64,000 nt of DNA, taken from an uncultured Clostridia bacterium (GTDB lineage Bacteria > Bacillota > Clostridia > Christensenellales > Borkfalkiaceae). Every line of letters begins with the position of its first letter. Position 1 is the first letter of the stretch. The notes beneath the pieces are model-generated. The model was not told where the DNA came from, did no database searches, and saw only the letters and a list, made by a program, of their open reading frames with translations. Positions 1 through 64,000 of this stretch are shown here, one piece after another. Both the position numbers and the translations under genes were made by a program. The stretch covers positions 185,074-249,073 of the forward strand of contig CALVLK010000001.1 of NCBI GenBank assembly GCA_944337235.1, given 5' to 3'.

Positions 1-476
1 AAATAATTATAGAGCGTAGGGCCGCCCAACAGATTGTCAAGCGGAATGTTGAAGAAGCCCTGAATCTGCGCGGCGTGCAGGTCCATCGTGAGCACACGGT
101 CGGCGCCCGCAGAGGTGAGCAGATCTGCCACGAGCTTTGCCGTGATAGGATCGCGCGAGCGCGCCTTCCTGTCCTGGCGGGCATAGCCGAAATAGGGAAT
201 GACTGCGGTGATGCGCCCCGCCGACGCACGCTTTGCCGCGTCGATCATGATGAGCAGCTCCATCAGATTGTCGTTGACAGGATAAGAGGTGGACTGTATG
301 ATGAACAGATCGCGCCCGCGCACCGTCTCGCCGATGTGCACGCTTGTCTCCCCGTCGGAAAATTTTCCGACTTCGATGTCGCCGAGCGTGGTGTTCAGCT
401 TTTTTGCCACCGCCTCGGCAAGGGGGCGATTGGAGTTTCCTGCAAACAGTTTGATTTCGTTACCGTGTGTGATCAT
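1..476 (-). CDS. prs: Ribose-phosphate pyrophosphokinase, C-terminus cut by window edge
   Basis: Makes PRPP from ribose 5-phosphate and ATP in the cytoplasm, feeding nucleotide, His and Trp synthesis. About 158 N-terminal residues are visible. They begin [16 protein letters not shown] and contain the family motifs [18 protein letters not shown] and [13 protein letters not shown]. The start is the ATG at 476, preceded by an AGAGGAACAGGA ribosome site. A SigA-type promoter lies just upstream, so the gene is probably transcribed on its own, although the GH31 gene above it also points this way with no visible terminator between. Family assignment is certain; the rest of the gene lies outside the window. 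Confidence 0.96.
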
Positions 477-505
477 TCCTGTTCCTCTCTTTTGTTGCAG
501 ATTCT

Positions 506-534
506 ATTGTATTCCATTTTTCCGATGAAGTCAA
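506..534 (-). promoter_or_regulatory. SigA-type promoter of prs
   Basis: On the minus strand TTGACT (529-534) and TACAAT (506-511) are separated by 17 bases. The predicted transcript start is near 499, about 23 bases before the prs start codon. Confidence 0.7.
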
Positions 535-569
535 TCGTTTCTCGGAAATTTTCTCAAATCGCGGCGCAA

Positions 570-2561
570 TTATCCCGCCGTATTTGCGCGGACGAGCGAA
601 AATACGGGAATGACGTCGAGCGGGGCGGGGATGAGATATGCCCTTCCCCCCTCGTACAGCGTGCCGTCGGTACACAAGCGCCAGCTCCCCTGCGGCAGAT
701 AGACGCTGCGCTCGCGCACCCCCTCCTCCAGAACGGGCGCCACAAGATAGTCGCCGCCGAACATATATTCATCGCCGATCTCCCACGCCTTCTTATCGTG
801 CGGAAATTCAAAGAAGAGCGGCCGCATGACGGGCGCGCCCGTCTCGCTCGCCTCGCGGAATACCCTGCGCAGGTAGTCCTTCATGCCAAGGCGGATATCC
901 ACATATTTTTTGAGAATGCGGTAGACCTCCTCGCCGTAGCTCCAAAGTTCGTTCGGCCGCCCCGTGGGGGAAAATCCGCCGCCATAGTCGAGATCGCTCA
1001 GATTGGGGATGTCGTGCGGCCCCCTGTCGCCGTGCAGCCGCAATACGGGGGAAAAGGCAGAAAATTCAAACCAGCGGATGAGCAGCTCGTTGAACCCGGG
1101 CGCGGTCACATCGCCAAAGAATCCGCCCGTGTCCGTCGTCCACCACGGGATGCCCGCAATGCCGACGTGCAGCCCCGCCGTGAGCTGATCGCGCAGCGAC
1201 TGAAAATTCGAGAGCACATCGCCCGACCACAGCACGGCGCCGAACTTCTGACTCCCGACCCAGGCGCTGCGCAGAAGGCTGACGGGACGCTCCTCCCCCG
1301 CAGCGATCAGGCCGTCGTAGAATGCCTTGGCGTGATACATGGGATATGCGTTCCCCGCCCGCAGCACGCTGCCCGTGCTGTAACGGAAATGATCGAAGTC
1401 GTAGGCGGCAAATTCCGGCTCCGCCTCGTCCAGCCAGAAGCTGTCTACCCCGAGGTCGTAATAGTTCTCCTTTGCCTTCTGCCAGATGTAGGCGCGCGCC
1501 TCGGGATTGGTCGCGTCATAGATGACGGTATCGCCCTGGAAGTCGAAGCATTGCATGGAGCCGCGCTCGGTGCGCACGAGAAGTCCCAAATCGCGCATCT
1601 CCTGAAAATTGACGCTCTTTCTGTCCACGGTCGGCCAGATGGAGACCATGCACCGCGTGCCCATCTCATGCAGCTCGCGGCACATTGCTGCAGGGTCGGG
1701 GAAATAGTCTTTATCGAAGCTCCAATCGCCCTGCCGCACCCAATGGAAGAAGTCGATGACGATGACGTCGAGCGGAATGCCGCGGCGATGGTATTCGCGG
1801 GCGACGGAAAGCACTTCGTCCTGTGTGCGGTAACGCAGCTTGCTCTGCCAGAGCCCGAGCATATCGTCGGGGAACGCGGGCGCGCGCCCGACTGCCCCGG
1901 TATATGTCTCCATGACCTTATGCGGCGTCTCGTCCGCCGTCAGCCAATAGTCGATCTGAACGCCGCTCTCCGCGGTAAAGCGCATGAAGTTTGTCCCGAA
2001 GGACGCCTCGCCGATCGCAGGAGTATTCCAGAGAAAGCCATACCCCAGATTGGAGAGATAGAAGGGTACGCTCACCTGCGAGTTGCGCTGTGCCAGTTCG
2101 AGCACGCAGCCCTTCAGATCGAAATTGTCCTGCTGATACTGGCCCATGCCGAAGATCTTCTCGTCGCTGCGGCTTTCAAAGCGCAGCGTGAGCGCATAGT
2201 CGCCGCCGCGGATGGGCTTATATTCGCGCGCGGTGAGTTTCATCGAGGGGCTGTGCGCGTTGGCGCCCGAAAAGTCGCGATAGTACTCCTTCAGAATGAG
2301 CTTGTCCGCGCGGTAAAACGCCATCCAGCCGTTGTTGTGGACAAAACAGCGCAGCATGCCGTTCTCGATCCATGCGCCGTCCTCTGTGCGCTCCGTGCGC
2401 ACCGCCGTCGGCGTCACAAGGGGCGAAAGGGCGCTGTATTCGTCGGTGAATGCCATCAAGCCCGCCCTGACACGCAAAGCGTTTCTGCCCCATGCCTCGA
2501 TAAGGATGTGCTCCGCTCCCTGCCTGCCCAGCAGGCGATCCTGTTGTACCTGAAAGATCAT
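570..2561 (-). CDS. GH31 family alpha-glucosidase / alpha-xylosidase-like
   Basis: A retaining alpha-glycosidase of 663 residues with no signal peptide, so likely cytoplasmic and acting on imported oligosaccharides. The central barrel carries the GH31 nucleophile in FWLDEAEPEF (Asp378) and the acid/base in WSGDVLSNF (Asp448); MGQYQQDNFDLKG matches the substrate-binding loop near residue 150. The start is the ATG at 2561 with a GGAG ribosome site, overlapping the tadA stop by 4 bases (ATGA). An open frame continues further upstream, but only as an out-of-frame reading of tadA. Glucosidase versus xylosidase specificity cannot be decided here. It is the last gene of a minus-strand run with tadA and the M14 peptidase. 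Confidence 0.88.
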   Translation of the reverse strand: MIFQVQQDRLLGRQGAEHILIEAWGRNALRVRAGLMAFTDEYSALSPLVTPTAVRTERTEDGAWIENGMLRCFVHNNGWMAFYRADKLILKEYYRDFSGANAHSPSMKLTAREYKPIRGGDYALTLRFESRSDEKIFGMGQYQQDNFDLKGCVLELAQRNSQVSVPFYLSNLGYGFLWNTPAIGEASFGTNFMRFTAESGVQIDYWLTADETPHKVMETYTGAVGRAPAFPDDMLGLWQSKLRYRTQDEVLSVAREYHRRGIPLDVIVIDFFHWVRQGDWSFDKDYFPDPAAMCRELHEMGTRCMVSIWPTVDRKSVNFQEMRDLGLLVRTERGSMQCFDFQGDTVIYDATNPEARAYIWQKAKENYYDLGVDSFWLDEAEPEFAAYDFDHFRYSTGSVLRAGNAYPMYHAKAFYDGLIAAGEERPVSLLRSAWVGSQKFGAVLWSGDVLSNFQSLRDQLTAGLHVGIAGIPWWTTDTGGFFGDVTAPGFNELLIRWFEFSAFSPVLRLHGDRGPHDIPNLSDLDYGGGFSPTGRPNELWSYGEEVYRILKKYVDIRLGMKDYLRRVFREASETGAPVMRPLFFEFPHDKKAWEIGDEYMFGGDYLVAPVLEEGVRERSVYLPQGSWRLCTDGTLYEGGRAYLIPAPLDVIPVFSLVRANTAG

Positions 2562-3025
2562 GTTTTGCTCCTTTTCCTTTTTTCTTTCTGCCGCATTTCG
2601 CGGAAAAAATCGCTTAAGATCTGAGAGCACTCCGCCTCGCAGATCCCGCCCGTCACCGCGACGGTGTGATTGAGCAGGTTCGCCCCGGCAAGCTCCTTGG
2701 TAAGACTTCTGCCCTTCTGTTCGTATGCGCCGAAATAGACGTTGTCGATGCGCGCATTCAGGATCGCACCCATGCACATGGGGCAGGGCTCGAGCGTGAT
2801 ATAGATCTCCGCGCCGGGCAGGCGCCAGGAGTGCATCTTTTTGCACGCCCGGTCGATGGCGCGCATCTCGGCATGCGCCGTCGCCATCTGTTTTCTCGTG
2901 CGCAGATTATAGCCCCTGCCGATGATCTTCCCGTCGAGCACGACGACGGCGCCGATGGGGACCTCTCCCCTCTTTTTGGCGCGTTCCGCAAGGCGGAGCG
3001 CCTCCCTCATGTACTGTTCCTGCAT
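2558..3025 (-). CDS. tadA: tRNA-specific adenosine deaminase TadA
   Basis: Deaminates A34 to inosine in tRNA-Arg(ACG). The protein has 155 residues. The zinc and catalytic residues are visible as HAE (His51, Glu53) and PCPMC (Cys81, Cys84). The chosen ATG overlaps the end of the M14 gene by 19 bases. A second ATG five codons on (3010) has the better-spaced AGGAA ribosome site, so the true start may be there. Other CMP/dCMP deaminase-fold proteins share the zinc motif, but the length and the EVPIGAVVV start fit TadA. Confidence 0.93.
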   Translation of the reverse strand: MQEQYMREALRLAERAKKRGEVPIGAVVVLDGKIIGRGYNLRTRKQMATAHAEMRAIDRACKKMHSWRLPGAEIYITLEPCPMCMGAILNARIDNVYFGAYEQKGRSLTKELAGANLLNHTVAVTGGICEAECSQILSDFFREMRQKEKRKRSKT

Positions 3026-3840
3026 GATGACAATTCCCTGATAAGTACTTCAAATATGCCCTCCGTCTGCCTGATGATGGGGGCAAGCGCGGAAAAGGAG
3101 AGCGGATGCGGGATGTGTTCGCTGCCCGCCTCGATCGTAAAGGCGGGAATGCCCAGGCGCATGATACACCAATCTTTATAGCCGCCCACCGAGGCGCGCG
3201 CCTCCGCAAGCGCGTATCCCGTATGGCGGGCAAGCCCCTCTGCGATGCGGCGGTCGCGCAGCAGCCGCTCCTTGGGCTGATGAAAGCGCCAGTAGATCTC
3301 CTCCCCCTTGGTGTGCCAGCTGAGCGTCGCCCGCGGGCGGACGGCGAGCGTGAGATCGCGCAATGCGCGGCTCTCCCTTGCGCAGAAGGGGTCGCTCCCG
3401 ATATAATTTGCCGACGCGGGCGAGGTGATATTGTACCGTCCCTGCCCCCAACGAGCATCGAAGTTGACGTTCAGATCCACCCCGTCGGCATTCGCCTTCC
3501 AGAGGGAAAAATCCGTTCCGCCGTTCAGGGCGGTCAGATACGCCCTGCGCGCGGGGTCGGCAACGCTCTTTGCGCCCACCGTGCTCAACAGCGCCCCGTC
3601 CGGATTGGAGAGCGGCACCACCCAAATGCTGCCCTTCGAAAGCGGGCGGCGCAGATGTGCGAGCGCAAGATACGCGGTGATCCACTCGCGCGCATGGATC
3701 GCATACTGCGAGATGCATACGGGATCGCCCTCGCCCAGGCGCATGGCATAGATCGCCCTGCCCTCCTCCGAGCGGCCGATGATGCGCTTCTCGCCCCGAT
3801 AGCAGCGGTAAAAATGCGAGATCTGATGATAAAGGTCCAC
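3007..3840 (-). CDS. M14 family zinc carboxypeptidase (peptidoglycan peptide-cleaving type)
   Basis: A 277-residue single-domain M14 metallopeptidase. The zinc ligands are HAREW (His49, Glu52) and SWHTKG (His176), and the catalytic Glu is in FTIEAGS (Glu237). Bacillus relatives cleave gamma-D-glutamyl-diaminopimelate bonds in muropeptides. No signal peptide or LysM domain is present, so this copy probably processes recycled muropeptides in the cytoplasm; that is inference. It starts with GTG at 3840 and has no clear Shine-Dalgarno. It sits 30 bases after rlmH and overlaps tadA by 19 bases. Confidence 0.82.
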   Translation of the reverse strand: MDLYHQISHFYRCYRGEKRIIGRSEEGRAIYAMRLGEGDPVCISQYAIHAREWITAYLALAHLRRPLSKGSIWVVPLSNPDGALLSTVGAKSVADPARRAYLTALNGGTDFSLWKANADGVDLNVNFDARWGQGRYNITSPASANYIGSDPFCARESRALRDLTLAVRPRATLSWHTKGEEIYWRFHQPKERLLRDRRIAEGLARHTGYALAEARASVGGYKDWCIMRLGIPAFTIEAGSEHIPHPLSFSALAPIIRQTEGIFEVLIRELSSCRNST

Positions 3841-3870
3841 AGAATATTCTATGCAGACGGGCGCAGACGA

Positions 3871-4308
3871 TTACTTGTGATACTCCGCCCCCGCGTTGAT
3901 CATGAACGCACGATAGACCTGCTCCAACAGAATGACGCGCATGAGCTGATGCGGAAAGGTCATGGCGGAGAAGGATAACAGCTCGTCGGCGGCACGCTTG
4001 ACGGAGTCGTCGAGCCCGCAGGAGGAGCCGATGATGAATACAAGATTTTCTCCGCGGTCGATGACGGAGCGGATGCCGCGCGCGAACTCCTCAGACGAGT
4101 GCTGTTTGCCCTCGACCGCAAGCGCATAGACATGTCCCTTCGCCGCACGCAAAAGATCCGACGCCTCCTCTTTGAGCGTCCTGCGCTCGGGAAATTCGCG
4201 CACCTCTGCCCGACAGAAGCGGGAAAGCCGTTTGAGATATTCCGCCTGCGCCGCCGAGAGATAATCCTCTTTCAGCTTTCCGACGGCAAGGATGGTGAGT
4301 TTAACCAT
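3871..4308 (-). CDS. rlmH: 23S rRNA (pseudouridine1915-N3)-methyltransferase RlmH
   Basis: A SPOUT-family methyltransferase that modifies pseudouridine 1915 in helix 69 of 23S rRNA. Its 145 residues match the family length. The knot region FIIGSSCGLDDSV and the C-terminal GAEYHK, contributing to the SAM and substrate site, are both present. The ATG at 4308 overlaps the end of the CPBP gene by 8 bases and has no good Shine-Dalgarno, which suggests translational coupling. Confidence 0.95.
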   Translation of the reverse strand: MVKLTILAVGKLKEDYLSAAQAEYLKRLSRFCRAEVREFPERRTLKEEASDLLRAAKGHVYALAVEGKQHSSEEFARGIRSVIDRGENLVFIIGSSCGLDDSVKRAADELLSFSAMTFPHQLMRVILLEQVYRAFMINAGAEYHK

Positions 4309-5224
4309 AGAAAAACCCCGTGATCAGATTGAGGATCCAGGTCGCTGCGCACACAATCATGCCGATCGATGCAGACATGAAAAACTGTCTGCCGCCGGCA
4401 AGCCCCCCCTTTTGCGTGCACTTGCGGTCAAAGAAGATGAGAAAGATGAGGCACGCAGCAAGACAGCATGCCGAAACCGCGAACAAAGTCCAATAGACGG
4501 GGGCGGAAAATTCGTCCAGGCCGAATGCCGTCAGCACCAGGATGAGCGCATTGTTGAGAAGATGCCCCGTGATCGAGGGCAAAATGCTCCCCGCGCGCAG
4601 CGAGAGCAGCGCAAAGCAGGCGCCGCAGACAAACTGATAGACCGTCTGCTCCGCCCTGCCGTGATAGAGCGCAAAGAGGGCGCCGGAGAGCAAAACGGTC
4701 GCAGCCGTTCCCCAGCCCGCGCCGTGCGGCTCCCGCGCAAGGATGCCGCGGAACAGGCTCTCTTCCAGCACCGCGGGAAGCAGAGCGATCGTGATGAGCG
4801 CGGGGAGCAGCCCCCAGCCCTCCAGCGAGGGCAGCGGCGTGCTCTGCGACACATAGCCGAACCGCTCAAAGAGGGAGACAAACAGATCGTTAACGGAGGA
4901 GAGCGAAAACAGAAGCCCGAATTGCAGCAGCAGCGCGATGAGGAAATAATACCACTTACAGCTCGTGTACATACGCTTCAGCCCGCAGCCGCTGCGTCTG
5001 AGATACAGCGCGAGCACGGCGAGATTGCTCAGCTGCGGAAGGAGGTACGCCGCATAGAGATAGATCTGCGACTGTGCATAGTCCTCGCCGACGACCGCTG
5101 CGATGACGAGCATGACGAGCACCGACATGAGCAGCATGAGAATGACCGCCGCCGAATAGGAAAATCCTGACTCCCGCAGGACGGGGCTGCCCGCCCCGCC
5201 CGATTGTCTCTCTTTCTGTTCCAT
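4301..5224 (-). CDS. CPBP family intramembrane protease homologue
   Basis: An integral membrane protein of 307 residues with about eight hydrophobic segments. It carries the CPBP (Abi/Rce1-like) motifs EESLFRG (Glu-Glu and Arg of motif 1) and ALYHGRAEQ (catalytic His), plus a third motif near GHLLNNALI. Bacterial members cleave or mature peptides in the membrane; the substrate is unknown. The start was placed at the ATG at 5224 because a strong promoter puts TATAAT six bases before it, implying a leaderless mRNA. An upstream ATG at 5278 with a weaker AAGGG site is the alternative. Confidence 0.82.
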   Translation of the reverse strand: MEQKERQSGGAGSPVLRESGFSYSAAVILMLLMSVLVMLVIAAVVGEDYAQSQIYLYAAYLLPQLSNLAVLALYLRRSGCGLKRMYTSCKWYYFLIALLLQFGLLFSLSSVNDLFVSLFERFGYVSQSTPLPSLEGWGLLPALITIALLPAVLEESLFRGILAREPHGAGWGTAATVLLSGALFALYHGRAEQTVYQFVCGACFALLSLRAGSILPSITGHLLNNALILVLTAFGLDEFSAPVYWTLFAVSACCLAACLIFLIFFDRKCTQKGGLAGGRQFFMSASIGMIVCAATWILNLITGFFYG

Positions 5225-5230
5225 ATCTGT

Positions 5231-5259
5231 ATTATAACACGCCGCCGCCGTGAAAGCAA
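5231..5259 (-). promoter_or_regulatory. Promoter of the CPBP-rlmH-M14-tadA-GH31 run, probably leaderless
   Basis: Minus strand: TTGCTT (5254-5259), 17-base spacer, TATAAT (5231-5236), then six bases and the ATG at 5224. The transcript would begin at or next to the start codon. Confidence 0.7.
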
Positions 5260-5361
5260 GATTTTTTCGCATCTGCATCTCGCCCTTTTGCGGTGAACGC
5301 GCTGCCGCCCTTCCGCCGCGGCGAATACCGCGCAAAATTCACGAAAAACGCGGAAAAATCA

Positions 5362-5389
5362 TTGCATTTCGAGAAAAAAGCTTTATAAT
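5362..5389 (+). promoter_or_regulatory. Promoter of the fumarase operon, probably leaderless
   Basis: TTGCAT (5362-5367), 16-base spacer, TATAAT (5384-5389), then GAAAGT and the ATG at 5396. No Shine-Dalgarno fits in the six-base gap. It diverges from the CPBP promoter. Confidence 0.72.
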
Positions 5390-5395
5390 GAAAGT

Positions 5396-6235
5396 ATGAA
5401 GATCATACAAACGGAAAGGATCACAGATTGCGTCTGTTCCCTTGCGCTGCGCGCGGGGATGACGATGACGCCCGATTGCCTTGCCGCGCTGCAGACTGCA
5501 AGGCGGAAGGAAGCGGGCGCCGCGGCATTTGCGCTGGATACCATCCTCGAAAATGAAGCGATCGCACGCCGCGAACATATGCCCCTCTGCCAGGACACGG
5601 GCATGGCCGTCGTACTCATCGAACTCGGAAACGAGGTGTATCTGGAGGGAACGCCGCTGAAAGAGGCGGTCGACGAGGGCGTCCGCCGCGCCTATCGGAG
5701 GGGCAATTTCAGAAAGAGCATCTGCGATCCGCTCACACGGCAGAACACGGGCGACAACACGCCCGCGCACCTGCATATCGACATCGTTGCGGGGGATACG
5801 GTGCGCGTCACCTTCCTGCCCAAGGGCTTTGGCAGCGAAAATATGAGCAGGCTGTACATGCTCACGCCCGCCGAGGGGCGCGAGGGCATCATACAGAGCG
5901 TAGTCGAGACCGTCCGCCTGGCGGGATCGCGCCCCTGCCCGCCCGTCCATATCGGCGTGGGCATCGGCGGAAGCTTCGATTCCTGCGCGCTGCTTGCCAA
6001 GCGGGCATTGCTGCGCGGGGTGGGCTGCAATCATCCGCGCGCCGACGTCGCTGAGATCGAACGGGAGTGCCTTGCCCGCGTGAATGCGCTCGGGATCGGC
6101 CCGCAGGGCTTCGGCGGCAATGTGACGGCGCTCGGCGTCAGCTGCGAGATCGCGCCGACGCACATTGCGGGGCTTCCCGTCGCCGTCAACATCCAATGCC
6201 ACTGCATCCGCTGCGAACGGGAGGTGATCGCATGA
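5396..6235 (+). CDS. Class I fumarate hydratase (or L-tartrate dehydratase), alpha subunit
   Basis: The iron-sulfur subunit of a two-subunit, oxygen-sensitive hydro-lyase interconverting fumarate and malate. The protein has 279 residues. Likely 4Fe-4S ligands are Cys65 in PLCQDTG, Cys197 in GGSFDSCALLAKRA and a cysteine of the C-terminal CHCIRCE motif. KGFGSENMS and QNTGDNTPAH are typical family blocks. The TtdA tartrate enzymes look almost the same, so the substrate is inferred. The next gene overlaps by 4 bases (ATGA) and encodes the partner subunit. Confidence 0.9.
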   Translation: MKIIQTERITDCVCSLALRAGMTMTPDCLAALQTARRKEAGAAAFALDTILENEAIARREHMPLCQDTGMAVVLIELGNEVYLEGTPLKEAVDEGVRRAYRRGNFRKSICDPLTRQNTGDNTPAHLHIDIVAGDTVRVTFLPKGFGSENMSRLYMLTPAEGREGIIQSVVETVRLAGSRPCPPVHIGVGIGGSFDSCALLAKRALLRGVGCNHPRADVAEIERECLARVNALGIGPQGFGGNVTALGVSCEIAPTHIAGLPVAVNIQCHCIRCEREVIA

Positions 6236-6756
6236 AGGAACTCACCCTTCCCCTCTCGGACGAGGCGATCGCATCGCTGCATGCGGGGGACACCTGCTAT
6301 CTCTCCGGCATCCTCTATACCGCGCGCGACTGTGCGCACAGAAGGCTGTTTGACCTGATCGACCGCGGCATGCCGCTCCCTCTGCCGCTGCAAGAGGCGA
6401 CCATCTACTATGCAGGGCCCTGCCCCGCCCCCGAGGGCAAGGCATGCGGCAGCTGCGGCCCCACCACCTCGGCGCGTATGAACGCCTTTGCCCCCCGCCT
6501 GTTCGATCTCGGGCTGCGCGGCATCATCGGCAAGGGAGAGATGAATGGCGCCGTGATCGACGCCATACGCCGCAACAAAAAGGTCTATTTTGCCGCCATC
6601 GGCGGAGCGGGCGCATTTTACGGCAACGCGATCAAAGAATGCGAATGCGTCGCCTTTCCCGACCTCATGAGCGAGGCGATCTTCCGCCTGCGTGTGGAGC
6701 ACTTCCCCGTCGTGGTCGCGATCGATTCGTCCGGAAAGAGCATCTACCAAAAATAG
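6232..6756 (+). CDS. Class I fumarate hydratase (or L-tartrate dehydratase), beta subunit
   Basis: The 174-residue swivelling-domain partner of the preceding subunit. The family block GPTTSARMN, the substrate-binding region IGKGEMN and FAAIGGAGAFYGNAIKECE are all visible. It is translationally coupled to the alpha gene through an ATGA overlap. Split alpha/beta genes are usual in anaerobes; the fused single-chain form occurs in enterobacteria. A short 57-base gap separates it from the hydrolase gene, which has its own ribosome site. Confidence 0.9.
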   Translation: MKELTLPLSDEAIASLHAGDTCYLSGILYTARDCAHRRLFDLIDRGMPLPLPLQEATIYYAGPCPAPEGKACGSCGPTTSARMNAFAPRLFDLGLRGIIGKGEMNGAVIDAIRRNKKVYFAAIGGAGAFYGNAIKECECVAFPDLMSEAIFRLRVEHFPVVVAIDSSGKSIYQK

Positions 6757-6813
6757 AACGGTACTTCCCGCTATAAAAATTGCTGTACAACGAGTTTTTT
6801 TGGAGAACAGATC

Positions 6814-7653
6814 ATGAAAAAATTACAGAAACTTCTCTCTCTGACTGCCGCCATGATGATGCCCTTCGGGATTTTCGGCTGCGCCGAAGCGGCCAAACCC
6901 ATACCCGATCCCGACCCGGGCGTGGAGAATATCAGCATCGAGCACAGCGGGCGCGCCATCGACGCGACCGTCTACCGCCCCGACGCCACGCACTTTCCCG
7001 TCGTCGTATTCAGCCACGGCTTCAACGGCTATAAGGATGATTTCCGCGATACGGCTGAGCTTCTCATGCAGAACGGGATCGGCAGCATCACGTTCACCTT
7101 CTGCGGCAGCGGCACGCGCGATACGAGCGGCATGAGCACCACAGAGATGACGCTCTACACCGAGCGCGACGATCTGTCTGCCGTCATGGACTATGCCAGG
7201 GCGATGCCCTGGTTCGACGGCACGCTCGTGCTCTTTGGCGGAAGTCAGGGGGGAATGGTCTCGGCAATGGCGGCGCAGGAGCGCATGGACGACGTTGCGG
7301 CGCTCATGCTCATCTTCCCCGCATTCAACATTCCCGACGACTGGAACAGCCGATATCCGACGGAGGAGAGCATCCCCGATTCGGCAAATGTATGGGGCGT
7401 GACTTTGGGGAAAAATTTCTTCCTCACCCTGCGCGATCTGAATATCTATACGCCCATGCCCGAATTTACAAAGCCCGTCCGCATCTTTCACGGCACCGCC
7501 GACACGATCGTGCCCATCCGCTACAGCGAACGCGCCTCCACAACCTATCCCTCCGCCACGCTCACGACCCTGGCGGGAGAGGGCCACGGCTTCTCCGCCG
7601 CGGGCATGCAGCAGGTCAACCGGGCGCTGCTTACCCTGATGCAGGAACTCTGA
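6814..7653 (+). CDS. Alpha/beta hydrolase, predicted lipoprotein
   Basis: A 279-residue serine hydrolase predicted to be tethered to the outer face of the membrane. The N-terminus has Lys residues, a hydrophobic stretch and a lipobox ending at Cys23 (IFGC). The catalytic triad is visible: Ser144 in GGSQGG, Asp230 in GTADTIVP and His258 in GEGHGF. The fold resembles dienelactone-hydrolase/acyl-esterase types; the substrate is unknown. The start at 6814 has a GGAG site. It ends just before a perfect palindromic terminator shared with the convergent EFR1 gene. Confidence 0.85.
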   Translation: MKKLQKLLSLTAAMMMPFGIFGCAEAAKPIPDPDPGVENISIEHSGRAIDATVYRPDATHFPVVVFSHGFNGYKDDFRDTAELLMQNGIGSITFTFCGSGTRDTSGMSTTEMTLYTERDDLSAVMDYARAMPWFDGTLVLFGGSQGGMVSAMAAQERMDDVAALMLIFPAFNIPDDWNSRYPTEESIPDSANVWGVTLGKNFFLTLRDLNIYTPMPEFTKPVRIFHGTADTIVPIRYSERASTTYPSATLTTLAGEGHGFSAAGMQQVNRALLTLMQEL

Positions 7654-7656
7654 CGG

Positions 7657-7688
7657 AAAAGATCCCGAACGCGCGTTCGGGATCTTTT
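7657..7688. terminator. Bidirectional intrinsic terminator
   Basis: A perfect palindrome: AAAAGATCCCGAACGC followed immediately by its reverse complement. It gives a GC-rich stem with a T-tract on each strand and lies between the convergent hydrolase and EFR1 genes. Confidence 0.85.
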
Positions 7689-7699
7689 GATATATTGTT

Positions 7700-8587
7700 T
7701 TATTCGCCGAACAGTTCGCGATGGCGCGCATCGATCTTTGCAAAGTGGCGCACAAAACAGCGATAGAATCCGCGGCTGTCCTCCGTGATATAGGGGCGAT
7801 CGGGAGCGCCCTCCACTGCGAGACGGGCAAGGTGATAATCTCCGTTCACCTTCCACCCCTCCAAAAATCCGATGTGAATGGCGTTATGCGGGCAATAGAA
7901 GGAACAGCGCATGCACATATCGCAGTGGTGACCGAACCTGATCTTTCCCTTTTTTTGCGAGATGTTCTGTTGCGGACAGTTTCGGATACACTTGCCGCAC
8001 TGCGTACACGCATTGCGATCCACCCGATAGAGAAAGGAATTGACCGCGCCGCCCACCTTCTGAATGGACACGAGCGCCGACGCAATGTTGTAGATGAGGC
8101 GTGAGCGGATGCGCTCGCCCGTGCCGTGGTCGAGGTCGTAGAGCAGGATGCGCAGGAGCTTTTCATTCTTGGCAAGGATCTCGCGCACGAAATCCCGATC
8201 GAACGCAAAATGGATGTTGTACGGCATGACGAAGTGATATTCGCCCACGCATCGGGCGCCCCTGCGGCGCATACGGCGCAGCAGGATCCTGCTGGAGGCG
8301 TTGTTGATCGCAAATGTCTCGCCGCTGTCTTTATAGATGAAAAATTTCTGCCCGCGCACGATGCGCATGCGCGCCACATAGCGGTTGAAGGGCAGCGGCG
8401 AGTTGAACCCGTAGATGGGATAGCCAAAGCCGACGAGATCGTATCCCTCCGTGCAGACGGCCGCAACGCCGCGCGCGATCTCAACGCGCTCCACAACATT
8501 GCCGCGGTCGACAAATGCGCGGGCGAGGCGATCGGTCAGATAGCGCGTGTGATACGTCCCCGTATAGTAGACGAGCAGGATCTTCAT
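7700..8587 (-). CDS. EFR1 family flavodoxin/ferredoxin fusion protein
   Basis: A 295-residue electron-transfer protein. The N-terminal half is flavodoxin-like (MKILLVYYTGTYHTRYL, FMN-binding loop near residues 8-13). The C-terminal part carries two 4Fe-4S motifs, CTQCGKCIRNCP and CDMCMRCSFYCP. The family is widespread in anaerobic Clostridia and has no settled substrate. Translation starts at the ATG at 8587, overlapping the epimerase stop by 4 bases (ATGA), so the two are co-expressed. A longer open frame upstream is only a shadow of the epimerase gene. Confidence 0.9.
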   Translation of the reverse strand: MKILLVYYTGTYHTRYLTDRLARAFVDRGNVVERVEIARGVAAVCTEGYDLVGFGYPIYGFNSPLPFNRYVARMRIVRGQKFFIYKDSGETFAINNASSRILLRRMRRRGARCVGEYHFVMPYNIHFAFDRDFVREILAKNEKLLRILLYDLDHGTGERIRSRLIYNIASALVSIQKVGGAVNSFLYRVDRNACTQCGKCIRNCPQQNISQKKGKIRFGHHCDMCMRCSFYCPHNAIHIGFLEGWKVNGDYHLARLAVEGAPDRPYITEDSRGFYRCFVRHFAKIDARHRELFGE

Positions 8588-9594
8588 CGGCGCACCATCC
8601 CCTCCTGCTGCAAGAAGGCGATATGGTCGCGCACCGTCTCTTCGAGCGGACGGGGCGCATAGCCGAACACGCGCCGCGCCTTTTCGATGGGGAAGTCCGC
8701 GCGCTCCCGCAGCGCCGCGAGCGCCGCACCCGTGTAGAGCGGCCGTTTGCCCGCCAGCTTTGCATACAGACGCAAAAAGGGCAGCCCGAGATAGGCCGTC
8801 CAGAGGGGCAGCGTGGGAACGCGCTTTGCGCCCGTCATCTTCTGAATGACGGCGAGGCAGTCGTTGATCCGATTTGGCTGATGGGCGAAGAGATAGCATT
8901 CCCCCCTCTCCGCACGTTCAAAGATGGCGGGAAGGACGTCCGCGACGTCGCGGATGTCAAAGTCGTTATACCCCGCGTTGACGGACGCGGGCAGCCTGCC
9001 CGTCATATAGTCGATGAACATCTGCGTCATGTGCGTGCCGCTGTAATCGCCTGGCCCGAGGACGCTTGCAAACATGAGGATGCTTGCGTTCAGCCCGCGT
9101 TCCGCCGCCGCGCGAAGCACCAGCTGATCGGCTGCGCTCTTGGCGCGCGGATAACCCTTGCGCGACTGCGCGGGATCGGGTGCATACGTCTTGAGCTCCT
9201 CGTCGGGGAAATATCCGCGCGGGAAGGCCTCCGTCGACGAGATATGCAGCAATTTTACTGCATTGTGTGCGCAGCATGCGTCGACCACATTCTTAGTGCC
9301 CTGTACGGTCACGCGGTAGACCTCCTGCGAAGGCGTCTCGCCGATCGAGACCTTTGCCGCCGTGTGCAGCACGGCAAACGGACCGTCGCCCGAAAACAGC
9401 TTCTCCACGTCTGAGGCATTCGTGATGTCCCCGAGCACCAATTCGGGGATATCGTTCCCGAAAATGTGCGCCGCCTTCTCTCTGCTGCGCGCCATGCCGA
9501 CCACCCTGCACCCCTCCGAAAGCAATTTTTGGGTGAGTACGTTGCCGACATACCCCGTACAACCCGTCACGATATAGGTGAGCGATCTGTCCAT
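8584..9594 (-). CDS. NAD(P)-dependent epimerase/dehydratase (extended SDR)
   Basis: A 336-residue extended short-chain dehydrogenase. The Rossmann motif TGCTGYVG lies at residues 10-17 and the active-site pair is Tyr148/Lys152 (KGYPRAK), with SST at 119-121. It most resembles the dihydroflavonol-4-reductase / nucleoside-sugar epimerase branch. The real substrate is unknown, and co-transcription with an EFR1 ferredoxin suggests a redox step. Its start has a GGAGG site (TACGGAGGAAAAA) and a strong promoter upstream. Confidence 0.87.
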   Translation of the reverse strand: MDRSLTYIVTGCTGYVGNVLTQKLLSEGCRVVGMARSREKAAHIFGNDIPELVLGDITNASDVEKLFSGDGPFAVLHTAAKVSIGETPSQEVYRVTVQGTKNVVDACCAHNAVKLLHISSTEAFPRGYFPDEELKTYAPDPAQSRKGYPRAKSAADQLVLRAAAERGLNASILMFASVLGPGDYSGTHMTQMFIDYMTGRLPASVNAGYNDFDIRDVADVLPAIFERAERGECYLFAHQPNRINDCLAVIQKMTGAKRVPTLPLWTAYLGLPFLRLYAKLAGKRPLYTGAALAALRERADFPIEKARRVFGYAPRPLEETVRDHIAFLQQEGMVRR

Positions 9595-9651
9595 TTTTTC
9601 CTCCGTATCCCTTCGGCGATCCGGCCAAAGGCGACGAAATAAGTCGATATC

Positions 9652-9680
9652 AGTATATCATCGATCCGCTCCGCTGTCAA
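9652..9680 (-). promoter_or_regulatory. SigA-type promoter of the epimerase-EFR1 operon
   Basis: Minus strand: TTGACA (9675-9680), 17-base spacer, TATACT (9652-9657). A perfect -35 and a 5/6 -10. The leader is about 50 bases. Confidence 0.78.
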
Positions 9681-9742
9681 TCCGTACACAAAAAAATAAA
9701 ATCTGCCCTGCGATATCCCGGTTAAAAAATATCATTTGGGTA

Positions 9743-9771
9743 TTGCTTTTTCGATGGCGAGCATGTATAAT
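9743..9771 (+). promoter_or_regulatory. Promoter of the lipoprotein metallopeptidase, probably leaderless
   Basis: TTGCTT (9743-9748), 17-base spacer, TATAAT (9766-9771), then GGTGCC and the ATG at 9778. This is the same six-base geometry as at 5224 and 5396. An in-frame ATG at 9736 lies upstream of the promoter and cannot be the start of this transcript. Confidence 0.75.
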
Positions 9772-9777
9772 GGTGCC

Positions 9778-11322
9778 ATGAATAGAGTTACAAAAAAGTG
9801 CTTTCTGATTATTTTTGCTGCAATCGGCTGTCTTGGTATCTTCACCGCCGCAGGCTGTACGGCGAAATACGGCCTTTCTGAACAGGAAAAGAACATCGAG
9901 ATATATACCGCTGCGGATGAAGAGTCTTTATGGGTGGATTGCTATACATACACAACGGAAAACGCGGATTATTATTTTGAAACGACGCTTGAACATGAAA
10001 TAACAGACGCGTTTATAGAAACCGCAGAGCAAGTGCTGACCGATTACCCGCAAGACAAGGCAGAATTTGTTGTGGGAACGTCCTTCAATACCGCCTATGT
10101 CGGCTCAATCCGCAATGCCGTAAACACGATCAACCGAACGATCGACAAGTTCTATTTCAACATAGACGATCTGTCGCATCTGGATCTTCTCATCGAGCTC
10201 AACGCTAAAAAGTACGGCGAGACAACGCCCTATGGCTTGCTGTACGCATACAGCTACGGGCAATGTATGCAATCAGGATACGAAGTTCCAAAACTGCTGA
10301 GCGACGCGGAACTGACCGAAACGGTCAATGCAAACAGGGATATCACCGATCTGAACGCATTTGTATTTCTCTCCTCCTCGACGACGGAGACCGAAAAACT
10401 TGCGGCGCAGACATTGGCCGTGAAAATATATGAATTGGCGGGTTTTGAAAAATTACAGGAGATGGTGGAAGCGGAGAGTGTTGCCGAGCAGCAGAATATT
10501 TTGGATTTTTATGTGAAATATGTCTGCTACGACAACAATATTGTGCCGTTGCTGCCCTCCGGGCTGGCTGATTATGAGTGCTATCATACGCAGAGATACA
10601 TCGTCGCCGACTATCCCAAACTGGAAATGCGGATATTTATTGCCAAAGATTTTGCCCCTTTTGTGTGGGAAACGCACATCAATGACTATGCCCAGTTAAA
10701 GGAATGTCTGCTCGGAACGATAGAGCCGTTTGAACAGATCAATGAATTTATCGGCAATACTACACCGCTGCCCGTTGATTTTTATTTCTTTGAAAATACC
10801 GCCAATTTCGGATGGTTCAACAATCACAGAGTGGAAGTGGACGCACTCAGTTTTATGGTCCACGAATATGCCCATGTTGCCATGTTCGACAAGATGCGCC
10901 ACGGCTACTGGACGATAGAGGCATTTGCCGAATACTGCGACGCAAAATTCGGGGTCTATGGCGGGAGCGAGTGGATCTTAAATCTGTATATCCAAAACAG
11001 CGAGGTTGACAATGAGCAGGTGAAGCAGACATTGCAGCTTCTGAAGGATTATCCGCCGCAGAATGCTATGGAAATGTGGGACATCTATGCCTATGTCTCT
11101 GAAACATTATACCCCGGCAGCGTGCATGAAATTAACGGAACGCCCAATTGCCTTTCGGAATGGATCGGTATTTCGCTGAGCAATTATCTTGTAGAGACAT
11201 ACGGCAGCGATAAATTTTTGGAACTCTGTACGACATATCAAAGCGAGCTGGATATCTACGGTAAGACGCGTGAGGAATTGCGTGAAGAGTGGTTCTCGGC
11301 ATTGAAACAAAAATTTGAATAA
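9778..11322 (+). CDS. Lipoprotein, putative gluzincin-type zinc metallopeptidase
   Basis: A 514-residue protein with a lipobox (FTAAGC, Cys27), so probably membrane-anchored outside. The C-terminal half holds HEYAH (His362, Glu363, His366), followed by WTIEAFAEY with Glu381/Glu385, spaced as in gluzincin peptidases; the N-terminal ~330 residues match nothing I recognise. Codon use is visibly more AT-rich than in the neighbours, which may reflect later acquisition. A 16-bp-stem terminator follows. I am fairly sure of the zinc motif, less so of activity; no substrate can be inferred. Confidence 0.72.
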   Translation: MNRVTKKCFLIIFAAIGCLGIFTAAGCTAKYGLSEQEKNIEIYTAADEESLWVDCYTYTTENADYYFETTLEHEITDAFIETAEQVLTDYPQDKAEFVVGTSFNTAYVGSIRNAVNTINRTIDKFYFNIDDLSHLDLLIELNAKKYGETTPYGLLYAYSYGQCMQSGYEVPKLLSDAELTETVNANRDITDLNAFVFLSSSTTETEKLAAQTLAVKIYELAGFEKLQEMVEAESVAEQQNILDFYVKYVCYDNNIVPLLPSGLADYECYHTQRYIVADYPKLEMRIFIAKDFAPFVWETHINDYAQLKECLLGTIEPFEQINEFIGNTTPLPVDFYFFENTANFGWFNNHRVEVDALSFMVHEYAHVAMFDKMRHGYWTIEAFAEYCDAKFGVYGGSEWILNLYIQNSEVDNEQVKQTLQLLKDYPPQNAMEMWDIYAYVSETLYPGSVHEINGTPNCLSEWIGISLSNYLVETYGSDKFLELCTTYQSELDIYGKTREELREEWFSALKQKFE

Positions 11323-11340
11323 ATCATGCCTATCATTTTC

Positions 11341-11380
11341 AAAAAGAGAAGGGACGCCATGCGACGTCCCTTCTCTTTTT
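11341..11380. terminator. Bidirectional intrinsic terminator between the lipoprotein gene and tRNA-Thr
   Basis: A 16-bp perfect stem (AAAAAGAGAAGGGACG and its complement) with an 8-base loop and T-tracts on both strands. On the minus strand it begins directly at the tRNA 3' CCA. Confidence 0.9.
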
Positions 11381-11455
11381 GGAGCTACTGGCCGGACTTG
11401 AACCGGCGACCTGCTGATTACGAATCAGCTGCTCTACCGACTGAGCCACAGTAGC
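11380..11455 (-). tRNA. tRNA-Thr (anticodon CGU), CCA encoded
   Basis: 76 bases on the minus strand. The acceptor stem GCTACTG/CAGTAGC, anticodon stem-loop CTGATTCGTAATCAG (anticodon CGT), T-arm GCCGGTTCAAGTCCGGC, discriminator T and encoded CCA are all present. It reads ACG codons, which should be common in this GC-rich genome. Confidence 0.93.
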
Positions 11456-11480
11456 ATGTCTCTGCCGAAACAGCTTTTTA

Positions 11481-11509
11481 ATTATATAACAGACCAATAA
11501 AAAACGCAA
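11481..11509 (-). promoter_or_regulatory. Promoter of tRNA-Thr
   Basis: Minus strand: TTGCGT (11504-11509), 17-base spacer, TATAAT (11481-11486). It lies 25 bases upstream of the tRNA 5' end. Confidence 0.7.
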
Positions 11510-11527
11510 GCGTTTTCACAGACAAAA

Positions 11528-12431
11528 TCAGATTTTTTTATTCTTGGGCACAAAAAGGCGTACGCTTTTCGGGCACAGTCCGATCTGAACATCTCCGCTG
11601 CAGCCCTCTTCGCCATCGAAGTCCCACACGACGTGATCGGGCGTACGAATGGAGACGTGCGATCCGTACAGATAGCTGATATCCATTTTTCTTGATGCGG
11701 CATCCAAACACAAAGAGCGAGGCGACAGAAAAGAGCGCGCCCACTCTGCGCAGCAGATTCGGCTTGCGGACCTGGCGGATGATGACGGTCTCCAATCGTC
11801 CGTCGCACATGCTGCCCTGTTTGTTGATGGGGAACCCCGCGACCGAGCGGCCGTTGAGTACGAGCACCATGACGGCGTGCGTATGCACCCTTTTGCCGTC
11901 CACCGTCACATCCACAGGGAACACGTCGAGATCCATATTGTGGCGGATCCCCTCAAAGGCATAGGCGAGCGCGCCGAGCGCACGCTTCTGCGCCTGCGGC
12001 GTATGATAGGTCGCGCTGGTAAATGCCCCAGCCGCCGCGATATACATTGCATACCGATCGCCGATGCGCATACAGTCGAGCAGCTGCGATCTTCCGTTCA
12101 GAATGACCTTCAGCGAGCCCCGCACCGTACGGGGGATGCCGAGCGAGCGTGCCACGTCGTTCACCGTGCCGGAGGGAATATAGCCGAGCTGAATGTTTTT
12201 GCCTTCCGCAGCATGGATGACGTTGTTGAATGTGCCGTCGCCGCCCGAAAAGATGATCGCATCGTACTTTTCAGCCCCCTCGCGCACGCGCGCCTCAAGC
12301 TCCTCCGCGCTCTGCGTGATGCAGACGTCCACCTCGCTATATCGGGAGGCGAGCTTGCGCCTGATCGTCTTCATCCTGCGCGCGATCATGCCCCTTCCGC
12401 TGTTGGGATTGTACAAAAAAAGACATTTCAT
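11528..12431 (-). CDS. YegS/BmrU-type diacylglycerol (lipid) kinase with an apparent frameshift
   Basis: A lipid kinase of the DagK/YegS family. The N-terminal 235 residues are normal: FLYNPNSGRG, SGGDGTFNNVIHA and IPSGTVNDVARSL form the ATP-binding core. After FVFGCRIKK the frame runs into a basic, low-quality tail. In the next frame the expected C-terminus appears (MDISYLYGSHVSIRTP, then WDFDGEEG and VRLFVPKNK, ending at 11528). Removing one base from the T5 run at 11686-11690 (A5 in the coding strand) restores a full-length protein of about 300 residues. This is either a sequencing/assembly indel, a real mutation or, less likely, slippage. It is the last gene of the rnj operon. Confidence 0.83.
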
Positions 12432-12470
12432 CCGATCATCTCCCGTTCCGCCGCGCCGCGGCCGCAGGCG

Positions 12471-13664
12471 TCATTTGCGCCGCCTGCGCAGAATATCCCC
12501 TGCCGAAAGCGCATAGGGGCAATCGAAGGATAAAATTTCCTGAACACGCTTCGCATCCGAACAGGGCGCGCCGTTGCTGTCACGCATGCCATTGACACGA
12601 AAGGACAGACCGAAGAACGGCCCCGGGGAGAGGATTTCCAGTTCGTCCCCCTCGTAAAAGCGCGTGCGCATCTCGGCAAACACCCTTCCGTCGTGCCATT
12701 CCTGCACGACGGCGATAAAATCGCACGTCCCGCCCAGCTGCGAATTTTCGTAAGAAACAGTCTCTGTGTTGTCGTCCAAAAAATATGCCGTCGTATATTC
12801 CCTGTGCGAGATGCAGTATAGTTCAGAAAGCAGCGCCGCTTGCTCCCCGCCGTCGATGAGGCGCCGATAGGCGTTTACGACGGTGGCAAGATAGTACTCG
12901 CTCTTCATTCTTCCCTCGATCTTGAAGGAGCATACCCCTGCCGCGGCAAGCTCACCAAGGTGTGCGCCCAGGTTGAGGTCTTTGCTGTTGAGAAAGAAGG
13001 TGCCCTTTCCGTCCTCGCCCACGGGGAACCACCCCTTTTCTTCACGCCCGCGGGCACGCAGCTCGTATTCGAACCGACACGCCTGCACGCAGGCGCCGCG
13101 ATTGGAGGGGCGCCCGTCGAGATAGTCGGACAAGAGGCACCTTCCGCTGTACGAAATACACATGGCGCCGTGCACGAACACCTCCAATTCGAGCGCAGGA
13201 TTTGCCGCATGGATGGCGGCGATCTCATGCAACGAGAGTTCGCGCGCAAGCACCACGCGGGAGGCGCCCAGCTCCTGCCACATGGCGGCGGCCTCGAGAT
13301 TGCAGGTGTTTGCCTGTGTGGAGACATGCATGGGAAGCGCAGGGGCGACCCTTCTTGCAATGCGCAGCGCGCCGAGATCAGAGATCAAAACGGCGTCCGC
13401 GCCCAGCGCTGCAAGCGTGCAAAAATATGCCGCCATCTCGTCAAGATCGGCATTGCGCGCAAAGATATTGACGGCGACATAGACCTTTTTGCCGCGCGCG
13501 TGCGCATAGGCGATCCCCTCGGCAAGTTCCTCCTCCGTAAAATTGTCGGCAAAGGTGCGCAGAGAAAAGCTCTTTCCGCCGAGATACACGGCGTCTGCGC
13601 CGTAATAGAGGGCAAGTTTTAATTTTTTTAAATTTCCGGCAGGCGCCAGAAGCTCCGGCTTCAT
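12471..13664 (-). CDS. U32 family peptidase-like protein, probable tRNA uridine hydroxylation protein TrhP
   Basis: A 397-residue member of the U32 family. The signature runs through VFVHGAMCISYSGRCLLSD and continues NRGACVQACR, whose cysteines probably bind an iron-sulfur cluster; the N-terminus MKPELLAPAGN is diagnostic. Members called TrhP use prephenate to make 5-hydroxyuridine at tRNA position 34. In Bacillus the U32 genes yrrN/yrrO sit beside yrrM (trmR), which methylates that hydroxyl, and here a YrrM-like gene lies two genes upstream. Start at 13664 with a strong GGGAGG site. A role in collagenase-type proteolysis is the older, weaker idea. Confidence 0.85.
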   Translation of the reverse strand: MKPELLAPAGNLKKLKLALYYGADAVYLGGKSFSLRTFADNFTEEELAEGIAYAHARGKKVYVAVNIFARNADLDEMAAYFCTLAALGADAVLISDLGALRIARRVAPALPMHVSTQANTCNLEAAAMWQELGASRVVLARELSLHEIAAIHAANPALELEVFVHGAMCISYSGRCLLSDYLDGRPSNRGACVQACRFEYELRARGREEKGWFPVGEDGKGTFFLNSKDLNLGAHLGELAAAGVCSFKIEGRMKSEYYLATVVNAYRRLIDGGEQAALLSELYCISHREYTTAYFLDDNTETVSYENSQLGGTCDFIAVVQEWHDGRVFAEMRTRFYEGDELEILSPGPFFGLSFRVNGMRDSNGAPCSDAKRVQEILSFDCPYALSAGDILRRRRK

Positions 13665-13665
13665 C

Positions 13666-14178
13666 TCAATCCTCCCGCAGTAATTGCTGCGCGATATCGC
13701 AGGCGATCTGTTCCGCCGCACGATGATCGGTCGCGATAAGACAGCTCTCATCCCCCGCTTCGTACAAGGGCAGGTAGGCGAGCGAGCGCGCAACGACATC
13801 CTCCTGCCGAAGCCCCGCGGCAATGTCCTTGTACAGGCGGGCACGCAGACATTCGGGCGAAGCCGTCAGCGTAAAACGGAAAAGTCGCGTTACCGAGAGC
13901 AAAAGGCGCGCAAGGATGCGCTGTACGATCTCCTCCCGGGGCAAGACCCAACAAAAGATGACATTCTCAATCATATCGCAGGAGAGATATCCGTTGAGCA
14001 CGGTCACGATATTGTCGATGACGCGGCGCTTGCTCTCGTCGCTGACAGAAAACGGCAGCACGTTCCAACACCAATCGCCGTCAAGAAGAGCGCAGGCGGG
14101 CAACATCCGATGTAATTGATGCGCGACTGTACTCTTGCCGACGCCCATGGTGCCGTTGATCAGAATAAGGCGTTTCAT
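13666..14178 (-). CDS. P-loop kinase-like ATPase of unknown substrate
   Basis: A 170-residue small P-loop protein. Walker A is GTMGVGKST at residues 9-17, and LLDGDWCWN resembles the substrate Asp region of AAA_33/shikimate-kinase-like phosphotransferases. It lies between the trmR-like and U32 genes, overlapping the former by 4 bases (ATGA) and one base from the latter. The context suggests a role near tRNA modification or nucleotide salvage, but nothing in the sequence names a substrate. Confidence 0.75.
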   Translation of the reverse strand: MKRLILINGTMGVGKSTVAHQLHRMLPACALLDGDWCWNVLPFSVSDESKRRVIDNIVTVLNGYLSCDMIENVIFCWVLPREEIVQRILARLLLSVTRLFRFTLTASPECLRARLYKDIAAGLRQEDVVARSLAYLPLYEAGDESCLIATDHRAAEQIACDIAQQLLRED

Positions 14179-14771
14179 AAAATCTTCCTCGCCACGGCAA
14201 GGCCCTCGCCATAGGGATAGATCTGCGTTTCAAATGCGGGATCGCCCTCAAGCATGGCAAGATATTCGCGGATGTGCTCGACGAGCATGCGCCGCTTATG
14301 CGGAACGGCAACGTCGCCCCGCACCCATCCGTACAGCAGGACGTCGTCCGAAAACAGCACGCCGCCCCGCCTGAGCAGCCGCTTACAGTCTGCAAAATAC
14401 CTTCTGTACTGCACCTTTGGCCCGTCGAGGAAGATGAGATCGTACTCCCCCTGCAACAGGGGCAAAATTTCGCCCGCGTCGCCCTCGTGCAGCCGCACGC
14501 GATCGGTGAGCGAGAAGCGGGCAAAGTTTTCGCGCGCGATGCGGGCGCGCGCGGCGTCCACCTCAATGGTGGTGAGCTCTGCCTGCGTCTCGAGCAGCAG
14601 CGCAATGCCCGTCAGCCCCCGCCCCGTTCCGATCTCAAGGATGCGCGCGGCGTTTAAGACTTGCGCCGTCTGAATGAGGAGGCGCAGCGCCTCCTCCGCC
14701 GTGGTGGGATCGCGCTCTGCGGCGGCCTGCGTACGCAGCGCCGAAAGCTGTATTCTCTGTTTCTCATCCAT
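14175..14771 (-). CDS. trmR: O-methyltransferase, probable tRNA 5-hydroxyuridine methyltransferase (YrrM/TrmR-like)
   Basis: A 198-residue class I SAM methyltransferase of the family-3 O-methyltransferase (YrrM/CCoAOMT-like) type. ILEIGTGRGLTGIALL is the SAM-binding motif near residues 43-58 and YDLIFLDGPK carries the metal-binding Asp. TrmR converts 5-hydroxyuridine at tRNA position 34 into 5-methoxyuridine; the U32/TrhP-like gene in the same operon supports that assignment over a small-molecule substrate. The start at 14771 was chosen because the family N-terminus begins there. The gene overlaps the TfoX-like gene by 8 bases. Confidence 0.8.
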   Translation of the reverse strand: MDEKQRIQLSALRTQAAAERDPTTAEEALRLLIQTAQVLNAARILEIGTGRGLTGIALLLETQAELTTIEVDAARARIARENFARFSLTDRVRLHEGDAGEILPLLQGEYDLIFLDGPKVQYRRYFADCKRLLRRGGVLFSDDVLLYGWVRGDVAVPHKRRMLVEHIREYLAMLEGDPAFETQIYPYGEGLAVARKIL

Positions 14772-15057
14772 GCGGGCGCATCTCCTCTTCCATCGCGGAA
14801 AAGAGCGCAAACAGCGCGGCTGCGTCGAGGCCCTCCACGAGCAGCGCAGGCCTTGCCCCCGCATGCAGCGCGATCAGGGGCGCCCCCGCAAGCGCCGCAC
14901 GCGAAGAGGCGACGTCCTTTACAAACAGCATGCCGTTCTCGATCGTTCCGACAAACAATTCGTTGAAATAGACGAGCCATTCCCCCATCATGGGGCGCAA
15001 CCTTACCCCCGCAACGCCCGCAACGAGCGCATACGCCTGTTCCTTCGCGGTGGACAT
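14764..15057 (-). CDS. TfoX N-terminal domain protein
   Basis: A 97-residue protein matching the N-terminal domain of TfoX/Sxy (GVRLRPMMGEWLVYFN, LFVGTIENGMLFVKD). Full-length TfoX regulates competence in Gammaproteobacteria. Stand-alone N-domains in Bacillota have no known role. It is located four bases after rnj and overlaps the trmR-like gene. Confidence 0.78.
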   Translation of the reverse strand: MSTAKEQAYALVAGVAGVRLRPMMGEWLVYFNELFVGTIENGMLFVKDVASSRAALAGAPLIALHAGARPALLVEGLDAAALFALFSAMEEEMRPHG

Positions 15058-15061
15058 CCTT

Positions 15062-17125
15062 TCAAATCTCCTGGATCATGACGATGATCATGGGGGACTG
15101 TTTGGTCTTTTTGAAGAGATAGTTCTTCATCGCGCGCTTGATCGCGCCCTTCAGCTCCGCGACGTCGGTGCGGGAGCTGCCCTCGATCGCCTTGTCAACG
15201 ACGTCGCGCAGACCGCGCATATAGTCGCGCTCCTCCGAAAAGACGAAACCGCGGCTTTCGATAACGGGATCGTTCAAAAGAACGCCCTTGCTCACGAAGG
15301 CGGTCACGATGAACACGCCCTCGCCCGACATGCGCAGGCGCTCTTTGAGCACCTCGCTCGTGCCATAGTCCTCGAACCCCTCGCCGTCGATGAGGCGCGC
15401 GCCGCCGGCAAAGCTCTCGCCCTGGCGGATGCTGTCCTCCGTCACCTCGACGCAGGTGCCGATATCGGGGATAAAGATGTTCGAGGCGGGCATGCCGAGC
15501 TGCTGGGCAAGCTGCGCATGCCGCTTGAGATGACGGTATTCCCCGTGCACGGGGATAAAAAACTTGGGCGCGAGCAGCTTGTGCATGAGCTTATGCTCCT
15601 CCTGGCAGGCGTGCCCGGAGACATGGATCTTTTCCAGACTCTCGTACACGACGTCGGCGCCCTTCTTGTAGAGGTTGTTGATGACGCGGTAGATCATGCG
15701 CTCGTTGCCGGGAATGGGGCTTGCCGAGATGATGATGGTGTCGTTGGGGCCGATCGTCACCTTGTTGAAGTCGCCCGACGCCATGCGGGTGAGCGCGCTC
15801 ATCGGCTCGCCCTGCGAACCGGTGGAGATGATGACCACCTCGCGGTCGAAATAGTTTTTCGCCTTTTCGACGTCGATGATGACGCCCTCGGGAATGGTCA
15901 TTTCGCCGATCTTGAGCGCGGCCTCGACGACGTTGAACATGCTCCTGCCCGAAAACGCCACCTTGCGGCGGAATTTCACCGAGATGTCGATGATCTGCTG
16001 CAAGCGGTGTACGTTGGAGGCAAACGTGGCGATGATCAGCCTTCTGTCCGCATTCTCTGCAAAGAGATGCTCCAACGTGATCCCGACCACCATTTCGCTC
16101 ATGGTATAGCCCATGCGCTCGATGTTGGTCGACTCGCCGAGGTAGAGCAGAACCCCCTTCTTGCCGTATTCCGCGATCTCGGCAAGGTCGATGGGGGATC
16201 CCGCAACGGGGGTGAGATCGATCTTGAAGTCGCCGCTGTGGAAGATGATGCCGTACGGCGTTTCGATCGCAAGCGCCACCGCGCCCGCAATGGAATGGTT
16301 GACGTTGACAAAATTCACGGTGAAGCAGCCCGCCTTCACCTTATCTTTGGGTTTGATCGTCTGCTCGTTCAGATTGTTCAGTCTGTGCTCGCGCAGCTTG
16401 TTGTCGGTAAGGGCTAAGGTGAGTTTGGTCCCGTAGATGGGGGTGTCGGCATTCAGTTCCTTCATCAGGTAAGGCACGCCGCCGATGTGATCCTCGTGCC
16501 CGTGCGTCAGGAATACGCCGCGGATCATGTCTTTATGTTCGACGAGATAGCCGATCTCGGGGAATACGAGGTCGATGCCCGGCATCTCCTCCGTCGGGAA
16601 GATGATGCCCGCGTCGATGACAATGATGTCGCGCCCGTATTCGATCGCGGTCATGTTCTTGCCGATCTCGCCCACGCCGCCGAAGAACAAAATTTTCACG
16701 GGCGGCTTTTTGCGCGTACGGCGTTCGCCCTTCTGCGCCTTCTCACCCTTTCTGTCTGTGCCCTTCTCTGCCTTGGCGCGCTGCTTTGCAGGCTCTTGTT
16801 TGCCCGCCGCCTTGGCGCGCGGCTTTACCTCCTCTTCCGGTCTACTCTCGCCCGATTCGCTCTGCTGTGCGCTGCGGGGCGCGATGCGCGTGCCCTTTCC
16901 CTTTGCGCGCGAGGGGCGGCGGGGGGTATAGCCCGCCTCCTGCATCGCCTCTTTGCTGCGTTCCTGTCCCAGATTTTTGGAAGAGGCCTCTGTCTCTTTC
17001 TGCTCCGTTCCCTTGCCCTGTTTCTTCTTCGCCTGATCGCGCTCGTATGCCGCGATCCCGTTGAGAATGGCAAGTTCGATGGCGTTCTTCGCCTCGTGCT
17101 TTCCGCTTTCTTTTTTGTTGTCCAA
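15062..17125 (-). CDS. rnj: Ribonuclease J with a long basic N-terminal extension
   Basis: A metallo-beta-lactamase/beta-CASP RNase with endonuclease and 5'-exonuclease activity in mRNA decay. The core starts near residue 143 (VKILFFGGVGEIGKN). The metal-binding motif is THGHEDH (His208, His210, Asp212, His213), followed by FHSGDFKID and the beta-CASP motifs VSGHACQEEH and PVHGEYRHL. Residues ~1-142 are rich in Lys, Glu, Gln, Arg and Ala and look disordered; most RNase J proteins are ~555 residues, this one 687. The start is a TTG at 17125 with a textbook AAAAGGAG site at 17132-17139. A GTG at 17200 in frame has no ribosome site. Confidence 0.93.
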   Translation of the reverse strand: MDNKKESGKHEAKNAIELAILNGIAAYERDQAKKKQGKGTEQKETEASSKNLGQERSKEAMQEAGYTPRRPSRAKGKGTRIAPRSAQQSESGESRPEEEVKPRAKAAGKQEPAKQRAKAEKGTDRKGEKAQKGERRTRKKPPVKILFFGGVGEIGKNMTAIEYGRDIIVIDAGIIFPTEEMPGIDLVFPEIGYLVEHKDMIRGVFLTHGHEDHIGGVPYLMKELNADTPIYGTKLTLALTDNKLREHRLNNLNEQTIKPKDKVKAGCFTVNFVNVNHSIAGAVALAIETPYGIIFHSGDFKIDLTPVAGSPIDLAEIAEYGKKGVLLYLGESTNIERMGYTMSEMVVGITLEHLFAENADRRLIIATFASNVHRLQQIIDISVKFRRKVAFSGRSMFNVVEAALKIGEMTIPEGVIIDVEKAKNYFDREVVIISTGSQGEPMSALTRMASGDFNKVTIGPNDTIIISASPIPGNERMIYRVINNLYKKGADVVYESLEKIHVSGHACQEEHKLMHKLLAPKFFIPVHGEYRHLKRHAQLAQQLGMPASNIFIPDIGTCVEVTEDSIRQGESFAGGARLIDGEGFEDYGTSEVLKERLRMSGEGVFIVTAFVSKGVLLNDPVIESRGFVFSEERDYMRGLRDVVDKAIEGSSRTDVAELKGAIKRAMKNYLFKKTKQSPMIIVMIQEI

Positions 17126-17265
17126 ATGCTGCTCCTTTTGCTGCCATACCGTGTGCAAAGCATGCAAAACAAGAGAGTCGCTGCTCTCTGTATGTTCCAC
17201 GCATATGTGCGGCCCATATGATATTTTTATTTTACAATCGCCGATGCGATTCTCATTCCGCCTCT

Positions 17266-17294
17266 ATTTTACACGAAATTTGCGAAAAAGTAAA
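17266..17294 (-). promoter_or_regulatory. Candidate promoter of the rnj operon
   Basis: Minus strand: TTTACT (17289-17294), 17-base spacer, TAAAAT (17266-17271). The leader to the TTG start would be about 134 bases. Confidence 0.5.
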
Positions 17295-17366
17295 TATATT
17301 TCTCGTCGTTTTTTGCCAAATTCGCCGCTTTGAGCACCTTTCGGGATAACTTTTCTTAGAAAAAGT

Positions 17367-18161
17367 TCACCTTTCGCGTGCGTTCAACGCAGGAATACTG
17401 CGCAGACGCGCGGCATTGAAGATGGCGCCCGCGACAAGGCAGATCATCATCCAATACATCCAGAGCAGAAAGATGATGATCAGCGAGAGCGCGCCGTACA
17501 GCCGTTCGGGGTTTGAAAAGAGGAGGTAGACATTGAAGGCGGCGGAGGCGATCAGCCAGGATACCGATGTAAACAGACTGCCCGGCAGAAGCGCCGAAAG
17601 CGTACAGCGCCGCGGGCAGAGGTAGAGATTCAGCGCGCAGGCAAGCGCAAAGCCAAACGTGAAGACGAGGCTGTATAAGATGATCACGAAAAAGGGACGC
17701 GGCAGCCCGCCCGCCACATAGACGCTGCCCACGAGCACAAGGCCCGCGATCCCCACCCCCACCAAAAGAAGCAGCGTGAAGGCGGCTGCGGCAACGCGCA
17801 CATGCCAGCCTCCCCTGCCGCGGGGCACACGGTAGATGATCTCGCCGATGCGGCGGAGATGATAGAAAAATCCCGTGCTCGACCAAAGCGTGGCGGCGAG
17901 AAAGAAGATGCTCACGCCCGTCGCGGCGCCCTCGGCGTTCTCCTGAAAGAAGAGCACAAGCTCCTTTGCCCAGCCGAAGAGTTCGAGCTCGAAGATGTAT
18001 TCCGCGTCAAGGCCCGACCTCCCGAAGAGGAGCACGAGCCAGAACACGAAGGGCATGAGCGACAGGGTAAGAAAAAAGACGAGCGAGCCCGCAAGCGTAG
18101 AAAATTTTTCGTCGCGCAAGAGATGCCAGGCATGTTTGAACCGGTCGGAGAGGCGTTCCAT
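17367..18161 (-). CDS. YihY/virulence factor BrkB family membrane protein
   Basis: A 264-residue integral membrane protein with six hydrophobic segments. The family blocks GSLVFFLTLSLMPF near the N-terminus and LWSSTGFFYHLRRIGEIIY in the centre are present. The old label RNase BN is wrong for this family; its function is unknown, possibly envelope-related. No strong Shine-Dalgarno precedes the ATG at 18161 (GCAGGT only). It stands alone between the rnj operon and the divergent GH2 gene. Confidence 0.87.
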   Translation of the reverse strand: MERLSDRFKHAWHLLRDEKFSTLAGSLVFFLTLSLMPFVFWLVLLFGRSGLDAEYIFELELFGWAKELVLFFQENAEGAATGVSIFFLAATLWSSTGFFYHLRRIGEIIYRVPRGRGGWHVRVAAAAFTLLLLVGVGIAGLVLVGSVYVAGGLPRPFFVIILYSLVFTFGFALACALNLYLCPRRCTLSALLPGSLFTSVSWLIASAAFNVYLLFSNPERLYGALSLIIIFLLWMYWMMICLVAGAIFNAARLRSIPALNARER

Positions 18162-18227
18162 ACCTGCAGTATGCGCAGGCGCCGCCCTTTCTCCGCATCG
18201 CGATGCGCGGCATTTTTACACAGGGGC

Positions 18228-18256
18228 TTGCAGACGGAAAAATTTTGTATTATAAT
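18228..18256 (+). promoter_or_regulatory. SigA-type promoter of the GH2 gene
   Basis: TTGCAG (18228-18233), 17-base spacer, TATAAT (18251-18256). The leader is about 32 bases and holds the GGGAG site of the GH2 start. Confidence 0.72.
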
Positions 18257-18294
18257 GACCTTGCGGGCACATCTGCCCGCAGGGAGCGCACAAG

Positions 18295-20034
18295 ATGATC
18301 TTTCACCCTGAATTTTTGCATGACGATCTTCCGCTGCAGGAATATCCCCGCCCGCAGTTCAGGCGGGACAGCTATCTCCCCCTCAACGGGAGGTGGGAAT
18401 ATGCGTTCACGGCGACCGCAACGCCGCCTGCGCACTTCAACGGGGAGATCATCGTGCCATATTCCCCCGAGAGCAAGCTGTCCGGCGTATGCCGTCAGCT
18501 CGGGCCCGAGGAGTTTTTGCACTATCGCAGGCATTTCACGCTGCCGAAGGGATTTTTTCGCGGCAGAGTGCTGCTCAACATCGGCGCCTGCGACCAGGTG
18601 TGCACCGTCTTTCTCAACGGGAAAAAGGCGGGGGAACATGCGGGCGGCTATCTCCCCTTCTCGATCGATCTTACGGCGGCGCTTTGCGACGGGGAGAACG
18701 AGCTGCATATCGTCGTGCAGGACGACGCCTCCTCCCCCATCTACGGAAGGGGCAAGCAGCGCTATCGCAACGGCGGGATCTGGTACACCGCCGTCAGCGG
18801 CATATGGCAGTCCGTATGGCTGGAGAGCGTGCCGAACGCCTATCTCTATGACCTTACCCTCTTGCCCGACTGTGCGGCAGAGCGGCTGTACGTCTCCTGC
18901 CGGGCAACGGGTGAAGGGAACGTCACCTATACCGTCTGTGACGGCGATCGGGTGCTCTCCTCTGCAAGCGCCCCCGCAGGCGAACGCACGGCGCTGGACA
19001 CCTCGGCATGCAGCCCCTGGACGCCCGGGCGCCCCGAACTTTACCGCCTTGTCATAAGCTTCGGCGAGGACCGCGCAGAGAGTTACTTCGGCATGCGCAG
19101 CTATGCGTGCACGCAGGCGGGCGGGCGGCATTATTTTGCCCTGAACGGCAAAGCATACTTTCAGAACGGGCTGCTCGACCAGGGGTATTGGGGGGACGGG
19201 ATCTATACGCCCCGCTCCAACCGCAACATGTATGACTGCCTGTGCCGCGTCAAGGCGCTTGGCTTCAACATGCTGCGCAAGCACATCAAGATCGAGCCGC
19301 TGCTCTGGTACTATTACTGCGATATCCTGGGCATCCTCGTCTGGCAGGACATGATAAACGGCGGCGCGCAATACTCCCCCTTTCGGCTTGCCGCCTGCCC
19401 CTTCTTCGATCTGCATCTCAACGATAAAAACTACAAGAGTATGGGGCGGGGCGATGCGCGCTCGCGAAAACAATATCTGCGCGAGGCGGAGGAGACCGTG
19501 CGGCTGCTCTCGCCCTGCGTCAGCGTATGCCTCTGGACGCCCTTCAACGAGGCGTGGGGGCAATTTGACGCGATCAAAGTATGCGAATGGATCAAGTCGC
19601 TCGATCCCTCCCGCCCCGTCGACCATGCGAGCGGGTGGCAGGATATGGGCGGCGGCGACGTGTATAGCAGACATGTCTATTTCAGAAAGGTGCGCCTGAA
19701 AAACGACGGGCGGCGGCTGCTTGCTCTGACCGAATTTGGCGGATATACCTATTCTCCCGCAGCCAGAGGGCGCAGCTTCGGCTACCGCACGTTCCGCTCC
19801 GCCTCCGCCTATGCGCGCGCCGTATGCGCGCTCTACCGCAGACAGCTTGTGCAAAATATCGCAAAAGCGGGGCTGTGCGCCGTCGTCTACACGCAGCTGA
19901 GCGATGTAGAGGAGGAGCGCAATGGCATCTTCACCAGAGACATGCAGCCAAAGATCGCAGATGAGATCTGGCGCACGCTCAATGGCGAACTTTTTGCGGC
20001 ATTCGCGGCGCACATCGCCGAAAATGATCGGTAA
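18295..20034 (+). CDS. Glycoside hydrolase family 2 protein
   Basis: A 579-residue intracellular GH2 glycosidase: jelly-roll sugar-binding domain (~20-190), immunoglobulin-like domain (~190-270) and TIM barrel (~280-560). The acid/base is Glu419 in TPFNEAWGQFD and the likely nucleophile Glu480 in LTEFGGY. Without a signal peptide it probably acts on imported oligosaccharides. Beta-galactosidase, glucuronidase and mannosidase all share this layout, so specificity is open. The ATG at 18295 has a GGGAG site. Its stop lies only 33 bases from the recombination-site-like sequence at the end of the sigG N-half. Confidence 0.88.
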   Translation: MIFHPEFLHDDLPLQEYPRPQFRRDSYLPLNGRWEYAFTATATPPAHFNGEIIVPYSPESKLSGVCRQLGPEEFLHYRRHFTLPKGFFRGRVLLNIGACDQVCTVFLNGKKAGEHAGGYLPFSIDLTAALCDGENELHIVVQDDASSPIYGRGKQRYRNGGIWYTAVSGIWQSVWLESVPNAYLYDLTLLPDCAAERLYVSCRATGEGNVTYTVCDGDRVLSSASAPAGERTALDTSACSPWTPGRPELYRLVISFGEDRAESYFGMRSYACTQAGGRHYFALNGKAYFQNGLLDQGYWGDGIYTPRSNRNMYDCLCRVKALGFNMLRKHIKIEPLLWYYYCDILGILVWQDMINGGAQYSPFRLAACPFFDLHLNDKNYKSMGRGDARSRKQYLREAEETVRLLSPCVSVCLWTPFNEAWGQFDAIKVCEWIKSLDPSRPVDHASGWQDMGGGDVYSRHVYFRKVRLKNDGRRLLALTEFGGYTYSPAARGRSFGYRTFRSASAYARAVCALYRRQLVQNIAKAGLCAVVYTQLSDVEEERNGIFTRDMQPKIADEIWRTLNGELFAAFAAHIAENDR

Positions 20035-20046
20035 AGCGGCAAATGC

Positions 20047-20082
20047 TGCGCTTTCGCATTCATAACGTCATTGGAACGGCAT
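20047..20082. other. Candidate recombination site at the end of the sigG N-half
   Basis: The core TCATTGGAACGGCAT (20068-20082, + strand) matches 14 of 15 bases of the sequence at 63833-63847, in the same orientation, with 9 exact bases (TCATTGGAA). Outside the core lies the small palindrome TGCGctttCGCA (20047-20058). A similar palindrome flanks the outer side of the other site. Coding similarity to SigG stops exactly in this core. Confidence 0.7.
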
Positions 20083-20356
20083 AAGTGGAAAATTTGACCT
20101 CGTAACGGAGATCGAAATGGTCGATCGCCTTGATCAGCCCCACGCAGCCCGCCTGAAAGATATCGTCCGCCGCCGCGTTCTTTGCCCAGAACCGTTTGAC
20201 GAGCGAGAGCACGAGGCGCATGTTCCCGATGATGAACTGTTCGCGCGCCCTTTCGTCGCCCGCCTTCAGCGCCCGCATGAGCCTGTCGTTCTCCTCTGCC
20301 GTAAGTTTGGGCAGCCCCGCCGTATCTACACCGCATATGACAACTTTTTGCAACAT
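20060..20356 (-). CDS. sigG: Sporulation sigma factor SigG, N-terminal half (split gene)
   Basis: The first 96 residues of the late forespore sigma factor: KVVICGVDTAGLPKL (SigG signature), region 1.2/2.1 (GNMRLVLSLVKRF) and 2.2-2.4 (FQAGCVGLIKAI, VKFSTYAVPM). After PM the frame reads Thr-Leu-stop, whereas intact SigG continues into region 2.4 and regions 3 and 4. Those missing parts are at 63339-63833 on the same strand. The ATG at 20356 has a GGAGGAGAGGG site, and the gene follows sigE in the usual spoIIGA-sigE-sigG order. A possible sporulation-type promoter (GGCATAGA, 15 bases, CATACT) lies in the sigE-sigG gap. The coding sequence is not decayed, which suggests it is still used after rearrangement. 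Confidence 0.9.
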   Translation of the reverse strand: MLQKVVICGVDTAGLPKLTAEENDRLMRALKAGDERAREQFIIGNMRLVLSLVKRFWAKNAAADDIFQAGCVGLIKAIDHFDLRYEVKFSTYAVPMTL

Positions 20357-20467
20357 TACCCTCTCCTCCTTATGTACCCGTACGGAAGAAGTATGTGCGA
20401 CCGCGCATATTCTATGCCATACCGCGGGGGGAGCAATGCGGACCCGATCCAAGGCGCGGTCCGTATC

Positions 20468-21178
20468 TTATACCAGTTTCGAAATCTCCTTGCGCAGCCG
20501 CTGAATGATGCGCTTTTCCAGGCGGGAGATATAGCTCTGCGAGATCCCGAGCTCGTCGGCGACGTCCTTTTGCGTCATCTCCTCTCCGCCGTCCAGCCCG
20601 AAGCGCAGGAACATGATGCGCCTCTCCCGCTCGGGCAGGCGTTCGAGCGCCTCGCGCAGCAGCTGCTTTTCCACATTGCTCTCTACGCCGCTGTACACGC
20701 TGTCGCTGTCTGTGCCGAGAATGTCCGAAAGCAGCAATTCGTTGCCCTCGAAGTCGGTGTTCAGCGGCTCGTCGAAGGAGATCTCGCTCTTGAGGCGGGA
20801 CGTACGCCTTAGATACATGAGGATCTCGTTTTCGATGCACCGCGAGGCATAGGTCGCAAGTTTGATATTCTTGTCGGTGCGGAAGGAGTTGATCGCCTTG
20901 ATCAGCCCGATCGTGCCGATCGAGATCAGGTCGTCGGCGTCTACGCCCGTGTTTTCGAACTTGCGCGAGATATATACGACGAGGCGCAGATTATGTACGA
21001 TCAGCTGACTTTTGATCTCCTCCGCCTCCTCGCCCTGTTCGAGTTTTTGGAGCATCTCCGCCTCTTCCTCGCGCGAGAGGGGCTGCGGAAGCGCCTCTCC
21101 CCCGCACAGGTAGTGCACGACGTTCTCTCCCCCGATCATCTTGTTCAACAGTTCCCCGAGTATTGCAATCAAGCCCAT
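20468..21178 (-). CDS. sigE: Sporulation sigma factor SigE (pro-sigma-E)
   Basis: The early mother-cell sigma factor, 236 residues. It has an amphipathic pro-sequence ([24 protein letters not shown]) before the processed region beginning near [10 protein letters not shown], which SpoIIGA should cleave. Region 2 ([40 protein letters not shown]) and region 4 ([24 protein letters not shown]) are nearly identical to the Bacillus protein. The start has a GGGAGGTGAGCC site. Its 5' end overlaps an open extension of spoIIGA. Confidence 0.96.
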
Positions 21179-21962
21179 GGCTCACCTCCCTCAATGATGG
21201 ATGCAGCACGATGCCGAACCTCCCGCCCAACGTACCCGTCGTGAGATAGACATCTTCAAAGAGCGCCTCGCCCGCCTGCAGCCGCGCACACACGAACACG
21301 GGCGCGGTGCGTTCGCCGTTGACGGAGCCGATGCGGAGCATCCCCACGCTCTTTGGATGCTCGCCGAACAGCGCAAAGGCGGCGAGCGGCGAAATGACGC
21401 AGACGGGCACCCCGCGAAAGGTGAGCGCATTGCCGCTGTCCCAAAGGCCGCGCAGGCGGCAGCTGCGCTCCCCGCTGACGAGCGTACACGAACAGGCATA
21501 TCTGCGCGCATGCACCGCCCGCCTCAAGCACTTCAGAAAGAGGACCGCGCCCGCAGCAAAGCATGCAGCGCCTGCGCAGACGAGCACGGGATGCACGCGC
21601 TCACCCGCAAACGCCCCCTCGGAAAAGGTGAGAAAGGGCGCCGAAAAGAGCGCAGTCATGGCGCCGCCCATGAGGAACATCCATACAAGAAAGATGCAGC
21701 CCGTGCACACCCAGGCACGCAGGCGCCACGACGGCAGAACAACGGCGGCGGGCAAAAATGCGCCGAGCAGCCTTACGGCGTAATCTGCAGCCGCGGGCAG
21801 CGAAAACAGCGGGTACACGACCGCCCCCGCCGCGCCGACGAACGCCGCAGCAATCAGCCGCAGCGGGCGCACCATCGCTCTCTGACAGCGCAGTGCGAGC
21901 CAGAGCAGCAGCATATCCGGAATAAAATTGACGAGAAACACATCTTCCAGATAGAGCGTCAT
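20991..21962 (-). CDS. spoIIGA: SpoIIGA, sigma-E processing peptidase
   Basis: A membrane aspartyl protease that activates pro-SigE at the sporulation septum. The start is the ATG at 21962 with a GGAGGGGGAC site; the N-terminus [17 protein letters not shown] is typical. Five hydrophobic segments precede a protease domain with the catalytic Asp175 in LWDSGNAL. The domain ends near GIVLHPSL. In this frame no stop follows, so the reading continues 188 bases into sigE as a Gly/Arg-rich tail; a stop (21191) exists one frame away. Either the stop was lost, a small frameshift lies near the end, or the tail is real. Confidence 0.88.
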
Positions 21963-21983
21963 GTCCCCCTCCGTATATTGCCC

Positions 21984-22038
21984 ATTATAGCGGAAGCGCG
22001 GCAAAGAATCATGAAAAGGCATGCCGATTTGTGGCGAA
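21984..22038 (-). promoter_or_regulatory. Candidate spoIIG promoter with a possible Spo0A box
   Basis: TATAAT on the minus strand (21984-21989) lies 22 bases before the spoIIGA ATG, but there is no good -35 at 17 bases. TGGCGAA (22032-22038, + strand) fits the 0A-box pattern TGNCGAA about 58 bases upstream of the predicted start, as expected for a Spo0A-activated spoIIG-type promoter. Single box, so tentative. Confidence 0.4.
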
Positions 22039-22095
22039 TCGAGGCATGCCGCCTATTGCAGAGACGCGCCGACAATACGGCGCCCCTCCTCAATA

Positions 22096-22120
22096 TGAAA
22101 AACCGCCCCATACGGGGCGG
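22096..22120 (-). terminator. Intrinsic terminator after the small lipoprotein gene
   Basis: Minus strand: CCGCCCC-GTAT-GGGGCGG followed by TTTTTC. It lies 48 bases after the stop at 22168. Confidence 0.8.
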
Positions 22121-22167
22121 CACAGAGATAAATATGACTTTTTTGATGGATCGGCGTCAACTTCTAT

Positions 22168-22611
22168 TTATTTTACTGTAACATATAAACGAATACTCCT
22201 GAAATTCCAATCCGACTTATTCGTATGAAAAGCAACTGAATATATGCCTTTTTCTTTTATGATCTCCGTATTATATTGTTCACCGGTTGGGCTCGTATAA
22301 AGTGGGCTACTTCCTCCAAAGTCATTTATCGCAGCGCCTGAGCAACCGAGCCATCTGTCTCCGCCGTGCGGTGCGCCGTAGACATAGTATGAATCGATGC
22401 CAAATGTCATCTCTTCACCCGTGTATTCGAACTCATAAGAGAGTTCGTCTATTCTGGGCTCAAATACCCATTCCATGCTGTAGTTGTTCGACACTTTAAT
22501 GGCGACATCGTACTTCGGCTCTTCCTGTTTGCAGCCGACAAAGCACAAGAGCGCCATTGCAGCCAACATGACGGCCGCAACAACGCCGCAACACAACTTT
22601 TTTGTTTTCAT
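22168..22611 (-). CDS. Small predicted lipoprotein, unknown function
   Basis: 147 residues with a signal peptide and lipobox LLCFVGC (Cys27). The mature part is short and beta-rich, with many Tyr and acidic residues; no domain was recognised. It is more AT-rich than its neighbours. The ATG at 22611 has an AAGGAG site. It is monocistronic: a terminator follows, and a different terminator ends upp upstream. Confidence 0.75.
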   Translation of the reverse strand: MKTKKLCCGVVAAVMLAAMALLCFVGCKQEEPKYDVAIKVSNNYSMEWVFEPRIDELSYEFEYTGEEMTFGIDSYYVYGAPHGGDRWLGCSGAAINDFGGSSPLYTSPTGEQYNTEIIKEKGIYSVAFHTNKSDWNFRSIRLYVTVK

Positions 22612-22736
22612 ATTTTATCTCCTTATTTTTTTCATGTTATTATTGTAGCACGCAGTTGTAATATTCTACCCCATATTTTGTCATTAAATTGTAAAAATTT
22701 AAAAGCATACAATCCTGCGCGGCCGCACTGTGCAGA

Positions 22737-22777
22737 ACAGAAAAGTGACCCGCGGGCATCGCCCTGCGGGTCACTTC
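22737..22777 (-). terminator. Intrinsic terminator after upp
   Basis: Minus strand: AAGTGACCCGC-a-GGGC, small loop, GCCC-g-CGGGTCACTT, then TTCT. It lies 18 bases after the upp stop. Confidence 0.85.
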
Positions 22778-22794
22778 TGCATAGAAAGTTCCTA

Positions 22795-23433
22795 TTATTT
22801 TGTGCCGTAAAGGCGGTCGCCCGCGTCGCCGAGGCCGGGCAGAATATACCCGTTCTCGTTCAGGCAGCGGTCGAGCGTAGAGACGTACACGCGCACGTCG
22901 GGGTGCTCGCGCGCCACGCGTTCGATGCCCTCGGGCGCGGCGATGATGGACATCATGCGGATATTCTTGCAACCGCGCTTTTTCAGCGCCGCAAGCGCGT
23001 CGCACGCCGACCCGCCCGTCGCAAGCATGGGATCGACAAGGATCACCGTCTTGTTCTCGATGCCCTCGGGAAGTTTGCAGTAGTACTCCTGCGGGACGAG
23101 CGTCTCCTCGTCGCGATACATGCCGATATGCCCGACGCGCGCCGTGGGGAACACCTTGTGAACCCCGTTGACCATGCCCAGCCCCGCACGCAGAATGGGC
23201 ACGATCGCCACGCTCTCCTCGGGAATGCGGTACTGTATCGTCTTTTCGAGGGGGGTTTCTACCTCGACGGGCACAAGCTCCACATCGCCCATGCTGACAT
23301 AGGTCATGATCTGCGTGATCTCTTCCACCAGCTCGCGGAATTCCTTCATGCCCGTATTCTTGTCGCGCAGGATAGAGATCTTGTGCTTGATGAGCGGGTG
23401 ATCAAAGATAAAGACGTTAGGATAACTGTTCAT
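22795..23433 (-). CDS. upp: Uracil phosphoribosyltransferase
   Basis: Converts uracil and PRPP to UMP in pyrimidine salvage. It has 212 residues, normal for the family. The PRPP loop [20 protein letters not shown] and the C-terminal uracil-binding [13 protein letters not shown] are present. The start is at 23433 with a GGAGG site, inside the 3' end of uraA (17-base overlap). The uraA-upp pair is the standard uracil uptake/salvage unit. Confidence 0.96.
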
Positions 23434-24892
23434 TGTCTGCCTCCTGCGTGGTCGTCTGATCGGAGGAGACTGCCGCCTCCTCTTGCGCTTCCCCTTCCGT
23501 AGCCGTGCCGCCTGCGTTCTCTGCCGCCTGCTCCTTCTTGTTGCCAAGGTTGACGATGACGTTCACGATGATGCCGAGGATGAGCGCGCAGGCGATGCTT
23601 GTGATCTGCACCTGCCCGAACTGCAACACCATACCGCCTACGCCCGCAATGAGGATGACGGACGCGGTGAACAGATTGCGGTTGTCGTTGAGGTCGACGG
23701 GCTGAAGCATCTTCAGTCCGGAGACGGCGATGAAGCCATACAGCGCCGTGCAGACACCGCCCATGACGCAGCTGGGAATGGTCGCAAGGAAGGTCATAAA
23801 CGGCGCAATGAAAGAAGCCACGATGGCAAGGATCGCCGTGAGAAGGATGGTCGAGACGGAGGCATTGCCCGAGATCGCAACGCAGCCGACCGACTCGCCG
23901 TACGTCGTGTTGGGGCAGCCGCCGAAGAAGGCGCCCACGATCGAGCCGACGCCGTCGCCGAGCAGCGTACGGGAGAGCCCGGGATCGGTGAGCAGATCCT
24001 GCTCGATGATCGAGGAGAGGTTCTTATGATCTGCAATGTGCTCCGCAAAGACGACGAAGGCAACGGGCGTATATGCCACCGCGACCGTTCCGATGTATGC
24101 GCCGATGTTTGTGCCCTCGGGGATGCCGCCACGGAAAGCCTCGACAAATGTGAAGTCGGGGTACCACTGCATGTTCTGAAAGATCGTGAAGTCGATGATC
24201 TTGAGCGCGTCGACGTCTGCAGCATAGCCGATCCCCGTAAAGATCGCCGCCACGACATAGCCCGCGAGGATCCCGAGGATAAAGGGGATCATCTTGATCA
24301 TTTTTTTGCCGTAGACCGAGCAGACGATGGTCACGATGAGGGTGACAAGCCCGCAGAGGAAGGCAATGTAGGGGGAGCAGAGCATCTGCCCTGCCGCATC
24401 GGTGACGCTCCCTTGCATGAAATCGCTGACGGCATTCCCCGCAAGCGAGAGCCCGATGATCGCGACCGTAGGGCCGATGACGACCGCAGGCATGAGTTTA
24501 TTGATCCAGTTTACACCGCAGAATTTGATGACGATGGCGATGACGACATAGACGAGCCCTGCAAAGCATGCGCCCACGATGATGCCGATGTAGCCGAGCA
24601 TGGACGATGCCGCACCGGCAAACGCTGCGGACAGCGAGCCGATGAAGGCAAAGGAGGAGCCGAGAAAGACGGGGCTCTTGAATTTTGTAAACAACAGATA
24701 GACGATCGTTCCCGCGCCCGCCCCGAAGAGCGCCGCAGACTGCGACATGGGCGCGAAGCCTTCGGGCATCGTGCTGTTGATGACGGCGGGAACCGCAATG
24801 GTCGCCGCCAGGATCGCGAGCAGCTGCTGCAGAGCAAACAGGATCAGCTGCCCGACTTTGGGTTTGTCTTTTACGCCATAGATCAGCTTCAT
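23417..24892 (-). CDS. uraA: Uracil permease (NCS2 family uracil-xanthine permease)
   Basis: A 491-residue NCS2 nucleobase:cation symporter with about 13-14 membrane segments. The NCS2 signature is [18 protein letters not shown], and [16 protein letters not shown] carries the substrate-binding Glu/His. Specificity for uracil is inferred from the downstream upp gene. The C-terminal ~40 residues are hydrophilic and rich in Glu, Ala, Gln and Thr. The short (~55-base) leader shows no PyrR-type attenuator. Confidence 0.93.
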
Positions 24893-24959
24893 TGGTAAAA
24901 CCTCTTGTGAAAAATTTGCATTCCCGTCCTACGCTTGCGGGGCAAAAACGCATTATCTC

Positions 24960-24988
24960 ATTATAGCATCCGCCGCAGAAAAAAGCAA
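24960..24988 (-). promoter_or_regulatory. SigA-type promoter of uraA-upp
   Basis: Minus strand: TTGCTT (24983-24988), 17-base spacer, TATAAT (24960-24965). Transcript start near 24953. Confidence 0.75.
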
Positions 24989-25068
24989 GCATATGTGAAA
25001 ACTTTGTGAAAAATAACAAACAAAGATTCTTACAATAAAGCCTGATCTGTCACTGCGCAACAAAAAAC

Positions 25069-25147
25069 AAAAAAAGAACGAGCAACAATCGTTACCCGTT
25101 CCGTGCGAATAGACTTAAAATGTCTGGTCGGAATCCCCCGACGTCGC
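25069..25147 (-). ncRNA. Candidate small RNA, ~79 nt, three stem-loops
   Basis: In the 421-base gap between uraA and the choice-of-anchor gene, a good promoter is followed 79 bases later by a strong terminator with no convincing ORF between. The predicted RNA has a hairpin GTCGG-GGGATT-CCGAC, a second AGAC-ATTTTAA-GTCT, and a terminator stem of 11 bp (two GU pairs) followed by seven T (25069-25075). The rest of the gap (25183-25313) shows nothing. No known RNA family was recognised. Confidence 0.55.
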
Positions 25148-25153
25148 GTCATA

Positions 25154-25182
25154 ATGATATGCTGTTTTTTGGGAAAAGTCAA
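25154..25182 (-). promoter_or_regulatory. Promoter of the candidate small RNA
   Basis: Minus strand: TTGACT (25177-25182), 17-base spacer, TATCAT (25154-25159). It starts 130 bases after the stop of the upstream gene and reads away from it. Confidence 0.62.
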
Positions 25183-25313
25183 GTGCTTTTTCAGCATGAC
25201 GGGCGAATTGATCGGCCGCATTGCAAATCCGGGTACAAAAATACCGCCGCCCGAAGCGGTGCAGTTGCGCAACCCGCTTCAGACGGCGTTCTTTCTGTGT
25301 TCAAAGAGAGAGT

Positions 25314-27827
25314 TTATTTCCTCTTCTGGCGGATCACAAGGAAGATGATCAGTGCGCCAGCTGCAAGCACGGCGATCACGCACACCGCAATGATCCAACC
25401 TGCGACCCCGCCTTCCTCAAGCTCAAACTTAGGCTCAGGTTCGGGCTCGGGTTCGGGCTCGGGTTCAGGCTCGGGTTCAGGCTCAGGTTCAGGCTCAGGC
25501 TCGGGCTCAGGTTCGGGTTCAGGCTCGGGCTCAGGTTCGGGTTCAGGTTCAAATTCTGCCGTCACTTCGTATGCGGCGACCGTTCCAGACACCTCGAACG
25601 CGGCGAGCAGAATGGCGCTGTCTCCGTTTTCGATGACGGCAAGGCCTTCGGGTGCGACGTCGCCCTCGGTCGCGCCGTTGAAATCGCGCGTGTTGATATA
25701 GTTGACATAGCTTGCCGCAGCGGGATCGGTGACGTCATAGATCATGATGCCGCCGATGCGCTCGAGCGCGATGAAGGCAAACGCCCTGCCGCCGATCGTG
25801 GCGATGGTAACAGCCTCGGGCTCGGTGCCCTTCTTGGCAGTGCGGCTCTCCACCTCGAGATCGTCGTTGGAGACATTGTACTGCCCGGGCAGGAACTGCC
25901 AGGTCAACGCCTCAAAGTCATTTGCACTGTCAAAGACGCGGCTGAGCCCGTCCGTTCCGACTTCGAAGATGCTGAACGAGCGTGCCCCGTACAGATAATT
26001 TCCGCTTCCGATGCCCGCCTTCACGTCGTTGTCGAGGACACGCACGCTCTCGGCCGTAACGGTGCCGTCTGCAGATACAAGATCGACCCTTGCTTCATCG
26101 GTAAAATCGCCCCATTCGCGCGCATCGCCCTCGTTGGCGGTCAGAAGATACGTTCTGCCCTCCCGCTCGTAGACGGCGATGCCGTCCGGCATGTATACGC
26201 CGTATGTATTGGCGTACGTCTTGGGAAGATATGTGCCGTCGGAATCATCGAGGTCGATGGCGTTCTCCTCGAGGCTGTAATCCTGGAAGCCGAGCGGCTC
26301 GACCGCGGTAAAGGTTGCCGTTTCGATGTTGAGGATCGCGATCGCGTTTGCCTCCTGCAGGGCGACATATGCGGCGTTGCCGCTGATTGCGATATACTCG
26401 GGTTCAAGATCGGCTGCCGCGGTGAGCGGCGCGCCGTCGCCGTCGGGATCGTTGAAGATCACGCCCTCTGCGGCGAGCTGTGCCGAAGAGAACTGTGCGA
26501 ATCCGGCAATGCGTACGGCGTTTTCGCTCGCCTGCGTGTCGATGACGCTCACCGTTCCTTCGGGGTCGACGATGCCCTCGCCATAGCCCATGCGCGGCTC
26601 GCCTTCGTCCGCCGTGAGCACATAGCGGCCGTTGCCCGCAAAGGTGACCATATCGGGCTGTACCCCCGTCGTGTAGACGGCGACGATCTCGTTGTCATAG
26701 TTGAGAAGCGCCACGCGCCCCGCCTTGGTATAGTCGGAATCCTGCAGCGCGACGGCGACCCGATCGTTGACGGGATCGACGGCAACGCTCGTCATATCGC
26801 CGTAGGCAAAGGTATTATCTTCCTCCGCCATAAGCTGCGCGATATCGACGGCCTCTATCGTTCCGAAGCTGCCGTCTGCATTGACGTTGAACACATTGAG
26901 CGTCGATTCCGCACCGTTGACGACATATGCCTTTTGATTGTCGGGGCTGTATGCGACGATCTCTGCAACGCCGCCGTCACCATTCGCCTCGCCCAGGCGC
27001 ACGCCGCCCGTCTTCTGAACGGAGAGCGCGGCATCCTCGCTGAAGCCGTCCTCCTTCACGACGTAACTTGCCTGCGCCGCAACCGTCTCGCCGCGGCTGT
27101 TCTGAACGGGGAAGTCGGCGGGAGATACCTCGGAATAGTCGAGTTCATCGGCGTCCTGCGCGTTGTTGTCGGTATCCGCGCCGTCGACGCGGGCGATCGC
27201 CTTCTTCTTGGACTGGACGTCGACATATCCGCCCTCATAAGCGGGCGGGATCTGCGCGTCCTCGGTGTCGTTCCCCTGCACGGCAAGCAGATCAACATAG
27301 CCCTGCGGGCGGTTCTCCGCCGTGATGGCAGCCGCAAAGGCGTCTGTGAGCGTCACCGCGCGGTCGAAGAGCGCAACCGAGACGCCCTTGTTGTGCAGCT
27401 GGACATCCCACTCCATGTCGCCCTCGGGAACGAGCAGCGCCGTGGAAGAGAGGGTATCTACCGCACCGCAGCGCACAAGGTAGTAGCCGTCCGCCGCGAT
27501 GCTGCCGCTCAGGGCGAGCCCGAGCCAGACGGCGTTGTCGTTGCCGTTCAGGCTGGACCTGTAGTAGAGATGCCACCCTTCCAGCAAGACGGCAGCGTCC
27601 GTCGGATTGTAAAGTTCGATAAAGCTGTGGCTGACCACTTCGGCGTCGTCGGACGCGCCGAAGACCTGATTGACGAGCACATGCTCCACCGTGACGTCAT
27701 AGGCGCCGTTTGCGTCGTATGGCGTACCGGGCGTTGCGTCCTCGGCACGCGCGCGTATGGGGCATGCCGACGCGATGAGCGCCGCACTCATGACTGCGGC
27801 AAGCATACAACTGACTGTTTTCTTCAT
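25314..27827 (-). CDS. Choice-of-anchor I family secreted protein with Glu-Pro stalk and membrane anchor
   Basis: An 837-residue surface protein. In order: signal peptide (1-28, AxA-type site), lamin-tail-like domain (~45-190: [23 protein letters not shown]), a long beta-propeller-like region (~285-750) typical of choice-of-anchor I / alkaline-phosphatase-like proteins, about 20 Glu-Pro repeats, one transmembrane helix (~810-832) and a short basic tail. It would stand away from the membrane through the wall on the stiff EP stalk. Catalytic activity is unclear. The start has an AGGAG site; the gene is monocistronic. Confidence 0.85.
25432..25551. repeat. Hexanucleotide repeat encoding ~20 Glu-Pro pairs
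   Basis: About twenty tandem copies of a GAGCCN/GAACCN-type unit (read on the minus strand) with variation only at wobble positions. It lies inside the anchor protein gene; copy number may vary between strains through slippage. Confidence 0.85.
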
Positions 27828-28012
27828 GAAATACCTACTCCTGATTCTTTCTTCTGTCTTTTTTCAAGGCAGTTCAAGTATAGCAGGCATTTCTGTTATT
27901 TTTTACATTATTTTGTCTCAAAAATGTAAAATCTGAAATCTGCACGTCAAAAAATTCAAAAAAGAGAAAACAGAACAGAGGCCACTCAGGCTGTAACATA
28001 TGCGCAAAATGC

Positions 28013-28040
28013 ACGACCCCCGACGGCTGTCGGAGGTCGT
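28013..28040. terminator. Probable terminator hairpin after the phosphatase gene
   Basis: A 12-bp stem ACGACCCCCGAC / GTCGGAGGTCGT with loop GGCT. The better T-tract is on the + strand (28046-28050); on the minus strand, where the upstream gene ends at 28092, it is followed only by GCATTTTG. The rest of 27828-28091 shows no gene. Confidence 0.5.
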
Positions 28041-28091
28041 AAGCGTTTTTATTGGGTCTGAAAAAAAGGCATAGGCCGCACGCCCGGTCTT

Positions 28092-28565
28092 TCAGAGCTG
28101 CGCACGCAGACCGAGCGCCTCGATCAGGCGGGGCAGGCAGGACAGAATGAGCGCGAGCGTCTTGCGGTATGCCTCGATCCCCATGCCGTACGGATCGGGG
28201 ATCTCTCTGCCGCACAGCGCGGGAAAGCTCGTCACGTTCGGGAAACGGCGCAGGGCGATCTGCTGATACTGCGTCATGCACACGACGACGTCGGCGCTCC
28301 GGATGAGTTTTTCCGTGAGCTGACGCGGGCGAAAACTCTTGAGCACGGTGATCTTCGCCTCTGCAAGTACGCGCGCGCTGTCAGGATTGAGCACGCTTCC
28401 CTCCGCAAGCTGCATGGCGGCAGACTGCACGGTGTAGCCCGTGATCTTGCGCCGCCGCAGTTCTCTGCGCAGCGCGGCCTCCGCCATGGGCGAGCGGCAG
28501 GTATTGCCCGTACAGACGAACAGGATCTTTTTACGCTTGGTCTTTTTGGGTGTTGCCTTTTCCAT
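28092..28565 (-). CDS. Low-molecular-weight protein-tyrosine/arginine phosphatase family protein
   Basis: 157 residues. The active-site loop VCTGNTCRS (Cys18, Arg24) and the distal catalytic Asp in IPDPYG are intact. It resembles the YwlE protein-arginine-phosphatase branch by the Thr-Cys spacing in the loop, but the Tyr-phosphatase role cannot be excluded. It overlaps the 3' end of the Sua5 gene by 35 bases; ywlC (Sua5) and ywlE are also neighbours in Bacillus. Confidence 0.88.
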   Translation of the reverse strand: MEKATPKKTKRKKILFVCTGNTCRSPMAEAALRRELRRRKITGYTVQSAAMQLAEGSVLNPDSARVLAEAKITVLKSFRPRQLTEKLIRSADVVVCMTQYQQIALRRFPNVTSFPALCGREIPDPYGMGIEAYRKTLALILSCLPRLIEALGLRAQL

Positions 28566-29559
28566 CTTCCACTCCGCAGGCGCGCCTCAGGCGGTTGAGC
28601 ACGCCCTCCATTGCATCGTCGGCGCAGGTCGGCTGAATACAGATGAGAAGGGTCGCGCAGGACTCCGCCGCGCGCAGCTGTGCATAGAGGTTGTGCGCCA
28701 TCTCCTCTGCGCTGCCGCCCAGATCGAGGGCGTCCCTTCCGCCGAGCGCCGAAAGCGCACTGTGTTCAACAAGGAAATACGGCCTGCCGCCACTTCCCCG
28801 CTCCGCCTCGTAGCAGGCGATCGCAGCCTCAAGGTCATCCGCCGCAAAATACGCCGTCTTACAGCGCGGCGAATAGTGCCGGTATGCCATGCCGGGGCTC
28901 TTGGGTCTTTCCCCCGCCTGCATGTGATATTCCCCGCACGCCCCGACGACGGAGGCGATCATCTGCCTTGTCACGAGCCCCGCACGCAGCACAAGCGGAA
29001 CGGGTCCCGTGCAATCGAGTACCGTACTCTCGATCCCGCCGCGGCATTCCCCGCCGTCCAGAATGAGAGGGATGCGCCCGGCAAAGTCGTCGTACACATG
29101 CTGCGCCGTCACGGGAGAGACATGTTTGGAGAGGTTTGCGCTCGGTGCGGCGACGGGCACGTTCACCGCACGCAAAAATGCCTGTGCCGCGGGAGAGGCG
29201 GGCACGCGGATTGCAAGCGTATCCAGCCCGCAGGAGACGAGCGGACTCACATGGCCGTGCGACGAATAGATCATCGTGAGCGGCCCCGGCAGAAAGGCGC
29301 GGCGCAGCTGCTTTGTATATTCCGGGATCTCGTCGACCAAAGGAGCAATGTCGTAGTCCCTGTGCACATGCACGATGAGGGGGTTGTCCTGCGGACGCCC
29401 CTTGGTCAGAAAGATCTTTTTCACCGCTTCGTCGCTGCGCGCGTCTGCGCCCAGCCCGTAGACGGTCTCGGTATGAAATGCGACCAGTTCACCCGAACTG
29501 ATATAGCGGCACGCGAGAAAGAGCCCCTCTCCCTCTGCCGGAAGAATACGTGTTTCCAT
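28531..29559 (-). CDS. L-threonylcarbamoyladenylate synthase (Sua5/YwlC type)
   Basis: Makes threonylcarbamoyl-AMP from Thr, bicarbonate and ATP for the t6A37 modification of ANN-decoding tRNAs. About 342 residues: the YrdC core (~5-205: TETVYGLGADA, KGRPQDNPLIVH, SANLSKHVSPV) plus a Sua5 C-terminal domain (~225-330), linked by a PKSPGMAYRHYSP motif. The ATG at 29559 was chosen; an in-frame TTG at 29574 overlaps the dnaB stop as TTGA and could be used by coupling. Neither has a clear Shine-Dalgarno. Confidence 0.92.
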   Translation of the reverse strand: METRILPAEGEGLFLACRYISSGELVAFHTETVYGLGADARSDEAVKKIFLTKGRPQDNPLIVHVHRDYDIAPLVDEIPEYTKQLRRAFLPGPLTMIYSSHGHVSPLVSCGLDTLAIRVPASPAAQAFLRAVNVPVAAPSANLSKHVSPVTAQHVYDDFAGRIPLILDGGECRGGIESTVLDCTGPVPLVLRAGLVTRQMIASVVGACGEYHMQAGERPKSPGMAYRHYSPRCKTAYFAADDLEAAIACYEAERGSGGRPYFLVEHSALSALGGRDALDLGGSAEEMAHNLYAQLRAAESCATLLICIQPTCADDAMEGVLNRLRRACGVEDGKGNTQKDQA

Positions 29560-29570
29560 GTCGTATAGAA

Positions 29571-31010
29571 TCAATCAAAAGGGATGTCGGGGGGCGGAGG
29601 AAGTTCCGCTGCGGCGCCCTCGTCGTCCGAGGCATCGCGCGCCCTACGGGGGACGGGCTCCTCCTCCGGCTCGCCCTGCGCCTCGACGTCGATAAACTTT
29701 GTGCTCTCCCCGATGAAGCGGAGCTGAATGCGCCCCGTGGGGCCGTTTCTGTGCTTAGCGATGTTGATCTCCGCCGCGCCCTTTACCACGGAGCCGGTCG
29801 CGATCTCCTCCGCAGTCGCGCCCATGTCGGGGCGGTTGATGAACATGACGATGTCCGCGTCCTGCTCGATCGCACCCGATTCCCTCAGGTCGGACAGCTG
29901 CGCCTCTTTGGTCTGGATGCGCCTCAGCTGCGAAAGCGCAAGCACGGGCACGTCGAGCTCCTTTGCCATGATCTTGAGCTCGCGCGTGATGGAGGCGATC
30001 TCCTGCTGCCTGTTCTCCGTAGAGGCATATTTCTTTTCCATTCCCATCAGCTGGATGTAGTCGATCATGACAAGATCAAGCCCCTCTGCGCTCTTGAGAC
30101 GGCGGCATTTGGAGAGGATCTCCTGCGGGGTCACGCGCGAGGAGTCGTCGATGAAGATCTTGCTCTTCTGCAGTTTATCGCCTGCGAGCATCAGCTTCTT
30201 CCAATCGCTCTGTTTGAGTTGGCCGGAGAGCGCCTTTTCCATACTGACGTTGGCATACGAGCACAGAAGGCGCTGCACGATCTGCACGCGCGGCATCTCC
30301 AGCGAGAACACCGCCGCGACCCCCTTGCGCTTGAGGCAGGAATTTTCGACAATGTTCATCGCAAACGACGTCTTGCCCACACCGGGGCGCGCCGCAAGCA
30401 CGATGAGGTCGGAGCGCTGCAGGCCGTTGGTGATGCGGTCGAGGTGGCGGAAGCCCGTCTCGAGCCCGCGGAAGGCGTTGGGATCTGCCTGGATGCTCTC
30501 GAACCTGCCGATGACCTGCCCGACGGTTTCGCCGTCCTCCAGCCCCAAGAGCTTGTTGCCGTCCTCCTGTTTGGAGATATCGTACACCCTCTTTTCCGCA
30601 AAGCCGAGCGACTCGCGCTCTTCCGGGCCCTTCATGCTGTTTTCGATGATATCACGTGCGGCGCGGATGAGCGCACGGTTGACGCTGTCGCGGCGGATGA
30701 TATCGAAATACTGCCTGTAGTTGGCTGCCGACAGCGTGATCTGCGCAAGCTCGGTGATATATTGCAGCCCGCCCGCACGCTCCAGCTTTCCGTCCCGCTG
30801 CAAACGGTCGGTGAGCGTGACGAGGTCGATTGTCATTCTTGCCGCATAGATCGCGCGCATCGCCGCCAGAATCTCGCGGTGCGATTCCTGGTAGAAATCC
30901 TCCTCGCGCAGCGATTCGAGCAGTTCGGACTGAACGTCCGCGTCGATGAGCATGCAGCCGAGCAGCGCCTGTTCCGCGTCGATGTTGTGCGGCATCTGAT
31001 TGATCGCCAT
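29571..31010 (-). CDS. dnaB: Replicative DNA helicase DnaB (DnaC in Bacillus naming)
   Basis: The hexameric fork helicase, 479 residues. It has an N-terminal helical domain (PHNIDAEQALLG), a linker, and a RecA-like ATPase with Walker A ARPGVGKTS (207-215) and Walker B LDLVMIDYIQLM; the arginine-finger region AKHRNGPTG is present. The C-terminus is an acidic, Pro-rich tail. It has an AGGAGAAAGC site and lies 25 bases after pepF. Unlike many Bacillota it is not beside rplI. Confidence 0.96.
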   Translation of the reverse strand: MAINQMPHNIDAEQALLGCMLIDADVQSELLESLREEDFYQESHREILAAMRAIYAARMTIDLVTLTDRLQRDGKLERAGGLQYITELAQITLSAANYRQYFDIIRRDSVNRALIRAARDIIENSMKGPEERESLGFAEKRVYDISKQEDGNKLLGLEDGETVGQVIGRFESIQADPNAFRGLETGFRHLDRITNGLQRSDLIVLAARPGVGKTSFAMNIVENSCLKRKGVAAVFSLEMPRVQIVQRLLCSYANVSMEKALSGQLKQSDWKKLMLAGDKLQKSKIFIDDSSRVTPQEILSKCRRLKSAEGLDLVMIDYIQLMGMEKKYASTENRQQEIASITRELKIMAKELDVPVLALSQLRRIQTKEAQLSDLRESGAIEQDADIVMFINRPDMGATAEEIATGSVVKGAAEINIAKHRNGPTGRIQLRFIGESTKFIDVEAQGEPEEEPVPRRARDASDDEGAAAELPPPPDIPFD

Positions 31011-31035
31011 GCTTTCTCCTTTGCGTCTGCGGCGC

Positions 31036-32817
31036 TTACTTTACGCCGCAGAGTTTTTCAAATTCGTCCAGCGACTGTTCAAACTCCTTCATCGCTGCGG
31101 CAAACGTCTCTTCCTTGGTGAGGTCTGCCCCCGCCATGCGCAGCAGGGATACGGGATCGGTGGAACACCCGCCCGAGAGGAATTTGAAATAATTTTCAAG
31201 CGCGCCCTCCTCGCCCGCGAGGATGCGGTTGGCAATGGCGATCGCCGCCGTGATGCCCGTCGCATACTTGTAGACGTAGAAGGAACGGTAGAAGTGCGGG
31301 ATACGCGCCCATTCGATCTCGATCTCGCGATCGTGCGTAACGGCGTCTCCGTAATAGCTGCGATTGAGCTCGTAATAGAGCGCCGAAAGATTGTCCTTGT
31401 TGAGCGGCTCGCCCGCCTCTGCCATGGCATGCGCACGCTCTTCGAATTCGGCAAACTGCGTCTGGCGGAAGAGCGTCGTGCGGATCATGTCCATGAAATA
31501 GTTGAGCAGATACTTCTTCAGATTTTCGTCCTGCGTGGTGGCAAGCATGTGTTTGAGCAGCAGCACCTCGTTGACGGTGCTTGCGACCTCGGCGACAAAG
31601 ATGGTATAGTCCGCCTTGGCCTGCGGCTGATTGCTGTTTGAAAACCACGAATGCAGGGAATGACCCATCTCGTGTGCGATCGTGAACACATCGTGCGTGG
31701 TGGGCTGGTAGTTCAGAAGGACGTAGGGATGCGTGCCGAAGATGCCGATGGAGTATGCCCCGCTGCGCTTGCCCTCCGTTTCGCACACGTCGATCCAGCG
31801 CTCGTCGCGCCCCTTTCTGAGCAGCGCAAGATATTCCTCTCCGAGGGGAGCAAGCCCCTTGAGCACAAGCTCGTACGCCTCTTCGTAGCTGAGTTTGAGC
31901 TCGGCGTTTTCCACGAGCGAGGGATAGATATCGTACATGTGCATCTCGTCGTAGCCGAGCAGCTTCTTGCGGAGCGCCATATAGCGGTGCATGACGGGCG
32001 CGGCATGGTTGACCGCGCGGACGAGATTGTCATATACAGACCTGTCGACGTCCTCGTCAAAGAGCGCCATGGCAAGGCAGCTCTCATATCCGCGCACATT
32101 CTTATAGAAGATATCCTTCTTGACGTTGCCGTAATAGGTCGTGGCAAGGGTGTTGATGATCTTGCGGTATGCGCCGTAGTAGAGCTTGAACGCCTCTTCG
32201 CGCTTTTTTCTGTCGCCCCCGCTCATGATAAGCGAATAGAGCCCGTGCGAGAGCTGCTGCCGCTTTCCGTTGTATTCGATCTCGGGCAGGTTGAGCTCGG
32301 CATTGTCGAGCATTTCAAACACGTCGCGGGCGGCGGACATCGCCTCGCCCGTCTGTGCCAGGATGCGCTCCTCCTTCTCCGAGAGGATATACTTCTTGCG
32401 CGCGGCAAGGCGGGTGAGCATATAGTCGTAATCTTTGAGCCGTTCGTCGGCGGCAAAGGCGCGCAGCGTTTCGTCGGGCAGCGCGGTGAGCTCGGGCACG
32501 GCAAACGCCGTCTCCGCCTCGAGCCGCGTCAGAAAGCTCATCACCCGCGCGAGATAGCCGTTGTACTTCGAGACGCGCACGTCCTCGTCATGCTTTAAAA
32601 AGGCATAGAGATAGACGCGCATGAGATCGCGCGAGAGCGCCTCCTCCGTCCGGAAATAGGCAAGGATATTCTCGGGCGTATTGAGCGTGCCCGCAAATTT
32701 TGCAAAATCGATGCGGCCTTTCAGCGCAGAGAATGCCGCCTCCCACGCCTCGTCGCTTTCAAAGACGTCCTCCGTCTTCCATTGATACTTGGTCTGAACC
32801 TCTTTTCTTTCCATCAT
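31036..32817 (-). CDS. pepF: Oligoendopeptidase F (M3 family)
   Basis: A cytoplasmic zinc peptidase cleaving short peptides, 593 residues as expected. The catalytic motif is AHEMGHS (His382, Glu383, His386). The N-terminal PepF helical domain and the C-terminal SGGCSTDPVSLL substrate region are intact. The start is at one of two adjacent ATGs (MMERK), with an AGAGGTGA site. It lies 10 bases after the DUF711 gene in the same run. Confidence 0.95.
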   Translation of the reverse strand: MMERKEVQTKYQWKTEDVFESDEAWEAAFSALKGRIDFAKFAGTLNTPENILAYFRTEEALSRDLMRVYLYAFLKHDEDVRVSKYNGYLARVMSFLTRLEAETAFAVPELTALPDETLRAFAADERLKDYDYMLTRLAARKKYILSEKEERILAQTGEAMSAARDVFEMLDNAELNLPEIEYNGKRQQLSHGLYSLIMSGGDRKKREEAFKLYYGAYRKIINTLATTYYGNVKKDIFYKNVRGYESCLAMALFDEDVDRSVYDNLVRAVNHAAPVMHRYMALRKKLLGYDEMHMYDIYPSLVENAELKLSYEEAYELVLKGLAPLGEEYLALLRKGRDERWIDVCETEGKRSGAYSIGIFGTHPYVLLNYQPTTHDVFTIAHEMGHSLHSWFSNSNQPQAKADYTIFVAEVASTVNEVLLLKHMLATTQDENLKKYLLNYFMDMIRTTLFRQTQFAEFEERAHAMAEAGEPLNKDNLSALYYELNRSYYGDAVTHDREIEIEWARIPHFYRSFYVYKYATGITAAIAIANRILAGEEGALENYFKFLSGGCSTDPVSLLRMAGADLTKEETFAAAMKEFEQSLDEFEKLCGVK

Positions 32818-32827
32818 GTCACCTCTT

Positions 32828-34183
32828 TTAATTTTTAAAACTATGAATGGGAGCGGGGATCAAGCCGCCGCGCCCGATAAAACGGCTCGGATCGCCGGTA
32901 TGGACCGGCATGATGGGCGCCCTGCCGAGCAAGCCGCCAAACTCCACCTCGTCGCCCACGCCCTTGCCTGGCGCGGGAATGACGCGCACCGCCGTCGTCT
33001 TGTTGTTGATCATGCCGATCGCCGCCTCGTCTGCGATGATGGCGGAGAGCACCGCCTCGGACGTGTCGCCCGGGATCGCGATCATGTCCAGCCCGACCGA
33101 ACAGACGCAGGTCATTGCCTCGAGCTTGTCGATCGTGATCGCACCGCCCCTTGCCGCCTCGATCATGCCGATGTCCTCGGACACGGGGATAAAGGCACCC
33201 GAAAGCCCGCCCACGCGGGAGGACGCCATGACGCCGCCCTTTTTGACTGCATCGTTGAGCATGGCAAGCGCCGCCGTTGTGCCGTGACAGCCCACGACGG
33301 ACAGCCCCATCTCCTCCAGGATCCGCGCGACGGAATCGCCGTTGGCGGGCGTGGGCGCAAGCGAGAGATCGACGATGCCGAAGGGGACGTGCAGCCGCTT
33401 TGCCGCCTCGGACGCGACCAGCTGCCCCGCACGGGTGATCTTGAACGCGGTGCGTTTGATGAGCTCCGCCGCCGCGCTCAGGTCGGCGTCGGGCACAGAT
33501 TTCAAAGCATGTTCCACGACGCCCGGGCCGGACACGCCCACATTGATGACGGATCCGCCCTCTCCCACGCCGTGGAAGGCACCCGCCATAAAGGGATTGT
33601 CCTCTACGGCGTTGCAGAAGACGACAAGCTTCGCGCAGCCGATGCCGTCGGCAGAGGCGGTGCGCGCCGCCGTCTCTTTGATGATCCCGCCCATGCGGCG
33701 CACGGCGTTCATATTGATGCCGGAGCGAGAGGAGCCGACATTGACGGAGGAGCAGACGCGCTCCGTCGTGCTCAGAAGCTCGGGAATGGTATCGAGAAAT
33801 GCCGCCTCGTAGTCCGCCGTGCCCTTATGCAGCAGCGCGGAATATCCCCCCAAAAAGTCGATGCCGAGCGTATGCGCGGCGCGGTCGAGCGCCCAGCCCA
33901 CCGCCGCGCTCTCCTGCGGAAATGCCGCCGTGATGAGCGAGACGGGCGTAACCGACACCCGCTTGTTGACGATGGGGATCCCGTACTCGCGCGAGAGCGC
34001 CTCTGCCGTCGGCACGAGCCCCTCTGCCTGCCTGCACACGAGGTCATAGACGGCGTCTGCCGTCTTTTTGGCGTTTTCGCGCACACAGGACAGGAGCGAG
34101 ATGCCCATCGTGACCGTGCGGATATCGAGGTGCTCCTTTTCGATCATTTCGATCGTTTCGATGACGTCGTAATTGCTGAACAT
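32828..34183 (-). CDS. PFL family protein (DUF711 / UPF0210)
   Basis: A 451-residue member of the UPF0210/DUF711 family, which is structurally related to pyruvate-formate lyase but lacks a known reaction. Typical blocks are present: [45 protein letters not shown] and [12 protein letters not shown]. The ACT-domain gene 10 bases upstream is the usual partner, suggesting an amino-acid-regulated metabolic role. The start at 34183 has a GGAGGGGG site. Confidence 0.93.
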
Positions 34184-34193
34184 GCCCCCTCCA

Positions 34194-34463
34194 TCAGACG
34201 CGGTGCATCGCGTCGAAGATCGCCTCGTGCTGCAACCGGATGGACATGCCGATCTCGCCGCCCTTGTGCTCGAGTGCGGCGGCAAGCGTTGCAATGTCCT
34301 TTCCGCTGCCGGAAAGGTCCACCCGCATGATCATGGCAAAGTGATCGCCCATGACCGTCTGCGAGATGTCCTCGATATTGATGCCGTTTTCATAGAGATA
34401 GGTGCTGACCACGGCAATGATGCCCGTTCTGTCTGCGCCGGATACCGTTACGACCGCCTTCAT
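34194..34463 (-). CDS. ACT domain protein (UPF0237 type)
   Basis: 89 residues forming a single ACT domain ([36 protein letters not shown]). These stand-alone ACT proteins sit beside DUF711 genes in many Bacillota and probably sense a small ligand for the partner. The start at 34463 has an AGGAGG site; one base separates it from the gene before. Confidence 0.93.
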
Positions 34464-34464
34464 G

Positions 34465-34989
34465 TTAAGCCTCCTCTTCCGTATAAGATTCATAGCCGAT
34501 CAAAAGATTGCCCTGCAGGATCAGGCGGTAGCGCTTTCCCTCTTCGAAGGGCGGAAAATCCTTTTCGCCGTCCACATAGATCTGCCGCGTCATCTCTTCG
34601 TCCCGCTTTCTGTTTTTGATGGAGAATGTCGCCACATTGACGTCGACGCCGTCGTAGGTGATCCAGTCGTCGATGCCGGAAAAGGGCAGCACGGCATTTT
34701 CTTTATACCCCTCCGAGAGAAATCTCAGCATCTTGCAGTATGCCCTGCTGCGTTTGAGGCAGATCCCCGCAAAGGGAAAGAGGAAAAAGATATAGACGAC
34801 CGCCGCTGCGCATGCCCCCACGATGTACCACACGCGCGAGGGATCGTTATAAGGCAGCAGAAGATAAAAGACAACGATGAGCGCAAGGCAGATGAGGAAT
34901 GCCGCCGTCGCACCCCAGAGAATGAGATATAATCTTCTGCGCTGACGAAGCGCCGCAAGATAGTCGCTGTCGGAATAAAGTGTCGTCAT
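34465..34989 (-). CDS. Small two-helix membrane protein, unknown
   Basis: 174 residues. Two transmembrane helices (~22-45 and ~55-78) are followed by a soluble C-terminal part with alternating beta-like pattern (GIDDWITYDGVDVNVATFSIKNRKRDEEMTRQIYVDG). No family was recognised. The ATG has an AAGGAGC site and overlaps the previous gene's stop by 4 bases (ATGA), so the two membrane proteins may work together. Confidence 0.72.
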   Translation of the reverse strand: MTTLYSDSDYLAALRQRRRLYLILWGATAAFLICLALIVVFYLLLPYNDPSRVWYIVGACAAAVVYIFFLFPFAGICLKRSRAYCKMLRFLSEGYKENAVLPFSGIDDWITYDGVDVNVATFSIKNRKRDEEMTRQIYVDGEKDFPPFEEGKRYRLILQGNLLIGYESYTEEEA

Positions 34990-35540
34990 GATTGCTCCTT
35001 TTGGGCGTCCTTGTCCTTGTAGTCGGTGCGTACATACACAAAACCGCCGTCCTGTTTTCGGTATAATTCGTATCTGTCTTCATATTCGGCGAAGATATAG
35101 TCCTCATGCCCCTCCGCCGTATAGTAGATGGGAAATCCCCCCGTGAGCGAGGCGATCGGAGGGCTCTTTACCTCCTTTCCCATGCGCTTTTCCCGCCGCT
35201 GCCGTTTTCGCTCCGCCCGCCTCTTCTGCTCTTTTTCGCGGTCTTTGTTCTCCTGCTCCTTGTTCTCCCTGTTTTTCCGGTCGCGGCGGATCGCGGCGAG
35301 TACCCAGCCGACCACGGTCACCGCACAGACGAGCGCAAACCCCAGCCAGAAGTAGGACATATTCCCGCCCTGCGAAAAGACCTTCCAGAACAGCTGTACA
35401 AAGCCGCACACGATCAGATAGAGCGCGAGCAGGCGAAGGCGCAGGATCCTGAGCACCTCATACACCGTCTTGAAAACGGTGGATATCAGTTTCCAGATGA
35501 GCTGAAGAACGGTTGCGATCAGCCCGAAAAAGACGCCCAT
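34986..35540 (-). CDS. Membrane protein with charged coiled-coil region, unknown
   Basis: 184 residues. An amphipathic/hydrophobic N-terminus (1-55) and a transmembrane helix (~62-84) precede a Lys/Arg/Glu-rich stretch (~85-120, likely coiled coil), ending in a compact Tyr-rich domain (GGFPIYYTAEGHEDYIFAEYEDRYELY). No family was recognised. It has a GGAGG site and is coupled to the following two-helix protein. Confidence 0.7.
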   Translation of the reverse strand: MGVFFGLIATVLQLIWKLISTVFKTVYEVLRILRLRLLALYLIVCGFVQLFWKVFSQGGNMSYFWLGFALVCAVTVVGWVLAAIRRDRKNRENKEQENKDREKEQKRRAERKRQRREKRMGKEVKSPPIASLTGGFPIYYTAEGHEDYIFAEYEDRYELYRKQDGGFVYVRTDYKDKDAQKEQS

Positions 35541-35559
35541 GGCCGCCTCCGATGCAAAA

Positions 35560-36402
35560 TTACTTGGTAATAAAGAGCACGCCCAGCGTATTCCTGCCGC
35601 AATGCCCGGTGATCACGGAGCCGGCCACCGTCTCGATGACCTCGCGGAAGGAGAACATCTCCGTCACGGCGCGCTTTGCGACCTCGACGAGCAGCGCGTC
35701 TGCACTGCTGTGCGTGACAAAGGCGCGCGTGTCGTCATATTCGGGATACTGCGCCTTCAGGTCGGCAATGTAATTGAGGATGCACTTTTCCATGCTGCCG
35801 CGGTACTTTTTGTCCGCCGCCAGTTTTCCGTCGTGCATTTCGATGAGCGGATGGATCCTGAGCAGGTTCGCGCCGTACATGCTCAGGCGGGAACATCTGC
35901 CGCCTTTGTACAAAAAGTCCAGACGATCGGGCACAAACGAGGTGTTGATCTTAGGCGCGAGCGCCGCCGTCGTGCGGGCGATCTCGTCCGCCTCCATGCC
36001 ATCGTCGCGCAGATCGGCGGCCTTCATGACCATGAGCCCCTGTCCGCTCGAAAGCGCGCGGCTGTCTACGACATATACCCTGTCCTTAAATTTTTTTGCG
36101 GCCTCGGCAGCGTTAGCATGCGAAGAGGATGCCTCGGCAGAGATATTATAGTGAATGACCGTCTTCCCCTCGTCAACGTAGCGGGCAAAAAACCGCTCAT
36201 AGTCCCCGACGTTGGGCGCGGAGGTCTTCGGAAGCTCGCCCGTGCGGGCGACATAGTCGAAGATATCCTGCGGCGCGATGTCGACGCCGTCGCGATAGGA
36301 GCGCGCACCGAGAATGACGGTGAGCGGCATGATGCCGATGTCCCGCTGTGCGACAAGCGCCCCGAGGTCGCAGGTGCTGTCCGCCGTGATCTGAATGTCC
36401 AT
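35560..36402 (-). CDS. DegV family fatty-acid-binding protein
   Basis: 280 residues with the DegV signature ITADSTCDLG, PLTVILGARSYRDGVDI and the lipid-binding residues in TSAPNVGDYERFF and NISAEASSSHANA. DegV/FakB proteins present fatty acids to the FakA kinase for phospholipid synthesis; no fakA is in the window. The start at 36402 has an AAAGGAGG site. Confidence 0.92.
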   Translation of the reverse strand: MDIQITADSTCDLGALVAQRDIGIMPLTVILGARSYRDGVDIAPQDIFDYVARTGELPKTSAPNVGDYERFFARYVDEGKTVIHYNISAEASSSHANAAEAAKKFKDRVYVVDSRALSSGQGLMVMKAADLRDDGMEADEIARTTAALAPKINTSFVPDRLDFLYKGGRCSRLSMYGANLLRIHPLIEMHDGKLAADKKYRGSMEKCILNYIADLKAQYPEYDDTRAFVTHSSADALLVEVAKRAVTEMFSFREVIETVAGSVITGHCGRNTLGVLFITK

Positions 36403-36442
36403 ATTTTCCTCCTTTGCGGGGTGTTTCCCCTTATGTGTATTT

Positions 36443-37087
36443 TCAGCGCAGCCAGCCGAAGAGCGATGCGCGGAAGCGCTCCCATGCGGTGATCGCCCCC
36501 TTATAGCGCACCGACCACTCCGGCACGACCCCGATGATGTCTTCCTGCAAAAAACAGCCGAGATCGCGCGAGTCGCGGCTCGCCGTGCGGTTGTCGCCGA
36601 GAAAGAAGATCTCTCCCTCGCCCACCGTCCATTCCGTACTTTCAGACTCGGCACACGTCTCGCCGAGGGCATACGGCTCGTCGAGCAGAGAAAACTCCGT
36701 GCTGCCCGCGGTGCAGAGGTAGACCTGTCCGCCCTCGATGCGCACGCGATCCCCCTCCGTTGCAATCAGCCGCTTGATGATAAAACTGCCGGAGAGCCCA
36801 AACTCCGCGCGGTAGTCGGTCACGTCGATGATGACGATGTCGCCGCGTTCCGCCGCGGCGGAGCGGTCGGCATAGACGATATCCCCCGCGATCCTGCTGC
36901 CGTCTTCGCCGTAGCGTTCCCCCGAGATGGTGTTCAGCATGGAGGAGCCGGAGACGGTGACGACAAAGAAGCGGTTGACGAACCACACCTGAAAGAGCAG
37001 AAATGCGAGCAATATGATCAGTAATATCAGGAGCGGCGCACGCGAGGCGGACTTCCGCTCATAGAGCATGGCGGGGCGGCGTTTCAT
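36443..37087 (-). CDS. Signal peptidase I
   Basis: A membrane serine protease removing signal peptides outside the membrane. 214 residues: one N-terminal membrane helix (~17-38), catalytic Ser49 in SGSSML, catalytic Lys105 in IIKRLIA, and the conserved GDNRTASRDSRDLG box. An insertion (~55-68) after the Ser region is acidic and variable in the family. The start at 37087 overlaps the DUF951 stop (ACATGA). Confidence 0.94.
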   Translation of the reverse strand: MKRRPAMLYERKSASRAPLLILLIILLAFLLFQVWFVNRFFVVTVSGSSMLNTISGERYGEDGSRIAGDIVYADRSAAAERGDIVIIDVTDYRAEFGLSGSFIIKRLIATEGDRVRIEGGQVYLCTAGSTEFSLLDEPYALGETCAESESTEWTVGEGEIFFLGDNRTASRDSRDLGCFLQEDIIGVVPEWSVRYKGAITAWERFRASLFGWLR

Positions 37088-37263
37088 GTGCCCTCCCTGT
37101 TCTGCCGGCGGATGCGCCTTTGCAGCTCGTCCGGCGTGAGCATGATCACCCTTCCGCAGCCGAGGCATTTGAGTTTATAGTCGGCGCCTGTGCGCACGAT
37201 CTGCCAGCTGTTTGCGCCGCACGGATGCGGCTTTTTTGTCTGTACGATATCCCCGAGCTGCAT
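37084..37263 (-). CDS. DUF951 family small zinc-ribbon-like protein
   Basis: A 59-residue gene: MQLGDIVQTKKPHPCGANS, then WQIVRTGADYKLKC, LGCGRVIMLTPDEL. The pattern HPCG...CLGCGR fits the DUF951 (YyzM) family, with three cysteines possibly binding metal. Function unknown. It has a GGAAGGG site, lies 12 bases after the esterase-like gene and overlaps sipS by 4 bases. Confidence 0.9.
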   Translation of the reverse strand: MQLGDIVQTKKPHPCGANSWQIVRTGADYKLKCLGCGRVIMLTPDELQRRIRRQNREGT

Positions 37264-37275
37264 ATTTCCCTTCCG

Positions 37276-38970
37276 TTACAGCCAGATGAGATTGGTGATG
37301 AGCGCATCGTCCGGCGCCGAAAAGACGACGGACATGACCCCTTCAAAGCCGGACAGGGAACTGCCCGTCTCCGTCTTGAAATCTCTGCTGTCCAGCACGA
37401 TCTTTTTCCACTTTCCGCCGCCCTCGAGCGGCACCTGTACGGTATATCCCTTCTCCTCCTCGGCGTCCTTATAAAAGGTCACACAGAGCGTCGTACATTC
37501 AGGCGAATAGGCATCGAATGCAAGCGACGCGCCCTGCGGCGGCTCGTACTTCGGTTCGCTCACGCGGTAAGAGATGACGTCGGGGGAACAGCACACGCCC
37601 AGGATCCCGCCGTAGCCCTCTTTCAGCTCCACCTTCGCGCTGCTCGTATCTGCAAAGCAGTCTGCGATCGAGCCGGCACGGCGGCGGAACACGGAAAAGC
37701 CCGCAAGGCCGTCCCGTTCCGCCGTATAGAGGATGCGGCTTCTGAGACAGGCATTTTTATAGGGATTGTGCAGCGTGATCTCCTGGATCTTGGAGGTCGA
37801 GCTGAAGTTATTGGAATAGCGCACAAAGGAATAGTAGAGCGCCTTGCTGCTGTTGACGTAGACGTCGAGCGGAAAGAGCGGCGTCTCGCCGTTGAGGTCC
37901 TTGACCTTGCGCACGATGCGCGTCCAGTCGCGCGCCTTGAACGCATTGACGTTTTCGGTATAGAATACGCCGCACTCCTCGGGGTCGCCCATGGGATCGT
38001 ATTCGATGCGCACCTTCAGATTGCCCTCTTCGTCTGTGAACGCCTTGGAGTGGACGGGTTCGCACAGATACACCGATCTGCCCTTGAGATATTTGTCCAA
38101 AAAGAGGTCGATGTTGTCGAAGGAATGCGAGCCAATAAGCCCGTTTCCGTGCGAGGAGTACAGGATCGCCTTGTCTACCTCGGGATTGATCTGCTGAAAG
38201 GTATCGTAGATGCGGTCGTAATTGCTCTTTTTATCGTTGATGGCAGAAAGGAGCAGCACGGGGCACTTGACGTGCGGCGCATAGCTCTGCGAGTCGAGCC
38301 CCGCGATGAAGCGGTGACGCTCCTCGTCGAAGATGCAGTTTTCGCCCGTGAATTTTTCCATGTCGCGATAGGCGAGCCAGCCTGCCGCGCAGACGGAGAT
38401 GAAGCAGGAGACGGGCGCATACGGGGCGATCTTCCAGAGCACTTCGCCCCCCGTTCTCAGGCCGATCATGCCAACCCGCGTCGTCTCGGGCAGTTCGTCA
38501 AGATAGCGCGCCGCATACCGTGCGACCGCCGCCCATTCGTACCAGCTCGTCTCCTTTGCGCTCTCGTCCGCATAGTCCATCGCCCTGCCGCGGCGGGCAT
38601 AGTTTGCATAGTCGATATCGCGCGGATAGATGGTATGCTTGCTGCCGTCGCCCATGTCGCCGCAGTAATCCACGGCGAGCACGGCGTAACCGTGTTCGAT
38701 AAAGTGCGGCACGAGCCTGAGGTCGGCGGGCATGCCGGCCTCGAACAGCAACAGCACGGCGGGATACTCCGCCAGGCCGTTGGGCGTAAAATATTTTGCA
38801 TAGATCTTTACCCTGCCGTATTGCGTCTTGCGGCCGAGAAAGTAGAGCTCGCGGTATCGGTACTCCTCCGTCTGCGATTCGGACAGAATGTCCTCGCAGA
38901 GCGGAAGCGTTCCGTCGAAATCCTTCCAAAGCGTAACGGGCGTAAGAATCTTATTCGCCAAACCTGTCAC
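37276..38970 (-). CDS. Degenerate alpha/beta-hydrolase (acetyl-xylan-esterase-like) with C-terminal beta domain
   Basis: 564 residues. Residues ~55-330 follow an acetyl-xylan/cephalosporin esterase fold, with the oxyanion and nucleophile-elbow region at VGMIGLRTGGEVLWKI. The nucleophile position of GxSxG is Arg (GLRTG), so normal serine catalysis should be lost, although an Asp and a His (SSHGNG) remain. The ~400-564 region looks like a beta-sandwich carbohydrate-binding module (WKKIVLDSRDFKTETG). Start: GTG at 38970, or a TTG three codons on that sits better behind GAGGTGA. A binding or sensing role is more likely than hydrolysis. Confidence 0.72.
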   Translation of the reverse strand: MTGLANKILTPVTLWKDFDGTLPLCEDILSESQTEEYRYRELYFLGRKTQYGRVKIYAKYFTPNGLAEYPAVLLLFEAGMPADLRLVPHFIEHGYAVLAVDYCGDMGDGSKHTIYPRDIDYANYARRGRAMDYADESAKETSWYEWAAVARYAARYLDELPETTRVGMIGLRTGGEVLWKIAPYAPVSCFISVCAAGWLAYRDMEKFTGENCIFDEERHRFIAGLDSQSYAPHVKCPVLLLSAINDKKSNYDRIYDTFQQINPEVDKAILYSSHGNGLIGSHSFDNIDLFLDKYLKGRSVYLCEPVHSKAFTDEEGNLKVRIEYDPMGDPEECGVFYTENVNAFKARDWTRIVRKVKDLNGETPLFPLDVYVNSSKALYYSFVRYSNNFSSTSKIQEITLHNPYKNACLRSRILYTAERDGLAGFSVFRRRAGSIADCFADTSSAKVELKEGYGGILGVCCSPDVISYRVSEPKYEPPQGASLAFDAYSPECTTLCVTFYKDAEEEKGYTVQVPLEGGGKWKKIVLDSRDFKTETGSSLSGFEGVMSVVFSAPDDALITNLIWL

Positions 38971-38971
38971 C

Positions 38972-41554
38972 TCATTCCATAATGATTTTCGAGCCGTGCT
39001 GCTCGGTCGCCTTTTCCACCAGCAGCTTGCGCTCGATCCTGTGTTTGAGCTCCTCGACGTGCGAGATGACGCCGATGGAGAAATGTTCGTTTCTCAGTTT
39101 TTCAAGGCTGTCCATAACGACGCCCACGAGCTTGCTGTCCAGCGTGCCGAATCCCTCGTCGAGGAAGAAAAACTCGATGGGCCGCAGGGAGCGGCGGCAG
39201 ATCTCGGACGAGAGTGCAAGTGCGAGCGACAGCGATACGAGAAAGGTCTCGCCGCCCGAGAGCGTATAGACGCCGCGCGTCTGCCCGCCGTTGAAGTTAT
39301 CGCCCACATAGAATCCGTTTGCGCCCCCCTCATAGCGCAGAAAATATCTTCCGTCCGTCAGCGAGAGCAGCCTTGCGCTCGCGGTCTCCGCCACGTTCTG
39401 CAAATACTCCTCTGCGACGAAGTCCATAAATTTGTTCCCGTCGAACAGCTTTTTCATGCGCTCGTACAATTCTGCCTCGCGCTTGCAGCGGGCGCATTCC
39501 GCCTCTTCGGCGCTGCGCTTTTTTGCGTCCTCCTCCGTGCGCCGCAGTTCCTCCTGTTTGAGCGCATATGCGCGCACGAGCGATTCCAGCTGCGCCTCGC
39601 CCTCCTGCAGGAGCCGGGTGCAGGCATTCACCTGTTCCTCGTCGATCGGGAAAGCCTGCACTTCCGCAAGCTGTTTTGCGCGCGACCGGAGCGCCGTCTG
39701 CTCTTCGCGGAAGGCGCGGATGCGCTCGCGTGCCTCTTTGGCGTCGCCGTAGCGCAGAATGAGCTGCTGCGCCTCCTCGCGCGAGGAAAACGAGCCTGCC
39801 GCCTGCCGCTTTTGTGCTTCCGCCTGTTCTTCCGCCCGCCGCGCCGCGTGATAGCGCTCCTGCGCGGCCGCAAGTGCCGCTGCCGCCTCGGCGCCCCGCT
39901 TCTGCGCCGCCTCGCGCGTGCGCTGACGGGTACGCCGCTCCTGCTTCAGCTGTTCCAGGCGGCGTTCCTCCCCGGCGGCCGACTCAAGTGAATAGCCTTC
40001 GCTGCGCGCCCGCCAGGCGTTGAGTTCCTCGCGGAACTGCTTTCCGTCCGTCTGATATTTTTGCAGCCGTTCGCGGCGGTTGCGATAGTCTGCATTCCTC
40101 TTTTCGAGCAGCACGAGCGCGTTGTTGAGTTCGCGCCGGCTCTTCTTCTGCTCCTCATACGCCGCTCTGATCTGGGCAAATGCCATCTGCTCCCCCTGGG
40201 AAAGCGCGGCATACTGCGCGTGCATGGGCGAAACGAGGGGATCCGTCTCAGGATATTCCTTTAATATTTCGTAAAGTTTTTCCGCAAAATCGGCATATTC
40301 CGTGCGCAGAAGCGCCTGCTTGCACTCCCGTTCGGCAAAGGTGATGAGGTCGTCCTCGCCGAGCGCCTCCAGCTCCGCCAGAAGACTTCCGCGCTCCTTC
40401 TCATAGTCGAATACGGGCAGCGCGTCGAGTTCTTCGGCATACCGCCTGCGCGCCTCCGTCAGTTTTTTCTCGTATTCCTCCGCCTTGGCGAGCGCCTCTT
40501 TGGCCTGTCCCGCGCGCGCACAGCGCGCCGTACAGCGGGCGATCTCCTCGTCCGCGCCCTCCGCATCCCAGGCGTCTGCTTCCTTTTTTGCAAGTTCGGC
40601 GGCGGCATTCTCGCGCTGCGCCGCAGAAAGCGCCTCCTCTGCGCGCGTCCGCTCTTCCTTTGCCGCCTGCAGACGGTCGTATGCGGCGATCACATCTGCC
40701 GCGCGTTCCAGGCGCGTCAGCTCCTGTTCGAGCGAAACGATCTCACGCTCCCCCTTCTCCAGCCCGGCAAGACTTGCGGCGACCGCCTCCGCCTCGCGCT
40801 TCTGTGAAAGCTGCGCCTGCATCTCCTTTTCCTTTGCGCGAAGAGAGGACACCTCCTCCCGTTTGGCGCGCTCGTCGGTCCTGAGCGCCTGCGCCTCCCG
40901 GCGGAGGTTGGCAAGCGCCTCCTCCGTCGCATATTCATACGGCTGCATGCGGGCGAGCGCAAGGCGGTACGCCTCTGCCCGTTCCGCGCAGCGCGCGTTC
41001 GTGCGCTTGACGAGCCGCTCGCCGTACGCCTCCAGTTCGAACAGCCGCGCGACGAGCTTGAGCCTGTCCGCACGCGGCGAACGGACAAACTGTGCAAATT
41101 CGCCCTGGGGCAGCGCGATGCACTTTTCAAAGTCCTTCTGCTCCAGCCCGACGATCTCTTCGATCGCCAGCTTACAGTCGCGTACGCCCTCTTTGAGCGC
41201 AAGAAGGGCGTCCCCCTTCTTTTCGTATAACTTCGCGCTCTGCAGCGCGTTCTTCCGCTTGATCTCGCGATCGATGCGGTAGGCATGCCGCGCGCCCTCG
41301 AACACGATCTCAAATTCAAAGCGGACATATGCCCTGTCCGCCCTGTAGTTGATGAGGTCGGCGGCGCTGCCCGTCCGCGAACGCGGCGCCGCGCCGTAGA
41401 GCGCAAAACCGATGCAGTCGAGAATGGTGCTCTTGCCCGAGCCCGTGTCGCCGAAGATGCCGAAGATGCCGAACTCGGTCAGCGCGGCAAAATCGATCAC
41501 GGTGCGCTCGGAAAAGGAATTGATGCCGCAAAATTCCAGATAGACGGGCTTCAT
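38972..41554 (-). CDS. sbcC: SbcC, SMC-like ATPase of the SbcCD nuclease
   Basis: The ATPase partner of SbcD in hairpin and double-strand-end processing. Walker A is GDTGSGKST (Lys41); the Q-loop region is ALPQGEFAQFV; the C-terminal lobe has the ABC signature TLSGGETFLVSLSLALAL and Walker B FFFLDEGFGTLD. Two long coiled-coil arms lie between. At 860 residues it is shorter than the ~1000+ usual, and no central CPxC zinc hook is visible: only CTARC (~345) and CARC (~700), the latter at the base of the returning coil. It overlaps sbcD by 4 bases. Confidence 0.93.
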   Translation of the reverse strand: MKPVYLEFCGINSFSERTVIDFAALTEFGIFGIFGDTGSGKSTILDCIGFALYGAAPRSRTGSAADLINYRADRAYVRFEFEIVFEGARHAYRIDREIKRKNALQSAKLYEKKGDALLALKEGVRDCKLAIEEIVGLEQKDFEKCIALPQGEFAQFVRSPRADRLKLVARLFELEAYGERLVKRTNARCAERAEAYRLALARMQPYEYATEEALANLRREAQALRTDERAKREEVSSLRAKEKEMQAQLSQKREAEAVAASLAGLEKGEREIVSLEQELTRLERAADVIAAYDRLQAAKEERTRAEEALSAAQRENAAAELAKKEADAWDAEGADEEIARCTARCARAGQAKEALAKAEEYEKKLTEARRRYAEELDALPVFDYEKERGSLLAELEALGEDDLITFAERECKQALLRTEYADFAEKLYEILKEYPETDPLVSPMHAQYAALSQGEQMAFAQIRAAYEEQKKSRRELNNALVLLEKRNADYRNRRERLQKYQTDGKQFREELNAWRARSEGYSLESAAGEERRLEQLKQERRTRQRTREAAQKRGAEAAAALAAAQERYHAARRAEEQAEAQKRQAAGSFSSREEAQQLILRYGDAKEARERIRAFREEQTALRSRAKQLAEVQAFPIDEEQVNACTRLLQEGEAQLESLVRAYALKQEELRRTEEDAKKRSAEEAECARCKREAELYERMKKLFDGNKFMDFVAEEYLQNVAETASARLLSLTDGRYFLRYEGGANGFYVGDNFNGGQTRGVYTLSGGETFLVSLSLALALSSEICRRSLRPIEFFFLDEGFGTLDSKLVGVVMDSLEKLRNEHFSIGVISHVEELKHRIERKLLVEKATEQHGSKIIME

Positions 41555-42702
41555 GCTTCCTCCTCCAGCAGGGACAAAAACGCCGCCTTCATCTCGGGCG
41601 AGGCTTCATCATTGTACATGGTGCGGTAGAATGCGTCAAAGAGCTCCTCCGCGCCCATGCGCACGCGGCTGACAAAGGACTGCGCGTCGCCGCTCGTGCT
41701 GACGCGGATGACAAGGGAGACAAGCCCCTCGTTTGCCTCGCGCAAAGACGCCGTCTCGGCGGCGGTGAGCGGCTGTTTTAAGGAGAGCGTCAGCTCGATA
41801 AATGCGTCGGGATAGCGCCCCAAAAGGTCGATCGCGCCCGCAACGTCCGTCGCCTCCAGGCGCAGCAGCTTTTTGCCCGCCGTGAGCGGGATCTCGCGAA
41901 AGGAGATATCGCTTCCCGTCGTCGTCAGAAGCATGACGCTCTTTTGCGTGTTCGTCTCGTCGAAGGAATATTGCAGAATGGAGCCGCTGTACACCACGTT
42001 GTTTCCAAGCTGCTGGCGGCGGTGCAGATGCCCGAGCGCGACATAGCCGTAGTCGGGCAGAACATTCATGGGGACGGCGCGCGCCCCGCCGAGATCGATG
42101 TTCCGCTCGCTCTCGCTCGTTCTGCCGCCCGCGACAAACAGGTGCGAAAGCAGGATATGCGGCATCTTTCCGTCATACCCCTCATCGCCGCGGGCGATCC
42201 AGCGCCGCATGCGGTCGGAAAAACTCTCGTCCGTCTTCTCTTCGCGGAAACGCGCCTCGTTGGGATAGGGCAGCGCGTTGATATAGACGCGCTCGTCGCC
42301 GCAGGCAAGCACGAGATAGTGCTCTCCGCTCTCTGCAGGATGGACGCGGCGATCGGAATTGCAGCGGACACGGCGGGGTCTGTTCCCGAAGATGTAGATG
42401 CCCTGCTCCTCGGCAAGGGGCTGCGCGGCGCCAAGACGCACACCGTCGTCGTGATTGCCGCTGACGATGACGACCGCCCTGCCCCTCTCCGCAAGCCGCT
42501 TGACCGCCGAAAAGAACACGTCCTCCGCCTCTGCGGAAGGAAGATAGGTATCGAACACATCGCCTGCGATGAGTACGACGTCCACCCCCTCGCGGTCGCA
42601 GATCTCAGCAATCTCGCCAAGTGCTGCAATCTGCTCGGGAAGGCGCTCTCTGTCCATGAGGCGTTTGCCGATATGAAGATCGGATGTGTGCAAAATTATC
42701 AT
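41551..42702 (-). CDS. sbcD: SbcD, exonuclease subunit
   Basis: A Mre11-type metallophosphoesterase nuclease, 383 residues. Metal-binding motifs in order: SDLHIG (Asp8, His10), AGDVFD, SGNHDD, and LSHLFVAGG with YVALGHLH. Its ATG at 42702 has a distant AAAGG site. The promoter overlaps that of the DnaD-like gene on the other strand. Confidence 0.95.
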   Translation of the reverse strand: MIILHTSDLHIGKRLMDRERLPEQIAALGEIAEICDREGVDVVLIAGDVFDTYLPSAEAEDVFFSAVKRLAERGRAVVIVSGNHDDGVRLGAAQPLAEEQGIYIFGNRPRRVRCNSDRRVHPAESGEHYLVLACGDERVYINALPYPNEARFREEKTDESFSDRMRRWIARGDEGYDGKMPHILLSHLFVAGGRTSESERNIDLGGARAVPMNVLPDYGYVALGHLHRRQQLGNNVVYSGSILQYSFDETNTQKSVMLLTTTGSDISFREIPLTAGKKLLRLEATDVAGAIDLLGRYPDAFIELTLSLKQPLTAAETASLREANEGLVSLVIRVSTSGDAQSFVSRVRMGAEELFDAFYRTMYNDEASPEMKAAFLSLLEEEA

Positions 42703-42743
42703 AGTTCCGAAACCTTTCCGCAGCCATTCCGAACAAAAACAAA

Positions 42744-42772
42744 TTGCTTTTGTGCAAAATATGTGCTATACT
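42744..42772 (+). promoter_or_regulatory. Promoter of the DnaD-like gene
   Basis: TTGCTT (42744-42749), 17-base spacer, TATACT (42767-42772). The -10 abuts the -10 of the opposing sbcD promoter. Confidence 0.7.
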
Positions 42773-42801
42773 ATTATACAACAGCTTTCGGGAAAAAGCA
42801 A
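42773..42801 (-). promoter_or_regulatory. Promoter of sbcDC
   Basis: Minus strand: TTGCTT (42796-42801), 17-base spacer, TATAAT (42773-42778). It fully overlaps the polymerase footprint of the + strand promoter, so the two should compete. Confidence 0.72.
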
Positions 42802-42823
42802 GCATTCCGTGGGAGTTATTGCC

Positions 42824-44554
42824 ATGTCATTCCTGTCCTTTTCAAAGGAGTTCTCCGCCAACATGTTCACGGCGGTCGAGAACCAATTTATCACAAAATA
42901 CGTTCCGCAGGCAGACGGCGACGCCGTCCGCGTCTATCTCTACGGGCTGTACCTTTGCAGCTGCAAAGATGAATTTGACGGGCAGGCGCTCGCCAAACTC
43001 CTCAAACTGCCCTACGAGCGGCTGAAGGAGATCTTCGCCTTCTGGGAGGAGTGTGACCTCGTACATATCCTCTCGCGCGAGCCGCTCCTCGTCGAGTATC
43101 TGCCTGTCAACGCATCGGTGGGGAAGCCCAAGCCCATCCGCCCGGAGAAATATGCGGAGTTCAACCGCGAACTGCTGCATCAGCTGCAGCGCGCCGGCAA
43201 GGACTTCAAGCCGTACGAGATGATGCGCATTCTGGAATTCCTCGAAAACAATCCCATGGAACAGCAGGCATTCCTTCTGATCAGCGAATACTGCGTGCGC
43301 AAGGACGGGGAAAAGGTGAACTGCGCGCACATTCTGAACAAGGCGAAAAAGCTCTGCGCCGAGCACAAATATACCTATGAGCAGGTGGAACAGGAGCTCA
43401 ACGATTTCAATACGCACGAGCGGGAAGTGAGCAAGATATTCTCTCTGCTCGGCATCTACCGCAGGCCGCAGGAGAGCGATTATGTCTACCCCGACAGATG
43501 GGCGCAACTGGGCATGGAGCCCGCGGCGATCTATGCCTGTGCGCAGACGATGAAAAAGGGCACGCTCTCTTCGCTGGACGCCCTCGTAACAGAGCTGGCC
43601 GAGCGCGGGATCTTTACGGCGGCGGCAGCAAAAGAATACCTTGCGCACAGGGAGGAGCTTGCCGCGATCGTCTTCCGCGTAGCGGCAAAACTCTCCGTCA
43701 AGATCCAGAATCCGCGCGCCTATATCGAAAATTACGCAGAAAAATGGGCGGACCGCGGATTTGACGCAGAGAGTCTGACGACGCTTGCAAAGCTGTGCTT
43801 CAAGCTGGGGTACGGCTTTGAGAAGATGGACGATCTCGTCGACTCCCTCTTTGCGCGCGGGATCACCGACGAGAGCGAGGTCGCCGCATATGTGCGCCGG
43901 CAGGAAAAGCTGATTTCCCTTTTGTCCTCTCTGCAACGCGACTGCGACCGCCTCAAACGCACGCAGAATACGCTCGACATGCTGGAGGCGTGGAAGGGCG
44001 CAGGCTATGGCGACGATCTGCTTCACGCCGCGGCAGAGCGCGCCGCAGCGGCATCTGCCCCCCTGCCCTATATGAACAAGCTGCTTTCAGAGTGGCGGCG
44101 GGAAGGAATACAGCACGCGGCGGATATCCCCCAGAGCGCCCCGCAGGGCCAGGCGCAGCGCACGGACTTTCGCAGCTCGCGCGAGATCGCCGCGGACGAA
44201 AAGAGCGATCGGGAACACTACTACTCCGTCCTGCGCAACCGCGCCATCGGCGCCGCCGAAGAGGCGAAGCGCCGCGCCGAACAGGACCCCGTGTACAAAC
44301 GGGCAGAGGGCGAGATCAAAAAGGGAGAGATCGAACTTGCGCGTGCAGAGCTCTTCGATGCGGAATCCGTGCCCACGATCAGAGCAAAACTGGAAAAACT
44401 GCATGCAGAGAGGCGGGCGGCGCTTGCCCGCATGCAACTGAGCGAAGAGGATCTGATCCCGCACTTCCAATGCGAAAAGTGCTCCGATACGGGATTTTTG
44501 CCCAACGGCAGGGCGTGCGACTGCTACCACCCCGCACAGCAGGAGACAAAATAA
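42824..44554 (+). CDS. DnaD/DnaB-type primosomal protein fused to a DnaI-like zinc domain
   Basis: 576 residues. The N-terminal part resembles a DnaB/DnaD winged-helix domain (~1-110). DnaD-type helical domains follow (~210-260: YEQVEQELNDFNTHEREVSKIF; ~335-365: KIQNPRAYIENYAEKWAD, the DDBH2 YxxxIL-like region). The end (~520-570) resembles the N-terminal domain of the helicase loader DnaI/DnaC, with a CxxC..CxC zinc motif (FQCEKCSDTGFLPNGRACDC), but no AAA+ ATPase follows. Probably acts in helicase loading at replication start or restart. The ATG at 42824 has a GGGAG site. Confidence 0.82.
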   Translation: MSFLSFSKEFSANMFTAVENQFITKYVPQADGDAVRVYLYGLYLCSCKDEFDGQALAKLLKLPYERLKEIFAFWEECDLVHILSREPLLVEYLPVNASVGKPKPIRPEKYAEFNRELLHQLQRAGKDFKPYEMMRILEFLENNPMEQQAFLLISEYCVRKDGEKVNCAHILNKAKKLCAEHKYTYEQVEQELNDFNTHEREVSKIFSLLGIYRRPQESDYVYPDRWAQLGMEPAAIYACAQTMKKGTLSSLDALVTELAERGIFTAAAAKEYLAHREELAAIVFRVAAKLSVKIQNPRAYIENYAEKWADRGFDAESLTTLAKLCFKLGYGFEKMDDLVDSLFARGITDESEVAAYVRRQEKLISLLSSLQRDCDRLKRTQNTLDMLEAWKGAGYGDDLLHAAAERAAAASAPLPYMNKLLSEWRREGIQHAADIPQSAPQGQAQRTDFRSSREIAADEKSDREHYYSVLRNRAIGAAEEAKRRAEQDPVYKRAEGEIKKGEIELARAELFDAESVPTIRAKLEKLHAERRAALARMQLSEEDLIPHFQCEKCSDTGFLPNGRACDCYHPAQQETK

Positions 44555-44564
44555 TTTTTAAGTC

Positions 44565-44597
44565 AAACACCCCTTGCCAGCGCAAGAGGTGTTTTTA
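44565..44597. terminator. Intrinsic terminator after the DnaD-like gene
   Basis: AACACCcCTTGC-CAGC-GCAAGaGGTGTT followed by TTTATTT; the AAAC tract on the other side makes it plausible for the convergent PRC-barrel gene too. Confidence 0.85.
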
Positions 44598-44640
44598 TTT
44601 CACGCATAATACTATGCAAAATCGTAAAAAGTGCCTAATA

Positions 44641-44967
44641 TTATTCGTATTGTGAGAAATCTCTGCGATCTGGGCGGGGCTGCGGCTGCGGGGCGCATTC
44701 CACCCATTTTCCCTTCTTCTTCCCTTGGCGCGGAAGCGTTCCATGCAACTCTACCATGATCACGTCCACGCCGATCTTGTTGATATCCTTCAGGTCGATG
44801 AAAATATCGGCCTTTCCAAAGCGGAACCCGCGCCCGCCGGGCGCAACGATCCCGAGCACCTTGCCTTCGGGATAGGTAAATACGATATCGCATATCCTTC
44901 CCAGCCGCTTTCCGTCGCAGATGTTCACGACTTCCTTTTGTCTCAATTCCTGATAACTCGTTTCCAC
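44641..44967 (-). CDS. PRC-barrel protein, YlmC/YmxH sporulation family
   Basis: 108 residues. The PRC-barrel core (LRQKEVVNICDGKRLGRICDIVF, VLGIVAP, IKKIGVDVIMV-like strand) matches YlmC/YmxH proteins. These are common in spore-formers, usually next to sigG, and have no defined role. Here it stands 24 kb from sigE. It has an added basic Gln/Pro-rich tail. The start is GTG at 44967 with a weak AGGAT site. Confidence 0.88.
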   Translation of the reverse strand: METSYQELRQKEVVNICDGKRLGRICDIVFTYPEGKVLGIVAPGGRGFRFGKADIFIDLKDINKIGVDVIMVELHGTLPRQGKKKGKWVECAPQPQPRPDRRDFSQYE

Positions 44968-45023
44968 ATTCTATCCTATGACAAAATGCCGCGGGATATG
45001 ACGAATTTTTATGATCTCTGTCG

Positions 45024-45052
45024 AAAAAGCGGACCGACGCCGTCGGTCCGCT
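45024..45052 (-). terminator. Intrinsic terminator of the AKR/ECF-S/DUF1893 operon
   Basis: A 12-bp perfect stem AGCGGACCGACG / CGTCGGTCCGCT; on the minus strand it is followed by TTTTTCG. Confidence 0.85.
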
Positions 45053-45070
45053 CTCCTTCCTATTTTCTTT

Positions 45071-45493
45071 CTATGCCCGCTCCGCCTGCATGCGGCTGAC
45101 CTTTTCGCACAAGAGGCGATATCCCTCTTCTGCATCCTCTGTATTCAGAACGGTCTCCTCCATCGGGCAGAGCCCCGTTCCGCTGCGATTGATGATGTTC
45201 TTTGTGAGCGATTCGCACGAGACGGGGATCCCGTGCGCCGCAAGATAACGCTGTGCTTCCTCAGAAAGCGTTTTCGCATAGACCTCGGCGACGCCCGCCT
45301 TGACAAACAGCATGGCAGCCGCCTTGCCGACGACAAGGTCGGCGACGGCGCTTCCGCGCACATCTGTCCCCTCGCGCAACAGGCTCAGCATGGGCATGAT
45401 CCCGCGATCATCCCGCGTCAACACCTTTCCGCCGCGGCAAATCGCAATCGAATGCCCTTCCAGCGCGGCGATGGCGCGCGCAAGATCAGTCAT
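45071..45493 (-). CDS. DUF1893 family protein
   Basis: 140 residues: DLARAIAALEGHSIAICRGGKVLTRDDRGIMPML, then VVGKAAAMLFVKAGVAEVYAKTLSE and NRSGTGLCPMEETVL. These blocks belong to DUF1893, a small deaminase-like-fold family of unknown function. It is the last gene of a four-gene unit behind MerR and overlaps the ECF-S gene by 8 bases. Confidence 0.85.
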   Translation of the reverse strand: MTDLARAIAALEGHSIAICRGGKVLTRDDRGIMPMLSLLREGTDVRGSAVADLVVGKAAAMLFVKAGVAEVYAKTLSEEAQRYLAAHGIPVSCESLTKNIINRSGTGLCPMEETVLNTEDAEEGYRLLCEKVSRMQAERA

Positions 45494-46070
45494 GCCCGTT
45501 TTCCCGCCGCGTCAGCAGCCGAAGCCCCATGACAAGGAAGGGAACGAGGACTGCCTGCAGGACAAGGCCCAGCAGGCCCGCCTGGATCTGCGACCACACG
45601 AGCGCGGGCGACAGCGCCGAAACGGAGGAGAAGATCGCCGCAAGCAGCAGGAAGAATGCTCTGCCGCTCACCTGCGCCAAAAGCACCGCAGGGAATGCCA
45701 TCCAGCCGTTTTCATAGATGCGCCTGCCGAACAGCCCCGCCACGAGCGCAAATACGGCAAGCTCTGCCATCATAAAGGGCAGGCGGCAGAGCGCCGGCAT
45801 CGGCTCTCCCCACGCCGAAGTGATCAAAAAGCTTACAAGCGGCGATACGATCCCCACGCCAAGCCCCCACTTCCAGCCAAGAAGGCAGCCGCCGAGCAGC
45901 ACAGGCAGATACATAGGCAGCCAAGCAACGCCGCCGCTCTGCCCCAGGGCGAGATGCACCAGCTGCGGCAGCAGCACCGCAAGCGCCACGACGGCGACGG
46001 CAATGCCCGCCTTTACCGTGATCCGAAAGCGGATCCCAACATTTTTTGCAACCAAAACTTGTTCGATCAT
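45486..46070 (-). CDS. ECF transporter substrate-binding (S) component
   Basis: 194 residues with six membrane segments. PMYLPVLLGGCLLGWKWGLGVGIVSPLVSFLI is typical of ECF S-components that bind vitamins or cofactors and use shared EcfAA'T modules encoded elsewhere. The ligand is unknown; adjacent ferredoxin-type reductases hint at a redox cofactor or quinone-like compound (inference). It overlaps the AKR gene by 4 bases and DUF1893 by 8. Confidence 0.85.
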   Translation of the reverse strand: MIEQVLVAKNVGIRFRITVKAGIAVAVVALAVLLPQLVHLALGQSGGVAWLPMYLPVLLGGCLLGWKWGLGVGIVSPLVSFLITSAWGEPMPALCRLPFMMAELAVFALVAGLFGRRIYENGWMAFPAVLLAQVSGRAFFLLLAAIFSSVSALSPALVWSQIQAGLLGLVLQAVLVPFLVMGLRLLTRRENGHD

Positions 46071-47182
46071 TGTCTACTCCTTGTTTGAAAATATTTGCAT
46101 ATCTCCTCTATGCGCGCGCTCTGCGCGACCTTGAAGGGACACCTTCTGTCACAATGTCCGCAATGAAGGCAGGCGTCCGCCTTCACGCTCAGCTTTGTGT
46201 AGTGATCTGCCGCCATATCGTCGCCGGCGAGCGCAAGATCGTAATATTTGTTGACGAGCCCGATGTCGATGCCCGCGGGACAGGGCTGGCAGTGATTGCA
46301 ATATACGCAATGCCCCTCTGCCGAACGGGGCGTAAACCGGCCAATCGCCGAATAATCCAGCTCCTCGCGCGAGGCGGTAAGATAGTGCGAAAGCGCATGC
46401 CAATCCTGCAAATTGCGCACGCCGGGCACCACCGTGAGCACGGCGGGGCGGTCAAGGCAGTAACGGATGCACTGCTCGCGCGTGAGCGCACAGCCGAAGG
46501 GAGAGGTCGCAGCGTCGAGCAGCTGGCCGCCGTGAAAGGGCTTCATGACCGAGATGCCGACGCCCATCGCCTCGCAGCGGCGGAAGAGCGCCGCGCGCTC
46601 CCCTGCCGTGCCGATGCCGAGATCATCCCCCTGCTCCATATCGTAGGCGGGGTTGATGGAGAACATCATAAGATCGACGGGCACGCTGTCGAGAATGCGG
46701 TTGGCGACGGAGGGTGTGTGCGAAGAGAACCCGATATGGCGCACGATCCCCTTCTCCCTGAGCGAGAGCACATAGTCGAGGATACCCTTCTTTTTGATCT
46801 CCTCAAAGTCGTTCTCCTCGTCGACGCAGTGCAAAAACCCGAAATCGACATAGTCCGTGTTCAGGCAGGACATCTCCCATGCAAAGGTGTGCCTGATCTC
46901 ATCGAGATTGCGCGACCAGCCGTACTCGCCCGATTTTGTGTACACGGCGCCAAAGTGCAGCTGAAAGAACACCTGCTCCCTGCGCCCCGCGATCGCCCTG
47001 CCGAACGGCTCGTAGACGCGCGAACCGCCCGCACACAGGTCGAAAAAGTTGACGCCCGCGTCGAGCGCGGCACAGATCGTACGCTCGATCTCGTCGGGAG
47101 ACGCCGCATGCAGCCCGCCCGTGCCGACGCCGAGCACGCCGATCCGCTCGCTCCCCTTGGGCAGCTTTCTGTATTCCATCAT
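46067..47182 (-). CDS. Aldo/keto reductase-ferredoxin fusion with degenerate active site
   Basis: 371 residues: an AKR barrel (~1-270) followed by two cysteine clusters, CVYCNHCQPCP and CLHCGHCDRRCP, for 4Fe-4S centres. The AKR tetrad is eroded. The Asp remains (FFDLCAGGS), but the Tyr four residues on is replaced, and the strand that should hold Lys reads VFFQLHFG; the His (FLHCVD) remains. A dehydrogenase role may be lost or altered. It pairs with the intact homologue just upstream (ATGA overlap), suggesting a hetero-oligomer. Confidence 0.87.
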   Translation of the reverse strand: MMEYRKLPKGSERIGVLGVGTGGLHAASPDEIERTICAALDAGVNFFDLCAGGSRVYEPFGRAIAGRREQVFFQLHFGAVYTKSGEYGWSRNLDEIRHTFAWEMSCLNTDYVDFGFLHCVDEENDFEEIKKKGILDYVLSLREKGIVRHIGFSSHTPSVANRILDSVPVDLMMFSINPAYDMEQGDDLGIGTAGERAALFRRCEAMGVGISVMKPFHGGQLLDAATSPFGCALTREQCIRYCLDRPAVLTVVPGVRNLQDWHALSHYLTASREELDYSAIGRFTPRSAEGHCVYCNHCQPCPAGIDIGLVNKYYDLALAGDDMAADHYTKLSVKADACLHCGHCDRRCPFKVAQSARIEEICKYFQTRSRQ

Positions 47183-48297
47183 GCCTTTTCAAACTCCTTT
47201 GCAACGTCCTTCAACAGGGCGCGGATGGGCAGGTGCTGCGGGCAGCTCTTTTCGCATCTGCCGCAGCCGATGCAGTCGGAGGCCTTCCCGCCCCGCTTGG
47301 TATATACCTCTCTGTAATAATAGTCCGCGTTCCAGTCGTGATAGATGTTCTTTGCATTCAGACAGGAGAAGAGATCGGGAATGGAGATGTGCCTGGGGCA
47401 GCCGTCCGTACAATACCGGCATGCCGTGCAGGGGATCATGTGCATGCCGCGGAACACCGCGCACACCTGTTCGATCGCCGCCCGTTCCCGCTCGTCCAGC
47501 GGGCGGAACTCCTTCATGTACGAGAGATTGTCCTGCATCTGCTGCATATCGCTCATGCCCGAAAGAACCATCATGATCCCCTCGAAACTTGCGGCAAAGC
47601 GGATGGCATAGCTTGCGTTGCTGCCGCCGCCCAGCGCATCAAAGATGTTCTGCGCCTCCTCGGGCAGGCGGACAAGCGTGCCGCCCTTGACAGGCTCCAT
47701 GACGATGACGGGCTTGTTGTGCCTGCGGCATACCTCGTAGCACCGCCGCGACTGCACCGCGGGATCCTCAAAATCCACATAGTTCAGCTGGATCTGCACG
47801 ACCTCGATCTGCGGGTACTCCGTCAGAATCTCTTCGAGCACCTCCGCCTTGTCGTGGAAGGAGATGCCGAAATGCCTGATCTTGCCCTCGTCGCGCAGCG
47901 CAAGCGCCTGTTCATAGGCGCGGCAGCGCTTGAAGTTTTCAAAGATCTCCTTGCTCTGCGCATGCATGAGGTAGAAATCGAAATAATCCACCCCGCACCA
48001 TGCGAGCTGTTTTTCAAAGAAGGGGCGCACATCCTCCGCCGAATGAAAATATCCGTTCGTCAGTTTATCCGTCAGGACAAAGCGATCGCGCGGGTAGCGC
48101 CTGACCAGGCATTCGCGCAGCGCAAGTTCGCTCTTGCCCTGCAGATAGCCGTGCGCCGTATCGAAGTAGTTGAACCCATCCGCCAAAAAGGCGTCGACCA
48201 TTCGGCAGAATTCGTCGGTGTCGACCTCTCCCCCCTTCATGGGAAGACGCATGCAGCCGAACCCGAAATTCTTTTTTACATTAAAATACTGCTCCAT
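47179..48297 (-). CDS. Aldo/keto reductase with C-terminal 4Fe-4S ferredoxin domain
   Basis: 372 residues. The barrel (~1-290) has a complete AKR tetrad: Asp and Tyr in YFDTAHGY, Lys in LTDKL, His in LMHAQ. The C-terminus carries CTACRYCTDGCP and CIGCGRCEKSCP. Such fusions are common in gut Clostridia and probably couple a carbonyl/alcohol to ferredoxin. The start at 48297 has a GGAGG site; the MerR gene lies 42 bases upstream in the same operon. Confidence 0.9.
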   Translation of the reverse strand: MEQYFNVKKNFGFGCMRLPMKGGEVDTDEFCRMVDAFLADGFNYFDTAHGYLQGKSELALRECLVRRYPRDRFVLTDKLTNGYFHSAEDVRPFFEKQLAWCGVDYFDFYLMHAQSKEIFENFKRCRAYEQALALRDEGKIRHFGISFHDKAEVLEEILTEYPQIEVVQIQLNYVDFEDPAVQSRRCYEVCRRHNKPVIVMEPVKGGTLVRLPEEAQNIFDALGGGSNASYAIRFAASFEGIMMVLSGMSDMQQMQDNLSYMKEFRPLDERERAAIEQVCAVFRGMHMIPCTACRYCTDGCPRHISIPDLFSCLNAKNIYHDWNADYYYREVYTKRGGKASDCIGCGRCEKSCPQHLPIRALLKDVAKEFEKA

Positions 48298-48339
48298 AAA
48301 ACCTCCGTCTTGGCGCGCGATCGACGCGCCCACCCGCCG

Positions 48340-48666
48340 TTACGGCGCTTTTTTCCCCTGCGAACGCTGATAGATGAGATAGTCGATCTTGTCGAGCGTT
48401 CGCTGAAGTTCGTGCACGCGTTGCAAGAGCTCCTCCCTCAGACGCCGCAGCATGGCGATCTGCTCGGACGAGGAATGCTCGGCGGCCAGAAAACGCGCGA
48501 TCGCGGCGCAATCCCAGCCCGCCTTTTTCAACAGCGCAATACAGCTCAGCCGATCGATGTCGGCGTCGGTGAGCTCCTCTTCGGCGGAGATCAGACCGCA
48601 CGTGCGGTAGTGCCCGATCTCCTCCTTGGAAAAATTGCATCTGGTTGCGATCTCCTGCAGCTTCAT
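48340..48666 (-). CDS. MerR family transcriptional regulator
   Basis: 108 residues: a winged-helix MerR DNA-binding domain (MKLQEIATRCNFSKEEIGHYRTCGLISAEEELTD-type arrangement, 1-70) and a short coiled-coil dimer helix (~80-105) with no obvious metal or drug domain. It lies directly before the AKR-AKR-ECF-S-DUF1893 genes and probably controls them. A 9-base inverted repeat covers its own transcription start. Confidence 0.88.
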   Translation of the reverse strand: MKLQEIATRCNFSKEEIGHYRTCGLISAEEELTDADIDRLSCIALLKKAGWDCAAIARFLAAEHSSSEQIAMLRRLREELLQRVHELQRTLDKIDYLIYQRSQGKKAP

Positions 48667-48691
48667 GGCCCCTCCTCTGCAACAAATTACA

Positions 48692-48753
48692 AGGCGTAAA
48701 CGGCACTGCACCATTTACGCCTCTATTATAACAGAAGAATGATATTATGTAAA
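48692..48753 (-). promoter_or_regulatory. MerR operon promoter with inverted-repeat operator
   Basis: Minus strand: TTTACA (48748-48753), 17-base spacer, TATAAT (48725-48730). The predicted start (~48718) falls inside the perfect inverted repeat AGGCGTAAA - 13 bases - TTTACGCCT (48692-48722). The position suits repression; MerR activators usually bind an 19-20-base spacer instead. Confidence 0.7.
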
Positions 48754-48764
48754 ATACTTGTTCT

Positions 48765-49655
48765 CTATGATGCATCATGCCCGATGAGCATGCCGATCTC
48801 GTGAATAAACGCGTTCACCGCGCGCGAAACGGGCTGATATTTCTTCCAGACGAGATAGGGCGTCTGCCGCACCTCGGGAAAGAAGGGGCGGAAGCAGAGT
48901 TCCTCGTTGCGGTAATTTGTCATCGTCCCCTCGATGGTGAAGACATATCCCCTGTTCTGCAGGGCAAACAGCGCGGCGTTGTTGATGAGGTTGAAGGTGG
49001 CAATGACGTTCAGCTTATCGTATTTTTCGCCCAGTGCGTTGCGATAGAAGCGCTGCACCCCCTCCCGCTTGTTTGCGATCACGGGAAGCCCCATCAGGTC
49101 GTCGATGGTGACATATTCCTTCCCGGCAAGGGGAGAGGAAGCGTTCATGAGGATGCCGCAGCGATCCTCATAGGGGAGGCGCATAAACTCATACTTGTCG
49201 ATGTCGCCCGGCTCGATGAGAATGGCAACGTCGATGAGCCCCCTGTCCAGCCGCTCGCGGATATGATCGGCGATGTCCGAATAGATATCGAACGTCACGC
49301 CCGGGTAGCGGGCGCGAAAGCGGGCGACCGCCTCGGGCAGGAGCTTGACCACGCTCGCCTCGGCCGTGCCGATGCTGATGACGCCGCCGTAATTTTCCGT
49401 CTGGCGGCAAAATTCCGACTCGATCTTATTTTCCAGCTCGAGCATCTCCTCTGCGCGGCGGCGCAGCAGGATCCCGTCCTCCGTGAGCGTGATCTTGCGC
49501 TTTCCGCGCAAAAAGAGCTTGGTGCCCAGCTCCTCTTCGAGCTCGGCAAGCTGACGCGAGAGCGTGGGCTGGGTGATAAAGAGCGCTTCCGCCGCCCGTG
49601 AAATGTTCTCCTCCCGCGCAACGGTAAGAAAATATCGCAAAACACGCAATTCCAT
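48765..49655 (-). CDS. LysR family transcriptional regulator
   Basis: About 296 residues: N-terminal winged helix (MELRVLRYFLTVAREENISRAAEALFITQPTLSRQ) and a periplasmic-binding-like effector domain (~90-295). It is closest to the CynR/YtlI-style group by eye, effector unknown. The ATG at 49655 has a GAGGG site; an in-frame TTG lies three codons upstream. It stands alone with its own promoter, and the target is not evident. Confidence 0.9.
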   Translation of the reverse strand: MELRVLRYFLTVAREENISRAAEALFITQPTLSRQLAELEEELGTKLFLRGKRKITLTEDGILLRRRAEEMLELENKIESEFCRQTENYGGVISIGTAEASVVKLLPEAVARFRARYPGVTFDIYSDIADHIRERLDRGLIDVAILIEPGDIDKYEFMRLPYEDRCGILMNASSPLAGKEYVTIDDLMGLPVIANKREGVQRFYRNALGEKYDKLNVIATFNLINNAALFALQNRGYVFTIEGTMTNYRNEELCFRPFFPEVRQTPYLVWKKYQPVSRAVNAFIHEIGMLIGHDAS

Positions 49656-49676
49656 ACTTGACAACCCTCGTGCAAC

Positions 49677-49705
49677 ATGATATCATATCTCGGAAGAAAT
49701 GTCAA
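49677..49705 (-). promoter_or_regulatory. SigA-type promoter of the LysR gene
   Basis: Minus strand: TTGACA (49700-49705), 17-base spacer, TATCAT (49677-49682). Confidence 0.72.
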
Positions 49706-49864
49706 TCTGTGTTTTTGCGTTTGACGCGGAAGGCGCTTGCCCGTTCATAAAATTTCACATCCCGGTCATGTATTTTTTTCCATATGAAACCGCATAATCA
49801 CAGAAAAAGTCTATCATATATGCAGAAATTGCCGATATGAAAAAGGGAAAAGGAGTCAGAAATC

Positions 49865-51268
49865 ATGAAACATAAACTTGCTGTTATTTCTGTTGCTGCG
49901 ATGATCGCCTGCTCTGCGGCGCTTACGGGCTGCACGTCGGCGATCGGCATCTCATCGATCGAAAAGACGGCGTCGGAGGGGCTGGAGGACACCTATACCA
50001 TCTATTATACGGACGGCTCCACAAGCAACTTCACCGTCACGAACGGTGCAGACGGCGAGACGAGCGAGATCAACGTAGACGACCTGTACGAGGAATACAA
50101 AGAGGTCTACGGCGACATCACCTACGATGAATTTCTGGAACACTACCTCGGCGACGCAAGCGAAAATGCCGCCGAGGCGAGCGTCATCCAATCCTGCCTT
50201 TTGTCGAGCGTAAAGATATACGCCGAATTTACCGAGCGCATCAGCATCGGCTTTGGCGGCTTCGGCGGCACGACAACGGCGCTTGTGCGCAGCACGGGCG
50301 CGGGCGTCATCTATGAGATCGGCGATGAAGACAGCTATATTATCACCAACTATCATGTCATCTACGACGAGGACGCAATCGAACCCGAATCGTCCGAGAT
50401 CCATTGTTACCTCTACGGCAGCGAGGGCGAGCCGACGGAGCAGATGGGCGTGGGCGGTTCGATGTACTATGACTACGGCGACTATGCCCTCACCTGCGAA
50501 CTGGTGGGCGGCAGCGCGACCTATGACCTCGCTTTGCTCAGAGTGAATACGGCAGATCTTCTGGCGATCAACGAGGATGCACAGGCCATCACGTTTGCCG
50601 ATCACTACAGCGTGGGCGAGACCGCGATCGCGATCGGCAACCCCAACGGCGACGGGATCAGTGTGACCAAGGGCATCGTCAGCGTCGACAACGAATACAT
50701 CACCCTCTCGGTGGACGGCACGGCGCGGCAATACCGCTCCATCCGCATCGATACCCCCCTTTACAACGGAAATTCGGGCGGCGGCCTCTTCAACGAGGAG
50801 GGCGAGCTCATCGGGATCACGAACGCAGGAAGCGACGAGGATGAGAACATCAACTATGCGATCCCCCTCTCCATCGTGCAGGGCGTGGTTGAAAATATCA
50901 TGTACTATCAGGAATACGGCCTGGGCGGGCTGCGCACGGTCACACTCGGCGTGACCCTGTCCGGCTCCGGATCGAAATATGTGTACGATGCCGCCACGGA
51001 GAGCGGGCAAATCATCGAGACGGTGACCGTCTCCTCTGTCTCCGCAAACAGCATCGCAGAGAAGATCGGACTTGCCGCAGGCGACGTCATCCGCCAGGTC
51101 AAGCTGAACACCAGAACTTACGATCTGACGAGGACGTTCTATCTCAGCGATATGCTGCTGCAGGTGCGTCCCGGCACATCGCTCTCCTTCGTCATCGAAC
51201 GCAACGGCGAACAGATCGAAACAAACATCTACACAATCGCAGAATCCGACCTGACCATCATTTCATAA
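49865..51268 (+). CDS. HtrA/DegP-like trypsin-family serine protease, lipoprotein
   Basis: 467 residues. A lipobox AALTGC (Cys23) indicates an extracytoplasmic lipoprotein. An acidic ~90-residue linker precedes the protease domain with His164 (TNYHVIY), Asp221 (TYDLALL) and Ser304 (GNSGGGLF). A PDZ domain (~360-460: SVSANSIAEKIGLAAGDVIRQV) follows. It likely handles misfolded exported proteins. The start has an AGGAG site nine bases upstream. Confidence 0.92.
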   Translation: MKHKLAVISVAAMIACSAALTGCTSAIGISSIEKTASEGLEDTYTIYYTDGSTSNFTVTNGADGETSEINVDDLYEEYKEVYGDITYDEFLEHYLGDASENAAEASVIQSCLLSSVKIYAEFTERISIGFGGFGGTTTALVRSTGAGVIYEIGDEDSYIITNYHVIYDEDAIEPESSEIHCYLYGSEGEPTEQMGVGGSMYYDYGDYALTCELVGGSATYDLALLRVNTADLLAINEDAQAITFADHYSVGETAIAIGNPNGDGISVTKGIVSVDNEYITLSVDGTARQYRSIRIDTPLYNGNSGGGLFNEEGELIGITNAGSDEDENINYAIPLSIVQGVVENIMYYQEYGLGGLRTVTLGVTLSGSGSKYVYDAATESGQIIETVTVSSVSANSIAEKIGLAAGDVIRQVKLNTRTYDLTRTFYLSDMLLQVRPGTSLSFVIERNGEQIETNIYTIAESDLTIIS

Positions 51269-51302
51269 TCGCCTATCCTTCATGAACATAGCACTCCAGA
51301 GC

Positions 51303-51345
51303 GAGCGCCGTCCGCATACTGCGGGCGGCGCTCACTCTTTTCTTT
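51303..51345. terminator. Intrinsic terminator between htrA-like and spoIVA
   Basis: GAGCGCCGTCCGCA-TAC-TGCGGGCGGCGCTC then ACTCTTTTCTTT on the + strand; a 14-bp stem with one GU pair. Confidence 0.85.
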
Positions 51346-52811
51346 CAGATCAGGATACAGATCAGTCCCGCCTTGCCCTCGTTGGTGATCCGCGTGAGGG
51401 TGCGGCGCATCTTTCTGCGCATGTTTTCGCCCATGGAACGGCTCTTAATGCCAAGCTCCTCGGCGAGCATATCCTGCAGGGTCCTGCCGAACATGTTCGT
51501 CCCCCATGCGGCCTCCGGGTCGCTGACCATCTGTTCCGTGAGCTCCTGTACGAAATTTTCGCACTGTTCGTCGCTGCCGATGGTGGGGTATGCCTCGGCG
51601 CTCAGGTCGACGCGTACGATGTGATAACTCGGGGCATCCGCATGCAGATGCACCCCCGCCCTTCCGCCGCGGCGGACGAGAAGGGGCTCTTTCAGCTTCA
51701 TCTCCGCGCGATCGGGCATGACGATGCCGTAACCCGTCTCCTCCGCCTCATGGAAGGCAGAAGAGAGACGGTCTGCAAGTTTTTTTGCCTCCCGCAGCTG
51801 CGCCATATATCCCATGAGCGAAAAATCGTCGCGGATCTCCGCGCCGCATTGCTCGCTCAACACCTCGTAAAACGCCCCATCCTTTGCCGCAATGGAGAGA
51901 TGTGCCACGCCGCGGGCGGGATCTAAGCTGCGCTCTTCGGGCGGGAGCAGGCGGCTGCTCTCCGCAAAAAGCCCGTCGAACAGGGCGCAATCGCTGAGCT
52001 TGCAGATGGAGGGCGCCACCGCGCGCAGTGCGGAGAGCACCTCGCGGATGAGCGGGCTGTCGGCGTCGAGCACGCGCATCCAGTCGGGCAGATCGATATC
52101 CACCGCAAGGACGGGGAACTCATACAGCGCCCGCGTAAGGACGTGCAGCAGCTCCTCACGCGTCGTATTCTCGATGTCGATGGCGATCACGGGCACGCCG
52201 TAGCGCTTGGAGAGCTGTTCCGTCGTATCCGACGCACGCTCGGGATGCACGCAATTATAGAGGATGATATACGGCTTGCCGATGTCCTTGAGTTCCTGTG
52301 CCGCACGCGCCTCTGCCACTTCATATGCCGCGCGCTGCAGCCCCGTAAACGAACCGTCCGCCGTGACGAGAATGCCGATCGTGGAATGGTCGCGGATCAC
52401 GCGGCGCGTGCCCTCCTCCGCCGCCTCGGCAAAGGGAAGCGGCTGTTCGCTCCACGGCGTGTGCACAAGGCGCGCCTCGCCCTCCTCCTCGAACCCCGAA
52501 GCGCCCTCTACGGGGAAGCCGACGCAGTCCACAAGGCGCACCTTTGCCGTGGCGTCGCCCGCGCGCAGTTCCGCCCCCTCCTCGGGGATAAACTTCGGCT
52601 CGGTGGTCATGACCGTCTTGCCGGACGCCGACTGGGGCAGCTCGTCGCGCATGCGCTGCGCCTTTGCCCCCTGCACGTCGGGCAGCACCACCAGCTCCAT
52701 GAATTTTTTGATGAACGTCGACTTGCCCGTCCGCACGGGTCCGACGACGCCGAGATAAATTTCACCGCCCGTGCGCGCGGCGAACTCCTCATACACGCTG
52801 AAATCATCCAT
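51345..52811 (-). CDS. spoIVA: Stage IV sporulation protein A (SpoIVA)
   Basis: A cytoskeletal ATPase that polymerises on the forespore surface to build the coat basement layer; 488 residues, normal length. The TRAFAC-type Walker A is GPVRTGKST (~24-32), and VRLVDCVGFPVEGA and TIGILVTADGSFTG match the ATPase core. The C-terminal KSRSMGENMRRKMRRTLTRITNEGKAGLICILI is the conserved membrane-targeting end. It is monocistronic, with a candidate SigE promoter. Confidence 0.96.
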   Translation of the reverse strand: MDDFSVYEEFAARTGGEIYLGVVGPVRTGKSTFIKKFMELVVLPDVQGAKAQRMRDELPQSASGKTVMTTEPKFIPEEGAELRAGDATAKVRLVDCVGFPVEGASGFEEEGEARLVHTPWSEQPLPFAEAAEEGTRRVIRDHSTIGILVTADGSFTGLQRAAYEVAEARAAQELKDIGKPYIILYNCVHPERASDTTEQLSKRYGVPVIAIDIENTTREELLHVLTRALYEFPVLAVDIDLPDWMRVLDADSPLIREVLSALRAVAPSICKLSDCALFDGLFAESSRLLPPEERSLDPARGVAHLSIAAKDGAFYEVLSEQCGAEIRDDFSLMGYMAQLREAKKLADRLSSAFHEAEETGYGIVMPDRAEMKLKEPLLVRRGGRAGVHLHADAPSYHIVRVDLSAEAYPTIGSDEQCENFVQELTEQMVSDPEAAWGTNMFGRTLQDMLAEELGIKSRSMGENMRRKMRRTLTRITNEGKAGLICILI

Positions 52812-52846
52812 ACAAAAACGCCTCCGCCGAAATAGCTTGCTGCACT

Positions 52847-52875
52847 ATCCTATGGCGAAGGCGTCAATATTATGC
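52847..52875 (-). promoter_or_regulatory. Candidate SigE-type promoter of spoIVA
   Basis: Minus strand: GCATAAT (52869-52875), 14-base spacer, CATAGGAT (52847-52854). This fits the SigE pattern of an ATA-rich -35 and CATA -10; spoIVA is a SigE gene in Bacillus. Confidence 0.45.
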
Positions 52876-52932
52876 AAAAAAACAGCGATTTCACTGCGGG
52901 AGACACAAATATGCCCGCCCGCATGGCTCCCC

Positions 52933-53775
52933 TCAGGCGTCCGTCTTTTTGTCCTGTCCCGTAAAGTCAGGCAGGATCTGCGACTGCGCCACGATCTCGC
53001 GATAGTACGGATCGTCGGAAAAATCGCGCACACGGGTATATTCCCCGCCCAATGCCTCGATGGCATATTTCAATTCCTGATACTCGAGGTAGTTGATCTC
53101 ATCCCGGTCGATGTATTCGAGCAATACGGGGAGCGCACGCTCGTCGCCGTAGGTCGCAAGATATGCCGCGTGCATGGGCAGCTCGTCGGGAGAGGTGCGG
53201 AACGCCGTCATCAGCGTATCGAACACCCGTTCGTCGCGCTGTTTGCAGCGGGAGAGGATCTCGAGCATATACTGCACTCCCTGCCCCGCCTGGCAGAACG
53301 CAAGCGCGCGCTCCTTTACGGCGTCGGCATTTTCCCTGAGCGCCTCGATCACGCTGTCCTTGATATCCTCGTCGTCGCTTGTGAGAAGCAGGCGGAAATA
53401 GGCGTCGAATGCTTTTTTGCTGCCGCCCGCAAGATGGATGGCAAGCGTTAAAAGCTCCCCGTCCGGGCTGTCGAGCAGCGGCACGAGCGCGTCGGGACAG
53501 TTGCGCGATTCCAGTTCCCGTACGAGGAAATCGGATACGGGAATTCCCTCGCGGAAGTGTGCGAGGAGCATCTCTACAAGTTCGTCGTCATTCATCTTGG
53601 CATAATAACCCTTCGGCGTATCGCCCGCGGCGCGCACAAAGGTGTCGCCGAAGCAGCGGTACAGCTTGGGGATGAGCGAACTCCATTGTTTTTCGGTATA
53701 TTGCCCCGCATGCTCCTCGATATACTGCGCCAGCTTTTCATCGAAGAGCGCGTCAAAATCGATCAGTTTCTTCAT
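52933..53775 (-). CDS. HEAT-repeat-like alpha-helical protein, unknown
   Basis: 280 residues, almost entirely helical, with HEAT-like repeats (SPDGELLTLAIHLAGGSKK, TSDDEDIKDSVIEALRENADAV, YGDERALPVLLEYIDRDE). No enzyme motif. Likely a protein-binding scaffold. It is the last gene of the overlapping DUF624-methyltransferase-hslO-TPR run, nine bases after the TPR gene. Confidence 0.72.
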   Translation of the reverse strand: MKKLIDFDALFDEKLAQYIEEHAGQYTEKQWSSLIPKLYRCFGDTFVRAAGDTPKGYYAKMNDDELVEMLLAHFREGIPVSDFLVRELESRNCPDALVPLLDSPDGELLTLAIHLAGGSKKAFDAYFRLLLTSDDEDIKDSVIEALRENADAVKERALAFCQAGQGVQYMLEILSRCKQRDERVFDTLMTAFRTSPDELPMHAAYLATYGDERALPVLLEYIDRDEINYLEYQELKYAIEALGGEYTRVRDFSDDPYYREIVAQSQILPDFTGQDKKTDA

Positions 53776-53784
53776 GACCCCACC

Positions 53785-55419
53785 TCAAATCAAAAGATTA
53801 AGAATGTGCTTGACTTCGCTCACGTTTGCCTCATAGGCGTTTGCGAGCTGATCGAGCGTATGATATCCCGCCGCCAGCCTTGATTCGCGCACGAGGACGG
53901 CGCACATCTCGTTCTCCTCGTCGAAGGGCGCATAGATCCCCGCGTCGTCGAGGATCTGATAGACCTCCTCGGCGGTGTGAATGATCCTCTCCTCGTTCTT
54001 CTCGTCGGCGAAATAGAAATCTGCATACACCCGTGCAAAGCTGTTGAGAAATTCCCTGCGCTTGCGCGGACCGATCTCAAGTTTGTGTGTAAAGTATTCG
54101 CGGTAGATATTGTAGGAGATGACGCCGAAGGAATTTTCCTCGTCACGCAGCGCAAGCAGCCGCATGAGAAAGGACTTGGCGACCGCGTCGACGCGGTAAT
54201 CGAGCAGCACCTCGCGCACAAAGCGGTCGCAGCGGAAGAGCACCGCCGCCTGCAGCGAAAGCAGCTGTAGCTTCTGGTTGAAGCTGCCACTCTGGTCATA
54301 GGCAAGGCGAAGATAGCGCTCCACCTCCTGCGAGCCGGAGAGCAGCGTCGCCTCCTCGCCGGACTTTCCGCCGTTCATCACAAGAAAGGCGACGATCTCC
54401 TTATAGATACGCTCGGGCAGGCGATACTCGTACCCCCAATCGTCCAACGCGTCCTCGCCGCGCAGCTGCTCGAGGAAATACTGCGCGATCGCCATGCGCG
54501 GATATACCGTCGTGCAGCGCTCGATGCAGCGGATCGCCTCCTCTCTGCGCCCTGTGCGTAGCGCCGCGACCGATACGAGCCAGAGCATATCGCTGTCGTA
54601 CGGCTCCTTGCGCAGGAACGCCGTGCCCTTCTCGAACGCCTGCTCGTGCATTTCACAGTGTGCGAGCAGCCGGCAGAGGCGGGACAACTCGTCGCCGTCC
54701 TCCTTGACCAGGCCGTACAGGCGCCGGGCGAGCTCTTTTGCCTCTTCTTTCCGGTTCTTCGCCAGCAAAAGCGTCGCCTGCACAAAGAGCACGCTCACGT
54801 TGTCTGCGTCGTAGGCAAGATACGCCGCGCAGCGGCGCTCCGCCTCGTCGAGATCCTCGTGCGCCATAAGCCCCATCAGATAAAAGCACAGGCAGGTGTC
54901 ATAGCCGGGCGTCTCCATGGGCATATCGTCGAGCACGGCGCCTGCGCGGTCAAAGTCGCCCTCCTGCATGGCGCGGGACATCTCCTGCATGGCCTCGGCA
55001 GACGAACTTTTCTCCGAATCGAGCAGCGTCAGCTTGGGCCCCTCGCTCGGCTCCTCCTCGGCGGGCATCGGGTCGACAAATCCGTTCGCAAGGCGATAGT
55101 AATACTCCGCCGAGCGCGCGTCGTAGGTGTGGCTGAACGCCACGGCAAGCCCCTCGTACCCCTCGCCGAAGTCCGCCTCGTTGCAGGTATCGAGAAAGCG
55201 GAACCAGGCGTCCGCGCACATCTCGTACAGGCCGAGCGACTCGTAGATATCCGCATACAGCGCCGAGGCGTCGGCGCTCGGTTCAAAGCGTTCCGCCCGC
55301 TTGTTCAGCATAGTGAGCGCAGCGAGATAGTTGCCCTCCTCGTACCGCTTCCCGGAACTCGAGAGCAAAAATTCGTCGCTCAGATCAAGTTTTGCGATCT
55401 TATCATCCTCTGTTCTCAT
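53785..55419 (-). CDS. TPR-repeat protein, unknown
   Basis: 544 residues made of tetratricopeptide-like helical pairs (YLAALTMLNKRAERFEPS, DFDRAGAVLDDMPMETPGY, LDEAERRCAAYLAYDADNVSVLF, RREEAIRCIERCTTVYPRMAIAQYF). The C-terminal ~130 residues end in a helix-turn-helix-like segment (HTLDQLANAYEANVSEVKHIL). It overlaps hslO by 4 bases. An adaptor role is likely; a link to Hsp33 is only suggested by position. Confidence 0.75.
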   Translation of the reverse strand: MRTEDDKIAKLDLSDEFLLSSSGKRYEEGNYLAALTMLNKRAERFEPSADASALYADIYESLGLYEMCADAWFRFLDTCNEADFGEGYEGLAVAFSHTYDARSAEYYYRLANGFVDPMPAEEEPSEGPKLTLLDSEKSSSAEAMQEMSRAMQEGDFDRAGAVLDDMPMETPGYDTCLCFYLMGLMAHEDLDEAERRCAAYLAYDADNVSVLFVQATLLLAKNRKEEAKELARRLYGLVKEDGDELSRLCRLLAHCEMHEQAFEKGTAFLRKEPYDSDMLWLVSVAALRTGRREEAIRCIERCTTVYPRMAIAQYFLEQLRGEDALDDWGYEYRLPERIYKEIVAFLVMNGGKSGEEATLLSGSQEVERYLRLAYDQSGSFNQKLQLLSLQAAVLFRCDRFVREVLLDYRVDAVAKSFLMRLLALRDEENSFGVISYNIYREYFTHKLEIGPRKRREFLNSFARVYADFYFADEKNEERIIHTAEEVYQILDDAGIYAPFDEENEMCAVLVRESRLAAGYHTLDQLANAYEANVSEVKHILNLLI

Positions 55420-56294
55420 CGTGATCTCTCAAACGCGCACGCCACATCCCGTCGCGAAAAGGTATAGTCTGTATTGCAATCGGGGCAATGCACCACGATC
55501 TGCCCCTGTTCGTCGGCAAGCGCCATGGCGTCTGCCCTGCCCAGCGAGAGCAGCGCACGCTCCGCCCGCTCGCGCGAGCAGCGGCAGGAAAATACGACGG
55601 GCCGGCGCTCCGCCTCCTCCACGCCGAACATACGCAGGATCTCCGCCGCGCCCTGCTTGCTGATCATGGACGAGATCGACCCGAAACGGGCGATCTCCCG
55701 CTCCGCATACGCGATCGACGATTCCCGTGCAAAGGGAAGCGGCTGCAAAAATACGCCGCCCGCCCCCGCGCAATGCCCGTCGTGTGCAATAAGCACCCCC
55801 AGCGCGATCGCCGTAGGGCGCTGTTCGCTCGTCAAAAAGTAGGCGGAAAAATCCTCTGCGATCTCCCCGGAGACGAGCGCACTCGTGCCGACAAAGGGGA
55901 TGCCCTCCCCGTCGTCACGCACCACCGTGATCGTGCCCGTGCGCCCCACGCAGCCGCCCACGTCGAGCTTTCCGTCCGGCCGCGGCGGGAGCATCACATG
56001 CGGCTCTTCGACCGAGCCGCGCAGGCGCAGGGCGCCGTCCCCCGCCGTGCGCAGCTTTCCGCCCGGACCACCGCCGTCGATGACGACGGAGATCGTGCTC
56101 TCCTCCTCTTTGAGCCAGGAGCAGAGGTATGCCGTCGCCGTGAGCGTTCTGCCCAGCGCCGCGGCAGCGACCGGGGTGAGATGGTGCCGCGCGATCGCCT
56201 CGTTGACGACCGCCGTCGAATCGATCACGCAGAGCGAGATCTCATCCTCCCGGATCAGCGTTTTATAGAGTGTTCCCGAACTTTCTTTCTGCAT
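55416..56294 (-). CDS. hslO: Hsp33 redox-regulated chaperone
   Basis: 292 residues. A holdase activated by oxidation: the C-terminal zinc site has all four cysteines (FSCRCS, Cys237/Cys239; HCPDC, Cys270/Cys273). The N-terminal core is typical (LGRTLTATAYLCSWLK, VIDGGGPGGKLRTAG). The start at 56294 lies 40 bases inside the end of the methyltransferase gene. Confidence 0.95.
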   Translation of the reverse strand: MQKESSGTLYKTLIREDEISLCVIDSTAVVNEAIARHHLTPVAAAALGRTLTATAYLCSWLKEEESTISVVIDGGGPGGKLRTAGDGALRLRGSVEEPHVMLPPRPDGKLDVGGCVGRTGTITVVRDDGEGIPFVGTSALVSGEIAEDFSAYFLTSEQRPTAIALGVLIAHDGHCAGAGGVFLQPLPFARESSIAYAEREIARFGSISSMISKQGAAEILRMFGVEEAERRPVVFSCRCSRERAERALLSLGRADAMALADEQGQIVVHCPDCNTDYTFSRRDVACAFERSR

Positions 56295-57013
56295 ATAAAA
56301 TTGAGTCTTTCACTTCCTTCGCGCGCTTCGCCCAGATGTCCCTCGACGGCGAGCAGCTCCCAGCCCGCCGAATGCAGCGCCGCGCGCACGTCCGCTTCGC
56401 GGTGGATATACTGGATATGGCGCTCGTCCGTCCGATCGAAGGCGCCGTCCCTGCGGCGCTGAAAAAGCGTGACATCCATCTCCACACGGTCAGAGAGCAG
56501 GTGATTCATGACGATACAGGTCACATCCTCGCGGTCGTCCACAAAGGTATTATTTGCAACCTTCTCGCGTAATTTGTATTCCGAGCTGATATCGAACCAA
56601 AAGAGGCCGCCCGGCTGCACGGCGCGCGCCGCATGCGCAAACGCCGCGGCAAGCCGCCCCTGCGGGATATAGTTGAAACAGTCGTTGACGGAAATGATGA
56701 AGGCGTAGCGCTCGGGCGTACGCAGGCAGGCGGCGTCCGCCTGAAAAAAGTTGATGCGCACCCCCTCCTGCGCCGCAAGCTCCGCCGCGCGGGTGAGCAT
56801 GGGAAGAGAGAGATCCGCCCCACTCATGGCATAGCCCCTCTTTGCCAACATACGCGCAAAGGCGCCGCTGCCGCAGCCGAGGTCCAACCCCTTTGCCCCC
56901 GCGCCCAGGCGCGAAAGCCCCGCAAGCAGATAGGCGCCCCACCGTTCGTATCCGCAGTCGTCGTTGAGTTCTTCGAACCGCGCCGCAAGCGCGTCGTATG
57001 CCCGATCCGTCAT
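56255..57013 (-). CDS. Class I SAM-dependent methyltransferase
   Basis: 252 residues. SAM motif I is GLDLGCGSGAFARMLA (~42-57), with SGADLSLPML and the post-motif FIISVNDCFNYI. The N-terminus YDALAARFEELNDDCGYERWGAYL is typical of a small-molecule methyltransferase group near ubiE/tellurite types; substrate unknown. It overlaps hslO by 40 bases and the upstream gene by 4. Confidence 0.85.
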   Translation of the reverse strand: MTDRAYDALAARFEELNDDCGYERWGAYLLAGLSRLGAGAKGLDLGCGSGAFARMLAKRGYAMSGADLSLPMLTRAAELAAQEGVRINFFQADAACLRTPERYAFIISVNDCFNYIPQGRLAAAFAHAARAVQPGGLFWFDISSEYKLREKVANNTFVDDREDVTCIVMNHLLSDRVEMDVTLFQRRRDGAFDRTDERHIQYIHREADVRAALHSAGWELLAVEGHLGEAREGSERLNFICRKKVREHSIKR

Positions 57014-58323
57014 TTGCGCTTATTCAGCATCTTGGGCGGACGCTTCTGCTTCTTTTTCTTTCCGCCGTTTTCCTCTTCGAGGGCGCGTTCGCGCTCGTCG
57101 AACTGGCGGTTATACTCCACATACTGCTCGTCATTCTTGTGCTCTTCCTCGTACGCCTTGACTTCTTCGTCCATCTTGTTGCGGCTGTCGCGCAATTTCT
57201 GAAGATCCTCGCGCGAAAAGCTTTCGGGCAGCTGATAGATGTCCGTTCCGTCGTCGATGGGCTGAATGGGGCGGCACATGAGCTTGCTCCTGCCCTGGGC
57301 GACGATCTGACGGCGGTATTCGCGCATCGCCTCGCTGTCGCGCATCGTCGCGCTGCCGCCGACGTGTTCCTCCTGCTTGCCGTCTTTATTGTAAAGGCCT
57401 CGCCCCGTGGCGACGCCGATGTTGGGGTTGACAAACTTATCGAACGCCCACTGGCTGTAGTCCATCCACACGAGCAGCGCCCAGGAAAAGCCGAACAGCA
57501 GCAGAATGACGACGCCGAGCGCCATCAGAAGGCCCGAGGTAAAAAGTGCCAGGAGAAAGGGAATGAGCGCGAGCGCGGCGAACAGAATGGTCTGCGGCAG
57601 CGTGGCGATCGTCATGATGAACGCATTGCGCAGCAGTGCAAACGGACCCTGTTGATAGTTGACGCCGAGCGAGACCATCCACATGGACATGAGGAGCGCC
57701 AAGACGAGCACCACATAGCTCACCGCCTTCGATATGATCATCAGCGTTCGCATCGACGGCATCACCGCAATGCTGTAGTCGGCGAGATTGATCATCGTCT
57801 GCGTGATAAACAGGACGAGCGTAAAGAAGAGCACCGCCTCGAGCACGTTCCAGAAATTGCGCTTGATTCCATGCAGGAAGTCATTGGCGACAAAGATGCC
57901 CTCCGTCCAGATGAGGTTGCGGACGATATACATGCCGCCCGAGATGCCGACGGCGGCGATCAGCGACGCCACGATGAAGAGCGAAAAGAATACGATATCC
58001 GTCTCGACCGTCTGCATCTGCGCAACGCCCGTAAGTGCTGCCCCCGGGATGACGGGATAGCCCACCATGAGGCCGGATCCGTACGGCCCGATCAGATCGG
58101 AGACGGAGACGGAGATATAGCGGAACACATACACCGCAACGATCGGTAAAAATGTCAGAAGCACCAGAAAATTGACGAGCATGAGCCGCCCGAATCGTCC
58201 CTTCAGAATATCCCAAAACAATGACCAACGATTGGTGGGGAGCGTCGTGCGTACATAGTCGTCGCTGCGCTCCTTCCCTTCCAGCCATCTTGCCACCAGT
58301 CCCTTGTGTTCTCTTTCAGCCAT
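57010..58323 (-). CDS. DUF624/YesL-like polytopic membrane protein with hydrophilic tail
   Basis: About 437 residues. Six or so membrane segments (~45-300) follow RWSLFWDILKGRFGRLMLVNFLVLL, a layout like YesL/DUF624 proteins. A ~130-residue cytoplasmic tail is rich in Glu, Arg and Lys. The ATG at 58323 is 14 bases from the only GGAG; a GTG five codons upstream directly abuts that site, so the start is uncertain. It is the first gene of the operon and has its own promoter. Confidence 0.75.
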   Translation of the reverse strand: MAEREHKGLVARWLEGKERSDDYVRTTLPTNRWSLFWDILKGRFGRLMLVNFLVLLTFLPIVAVYVFRYISVSVSDLIGPYGSGLMVGYPVIPGAALTGVAQMQTVETDIVFFSLFIVASLIAAVGISGGMYIVRNLIWTEGIFVANDFLHGIKRNFWNVLEAVLFFTLVLFITQTMINLADYSIAVMPSMRTLMIISKAVSYVVLVLALLMSMWMVSLGVNYQQGPFALLRNAFIMTIATLPQTILFAALALIPFLLALFTSGLLMALGVVILLLFGFSWALLVWMDYSQWAFDKFVNPNIGVATGRGLYNKDGKQEEHVGGSATMRDSEAMREYRRQIVAQGRSKLMCRPIQPIDDGTDIYQLPESFSREDLQKLRDSRNKMDEEVKAYEEEHKNDEQYVEYNRQFDERERALEEENGGKKKKQKRPPKMLNKRK

Positions 58324-58409
58324 AAACGGTTTGTTCACTCCTTTTCTGTCGTACGCAAATATGCGAACAAGCTCTGTATGTGCGCGTGCCCTTTGGCGCA
58401 CTTTGTTTT

Positions 58410-58438
58410 ATTTTACTACAACTGCAGAAATATTTCAA
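58410..58438 (-). promoter_or_regulatory. Promoter of the DUF624-hslO operon
   Basis: Minus strand: TTGAAA (58433-58438), 17-base spacer, TAAAAT (58410-58415). It diverges from the lysine-riboswitch promoter 20 bases away. Confidence 0.62.
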
Positions 58439-58457
58439 TCGAAATCCGATAAAATCT

Positions 58458-58486
58458 TTGACTTTTCACACAGGGCATGTTAAAAT
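58458..58486 (+). promoter_or_regulatory. Promoter of the asd-dapA-dapB operon
   Basis: TTGACT (58458-58463), 17-base spacer, TAAAAT (58481-58486). The transcript start near 58493 is just before the riboswitch. Confidence 0.7.
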
Positions 58487-58496
58487 AGGCATACTG

Positions 58497-58645
58497 ATGA
58501 GAGGAGCGGCCGAGCATGAGTACGCTGCGGGAGGGGCACGGGAAGCCCCGGCGAGCGCAGCGAAAAGGGCATCGCCGCCGAAACGCGGGGAGTTCCCGTG
58601 CCGCGCGTTGGGAGCAAGGGAGAATACCCTTGCTACTGTCACCGC
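58497..58645 (+). ncRNA. Lysine riboswitch (L-box) aptamer
   Basis: The conserved elements appear in the right order: AGAGGAGCGGC, GAGTA, AAGGGCATCGCCGCCGAA, then a hairpin and the closing CTGTCA. An extra stem (GGGGC..GCCCC) and the AAGGG..CCCTT stem fit the five-helix junction. The following genes (asd, dapA, dapB) make lysine precursors. Lysine binding should favour the terminator at 58682. Confidence 0.85.
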
Positions 58646-58681
58646 GGTGATGTGCTTTTCGGTAATTGCGTCGAAACAGTT

Positions 58682-58714
58682 CGGGCGGTGACCATTCGTT
58701 GCCGCCCTTTCGTT
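58682..58714 (+). terminator. Riboswitch expression-platform terminator
   Basis: GGGCGG, 13-base loop, CCGCCC, then TTTCGTTT; between the aptamer and the asd ribosome site. Confidence 0.75.
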
Positions 58715-58738
58715 TGCTCAGATCACGGAGGAATTGAT

Positions 58739-59821
58739 ATGCAGCCACAATACCGCGTCGCCGTCGTCGGCGCAACGGGCATGGTGGGGCAGCGCTTTGT
58801 TTGCCTGCTTGCCCGCCACCCCTGGTTCCGCCCCGTCGCCCTGCTTGCCAGCGCGGCATCTGCGGGAAAGTGCTACCGCGAAGCCGTCGCTGGAAAATGG
58901 GCGATGCAGGAGGAGATCCCCGCCTATGCGGCAGACCTCGTCGTAAAGGACGCGCACAAGGACGCGCCCTCGCTCGTCGGCGAAGTGGATTTTGTGTTCT
59001 GCGCCGTCAATCTGGATAAGGATAGGACGCGCGCATTGGAAGAGATGTACGCACGGCTCGAGATCCCCGTCGTCTCCAACAACTCCGCGCTGCGCGCAGA
59101 GCAAGACGTGCCCATGGTCATCCCCGAGGTCAACCCCGAGCACATCGAAGTCATCCCCTTCCAGCGCAGACGCCTTGGCACCAGGCGCGGTTTTATCGCC
59201 GTCAAGAGCAACTGCTCGCTGCAATCGTATGTCCCGCTCCTGCACCCGCTGCGCGGATACGGCATCGAACGGGTGCTCGCCTGTACCTACCAGGCGATCT
59301 CCGGCGCGGGAAAGACCTTTGATACCATGCCCGAGATCGCAGACAACATCATCCCCTACATCGGCGGCGAGGAGGAGAAGAGCGAGCGCGAGCCCCTCAA
59401 GATATGGGGCAGCGTCGAGGGCGGCGTCATCGTCCCCGCGGCGGCGCCCGTCATCACGACGCAGTGCTTCCGCGTGCCCGTCTCGGACGGACATACCGCC
59501 GCCGTCTTCGTCAAATTCCGCCAAAAGCCGGGCAAAGAGGAGATCCTCACCGCCTGGAGAGAGTACCGCGGCGTTCCTGGGGCATTGCACCTTCCCTCGG
59601 CGCCCAAGCAATTCTTGCATTATTTTGAGGAAAACGATCGCCCGCAGCCCAGGCTCGACCGCATGCTCGAGGGCGGCATGGCCGTCTCCGCAGGCAGATT
59701 GCGCGAGGACGCGATCTTCGATTATAAGTTTGTGGGCTGCTCCCACAACACGCTGCTCGGCGCGGCGGGCGGCGCCGTTCTGCTTGCCGAACTGCTGGCG
59801 ACAAAGGGTTATTTCGATTGA
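58739..59821 (+). CDS. asd: Aspartate-semialdehyde dehydrogenase
   Basis: Reduces aspartyl phosphate to the semialdehyde, the branch point to lysine/DAP, threonine and methionine. 360 residues: NADP motif VVGATGMVGQRF, active-site Cys159 in VKSNCSLQ, and QAISGAGKTFDTMPEI. The sequence belongs to the longer archaeal/fungal-type Asd rather than the Bacillus type. Start at 58739 with a GGAGG site. First gene behind the lysine riboswitch. Confidence 0.94.
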   Translation: MQPQYRVAVVGATGMVGQRFVCLLARHPWFRPVALLASAASAGKCYREAVAGKWAMQEEIPAYAADLVVKDAHKDAPSLVGEVDFVFCAVNLDKDRTRALEEMYARLEIPVVSNNSALRAEQDVPMVIPEVNPEHIEVIPFQRRRLGTRRGFIAVKSNCSLQSYVPLLHPLRGYGIERVLACTYQAISGAGKTFDTMPEIADNIIPYIGGEEEKSEREPLKIWGSVEGGVIVPAAAPVITTQCFRVPVSDGHTAAVFVKFRQKPGKEEILTAWREYRGVPGALHLPSAPKQFLHYFEENDRPQPRLDRMLEGGMAVSAGRLREDAIFDYKFVGCSHNTLLGAAGGAVLLAELLATKGYFD

Positions 59822-59845
59822 CATCAAATTATAACGGAGTATCAT

Positions 59846-60736
59846 ATGACAGGATTTTTACAGGGTTCTGCAACGGCGATGATCACGCCGTTCACGCAGA
59901 CGGGCGTCAACTTTGACGCACTCTCGCAGCTGATCGAATATCAGATCGAAAACGGAACGGACGCACTCGTCGTCCTTGGCACGACGGGGGAACCCGCCAC
60001 GATGACGGAGGAGGAAAAGGAGGCGGTCATCCGCCATGCTGTGGCGCAGTGCAAGGGACGCACCAAGGTCATCATCGGCACGGGCGGAAACAACACCGCG
60101 CGCGTCCTCCGCGCCAGCGCCAGAGCCGAGGAACTTGGCGCGGACGGCATCCTCTGCGTCACCCCGTACTACAACAAATGCACGCAGGCGGGGCTGATCA
60201 AGTATTACGAGAGCATCTCGCAGTGCGTACATATCCCCGTCATTGCCTATAACGTACCGGGGAGAACGGGCGTGAACATTCTGCCCGAGACGATGGCGCG
60301 CATTGCCGAATTCGATCACATCGCCGGCCTCAAGGAGGCAAGCGGCAACATGGCGCAGGTCATGGAGACGGCGCGGCTCATCCGCGGAAAGTGCGATCTC
60401 TATTCAGGCGAGGATGCCCTCAACCTGCCCATCCTGCTCGTGGGCGGGAGCGCCGTTATCTCCGTCCTCTCCAACATCGTGCCGGGCGCCGTCAAACAGC
60501 TCTGCACGGCTGCTGCGGCGGGCGATCTTGCCGGTGCGATCGCATTGAGCGATTCGCTTGCGCCCCTCGCCAAGGCATGCTTTATCGAGGTCAACCCCAT
60601 CCCCGTCAAGGCGGCGATGAACTACCTCGGCTTCGCGTCGGGCGAGCCGCGCGCCCCGCTGACGGTCCTCGAAAGCGAACATGCCGCCCGGCTTCTGGAG
60701 GCGATGCGCAGCTTCGGGCTGGAGGTGCGCGCATGA
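59846..60736 (+). CDS. dapA: 4-hydroxy-tetrahydrodipicolinate synthase
   Basis: Condenses pyruvate with aspartate semialdehyde. 296 residues: Schiff-base Lys163 in AGLKEASGN, Tyr135 in IAYNVPGRTG, and GTTGEPATMTEEE near 45-57. ATG at 59846 with a GGAG site. It ends in an ATGA overlap with dapB. Confidence 0.97.
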   Translation: MTGFLQGSATAMITPFTQTGVNFDALSQLIEYQIENGTDALVVLGTTGEPATMTEEEKEAVIRHAVAQCKGRTKVIIGTGGNNTARVLRASARAEELGADGILCVTPYYNKCTQAGLIKYYESISQCVHIPVIAYNVPGRTGVNILPETMARIAEFDHIAGLKEASGNMAQVMETARLIRGKCDLYSGEDALNLPILLVGGSAVISVLSNIVPGAVKQLCTAAAAGDLAGAIALSDSLAPLAKACFIEVNPIPVKAAMNYLGFASGEPRAPLTVLESEHAARLLEAMRSFGLEVRA

Positions 60737-61488
60737 ATATCATCCTCCTCGGCGCCTGCGGGCGCATGGGCAAAAACACGAGCGAGCTTGCCGCAGAGCG
60801 AGGCGACACCATCGTCTGCGGCGTCGACATTACCCCCTCCCCCATGCCCTTCCCCGTCTACACAAGCTTTGCCGAAGTGACGGAGCAGGCGGACGTCGTC
60901 ATCGATTTTTCCTCCGTGCAGAATCTGGAGGAGCGCCTTGCCTTCTGCCGGGCGCGGGGCGTCGGCATCGTCCTTGCGGCAACGGGATACTCCGCGGAGG
61001 ATCTTGCGCTCCTCAACGCCTATGCCAAAGAGATCCCCCTCTTTCAGTCGGGCAACTTCTCCATCGGCATCAACCTCTTACAGCGCCTTGCAAAGAAGGC
61101 GGCGAAGGTGCTGGGCGATGGTTTTGACGCAGAGATCATCGAGCGGCACCACAACAAGAAGAAGGACGCCCCCTCGGGCACGGCGCTCATGCTTGCAAAG
61201 AGCGTGAACGAGGGATTCAGCGGCGAAAAGCACGAGATCTACGGCAGATACGGCATGGTGGGCGCGCGCGATCGCAGCGAGATCGGCATTCACGCCGTGC
61301 GCGGCGGGACCATCGTAGGCGAACATGAAGTAATGTTTGCAGGCGAAGACGAGATCATCACCCTCTCGCACTCGGCAAGAAGCCGCAAGGTGTTTGCATC
61401 CGGCGCGCTGCGCGCCGCACAGTGGCTGACGGGGCGCGCCCCCGGCCGCTACGACATGGACGACCTGCTTGCAGAGCTTTTTGCTTAA
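60733..61488 (+). CDS. dapB: 4-hydroxy-tetrahydrodipicolinate reductase
   Basis: Reduces hydroxy-tetrahydrodipicolinate with NAD(P)H on the way to meso-DAP and lysine. 251 residues: GACGRMG (8-14), catalytic ERHHNKKKDAPSGTA (His139/His140, Lys143). Start at 60733 with a GGAGGTG site inside dapA. A strong terminator follows, closing the operon. Confidence 0.96.
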   Translation: MNIILLGACGRMGKNTSELAAERGDTIVCGVDITPSPMPFPVYTSFAEVTEQADVVIDFSSVQNLEERLAFCRARGVGIVLAATGYSAEDLALLNAYAKEIPLFQSGNFSIGINLLQRLAKKAAKVLGDGFDAEIIERHHNKKKDAPSGTALMLAKSVNEGFSGEKHEIYGRYGMVGARDRSEIGIHAVRGGTIVGEHEVMFAGEDEIITLSHSARSRKVFASGALRAAQWLTGRAPGRYDMDDLLAELFA

Positions 61489-61495
61489 ACTCCCT

Positions 61496-61526
61496 GCGGG
61501 GCGGCGATATGCCGCCCCGCTTTTCT
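61496..61526 (+). terminator. Intrinsic terminator of the asd-dapA-dapB operon
   Basis: A 10-bp perfect stem GCGGGGCGGC / GCCGCCCCGC, loop GATAT, then TTTTCT. Confidence 0.9.
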
Positions 61527-61570
61527 ATTGCGAAAAGGTCTGTAAAATTTTGTCAATGTGAAAAAATCAC

Positions 61571-61600
61571 TTGACAGAGGCATATGATCCGTGATATGAT
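61571..61600 (+). promoter_or_regulatory. Promoter of the corC leader
   Basis: TTGACA (61571-61576), 18-base spacer, TATGAT (61595-61600). It lies 212 bases upstream of the corC start codon. Confidence 0.7.
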
Positions 61601-61606
61601 ATCTGC

Positions 61607-61772
61607 ATAGGAGGATTTAAGCATAGTGGACGGCAGCGAAAGTAGCGTGCCGCGACGAACGCGGAACTTTATACGGCTTTTGTAGCATAACTTGTCCTGC
61701 GCAAGCGGGAACGGGTTATGTTTTTTGTGTTGTAAAAAATCGGAAATTATTCCAATACCGCATTTCCGATTC
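61607..61772 (+). ncRNA. Structured 5' leader of corC, possible riboswitch of unassigned class
   Basis: The leader holds two mutually exclusive hairpins: CGGCA...TGCCG, and CCGCG-ACGAA-CGCGG, which shares its first bases. Then come an intrinsic terminator (61686-61726) and a 10-base inverted repeat AATCGGAAAT...ATTTCCGATT (61738-61771). This layout is what a metal- or ligand-sensing attenuator looks like, but it does not match the M-box, yybP-ykoY, NiCo or fluoride consensus as I know them. Confidence 0.5.
61686..61726 (+). terminator. Terminator inside the corC leader
   Basis: CATAAC at 61686 pairs with GTTATG at 61715-61720, extended by GU/GC pairs around loop GCAA, then six T. It lies upstream of the gene, so it is probably an attenuator. 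Confidence 0.8.
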
Positions 61773-61818
61773 CATTCCGACGGGCACATGATAAGCCTCG
61801 TCTTATGCTGAATACACC

Positions 61819-63213
61819 ATGGACCCCGGCAGTATAGTCCTGTCATTGGTACTGCAAATCGTGCTGATCGCACTCAACGCGGTCTTTGCCAGCGCAGAGA
61901 TCGCCGTCATCTCGGCAAACAAGACCAAGATGGAAAAACTTGCGGAAGATGGCGACAAGCGCGCAAAGCGCATCGTCAGGCTCACCGCACAGCCCTCGAA
62001 ATTCCTCTCCACCATTCAGGTGGCGATCACCCTTGCCTCGTTGCTCGGCAGTGCATTTGCCGCAGATAACTTTGCAGGGCCGCTCGCACAGCTTCTGGTG
62101 GACGCGGGCGTTCCCCTCTCCTACTCTGTATTGAGTACGATCTGCCTGATCCTGATCACGCTCGTGCTCTCCTTCTTCAGCATCGTGTTCGGCGAACTCG
62201 TTCCCAAGCGGATCGCCATGCGCAATGCGGAAAAACTCTCGTTCGGGCTTTCGGGCATTCTCACCTTCGTCTCGTATGCGTTCGCCCCCCTTGTGTGGCT
62301 GCTTACCGTCACGTCGAACGGAATTCTGCGCCTCTTTGGCATCAAACCGGAGGACGAGGGCGAAGACGTGACCGAAGAAGAGATCATGCTCATGGCGGAG
62401 GCGGGCAGCGAAAAGGGCTCCATCGACGAAAAGGAGAACGAGTTCATCCAGAATATTTTCGAGTTTAAAGAGAACGACGTCGGCGAAGTATGTACGCACC
62501 GCAAGGATGTCGACTTCCTTTTTGAACGCGACGACCCCGCTGTCTGGGAAGAGACCCTGAAAAAGAGCAATCACACCTATTATCCCGTCTGCGGAAAGGA
62601 CATCGATGATGTGACGGGTGTGCTCAATACCAAGATCTACTTCCGCCTGAACGACAAATCGCGTGAGAACGTCATGCAGAAGGCGGTCTTCGACCCCATT
62701 TTCATCTCTGAGACGATGCAGGCGGACGATCTGTTCTACCGCATGAAGACGACGCGCGAATATTTCGCTATCGTGCTCGACGAATACGGCGGCATCAACG
62801 GCATCATAACGCTGCACGACCTCATCGAGCTGCTTGTGGGCGACCTCAACGAAAAGGGTGAGAAGCTCAAATACGAGATCAAAAAGATCGACGAGAACAA
62901 GTGGGAGATCAACGGACTTGCCCCCTTCGACGAGGTGGTCGAGGCAATGGAGTTGGATCTGCCCGAAGAGGACAGCGATTACGAGACCTTCAGCGGCTAT
63001 GTCTGCGAAATGCTGGGCGAAGTCCCCGACGACGGCACGACGGCTGAGGCGGAAAACGAATATGTCCATGTCGACGTGTTGTGCGTCAACGAACACCGCA
63101 TCGAAAAAATGCAGGTGCAAAAGATCATCAAAGAGGAACCGGAGGAGGAAGACGAGGGCCGCCGCAAGCGCGCAAAGCGCTCGGAGGACGCCGAACAGGA
63201 AAAGAGCGAATAA
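61819..63213 (+). CDS. CNNM/CorC family (HlyC/CorC) transporter with CBS domains
   Basis: 464 residues: a DUF21/CNNM transmembrane domain (~5-185, four hydrophobic segments), a CBS pair (~210-330), a CorC_HlyC domain (~345-435) and a very acidic/basic C-terminal tail. Family members export or regulate Mg2+/Co2+. The start ATG has no Shine-Dalgarno, and an in-frame stop just upstream rules out a longer form; control may act through the structured leader. Confidence 0.9.
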   Translation: MDPGSIVLSLVLQIVLIALNAVFASAEIAVISANKTKMEKLAEDGDKRAKRIVRLTAQPSKFLSTIQVAITLASLLGSAFAADNFAGPLAQLLVDAGVPLSYSVLSTICLILITLVLSFFSIVFGELVPKRIAMRNAEKLSFGLSGILTFVSYAFAPLVWLLTVTSNGILRLFGIKPEDEGEDVTEEEIMLMAEAGSEKGSIDEKENEFIQNIFEFKENDVGEVCTHRKDVDFLFERDDPAVWEETLKKSNHTYYPVCGKDIDDVTGVLNTKIYFRLNDKSRENVMQKAVFDPIFISETMQADDLFYRMKTTREYFAIVLDEYGGINGIITLHDLIELLVGDLNEKGEKLKYEIKKIDENKWEINGLAPFDEVVEAMELDLPEEDSDYETFSGYVCEMLGEVPDDGTTAEAENEYVHVDVLCVNEHRIEKMQVQKIIKEEPEEEDEGRRKRAKRSEDAEQEKSE

Positions 63214-63290
63214 CGCTGCCCTATCCTGCTGCGGCAGACATCGTTCAGAACATTTCACTTCCATCCGATCCTATCCCGAATATAATTTGA

Positions 63291-63312
63291 CCCGGCGCCG
63301 TTTGGCGTCGGG
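63291..63312. terminator. Terminator hairpin between corC and the sigG C-half
   Basis: CCCGGCGCC-GTTT-GGCGTCGGG (one GU pair), followed by CCTTTCCCTGTT on the + strand. Confidence 0.65.
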
Positions 63313-63338
63313 CCTTTCCCTGTTCAGATCAGTGCCAT

Positions 63339-63847
63339 TTAACCCCCGTCGCAGGCGATATCGCTGCGAATGGAGGTGATCGCATTCTTCTCAAGCCGCG
63401 AAACCTGCGCCTGTGAGATGCCCACCTCCTCCGAGATCTCCGTCTGCGTCTTGCCATGGTAATAGCGCATCGTAAGGATCTTTCGTTCGCGTTCGCCCAA
63501 TTTTCCGATCGCCTCTTTGAGCGCAACGTGCTCCGCCCAGATCTGCTCGCTCTGCGTCTCGTCGCAGAGCTGGTCCATCAGCTCCAACGTATCGCCCGAT
63601 TTGTTGTAGACCGGGTCATACAGCGACACGGGATCGGAGATCGCATCGAGCGCATACACGACGTCGCGCTCCTCGACCTGCATTTCGGCGGCGATCTTTT
63701 CCAACGTTGCCTCCTCGTCACGCGCTTCAATGCCCTCGCGCACCTTCAGAATGCGGTATGCCGTATCGCGGATGGAGCGGGAGACGCGCAGCGAATTGTT
63801 GTCCCGCAGGTACCGCTTGATTTCGCCGAGTATCATTGGAATGGCAT
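63339..63847 (-). CDS. sigG: Sporulation sigma factor SigG, C-terminal part (split gene)
   Basis: From ATGATACTCGGC onward this encodes the last 164 residues of SigG: ILGEIKRYLRDNNSLRVSRS (end of region 2.4 and region 3), DAISDPVSLYDPVYN, and region 4 (KTQTEISEEVGISQAQVSRLEK). The homology begins at the codon after PM, exactly where the N-half at 20060 stops. Upstream of 63847 the frame continues to 63890 but is unrelated and has no ribosome site, so it is probably untranslated until joined. No decay is seen: all 164 codons are open and conserved. 96 + 164 = 260, the length of Bacillus SigG. Confidence 0.9.
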
Positions 63848-63864
63848 TTGCGATGCGAAACGCA
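63833..63864. other. Candidate recombination site at the start of the sigG C-half
   Basis: The core TCATTGGAATGGCAT (63833-63847, + strand) matches the site at 20068-20082 at 14 of 15 bases, same orientation, 43,765 bp away. On the outer side lies TGCGaaaCGCA (63854-63864), resembling TGCGctttCGCA beside the other site. The inner flanks carry no such motif. Confidence 0.7.
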
Positions 63865-63965
63865 CTGCGACAGCACAAAAATTTTCTCAATCATTCTGAA
63901 ATAATACATCATGATAAAATGATTTATGATATGATGAAGAAAATATTTCCGAAAGAGGGAGTGTT

Positions 63966-64000
63966 ATGAGATCGAAGAAAGCAGGGTTTACCATCGTGGA
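63966..64000 (+). CDS. Prepilin-like protein, only N-terminus in window
   Basis: The visible start MRSKKAGFTIV matches a type IV prepilin leader (short basic peptide, Gly, then Phe-Thr-hydrophobic, next codon GA_ for the expected Glu/Asp). A GAGGGAG ribosome site precedes the ATG. Only 11 codons are seen, so the call is tentative. Confidence 0.5.
   Translation, partial: MRSKKAGFTIV

Follow-up and report, generated by a model that had tools for sequence, protein, structure and literature searches.

A split sigG gene with putative att junctions in an uncultured Borkfalkiaceae genome and a sigG-linked serine recombinase family in its relatives

The window—the whole 64,000-nucleotide stretch analyzed—comes from an uncultured Borkfalkiaceae MAG (G000; 1.4 Mb, 89% complete) and carries the sporulation gene sigG in two in-frame parts (Table 1). 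The residues of the 5′ part (N-part) end in YEVKFSTYAVPM, followed by Thr-Leu and the ORF stop at 20060, while the 3′ part (C-part) begins with ILGEIKRYLRDN. An earlier note had described sigG as two undecayed halves 43.8 kb apart. Coordinates and models agree with this description, SigG (NCBIfam NF006071/TIGR02850) being the best model for both parts, and no stop or frameshift lies within either half, both of which look constrained; the split in the window is real. A search for an intact second sigG, proposed in the same note, found none in this 89% complete genome, and the comparison with close relatives that it had also suggested recovered an uninterrupted, full-length sigG in 88 of 103 genomes of the genus. 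The break falls inside sigma region 2, with the N-part match stopping at Sigma70_r2 profile position 56 of 71. A break at this point, together with the 43 kb between the halves, makes a two-piece sigma-G, whose halves would be made separately and act together, scarcely credible, even though both frames are intact as it would require.

Table 1. Features at the split sigG locus (window positions)
Feature	Positions	Strand	Basis
GH2-type gene, A flank, ending 33 bp before attL core	18295..20034	+	ORF
A-side att arm; GAAA (mirror of TTTC) ending 21 nt after core CC, as in relatives	20048..20074	-	junction alignment
attL-type core copy, TCATTGGAACGGCAT	20068..20082	+	repeat search, junction alignment
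sigG 5′ part (N-part), 96 codons, Met1 to Met of AVPM	20069..20356	-	translation and model match
Block between cores, 43.8 kb, core chromosome (sigE, spoIIGA, Sua5, spoIVA, dapA, dapB, others)	20083..63832		ORF scans
sigE, intact, directly upstream of sigG 5′ part	20468..21178	-	model match
spoIIGA ORF, overlapping sigE start	20991..22022	-	PF03419
spoIVA, intact, within block	51345..52811	-	model match
sigG 3′ part (C-part), 164 codons, ILGEIK... to stop	63339..63833	-	translation and model match
attR-type core copy, TCATTGGAATGGCAT	63833..63847	+	repeat search, junction alignment
D-side att arm; TTTCG starting 21 nt before core CC; dyad partner of A-side arm	63838..63863	-	junction alignment
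D flank up to contig end; start at 63966 of an ORF (11 codons visible) that is prepilin-like by its motif	63848..64000	+	ORF

Read along the coding strand, the order in the window is C-part, 43.8 kb of core chromosome, and N-part, not N-part, element, and C-part. Since both halves lie on the minus strand with the C-part first, crossing the repeats would leave the whole sigG on an excised 43.8-kb circle. The claim that the halves rejoin exactly into a 260-residue SigG is therefore correct in its codon sum (96 + 164 = 260) but misplaced as to the product, which would be on the circle and not on the chromosome. The named genes of the block are core genes and rule it out as a mobile element. Among the 24 block ORFs scanned, none was a recombinase and none was named as conjugation machinery, and a whole-genome search confined to large serine recombinase (LSR) domains gave no match in the block. 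The A flank continues in the same 249-kb contig with core genes; relatives of its GH2-type gene occur at 34 to 42% identity in 26 of 60 other genomes and are uninformative on the original A-D site. To the right of the C-part only 153 bp are known, because the window ends where its 249,073-base contig ends, and among 61 genomes this D flank matched only itself and stretches of 20 to 28 bases in G031 and G075. The window does not amount to a simple skin element: no element lies between the 5′ and 3′ parts in that order, as one does in the relative G100, and the recombinase is on another contig (C14).

The 15-mer TCATTGGAAYGGCAT occurs at both breaks in the same orientation; allowing up to 2 mismatches, the window contains no further copy, and the genome has no other exact one. 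Alone it is weak evidence, because the pattern was itself derived from the sites and, with as many as 2 mismatches allowed, 4 of 100 shuffled windows also matched it at least twice. A fortuitous repeat is nevertheless ruled out: each copy coincides with a break in the gene, and on either side the arms agree with the att arms of the family. The arms in G000 are symmetric (21/21 nt) and carry the family motif, and an equally good D-side/A-side dyad arose in 1 of 300 shuffles. With matching cores and inverted arms, the window junctions are, as judged by alignment, of the attL/attR form of the sigG-linked LSR family. The shared 15-base core reported earlier is present in G000 but does not extend to the family: in five relatives with both junctions (a comparison without CAMOXE and CADBUU, whose junctions were not read), the two junctions share less, from CC to about TTCCAAT, and the 15-base near-identity is peculiar to G000. 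A core-like copy at a contig edge in G026 was rejected, as it does not run on into sigG. A search around the C14 LSR that allowed as many as 7 mismatches found no att arms.

Across the 103 genomes of the genus, besides the 88 with full-length sigG, 6 had the gene split at the same codon (including G015, counted from a separate search), 2 (G027 and G075) had it cut by contig ends, and 7 gave no match at the threshold used. G100 contains a complete 9.3-kb element in N-element-C order. In a GTDB scan, a sigG half was present at 11 of 13 family LSR loci, the other two being cut by contig ends; at 10 of the 13 the C-part lay downstream of the LSR, at a distance of 0.2 to 4.8 kb (0.2 to 1.3 kb in 8 of these 10). 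The sigG codons AVPM are thus shown to be the attachment site of an LSR family in Borkfalkiaceae. The cargo includes a TraG/VirB4-type ATPase (in element L165), a TIR protein, Fic, and a HipA-like protein (HipA_C below the curated cut-off), and several element ends have a sigma-A-like promoter, read by eye, pointing out towards the C-part. Two genomes have sigG whole or rejoined: G019, with no family LSR, and G027, with an LSR fragment of 111 residues and sigG rejoined as far as the contig reaches. A second sporulation gene, spoVAD, which is a sigma-G target, also appears to be split in 13 of the 103 genomes, where its match breaks off at the same place (junction read in four); it is full length in G000.

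These relatives also bear on whether the window is correctly assembled. It is quite unlikely that its att junctions are real but its C-block-N order is a local misassembly or strain mosaic, the true genome having an ordinary N-element-C order. The odd order and topology, seen in a MAG only, and the contig stop 153 bp past attR would fit such an error, as would two G027 contigs that meet at the sigG site at exactly 77 bp, a typical assembly k-mer, since mixed junctions may occur in such assemblies. However, the 15-base repeat is shorter than the usual assembly k-mers, the A flank runs on into core genes in the same contig, G061 independently carries its LSR and C-part downstream of core genes (infC, yebC, and a class V aminotransferase) within a single contig, and sigG has been moved or flipped in several other genomes.

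The family LSR of G000 is intact, about 490 aa long, and unlinked to the window on the available contigs. Its Resolvase, Recombinase, and zinc ribbon domains (PF00239, PF07508, and PF13408) all score above cut-off, and the Ser of YLRVSTD, which we take to be the catalytic residue, is invariant in five aligned LSRs. The composition of C14 matches that of the window (r = 0.977), ruling out contamination. GC3 of the G000 LSR is 0.81, compared with 0.69 to 0.81 for eight host genes (GC3 was computed for 10 of 14 LSR loci), and the LSRs of both G000 and G061 combine host composition with intact frames; a GC-rich donor could account for such composition. Among the matches listed from IMG/VR, plasmids, and phages, LSR relatives were only distant (≤32% identity). 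Four of nine LSRs compared are 96 to 99.8% identical across hosts whose sigG C-parts are 72 to 86% identical; these four have, by this measure, spread recently, so intact sigG halves say little in those hosts.

An ORF of 45 to 50 aa precedes the LSR in all 14 loci inspected by eye. In G000, the operon is preceded, 46 bp before the small ORF, by GTATA-N15-GGGAAAAATA, a 13/13 match to what we take to be the sigma-F consensus; this match is unique in 114 kb of G000 sequence on both strands. A literature search did not find the consensus, but in C. difficile, according to PMC3789822, sigma-F promoters are distinguished by a G upstream of the −10. Summed over the family, the promoter score was 152 versus a null of 131.3 ± 3.1. 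Most loci other than G000 match only partially, and 3 of 14 fell individually below 0.05, both against matched windows (G000, G061, and G100) and by shuffling (G000, G061, and CADBUU). Nine control LSRs of other families, left from 26 loci, also exceeded their null (88 versus 82.5 ± 2.3; P = 0.017). Elsewhere in the analysis, 4 of 50 loci were dropped, with no start found. The putative forespore-type promoter argues against excision driven by stress or conjugation, as in active lysogeny, instead of by the sporulation program, and two of the three best-scoring loci (G000 and G061) are those with host-composition LSRs. We consider such a trigger improbable, although the TraG/VirB4-type ATPase of L165 and the outward sigma-A-like promoters would suit it.

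Median pN/pS of all six split genomes fell inside the 5 to 95% range of intact pairs. Against the nearest intact relative, in contrast, pN/pS of the G000 C-part (0.29) and of the two G017 parts (0.26 and 0.25) exceeded the 95% mark of intact pairs. Because pS to the nearest relative is near saturation (0.44 to 0.66), a young loss of sigG would be missed. At 108 columns that are otherwise invariant, the G000 C-part differs in 7, the highest count, shared with G017, though sigE of G000 likewise stands out as the most changed among 18. The constraint comparison was made without G008 and G011 (N) and G030 and G088 (C), for which no sequence was obtained. The raised nearest-relative values would fit plain insertional inactivation, in which sigG is a landing site, sporulation is dispensable or briefly lost, the insertions are young, and the G000 element was scattered by ordinary rearrangement. 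Near-identical LSRs in four hosts indicate recent spread, the cargo resembles that of ordinary mobile elements, and the common end of the spoVAD match in 13 genomes looks as if sporulation genes were tolerated targets. On the other hand, sigE, spoIIGA, and spoIVA in the window and spoVAD elsewhere in G000 are intact, the G000 and G061 LSRs have kept intact frames despite host composition, the G000 LSR operon has a predicted forespore-type promoter, and G019 has a whole sigG with its LSR gone, as if rebuilt. On balance we regard inactivation as somewhat unlikely.

The reading that we prefer, at a probability a little under one-half (about 0.48), is a skin-like system in sigG that acts in the forespore, with the G000 element lost or rearranged and the LSR working in trans. 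A sigma-F-type promoter would turn on the ~45-aa ORF, a candidate directionality factor, and the LSR in the forespore; attL × attR recombination would reform sigG before sigma-G is needed, and LSR without the directionality factor would return sigG to the split state. In G000, the att half-sites of the original element would now flank the 43.8-kb core block, and the intact LSR operon on C14 would act on them in trans; the whole sigG would appear on the block circle, which would have to be kept and reinserted. Support comes from the same-codon splits in 6 of 103 genomes, the LSR-sigG link at 11 of 13 loci, the complete G100 case, the symmetric att arms and intact, host-like LSR of G000, the perfect sigma-F match and family promoter sum, the small ORF before the LSR, the full-length G000 spoVAD, and the rejoined sigG of G019 and G027, which lack an intact family LSR. 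Against it, rebuilding sigG from the window order would require excising 43.8 kb with dapA/dapB, the LSR lies on a separate contig, few loci pass the promoter test alone and control LSRs also exceed the null, the recent spread of four LSRs leaves the intact halves of their hosts with little weight, the host-like LSR composition may stem from a GC-rich donor, nearest-relative pN/pS is raised in the G000 C-part and G017 parts, and the G000 C-part is changed at 7 of 108 invariant columns.

A more elaborate variant, which we consider unlikely, is a reversible germ-line rearrangement in which a long-resident, sigma-F-controlled LSR, acting in trans in the forespore, would cut out a 43.8-kb circle with sigE, whole sigG, spoIVA, and dapA/B; the circle would be kept in the nondividing spore and reinserted at germination, and recombination would time the sigma-F to sigma-G switch. 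As described in PMC6957869, almost all intervening elements sit in mother-cell genes, a bias ascribed to the dead-end fate of the mother cell, whereas sigma-G is a forespore factor, and elements are expected to avoid forespore targets because excision there would reach the germ line. Both halves in the window are SigG by model. A recurrent element in a forespore sigma gene would break the mother-cell rule: either a surviving cell can reverse the rearrangement, or sporulation in gut bacteria is regularly switched off by such elements. The gene may be stitched back together at spore formation, and the system would offer a DNA-level account of when sigma-F gives way to sigma-G in these species. 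The family also offers recombinases with a defined natural site, and sporulation scoring by gene presence could read split-sigG genomes as lacking sigG.

Among the open-access matches listed, judged by title and abstract start, no paper described an element interrupting sigG/spoIIIG or spoVAD. Of the named models, XisF of the Anabaena fdxN element (NCBIfam NF041201) scores best against the G000 LSR, with 110 bits over residues 29 to 471 of 494, but this score is far below the cut-off of 375 bits and the LSR is not a member. The prophage that interrupts comK of Listeria reinserts. Its excision restores the gene in a surviving cell, according to PMC6957869, as a forespore element would need to do, but this is a phage in a competence gene, without a link to sporulation. 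Site-specific-recombinase elements within sporulation genes include gin in gerE, SP-beta in spsM, phi3T in kamA, and elements in spoVFB and spoVR (PMC5595907 and PMC6957869), and gin and phi3T have inverted repeats at or near att, comparable to the sigG att arms. As listed there (PMC6957869), these five are mother-cell genes, unlike the gene of the forespore sigma factor. The prophage-like yin of C. botulinum likewise interrupts a sporulation gene, but a different one, yabG (PMC10747680). The earlier comparison with skin applies to the family and not to the window. It is supported for the family because elements lie at the exact sigG codon, the LSR is upstream of the 3′ part, the arms form a dyad, the halves are intact, and a sigma-F-like promoter fits; the window has the halves in reversed order, core chromosome between them, and its LSR on another contig. 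Skin in sigK of B. subtilis and C. difficile, as described in PMC5025042, likewise splits a sporulation sigma gene in frame, with the LSR gene upstream of the 3′ part as in the sigG family loci (especially in C. difficile skin). In C. difficile, integration needs only the LSR, while excision also requires a 72-aa protein (same source), and the small ORF of the sigG family is a candidate counterpart. Unlike sigK, sigG is a forespore gene, and the sigG elements of the relatives are horizontally spread and carry conjugation- or defense-type cargo; this is possibly a skin-like, forespore-controlled rearrangement in a forespore gene.

The G000 MAG (27 contigs, 1,405,006 bases, 89% complete, 0.5% contaminated) carries sigG in two parts, and SigG models were the best match for the N-part and the C-part alike. 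A search of this 89%-complete genome for a second, intact sigG, as the earlier note had suggested, found none; matches were limited to these two parts and genes for other sigma factors, with no score above the SigG cut-off. Because the break point falls within sigma region 2, SigG is unlikely to work as a two-piece protein. The C-part precedes the N-part on the coding strand, and recombination between the two copies of the 15-base core would therefore give a 43.8-kb circle bearing the whole sigG. The reciprocal product would be a chromosome with the left (A) and right (D) flanks joined, with ~170 bp, a normal intergenic length, separating a GH2-type gene from a prepilin-like start, judging from coordinates alone. 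The window covers C1:185074-249073 of G000, and its position 64000 is the end of contig C1.

The core has no third exact copy in the G000 genome, but taken alone the repeat is within chance (4 of 100 shuffles had at least two copies at up to 2 mismatches). We read seven N-side and twelve C-side junctions (loci CAMOXE and CADBUU were sought and not caught), counting distances from the CC of the core. On the C side, TTTC begins 21 nt ahead of this CC in 11 of 12 junctions, the distance in G027 being 22 nt; on the N side, the mirror sequence GAAA ends 21 nt past it in all seven. The att arms are equal-distance inverted repeats in all six genomes with both sides. The arm match in G000 (TTTCGCATCGCAAATGCCATT versus TTTCGCATTCATAACGTCATT) was equalled by 1 of 300 shuffles and those in the other five genomes by 0, 0, 0, 0, and 7 of 300. 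Since the G000 arms fit the pattern of the large serine recombinase (LSR) family tied to split sigG, the window junctions are shaped as attL and attR of that family rather than being chance repeats.

The uninterrupted gene that the earlier note had proposed seeking in close relatives is widespread, with full-length sigG found at E < 1e-100 in 88 of 103 genus genomes. Six genomes have sigG split at the same codon as the window: G000, G015, G017, G061, G098, and G100 (the G015 split was taken from a separate search, not from the E < 1e-100 count). G027 was intermediate, in G075 a contig end truncates the gene, and no match at E < 1e-100 was obtained in seven. In G100 (98% complete), a single contig holds one 9.3-kb element flanked by the N-part and the C-part. 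It encodes a 196-aa left-end protein with nothing matching in Pfam, ORFs that look HTH-like and sigma-like by eye, a 492-aa LSR, and an HTH protein. A HipA-like protein, scoring below its cut-off, and a TIR-TPR protein, whose NB-ARC match is sub-threshold, are also encoded. An LSR and a Fic protein lie ahead of the C-part in G015 and G017, and a TraG/VirB4-type ATPase is encoded on stretch L165. Core chromosomal genes (class V aminotransferase, yebC, infC) lie within 32 kb upstream of the LSR and C-part of G061, whose N-part is on a separate contig with ~540 bp of sequence past it.

Following attL is a conserved left-end protein that has repeated units containing W; two that were scanned had no useful Pfam match, and in G017 it forms one continuous frame with the SigG N-half (405-aa ORF). 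At the element end, a promoter-like motif is oriented to read through attR and into the C-half of sigG; on a circle, it would point into the left-end gene.

Locations of the split genes, recombination sites, and associated features (window numbering unless a contig, C, or examined stretch, L, is given)
Feature	Location	Strand or orientation	Remarks
sigG N-part	20069-20356	minus	96 codons, end ...FSTYAVPM
sigG C-part	63339-63833	minus	164 codons, start ILGEIK
15-base core copies	20068-20082 and 63833-63847	direct	sequence search
G000 family LSR	C14:23259-24743 (L158 3259-4743)		between glycogen phosphorylase and TetR genes
Left-end protein	L071 2079-2918	minus	
Left-end protein	L070 6524-7741	minus	
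Left-end protein	L161 18646-19236	minus	
Left-end protein	L172		
TTGCAA-N17-TATAAT-like promoter	L045, L046, L160, L165, L166		just upstream of sigG C-half; by eye
G027 overlap	L048 (C11) 1-77 and L047 (C5)		sigG core
spoVAD pieces, G071	C8:64322-64933 and 27648-28031		
spoVAD pieces, G015	C1:78208-78816 and C7:160961-161353		

The LSR family is tied to sigG. A GTDB scan with five LSR queries, which was based on short patterns and hence not exhaustive, returned at least 15 loci, 13 close (50 to 64% identity to the first query) and 2 distant (23 to 24%), from relatives including Candidatus Gallimonas merdae and Candidatus Borkfalkia faecavium, which point to G000 as an uncultured Borkfalkiaceae bacterium of the gut. 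Among the 13 close loci, 10 have the C-part downstream of the LSR, at a distance of 0.2 to 4.8 kb, and 2 have the N-part, with both parts at one locus; altogether 11 have a sigG half, and the remaining two are cut by contig ends. Between G017 and locus DXEW, identity is 99.8% for the LSRs and 74% for the sigG C-parts; loci CANOUP and JAAUYR show the reverse (LSRs 62%, C-parts 91%). These discordant identities indicate that the elements travel between hosts and that insertion at this one codon has happened repeatedly.

A search of the whole G000 genome for large serine recombinases found their domain PF07508 only on contigs C14 and C15. The LSR frame on C14 is intact and has 57 to 58% identity to the four LSRs aligned with it. 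Contamination was rejected for C14 by composition, its tetranucleotide correlation with the window (r = 0.977) being above that of any of six other genomes tested. GC3, taken for 10 of 14 LSR loci, is 0.81 in the G000 LSR, the same as in glgP and sigE (eight window genes, 0.69 to 0.81), and is at host level in the G061 LSR (0.74); eight other LSRs have 0.23 to 0.53 versus 0.52 to 0.88 in sigG parts. A GC-rich donor is an alternative that would also account for the host-like LSR composition, which we read as long residence.

An ORF of ~45 to 50 aa lies ahead of the LSR in 14 loci (by eye; a regular expression caught 10 of 14), that of G000 having no Pfam match. Because the C. difficile skin element uses a 72-aa protein as its directionality factor (PMC5025042), this ORF is a candidate for that role, nothing more. 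Between the glgP stop (L158 2998) and the small ORF start (3113) in G000, GTATA-N15-GGGAAAAATA (3037-3066) matches 13 of 13 positions of the sigma-F consensus and is the sole perfect match on either strand of 114,302 bases of G000. Best scores summed over 14 loci, which are not independent (two are identical in that region), reached 152 versus 131.3 ± 3.1 in composition-matched windows (0 of 20,000 draws as high). Only G000, G061, and G100 individually passed 0.05 against such windows; with shuffling, G000 and G061 (0 of 200 each) and CADBUU (4 of 200) stood out singly. Nine LSRs of other families were also slightly above the null (88 versus 82.5 ± 2.3; P = 0.017), indicating that the signal is partly a general intergenic effect. 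Upstream regions of sigG (46 of 50 loci) were likewise raised (448 versus 418 ± 5.6), consistent with forespore promoters of sigma-F form in the genus; that of G000 itself scored only 9 of 13.

A Pfam scan of 24 ORFs in the 43.8-kb block identified no recombinase. Its matches included sigE, spoIIGA, Sua5, DegV, oligopeptidase F, a DnaB_2 protein, an ECF transporter, SpoIVA, a semialdehyde dehydrogenase, DapA, DapB, and CNNM, and some ORFs matched nothing. The A flank is likewise core chromosome (RNase J, U32 peptidase, fumarase). In many relatives, a PRC-barrel gene and its neighbors come after sigG; this string is kept in the window (PRC-barrel, 44641-44967) yet is 18 kb away from the C-part, and the region has therefore been rearranged. 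Elsewhere too, sigG has moved or flipped: it is inverted relative to sigE in, for example, G006, G007, and G024, and the two genes are not close together in G001, G019, and G035 (L072-L089), so the locus is often rearranged.

Median pN/pS of the six split genomes against intact relatives was 0.14 to 0.22 (N-part) and 0.14 to 0.23 (C-part), within the 5 to 95% range of intact pairs, with synonymous sites near saturation. Against the nearest relative alone, the G000 C-part (0.29) and G017 (0.26 and 0.25) were above this range. The G000 C-part is changed at 4 of 92 invariant columns, compared to at most 2 in intact genes; as G000 sigE is also the most changed among 18 (6 of 156), we take the lineage to be diverged in general. 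The forespore gene spoVAD, a sigma-G target, is split in G015 and full length in the other five (G000, G017, G061, G098, and G100).

In 13 of 103 genus genomes, the spoVAD match ends at profile position 203 to 206, the split following codons NNMGAAM; a full copy is present as well in G005, and four genomes yielded the truncated piece alone. We read the junction in G015, G020, G069, and G071, and LSRs on these stretches belong to other families (21 to 25% identity to the sigG family).

Genome G019 has a whole sigG and no family LSR. A second C-part, 92% identical, lies 3.8 kb downstream (L044 9324-14106), and a 125-aa ORF after sigG resembles the left-end protein over ~68 residues (34 to 38%; E = 4e-9, two-sequence search). 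An AbiLi/AriA-like ATPase gene and further genes lie between the whole gene and the second 3' half. The interval looks like an element remnant bearing defense genes, and sigG seems to have been rebuilt following element decay. In G027, a 111-residue LSR fragment is beside the C-part, and the N-part contig enters the C-part by exactly 77 bp, the overlap of two contigs at the sigG core; neither a second C-part nor an attL contig was found. G027 thus reflects a sample with both junction forms or else a duplicate that is missing, and whole and split junctions may coexist in its assembly graph.

G000 has both an intact LSR frame and LSR-family att arms at its two junctions. In the cycle that we propose, sigma-F would, in the forespore, switch on the LSR together with its small ORF, attL × attR recombination would remake sigG so that sigma-G could then be produced, and the LSR acting alone would later put the split back. 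Compact elements such as that of G100 would represent a skin shifted to the other compartment; in G000, 43.8 kb of core DNA would be excised and then put back. We give a sigma-F-driven, skin-like rearrangement of sigG in the forespore even odds for the family (probability, about 0.5) and consider the full cycle of excision and reinsertion in G000 unlikely. Intervening elements are described in sigK, spoVFB, spoVR, gerE, spsM, and kamA, almost all in mother-cell genes, since the mother cell lyses and the spore genome is handed on (PMC6957869; such elements are also treated in PMC5595907). Among the open-access matches listed (titles and abstract starts), none reported an element in sigG/spoIIIG or spoVAD. 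In the C. difficile skin, the LSR gene is immediately upstream of the sigK 3' part (PMC5025042), a placement closely similar to that of the LSR ahead of the sigG 3' part in the relatives described here.
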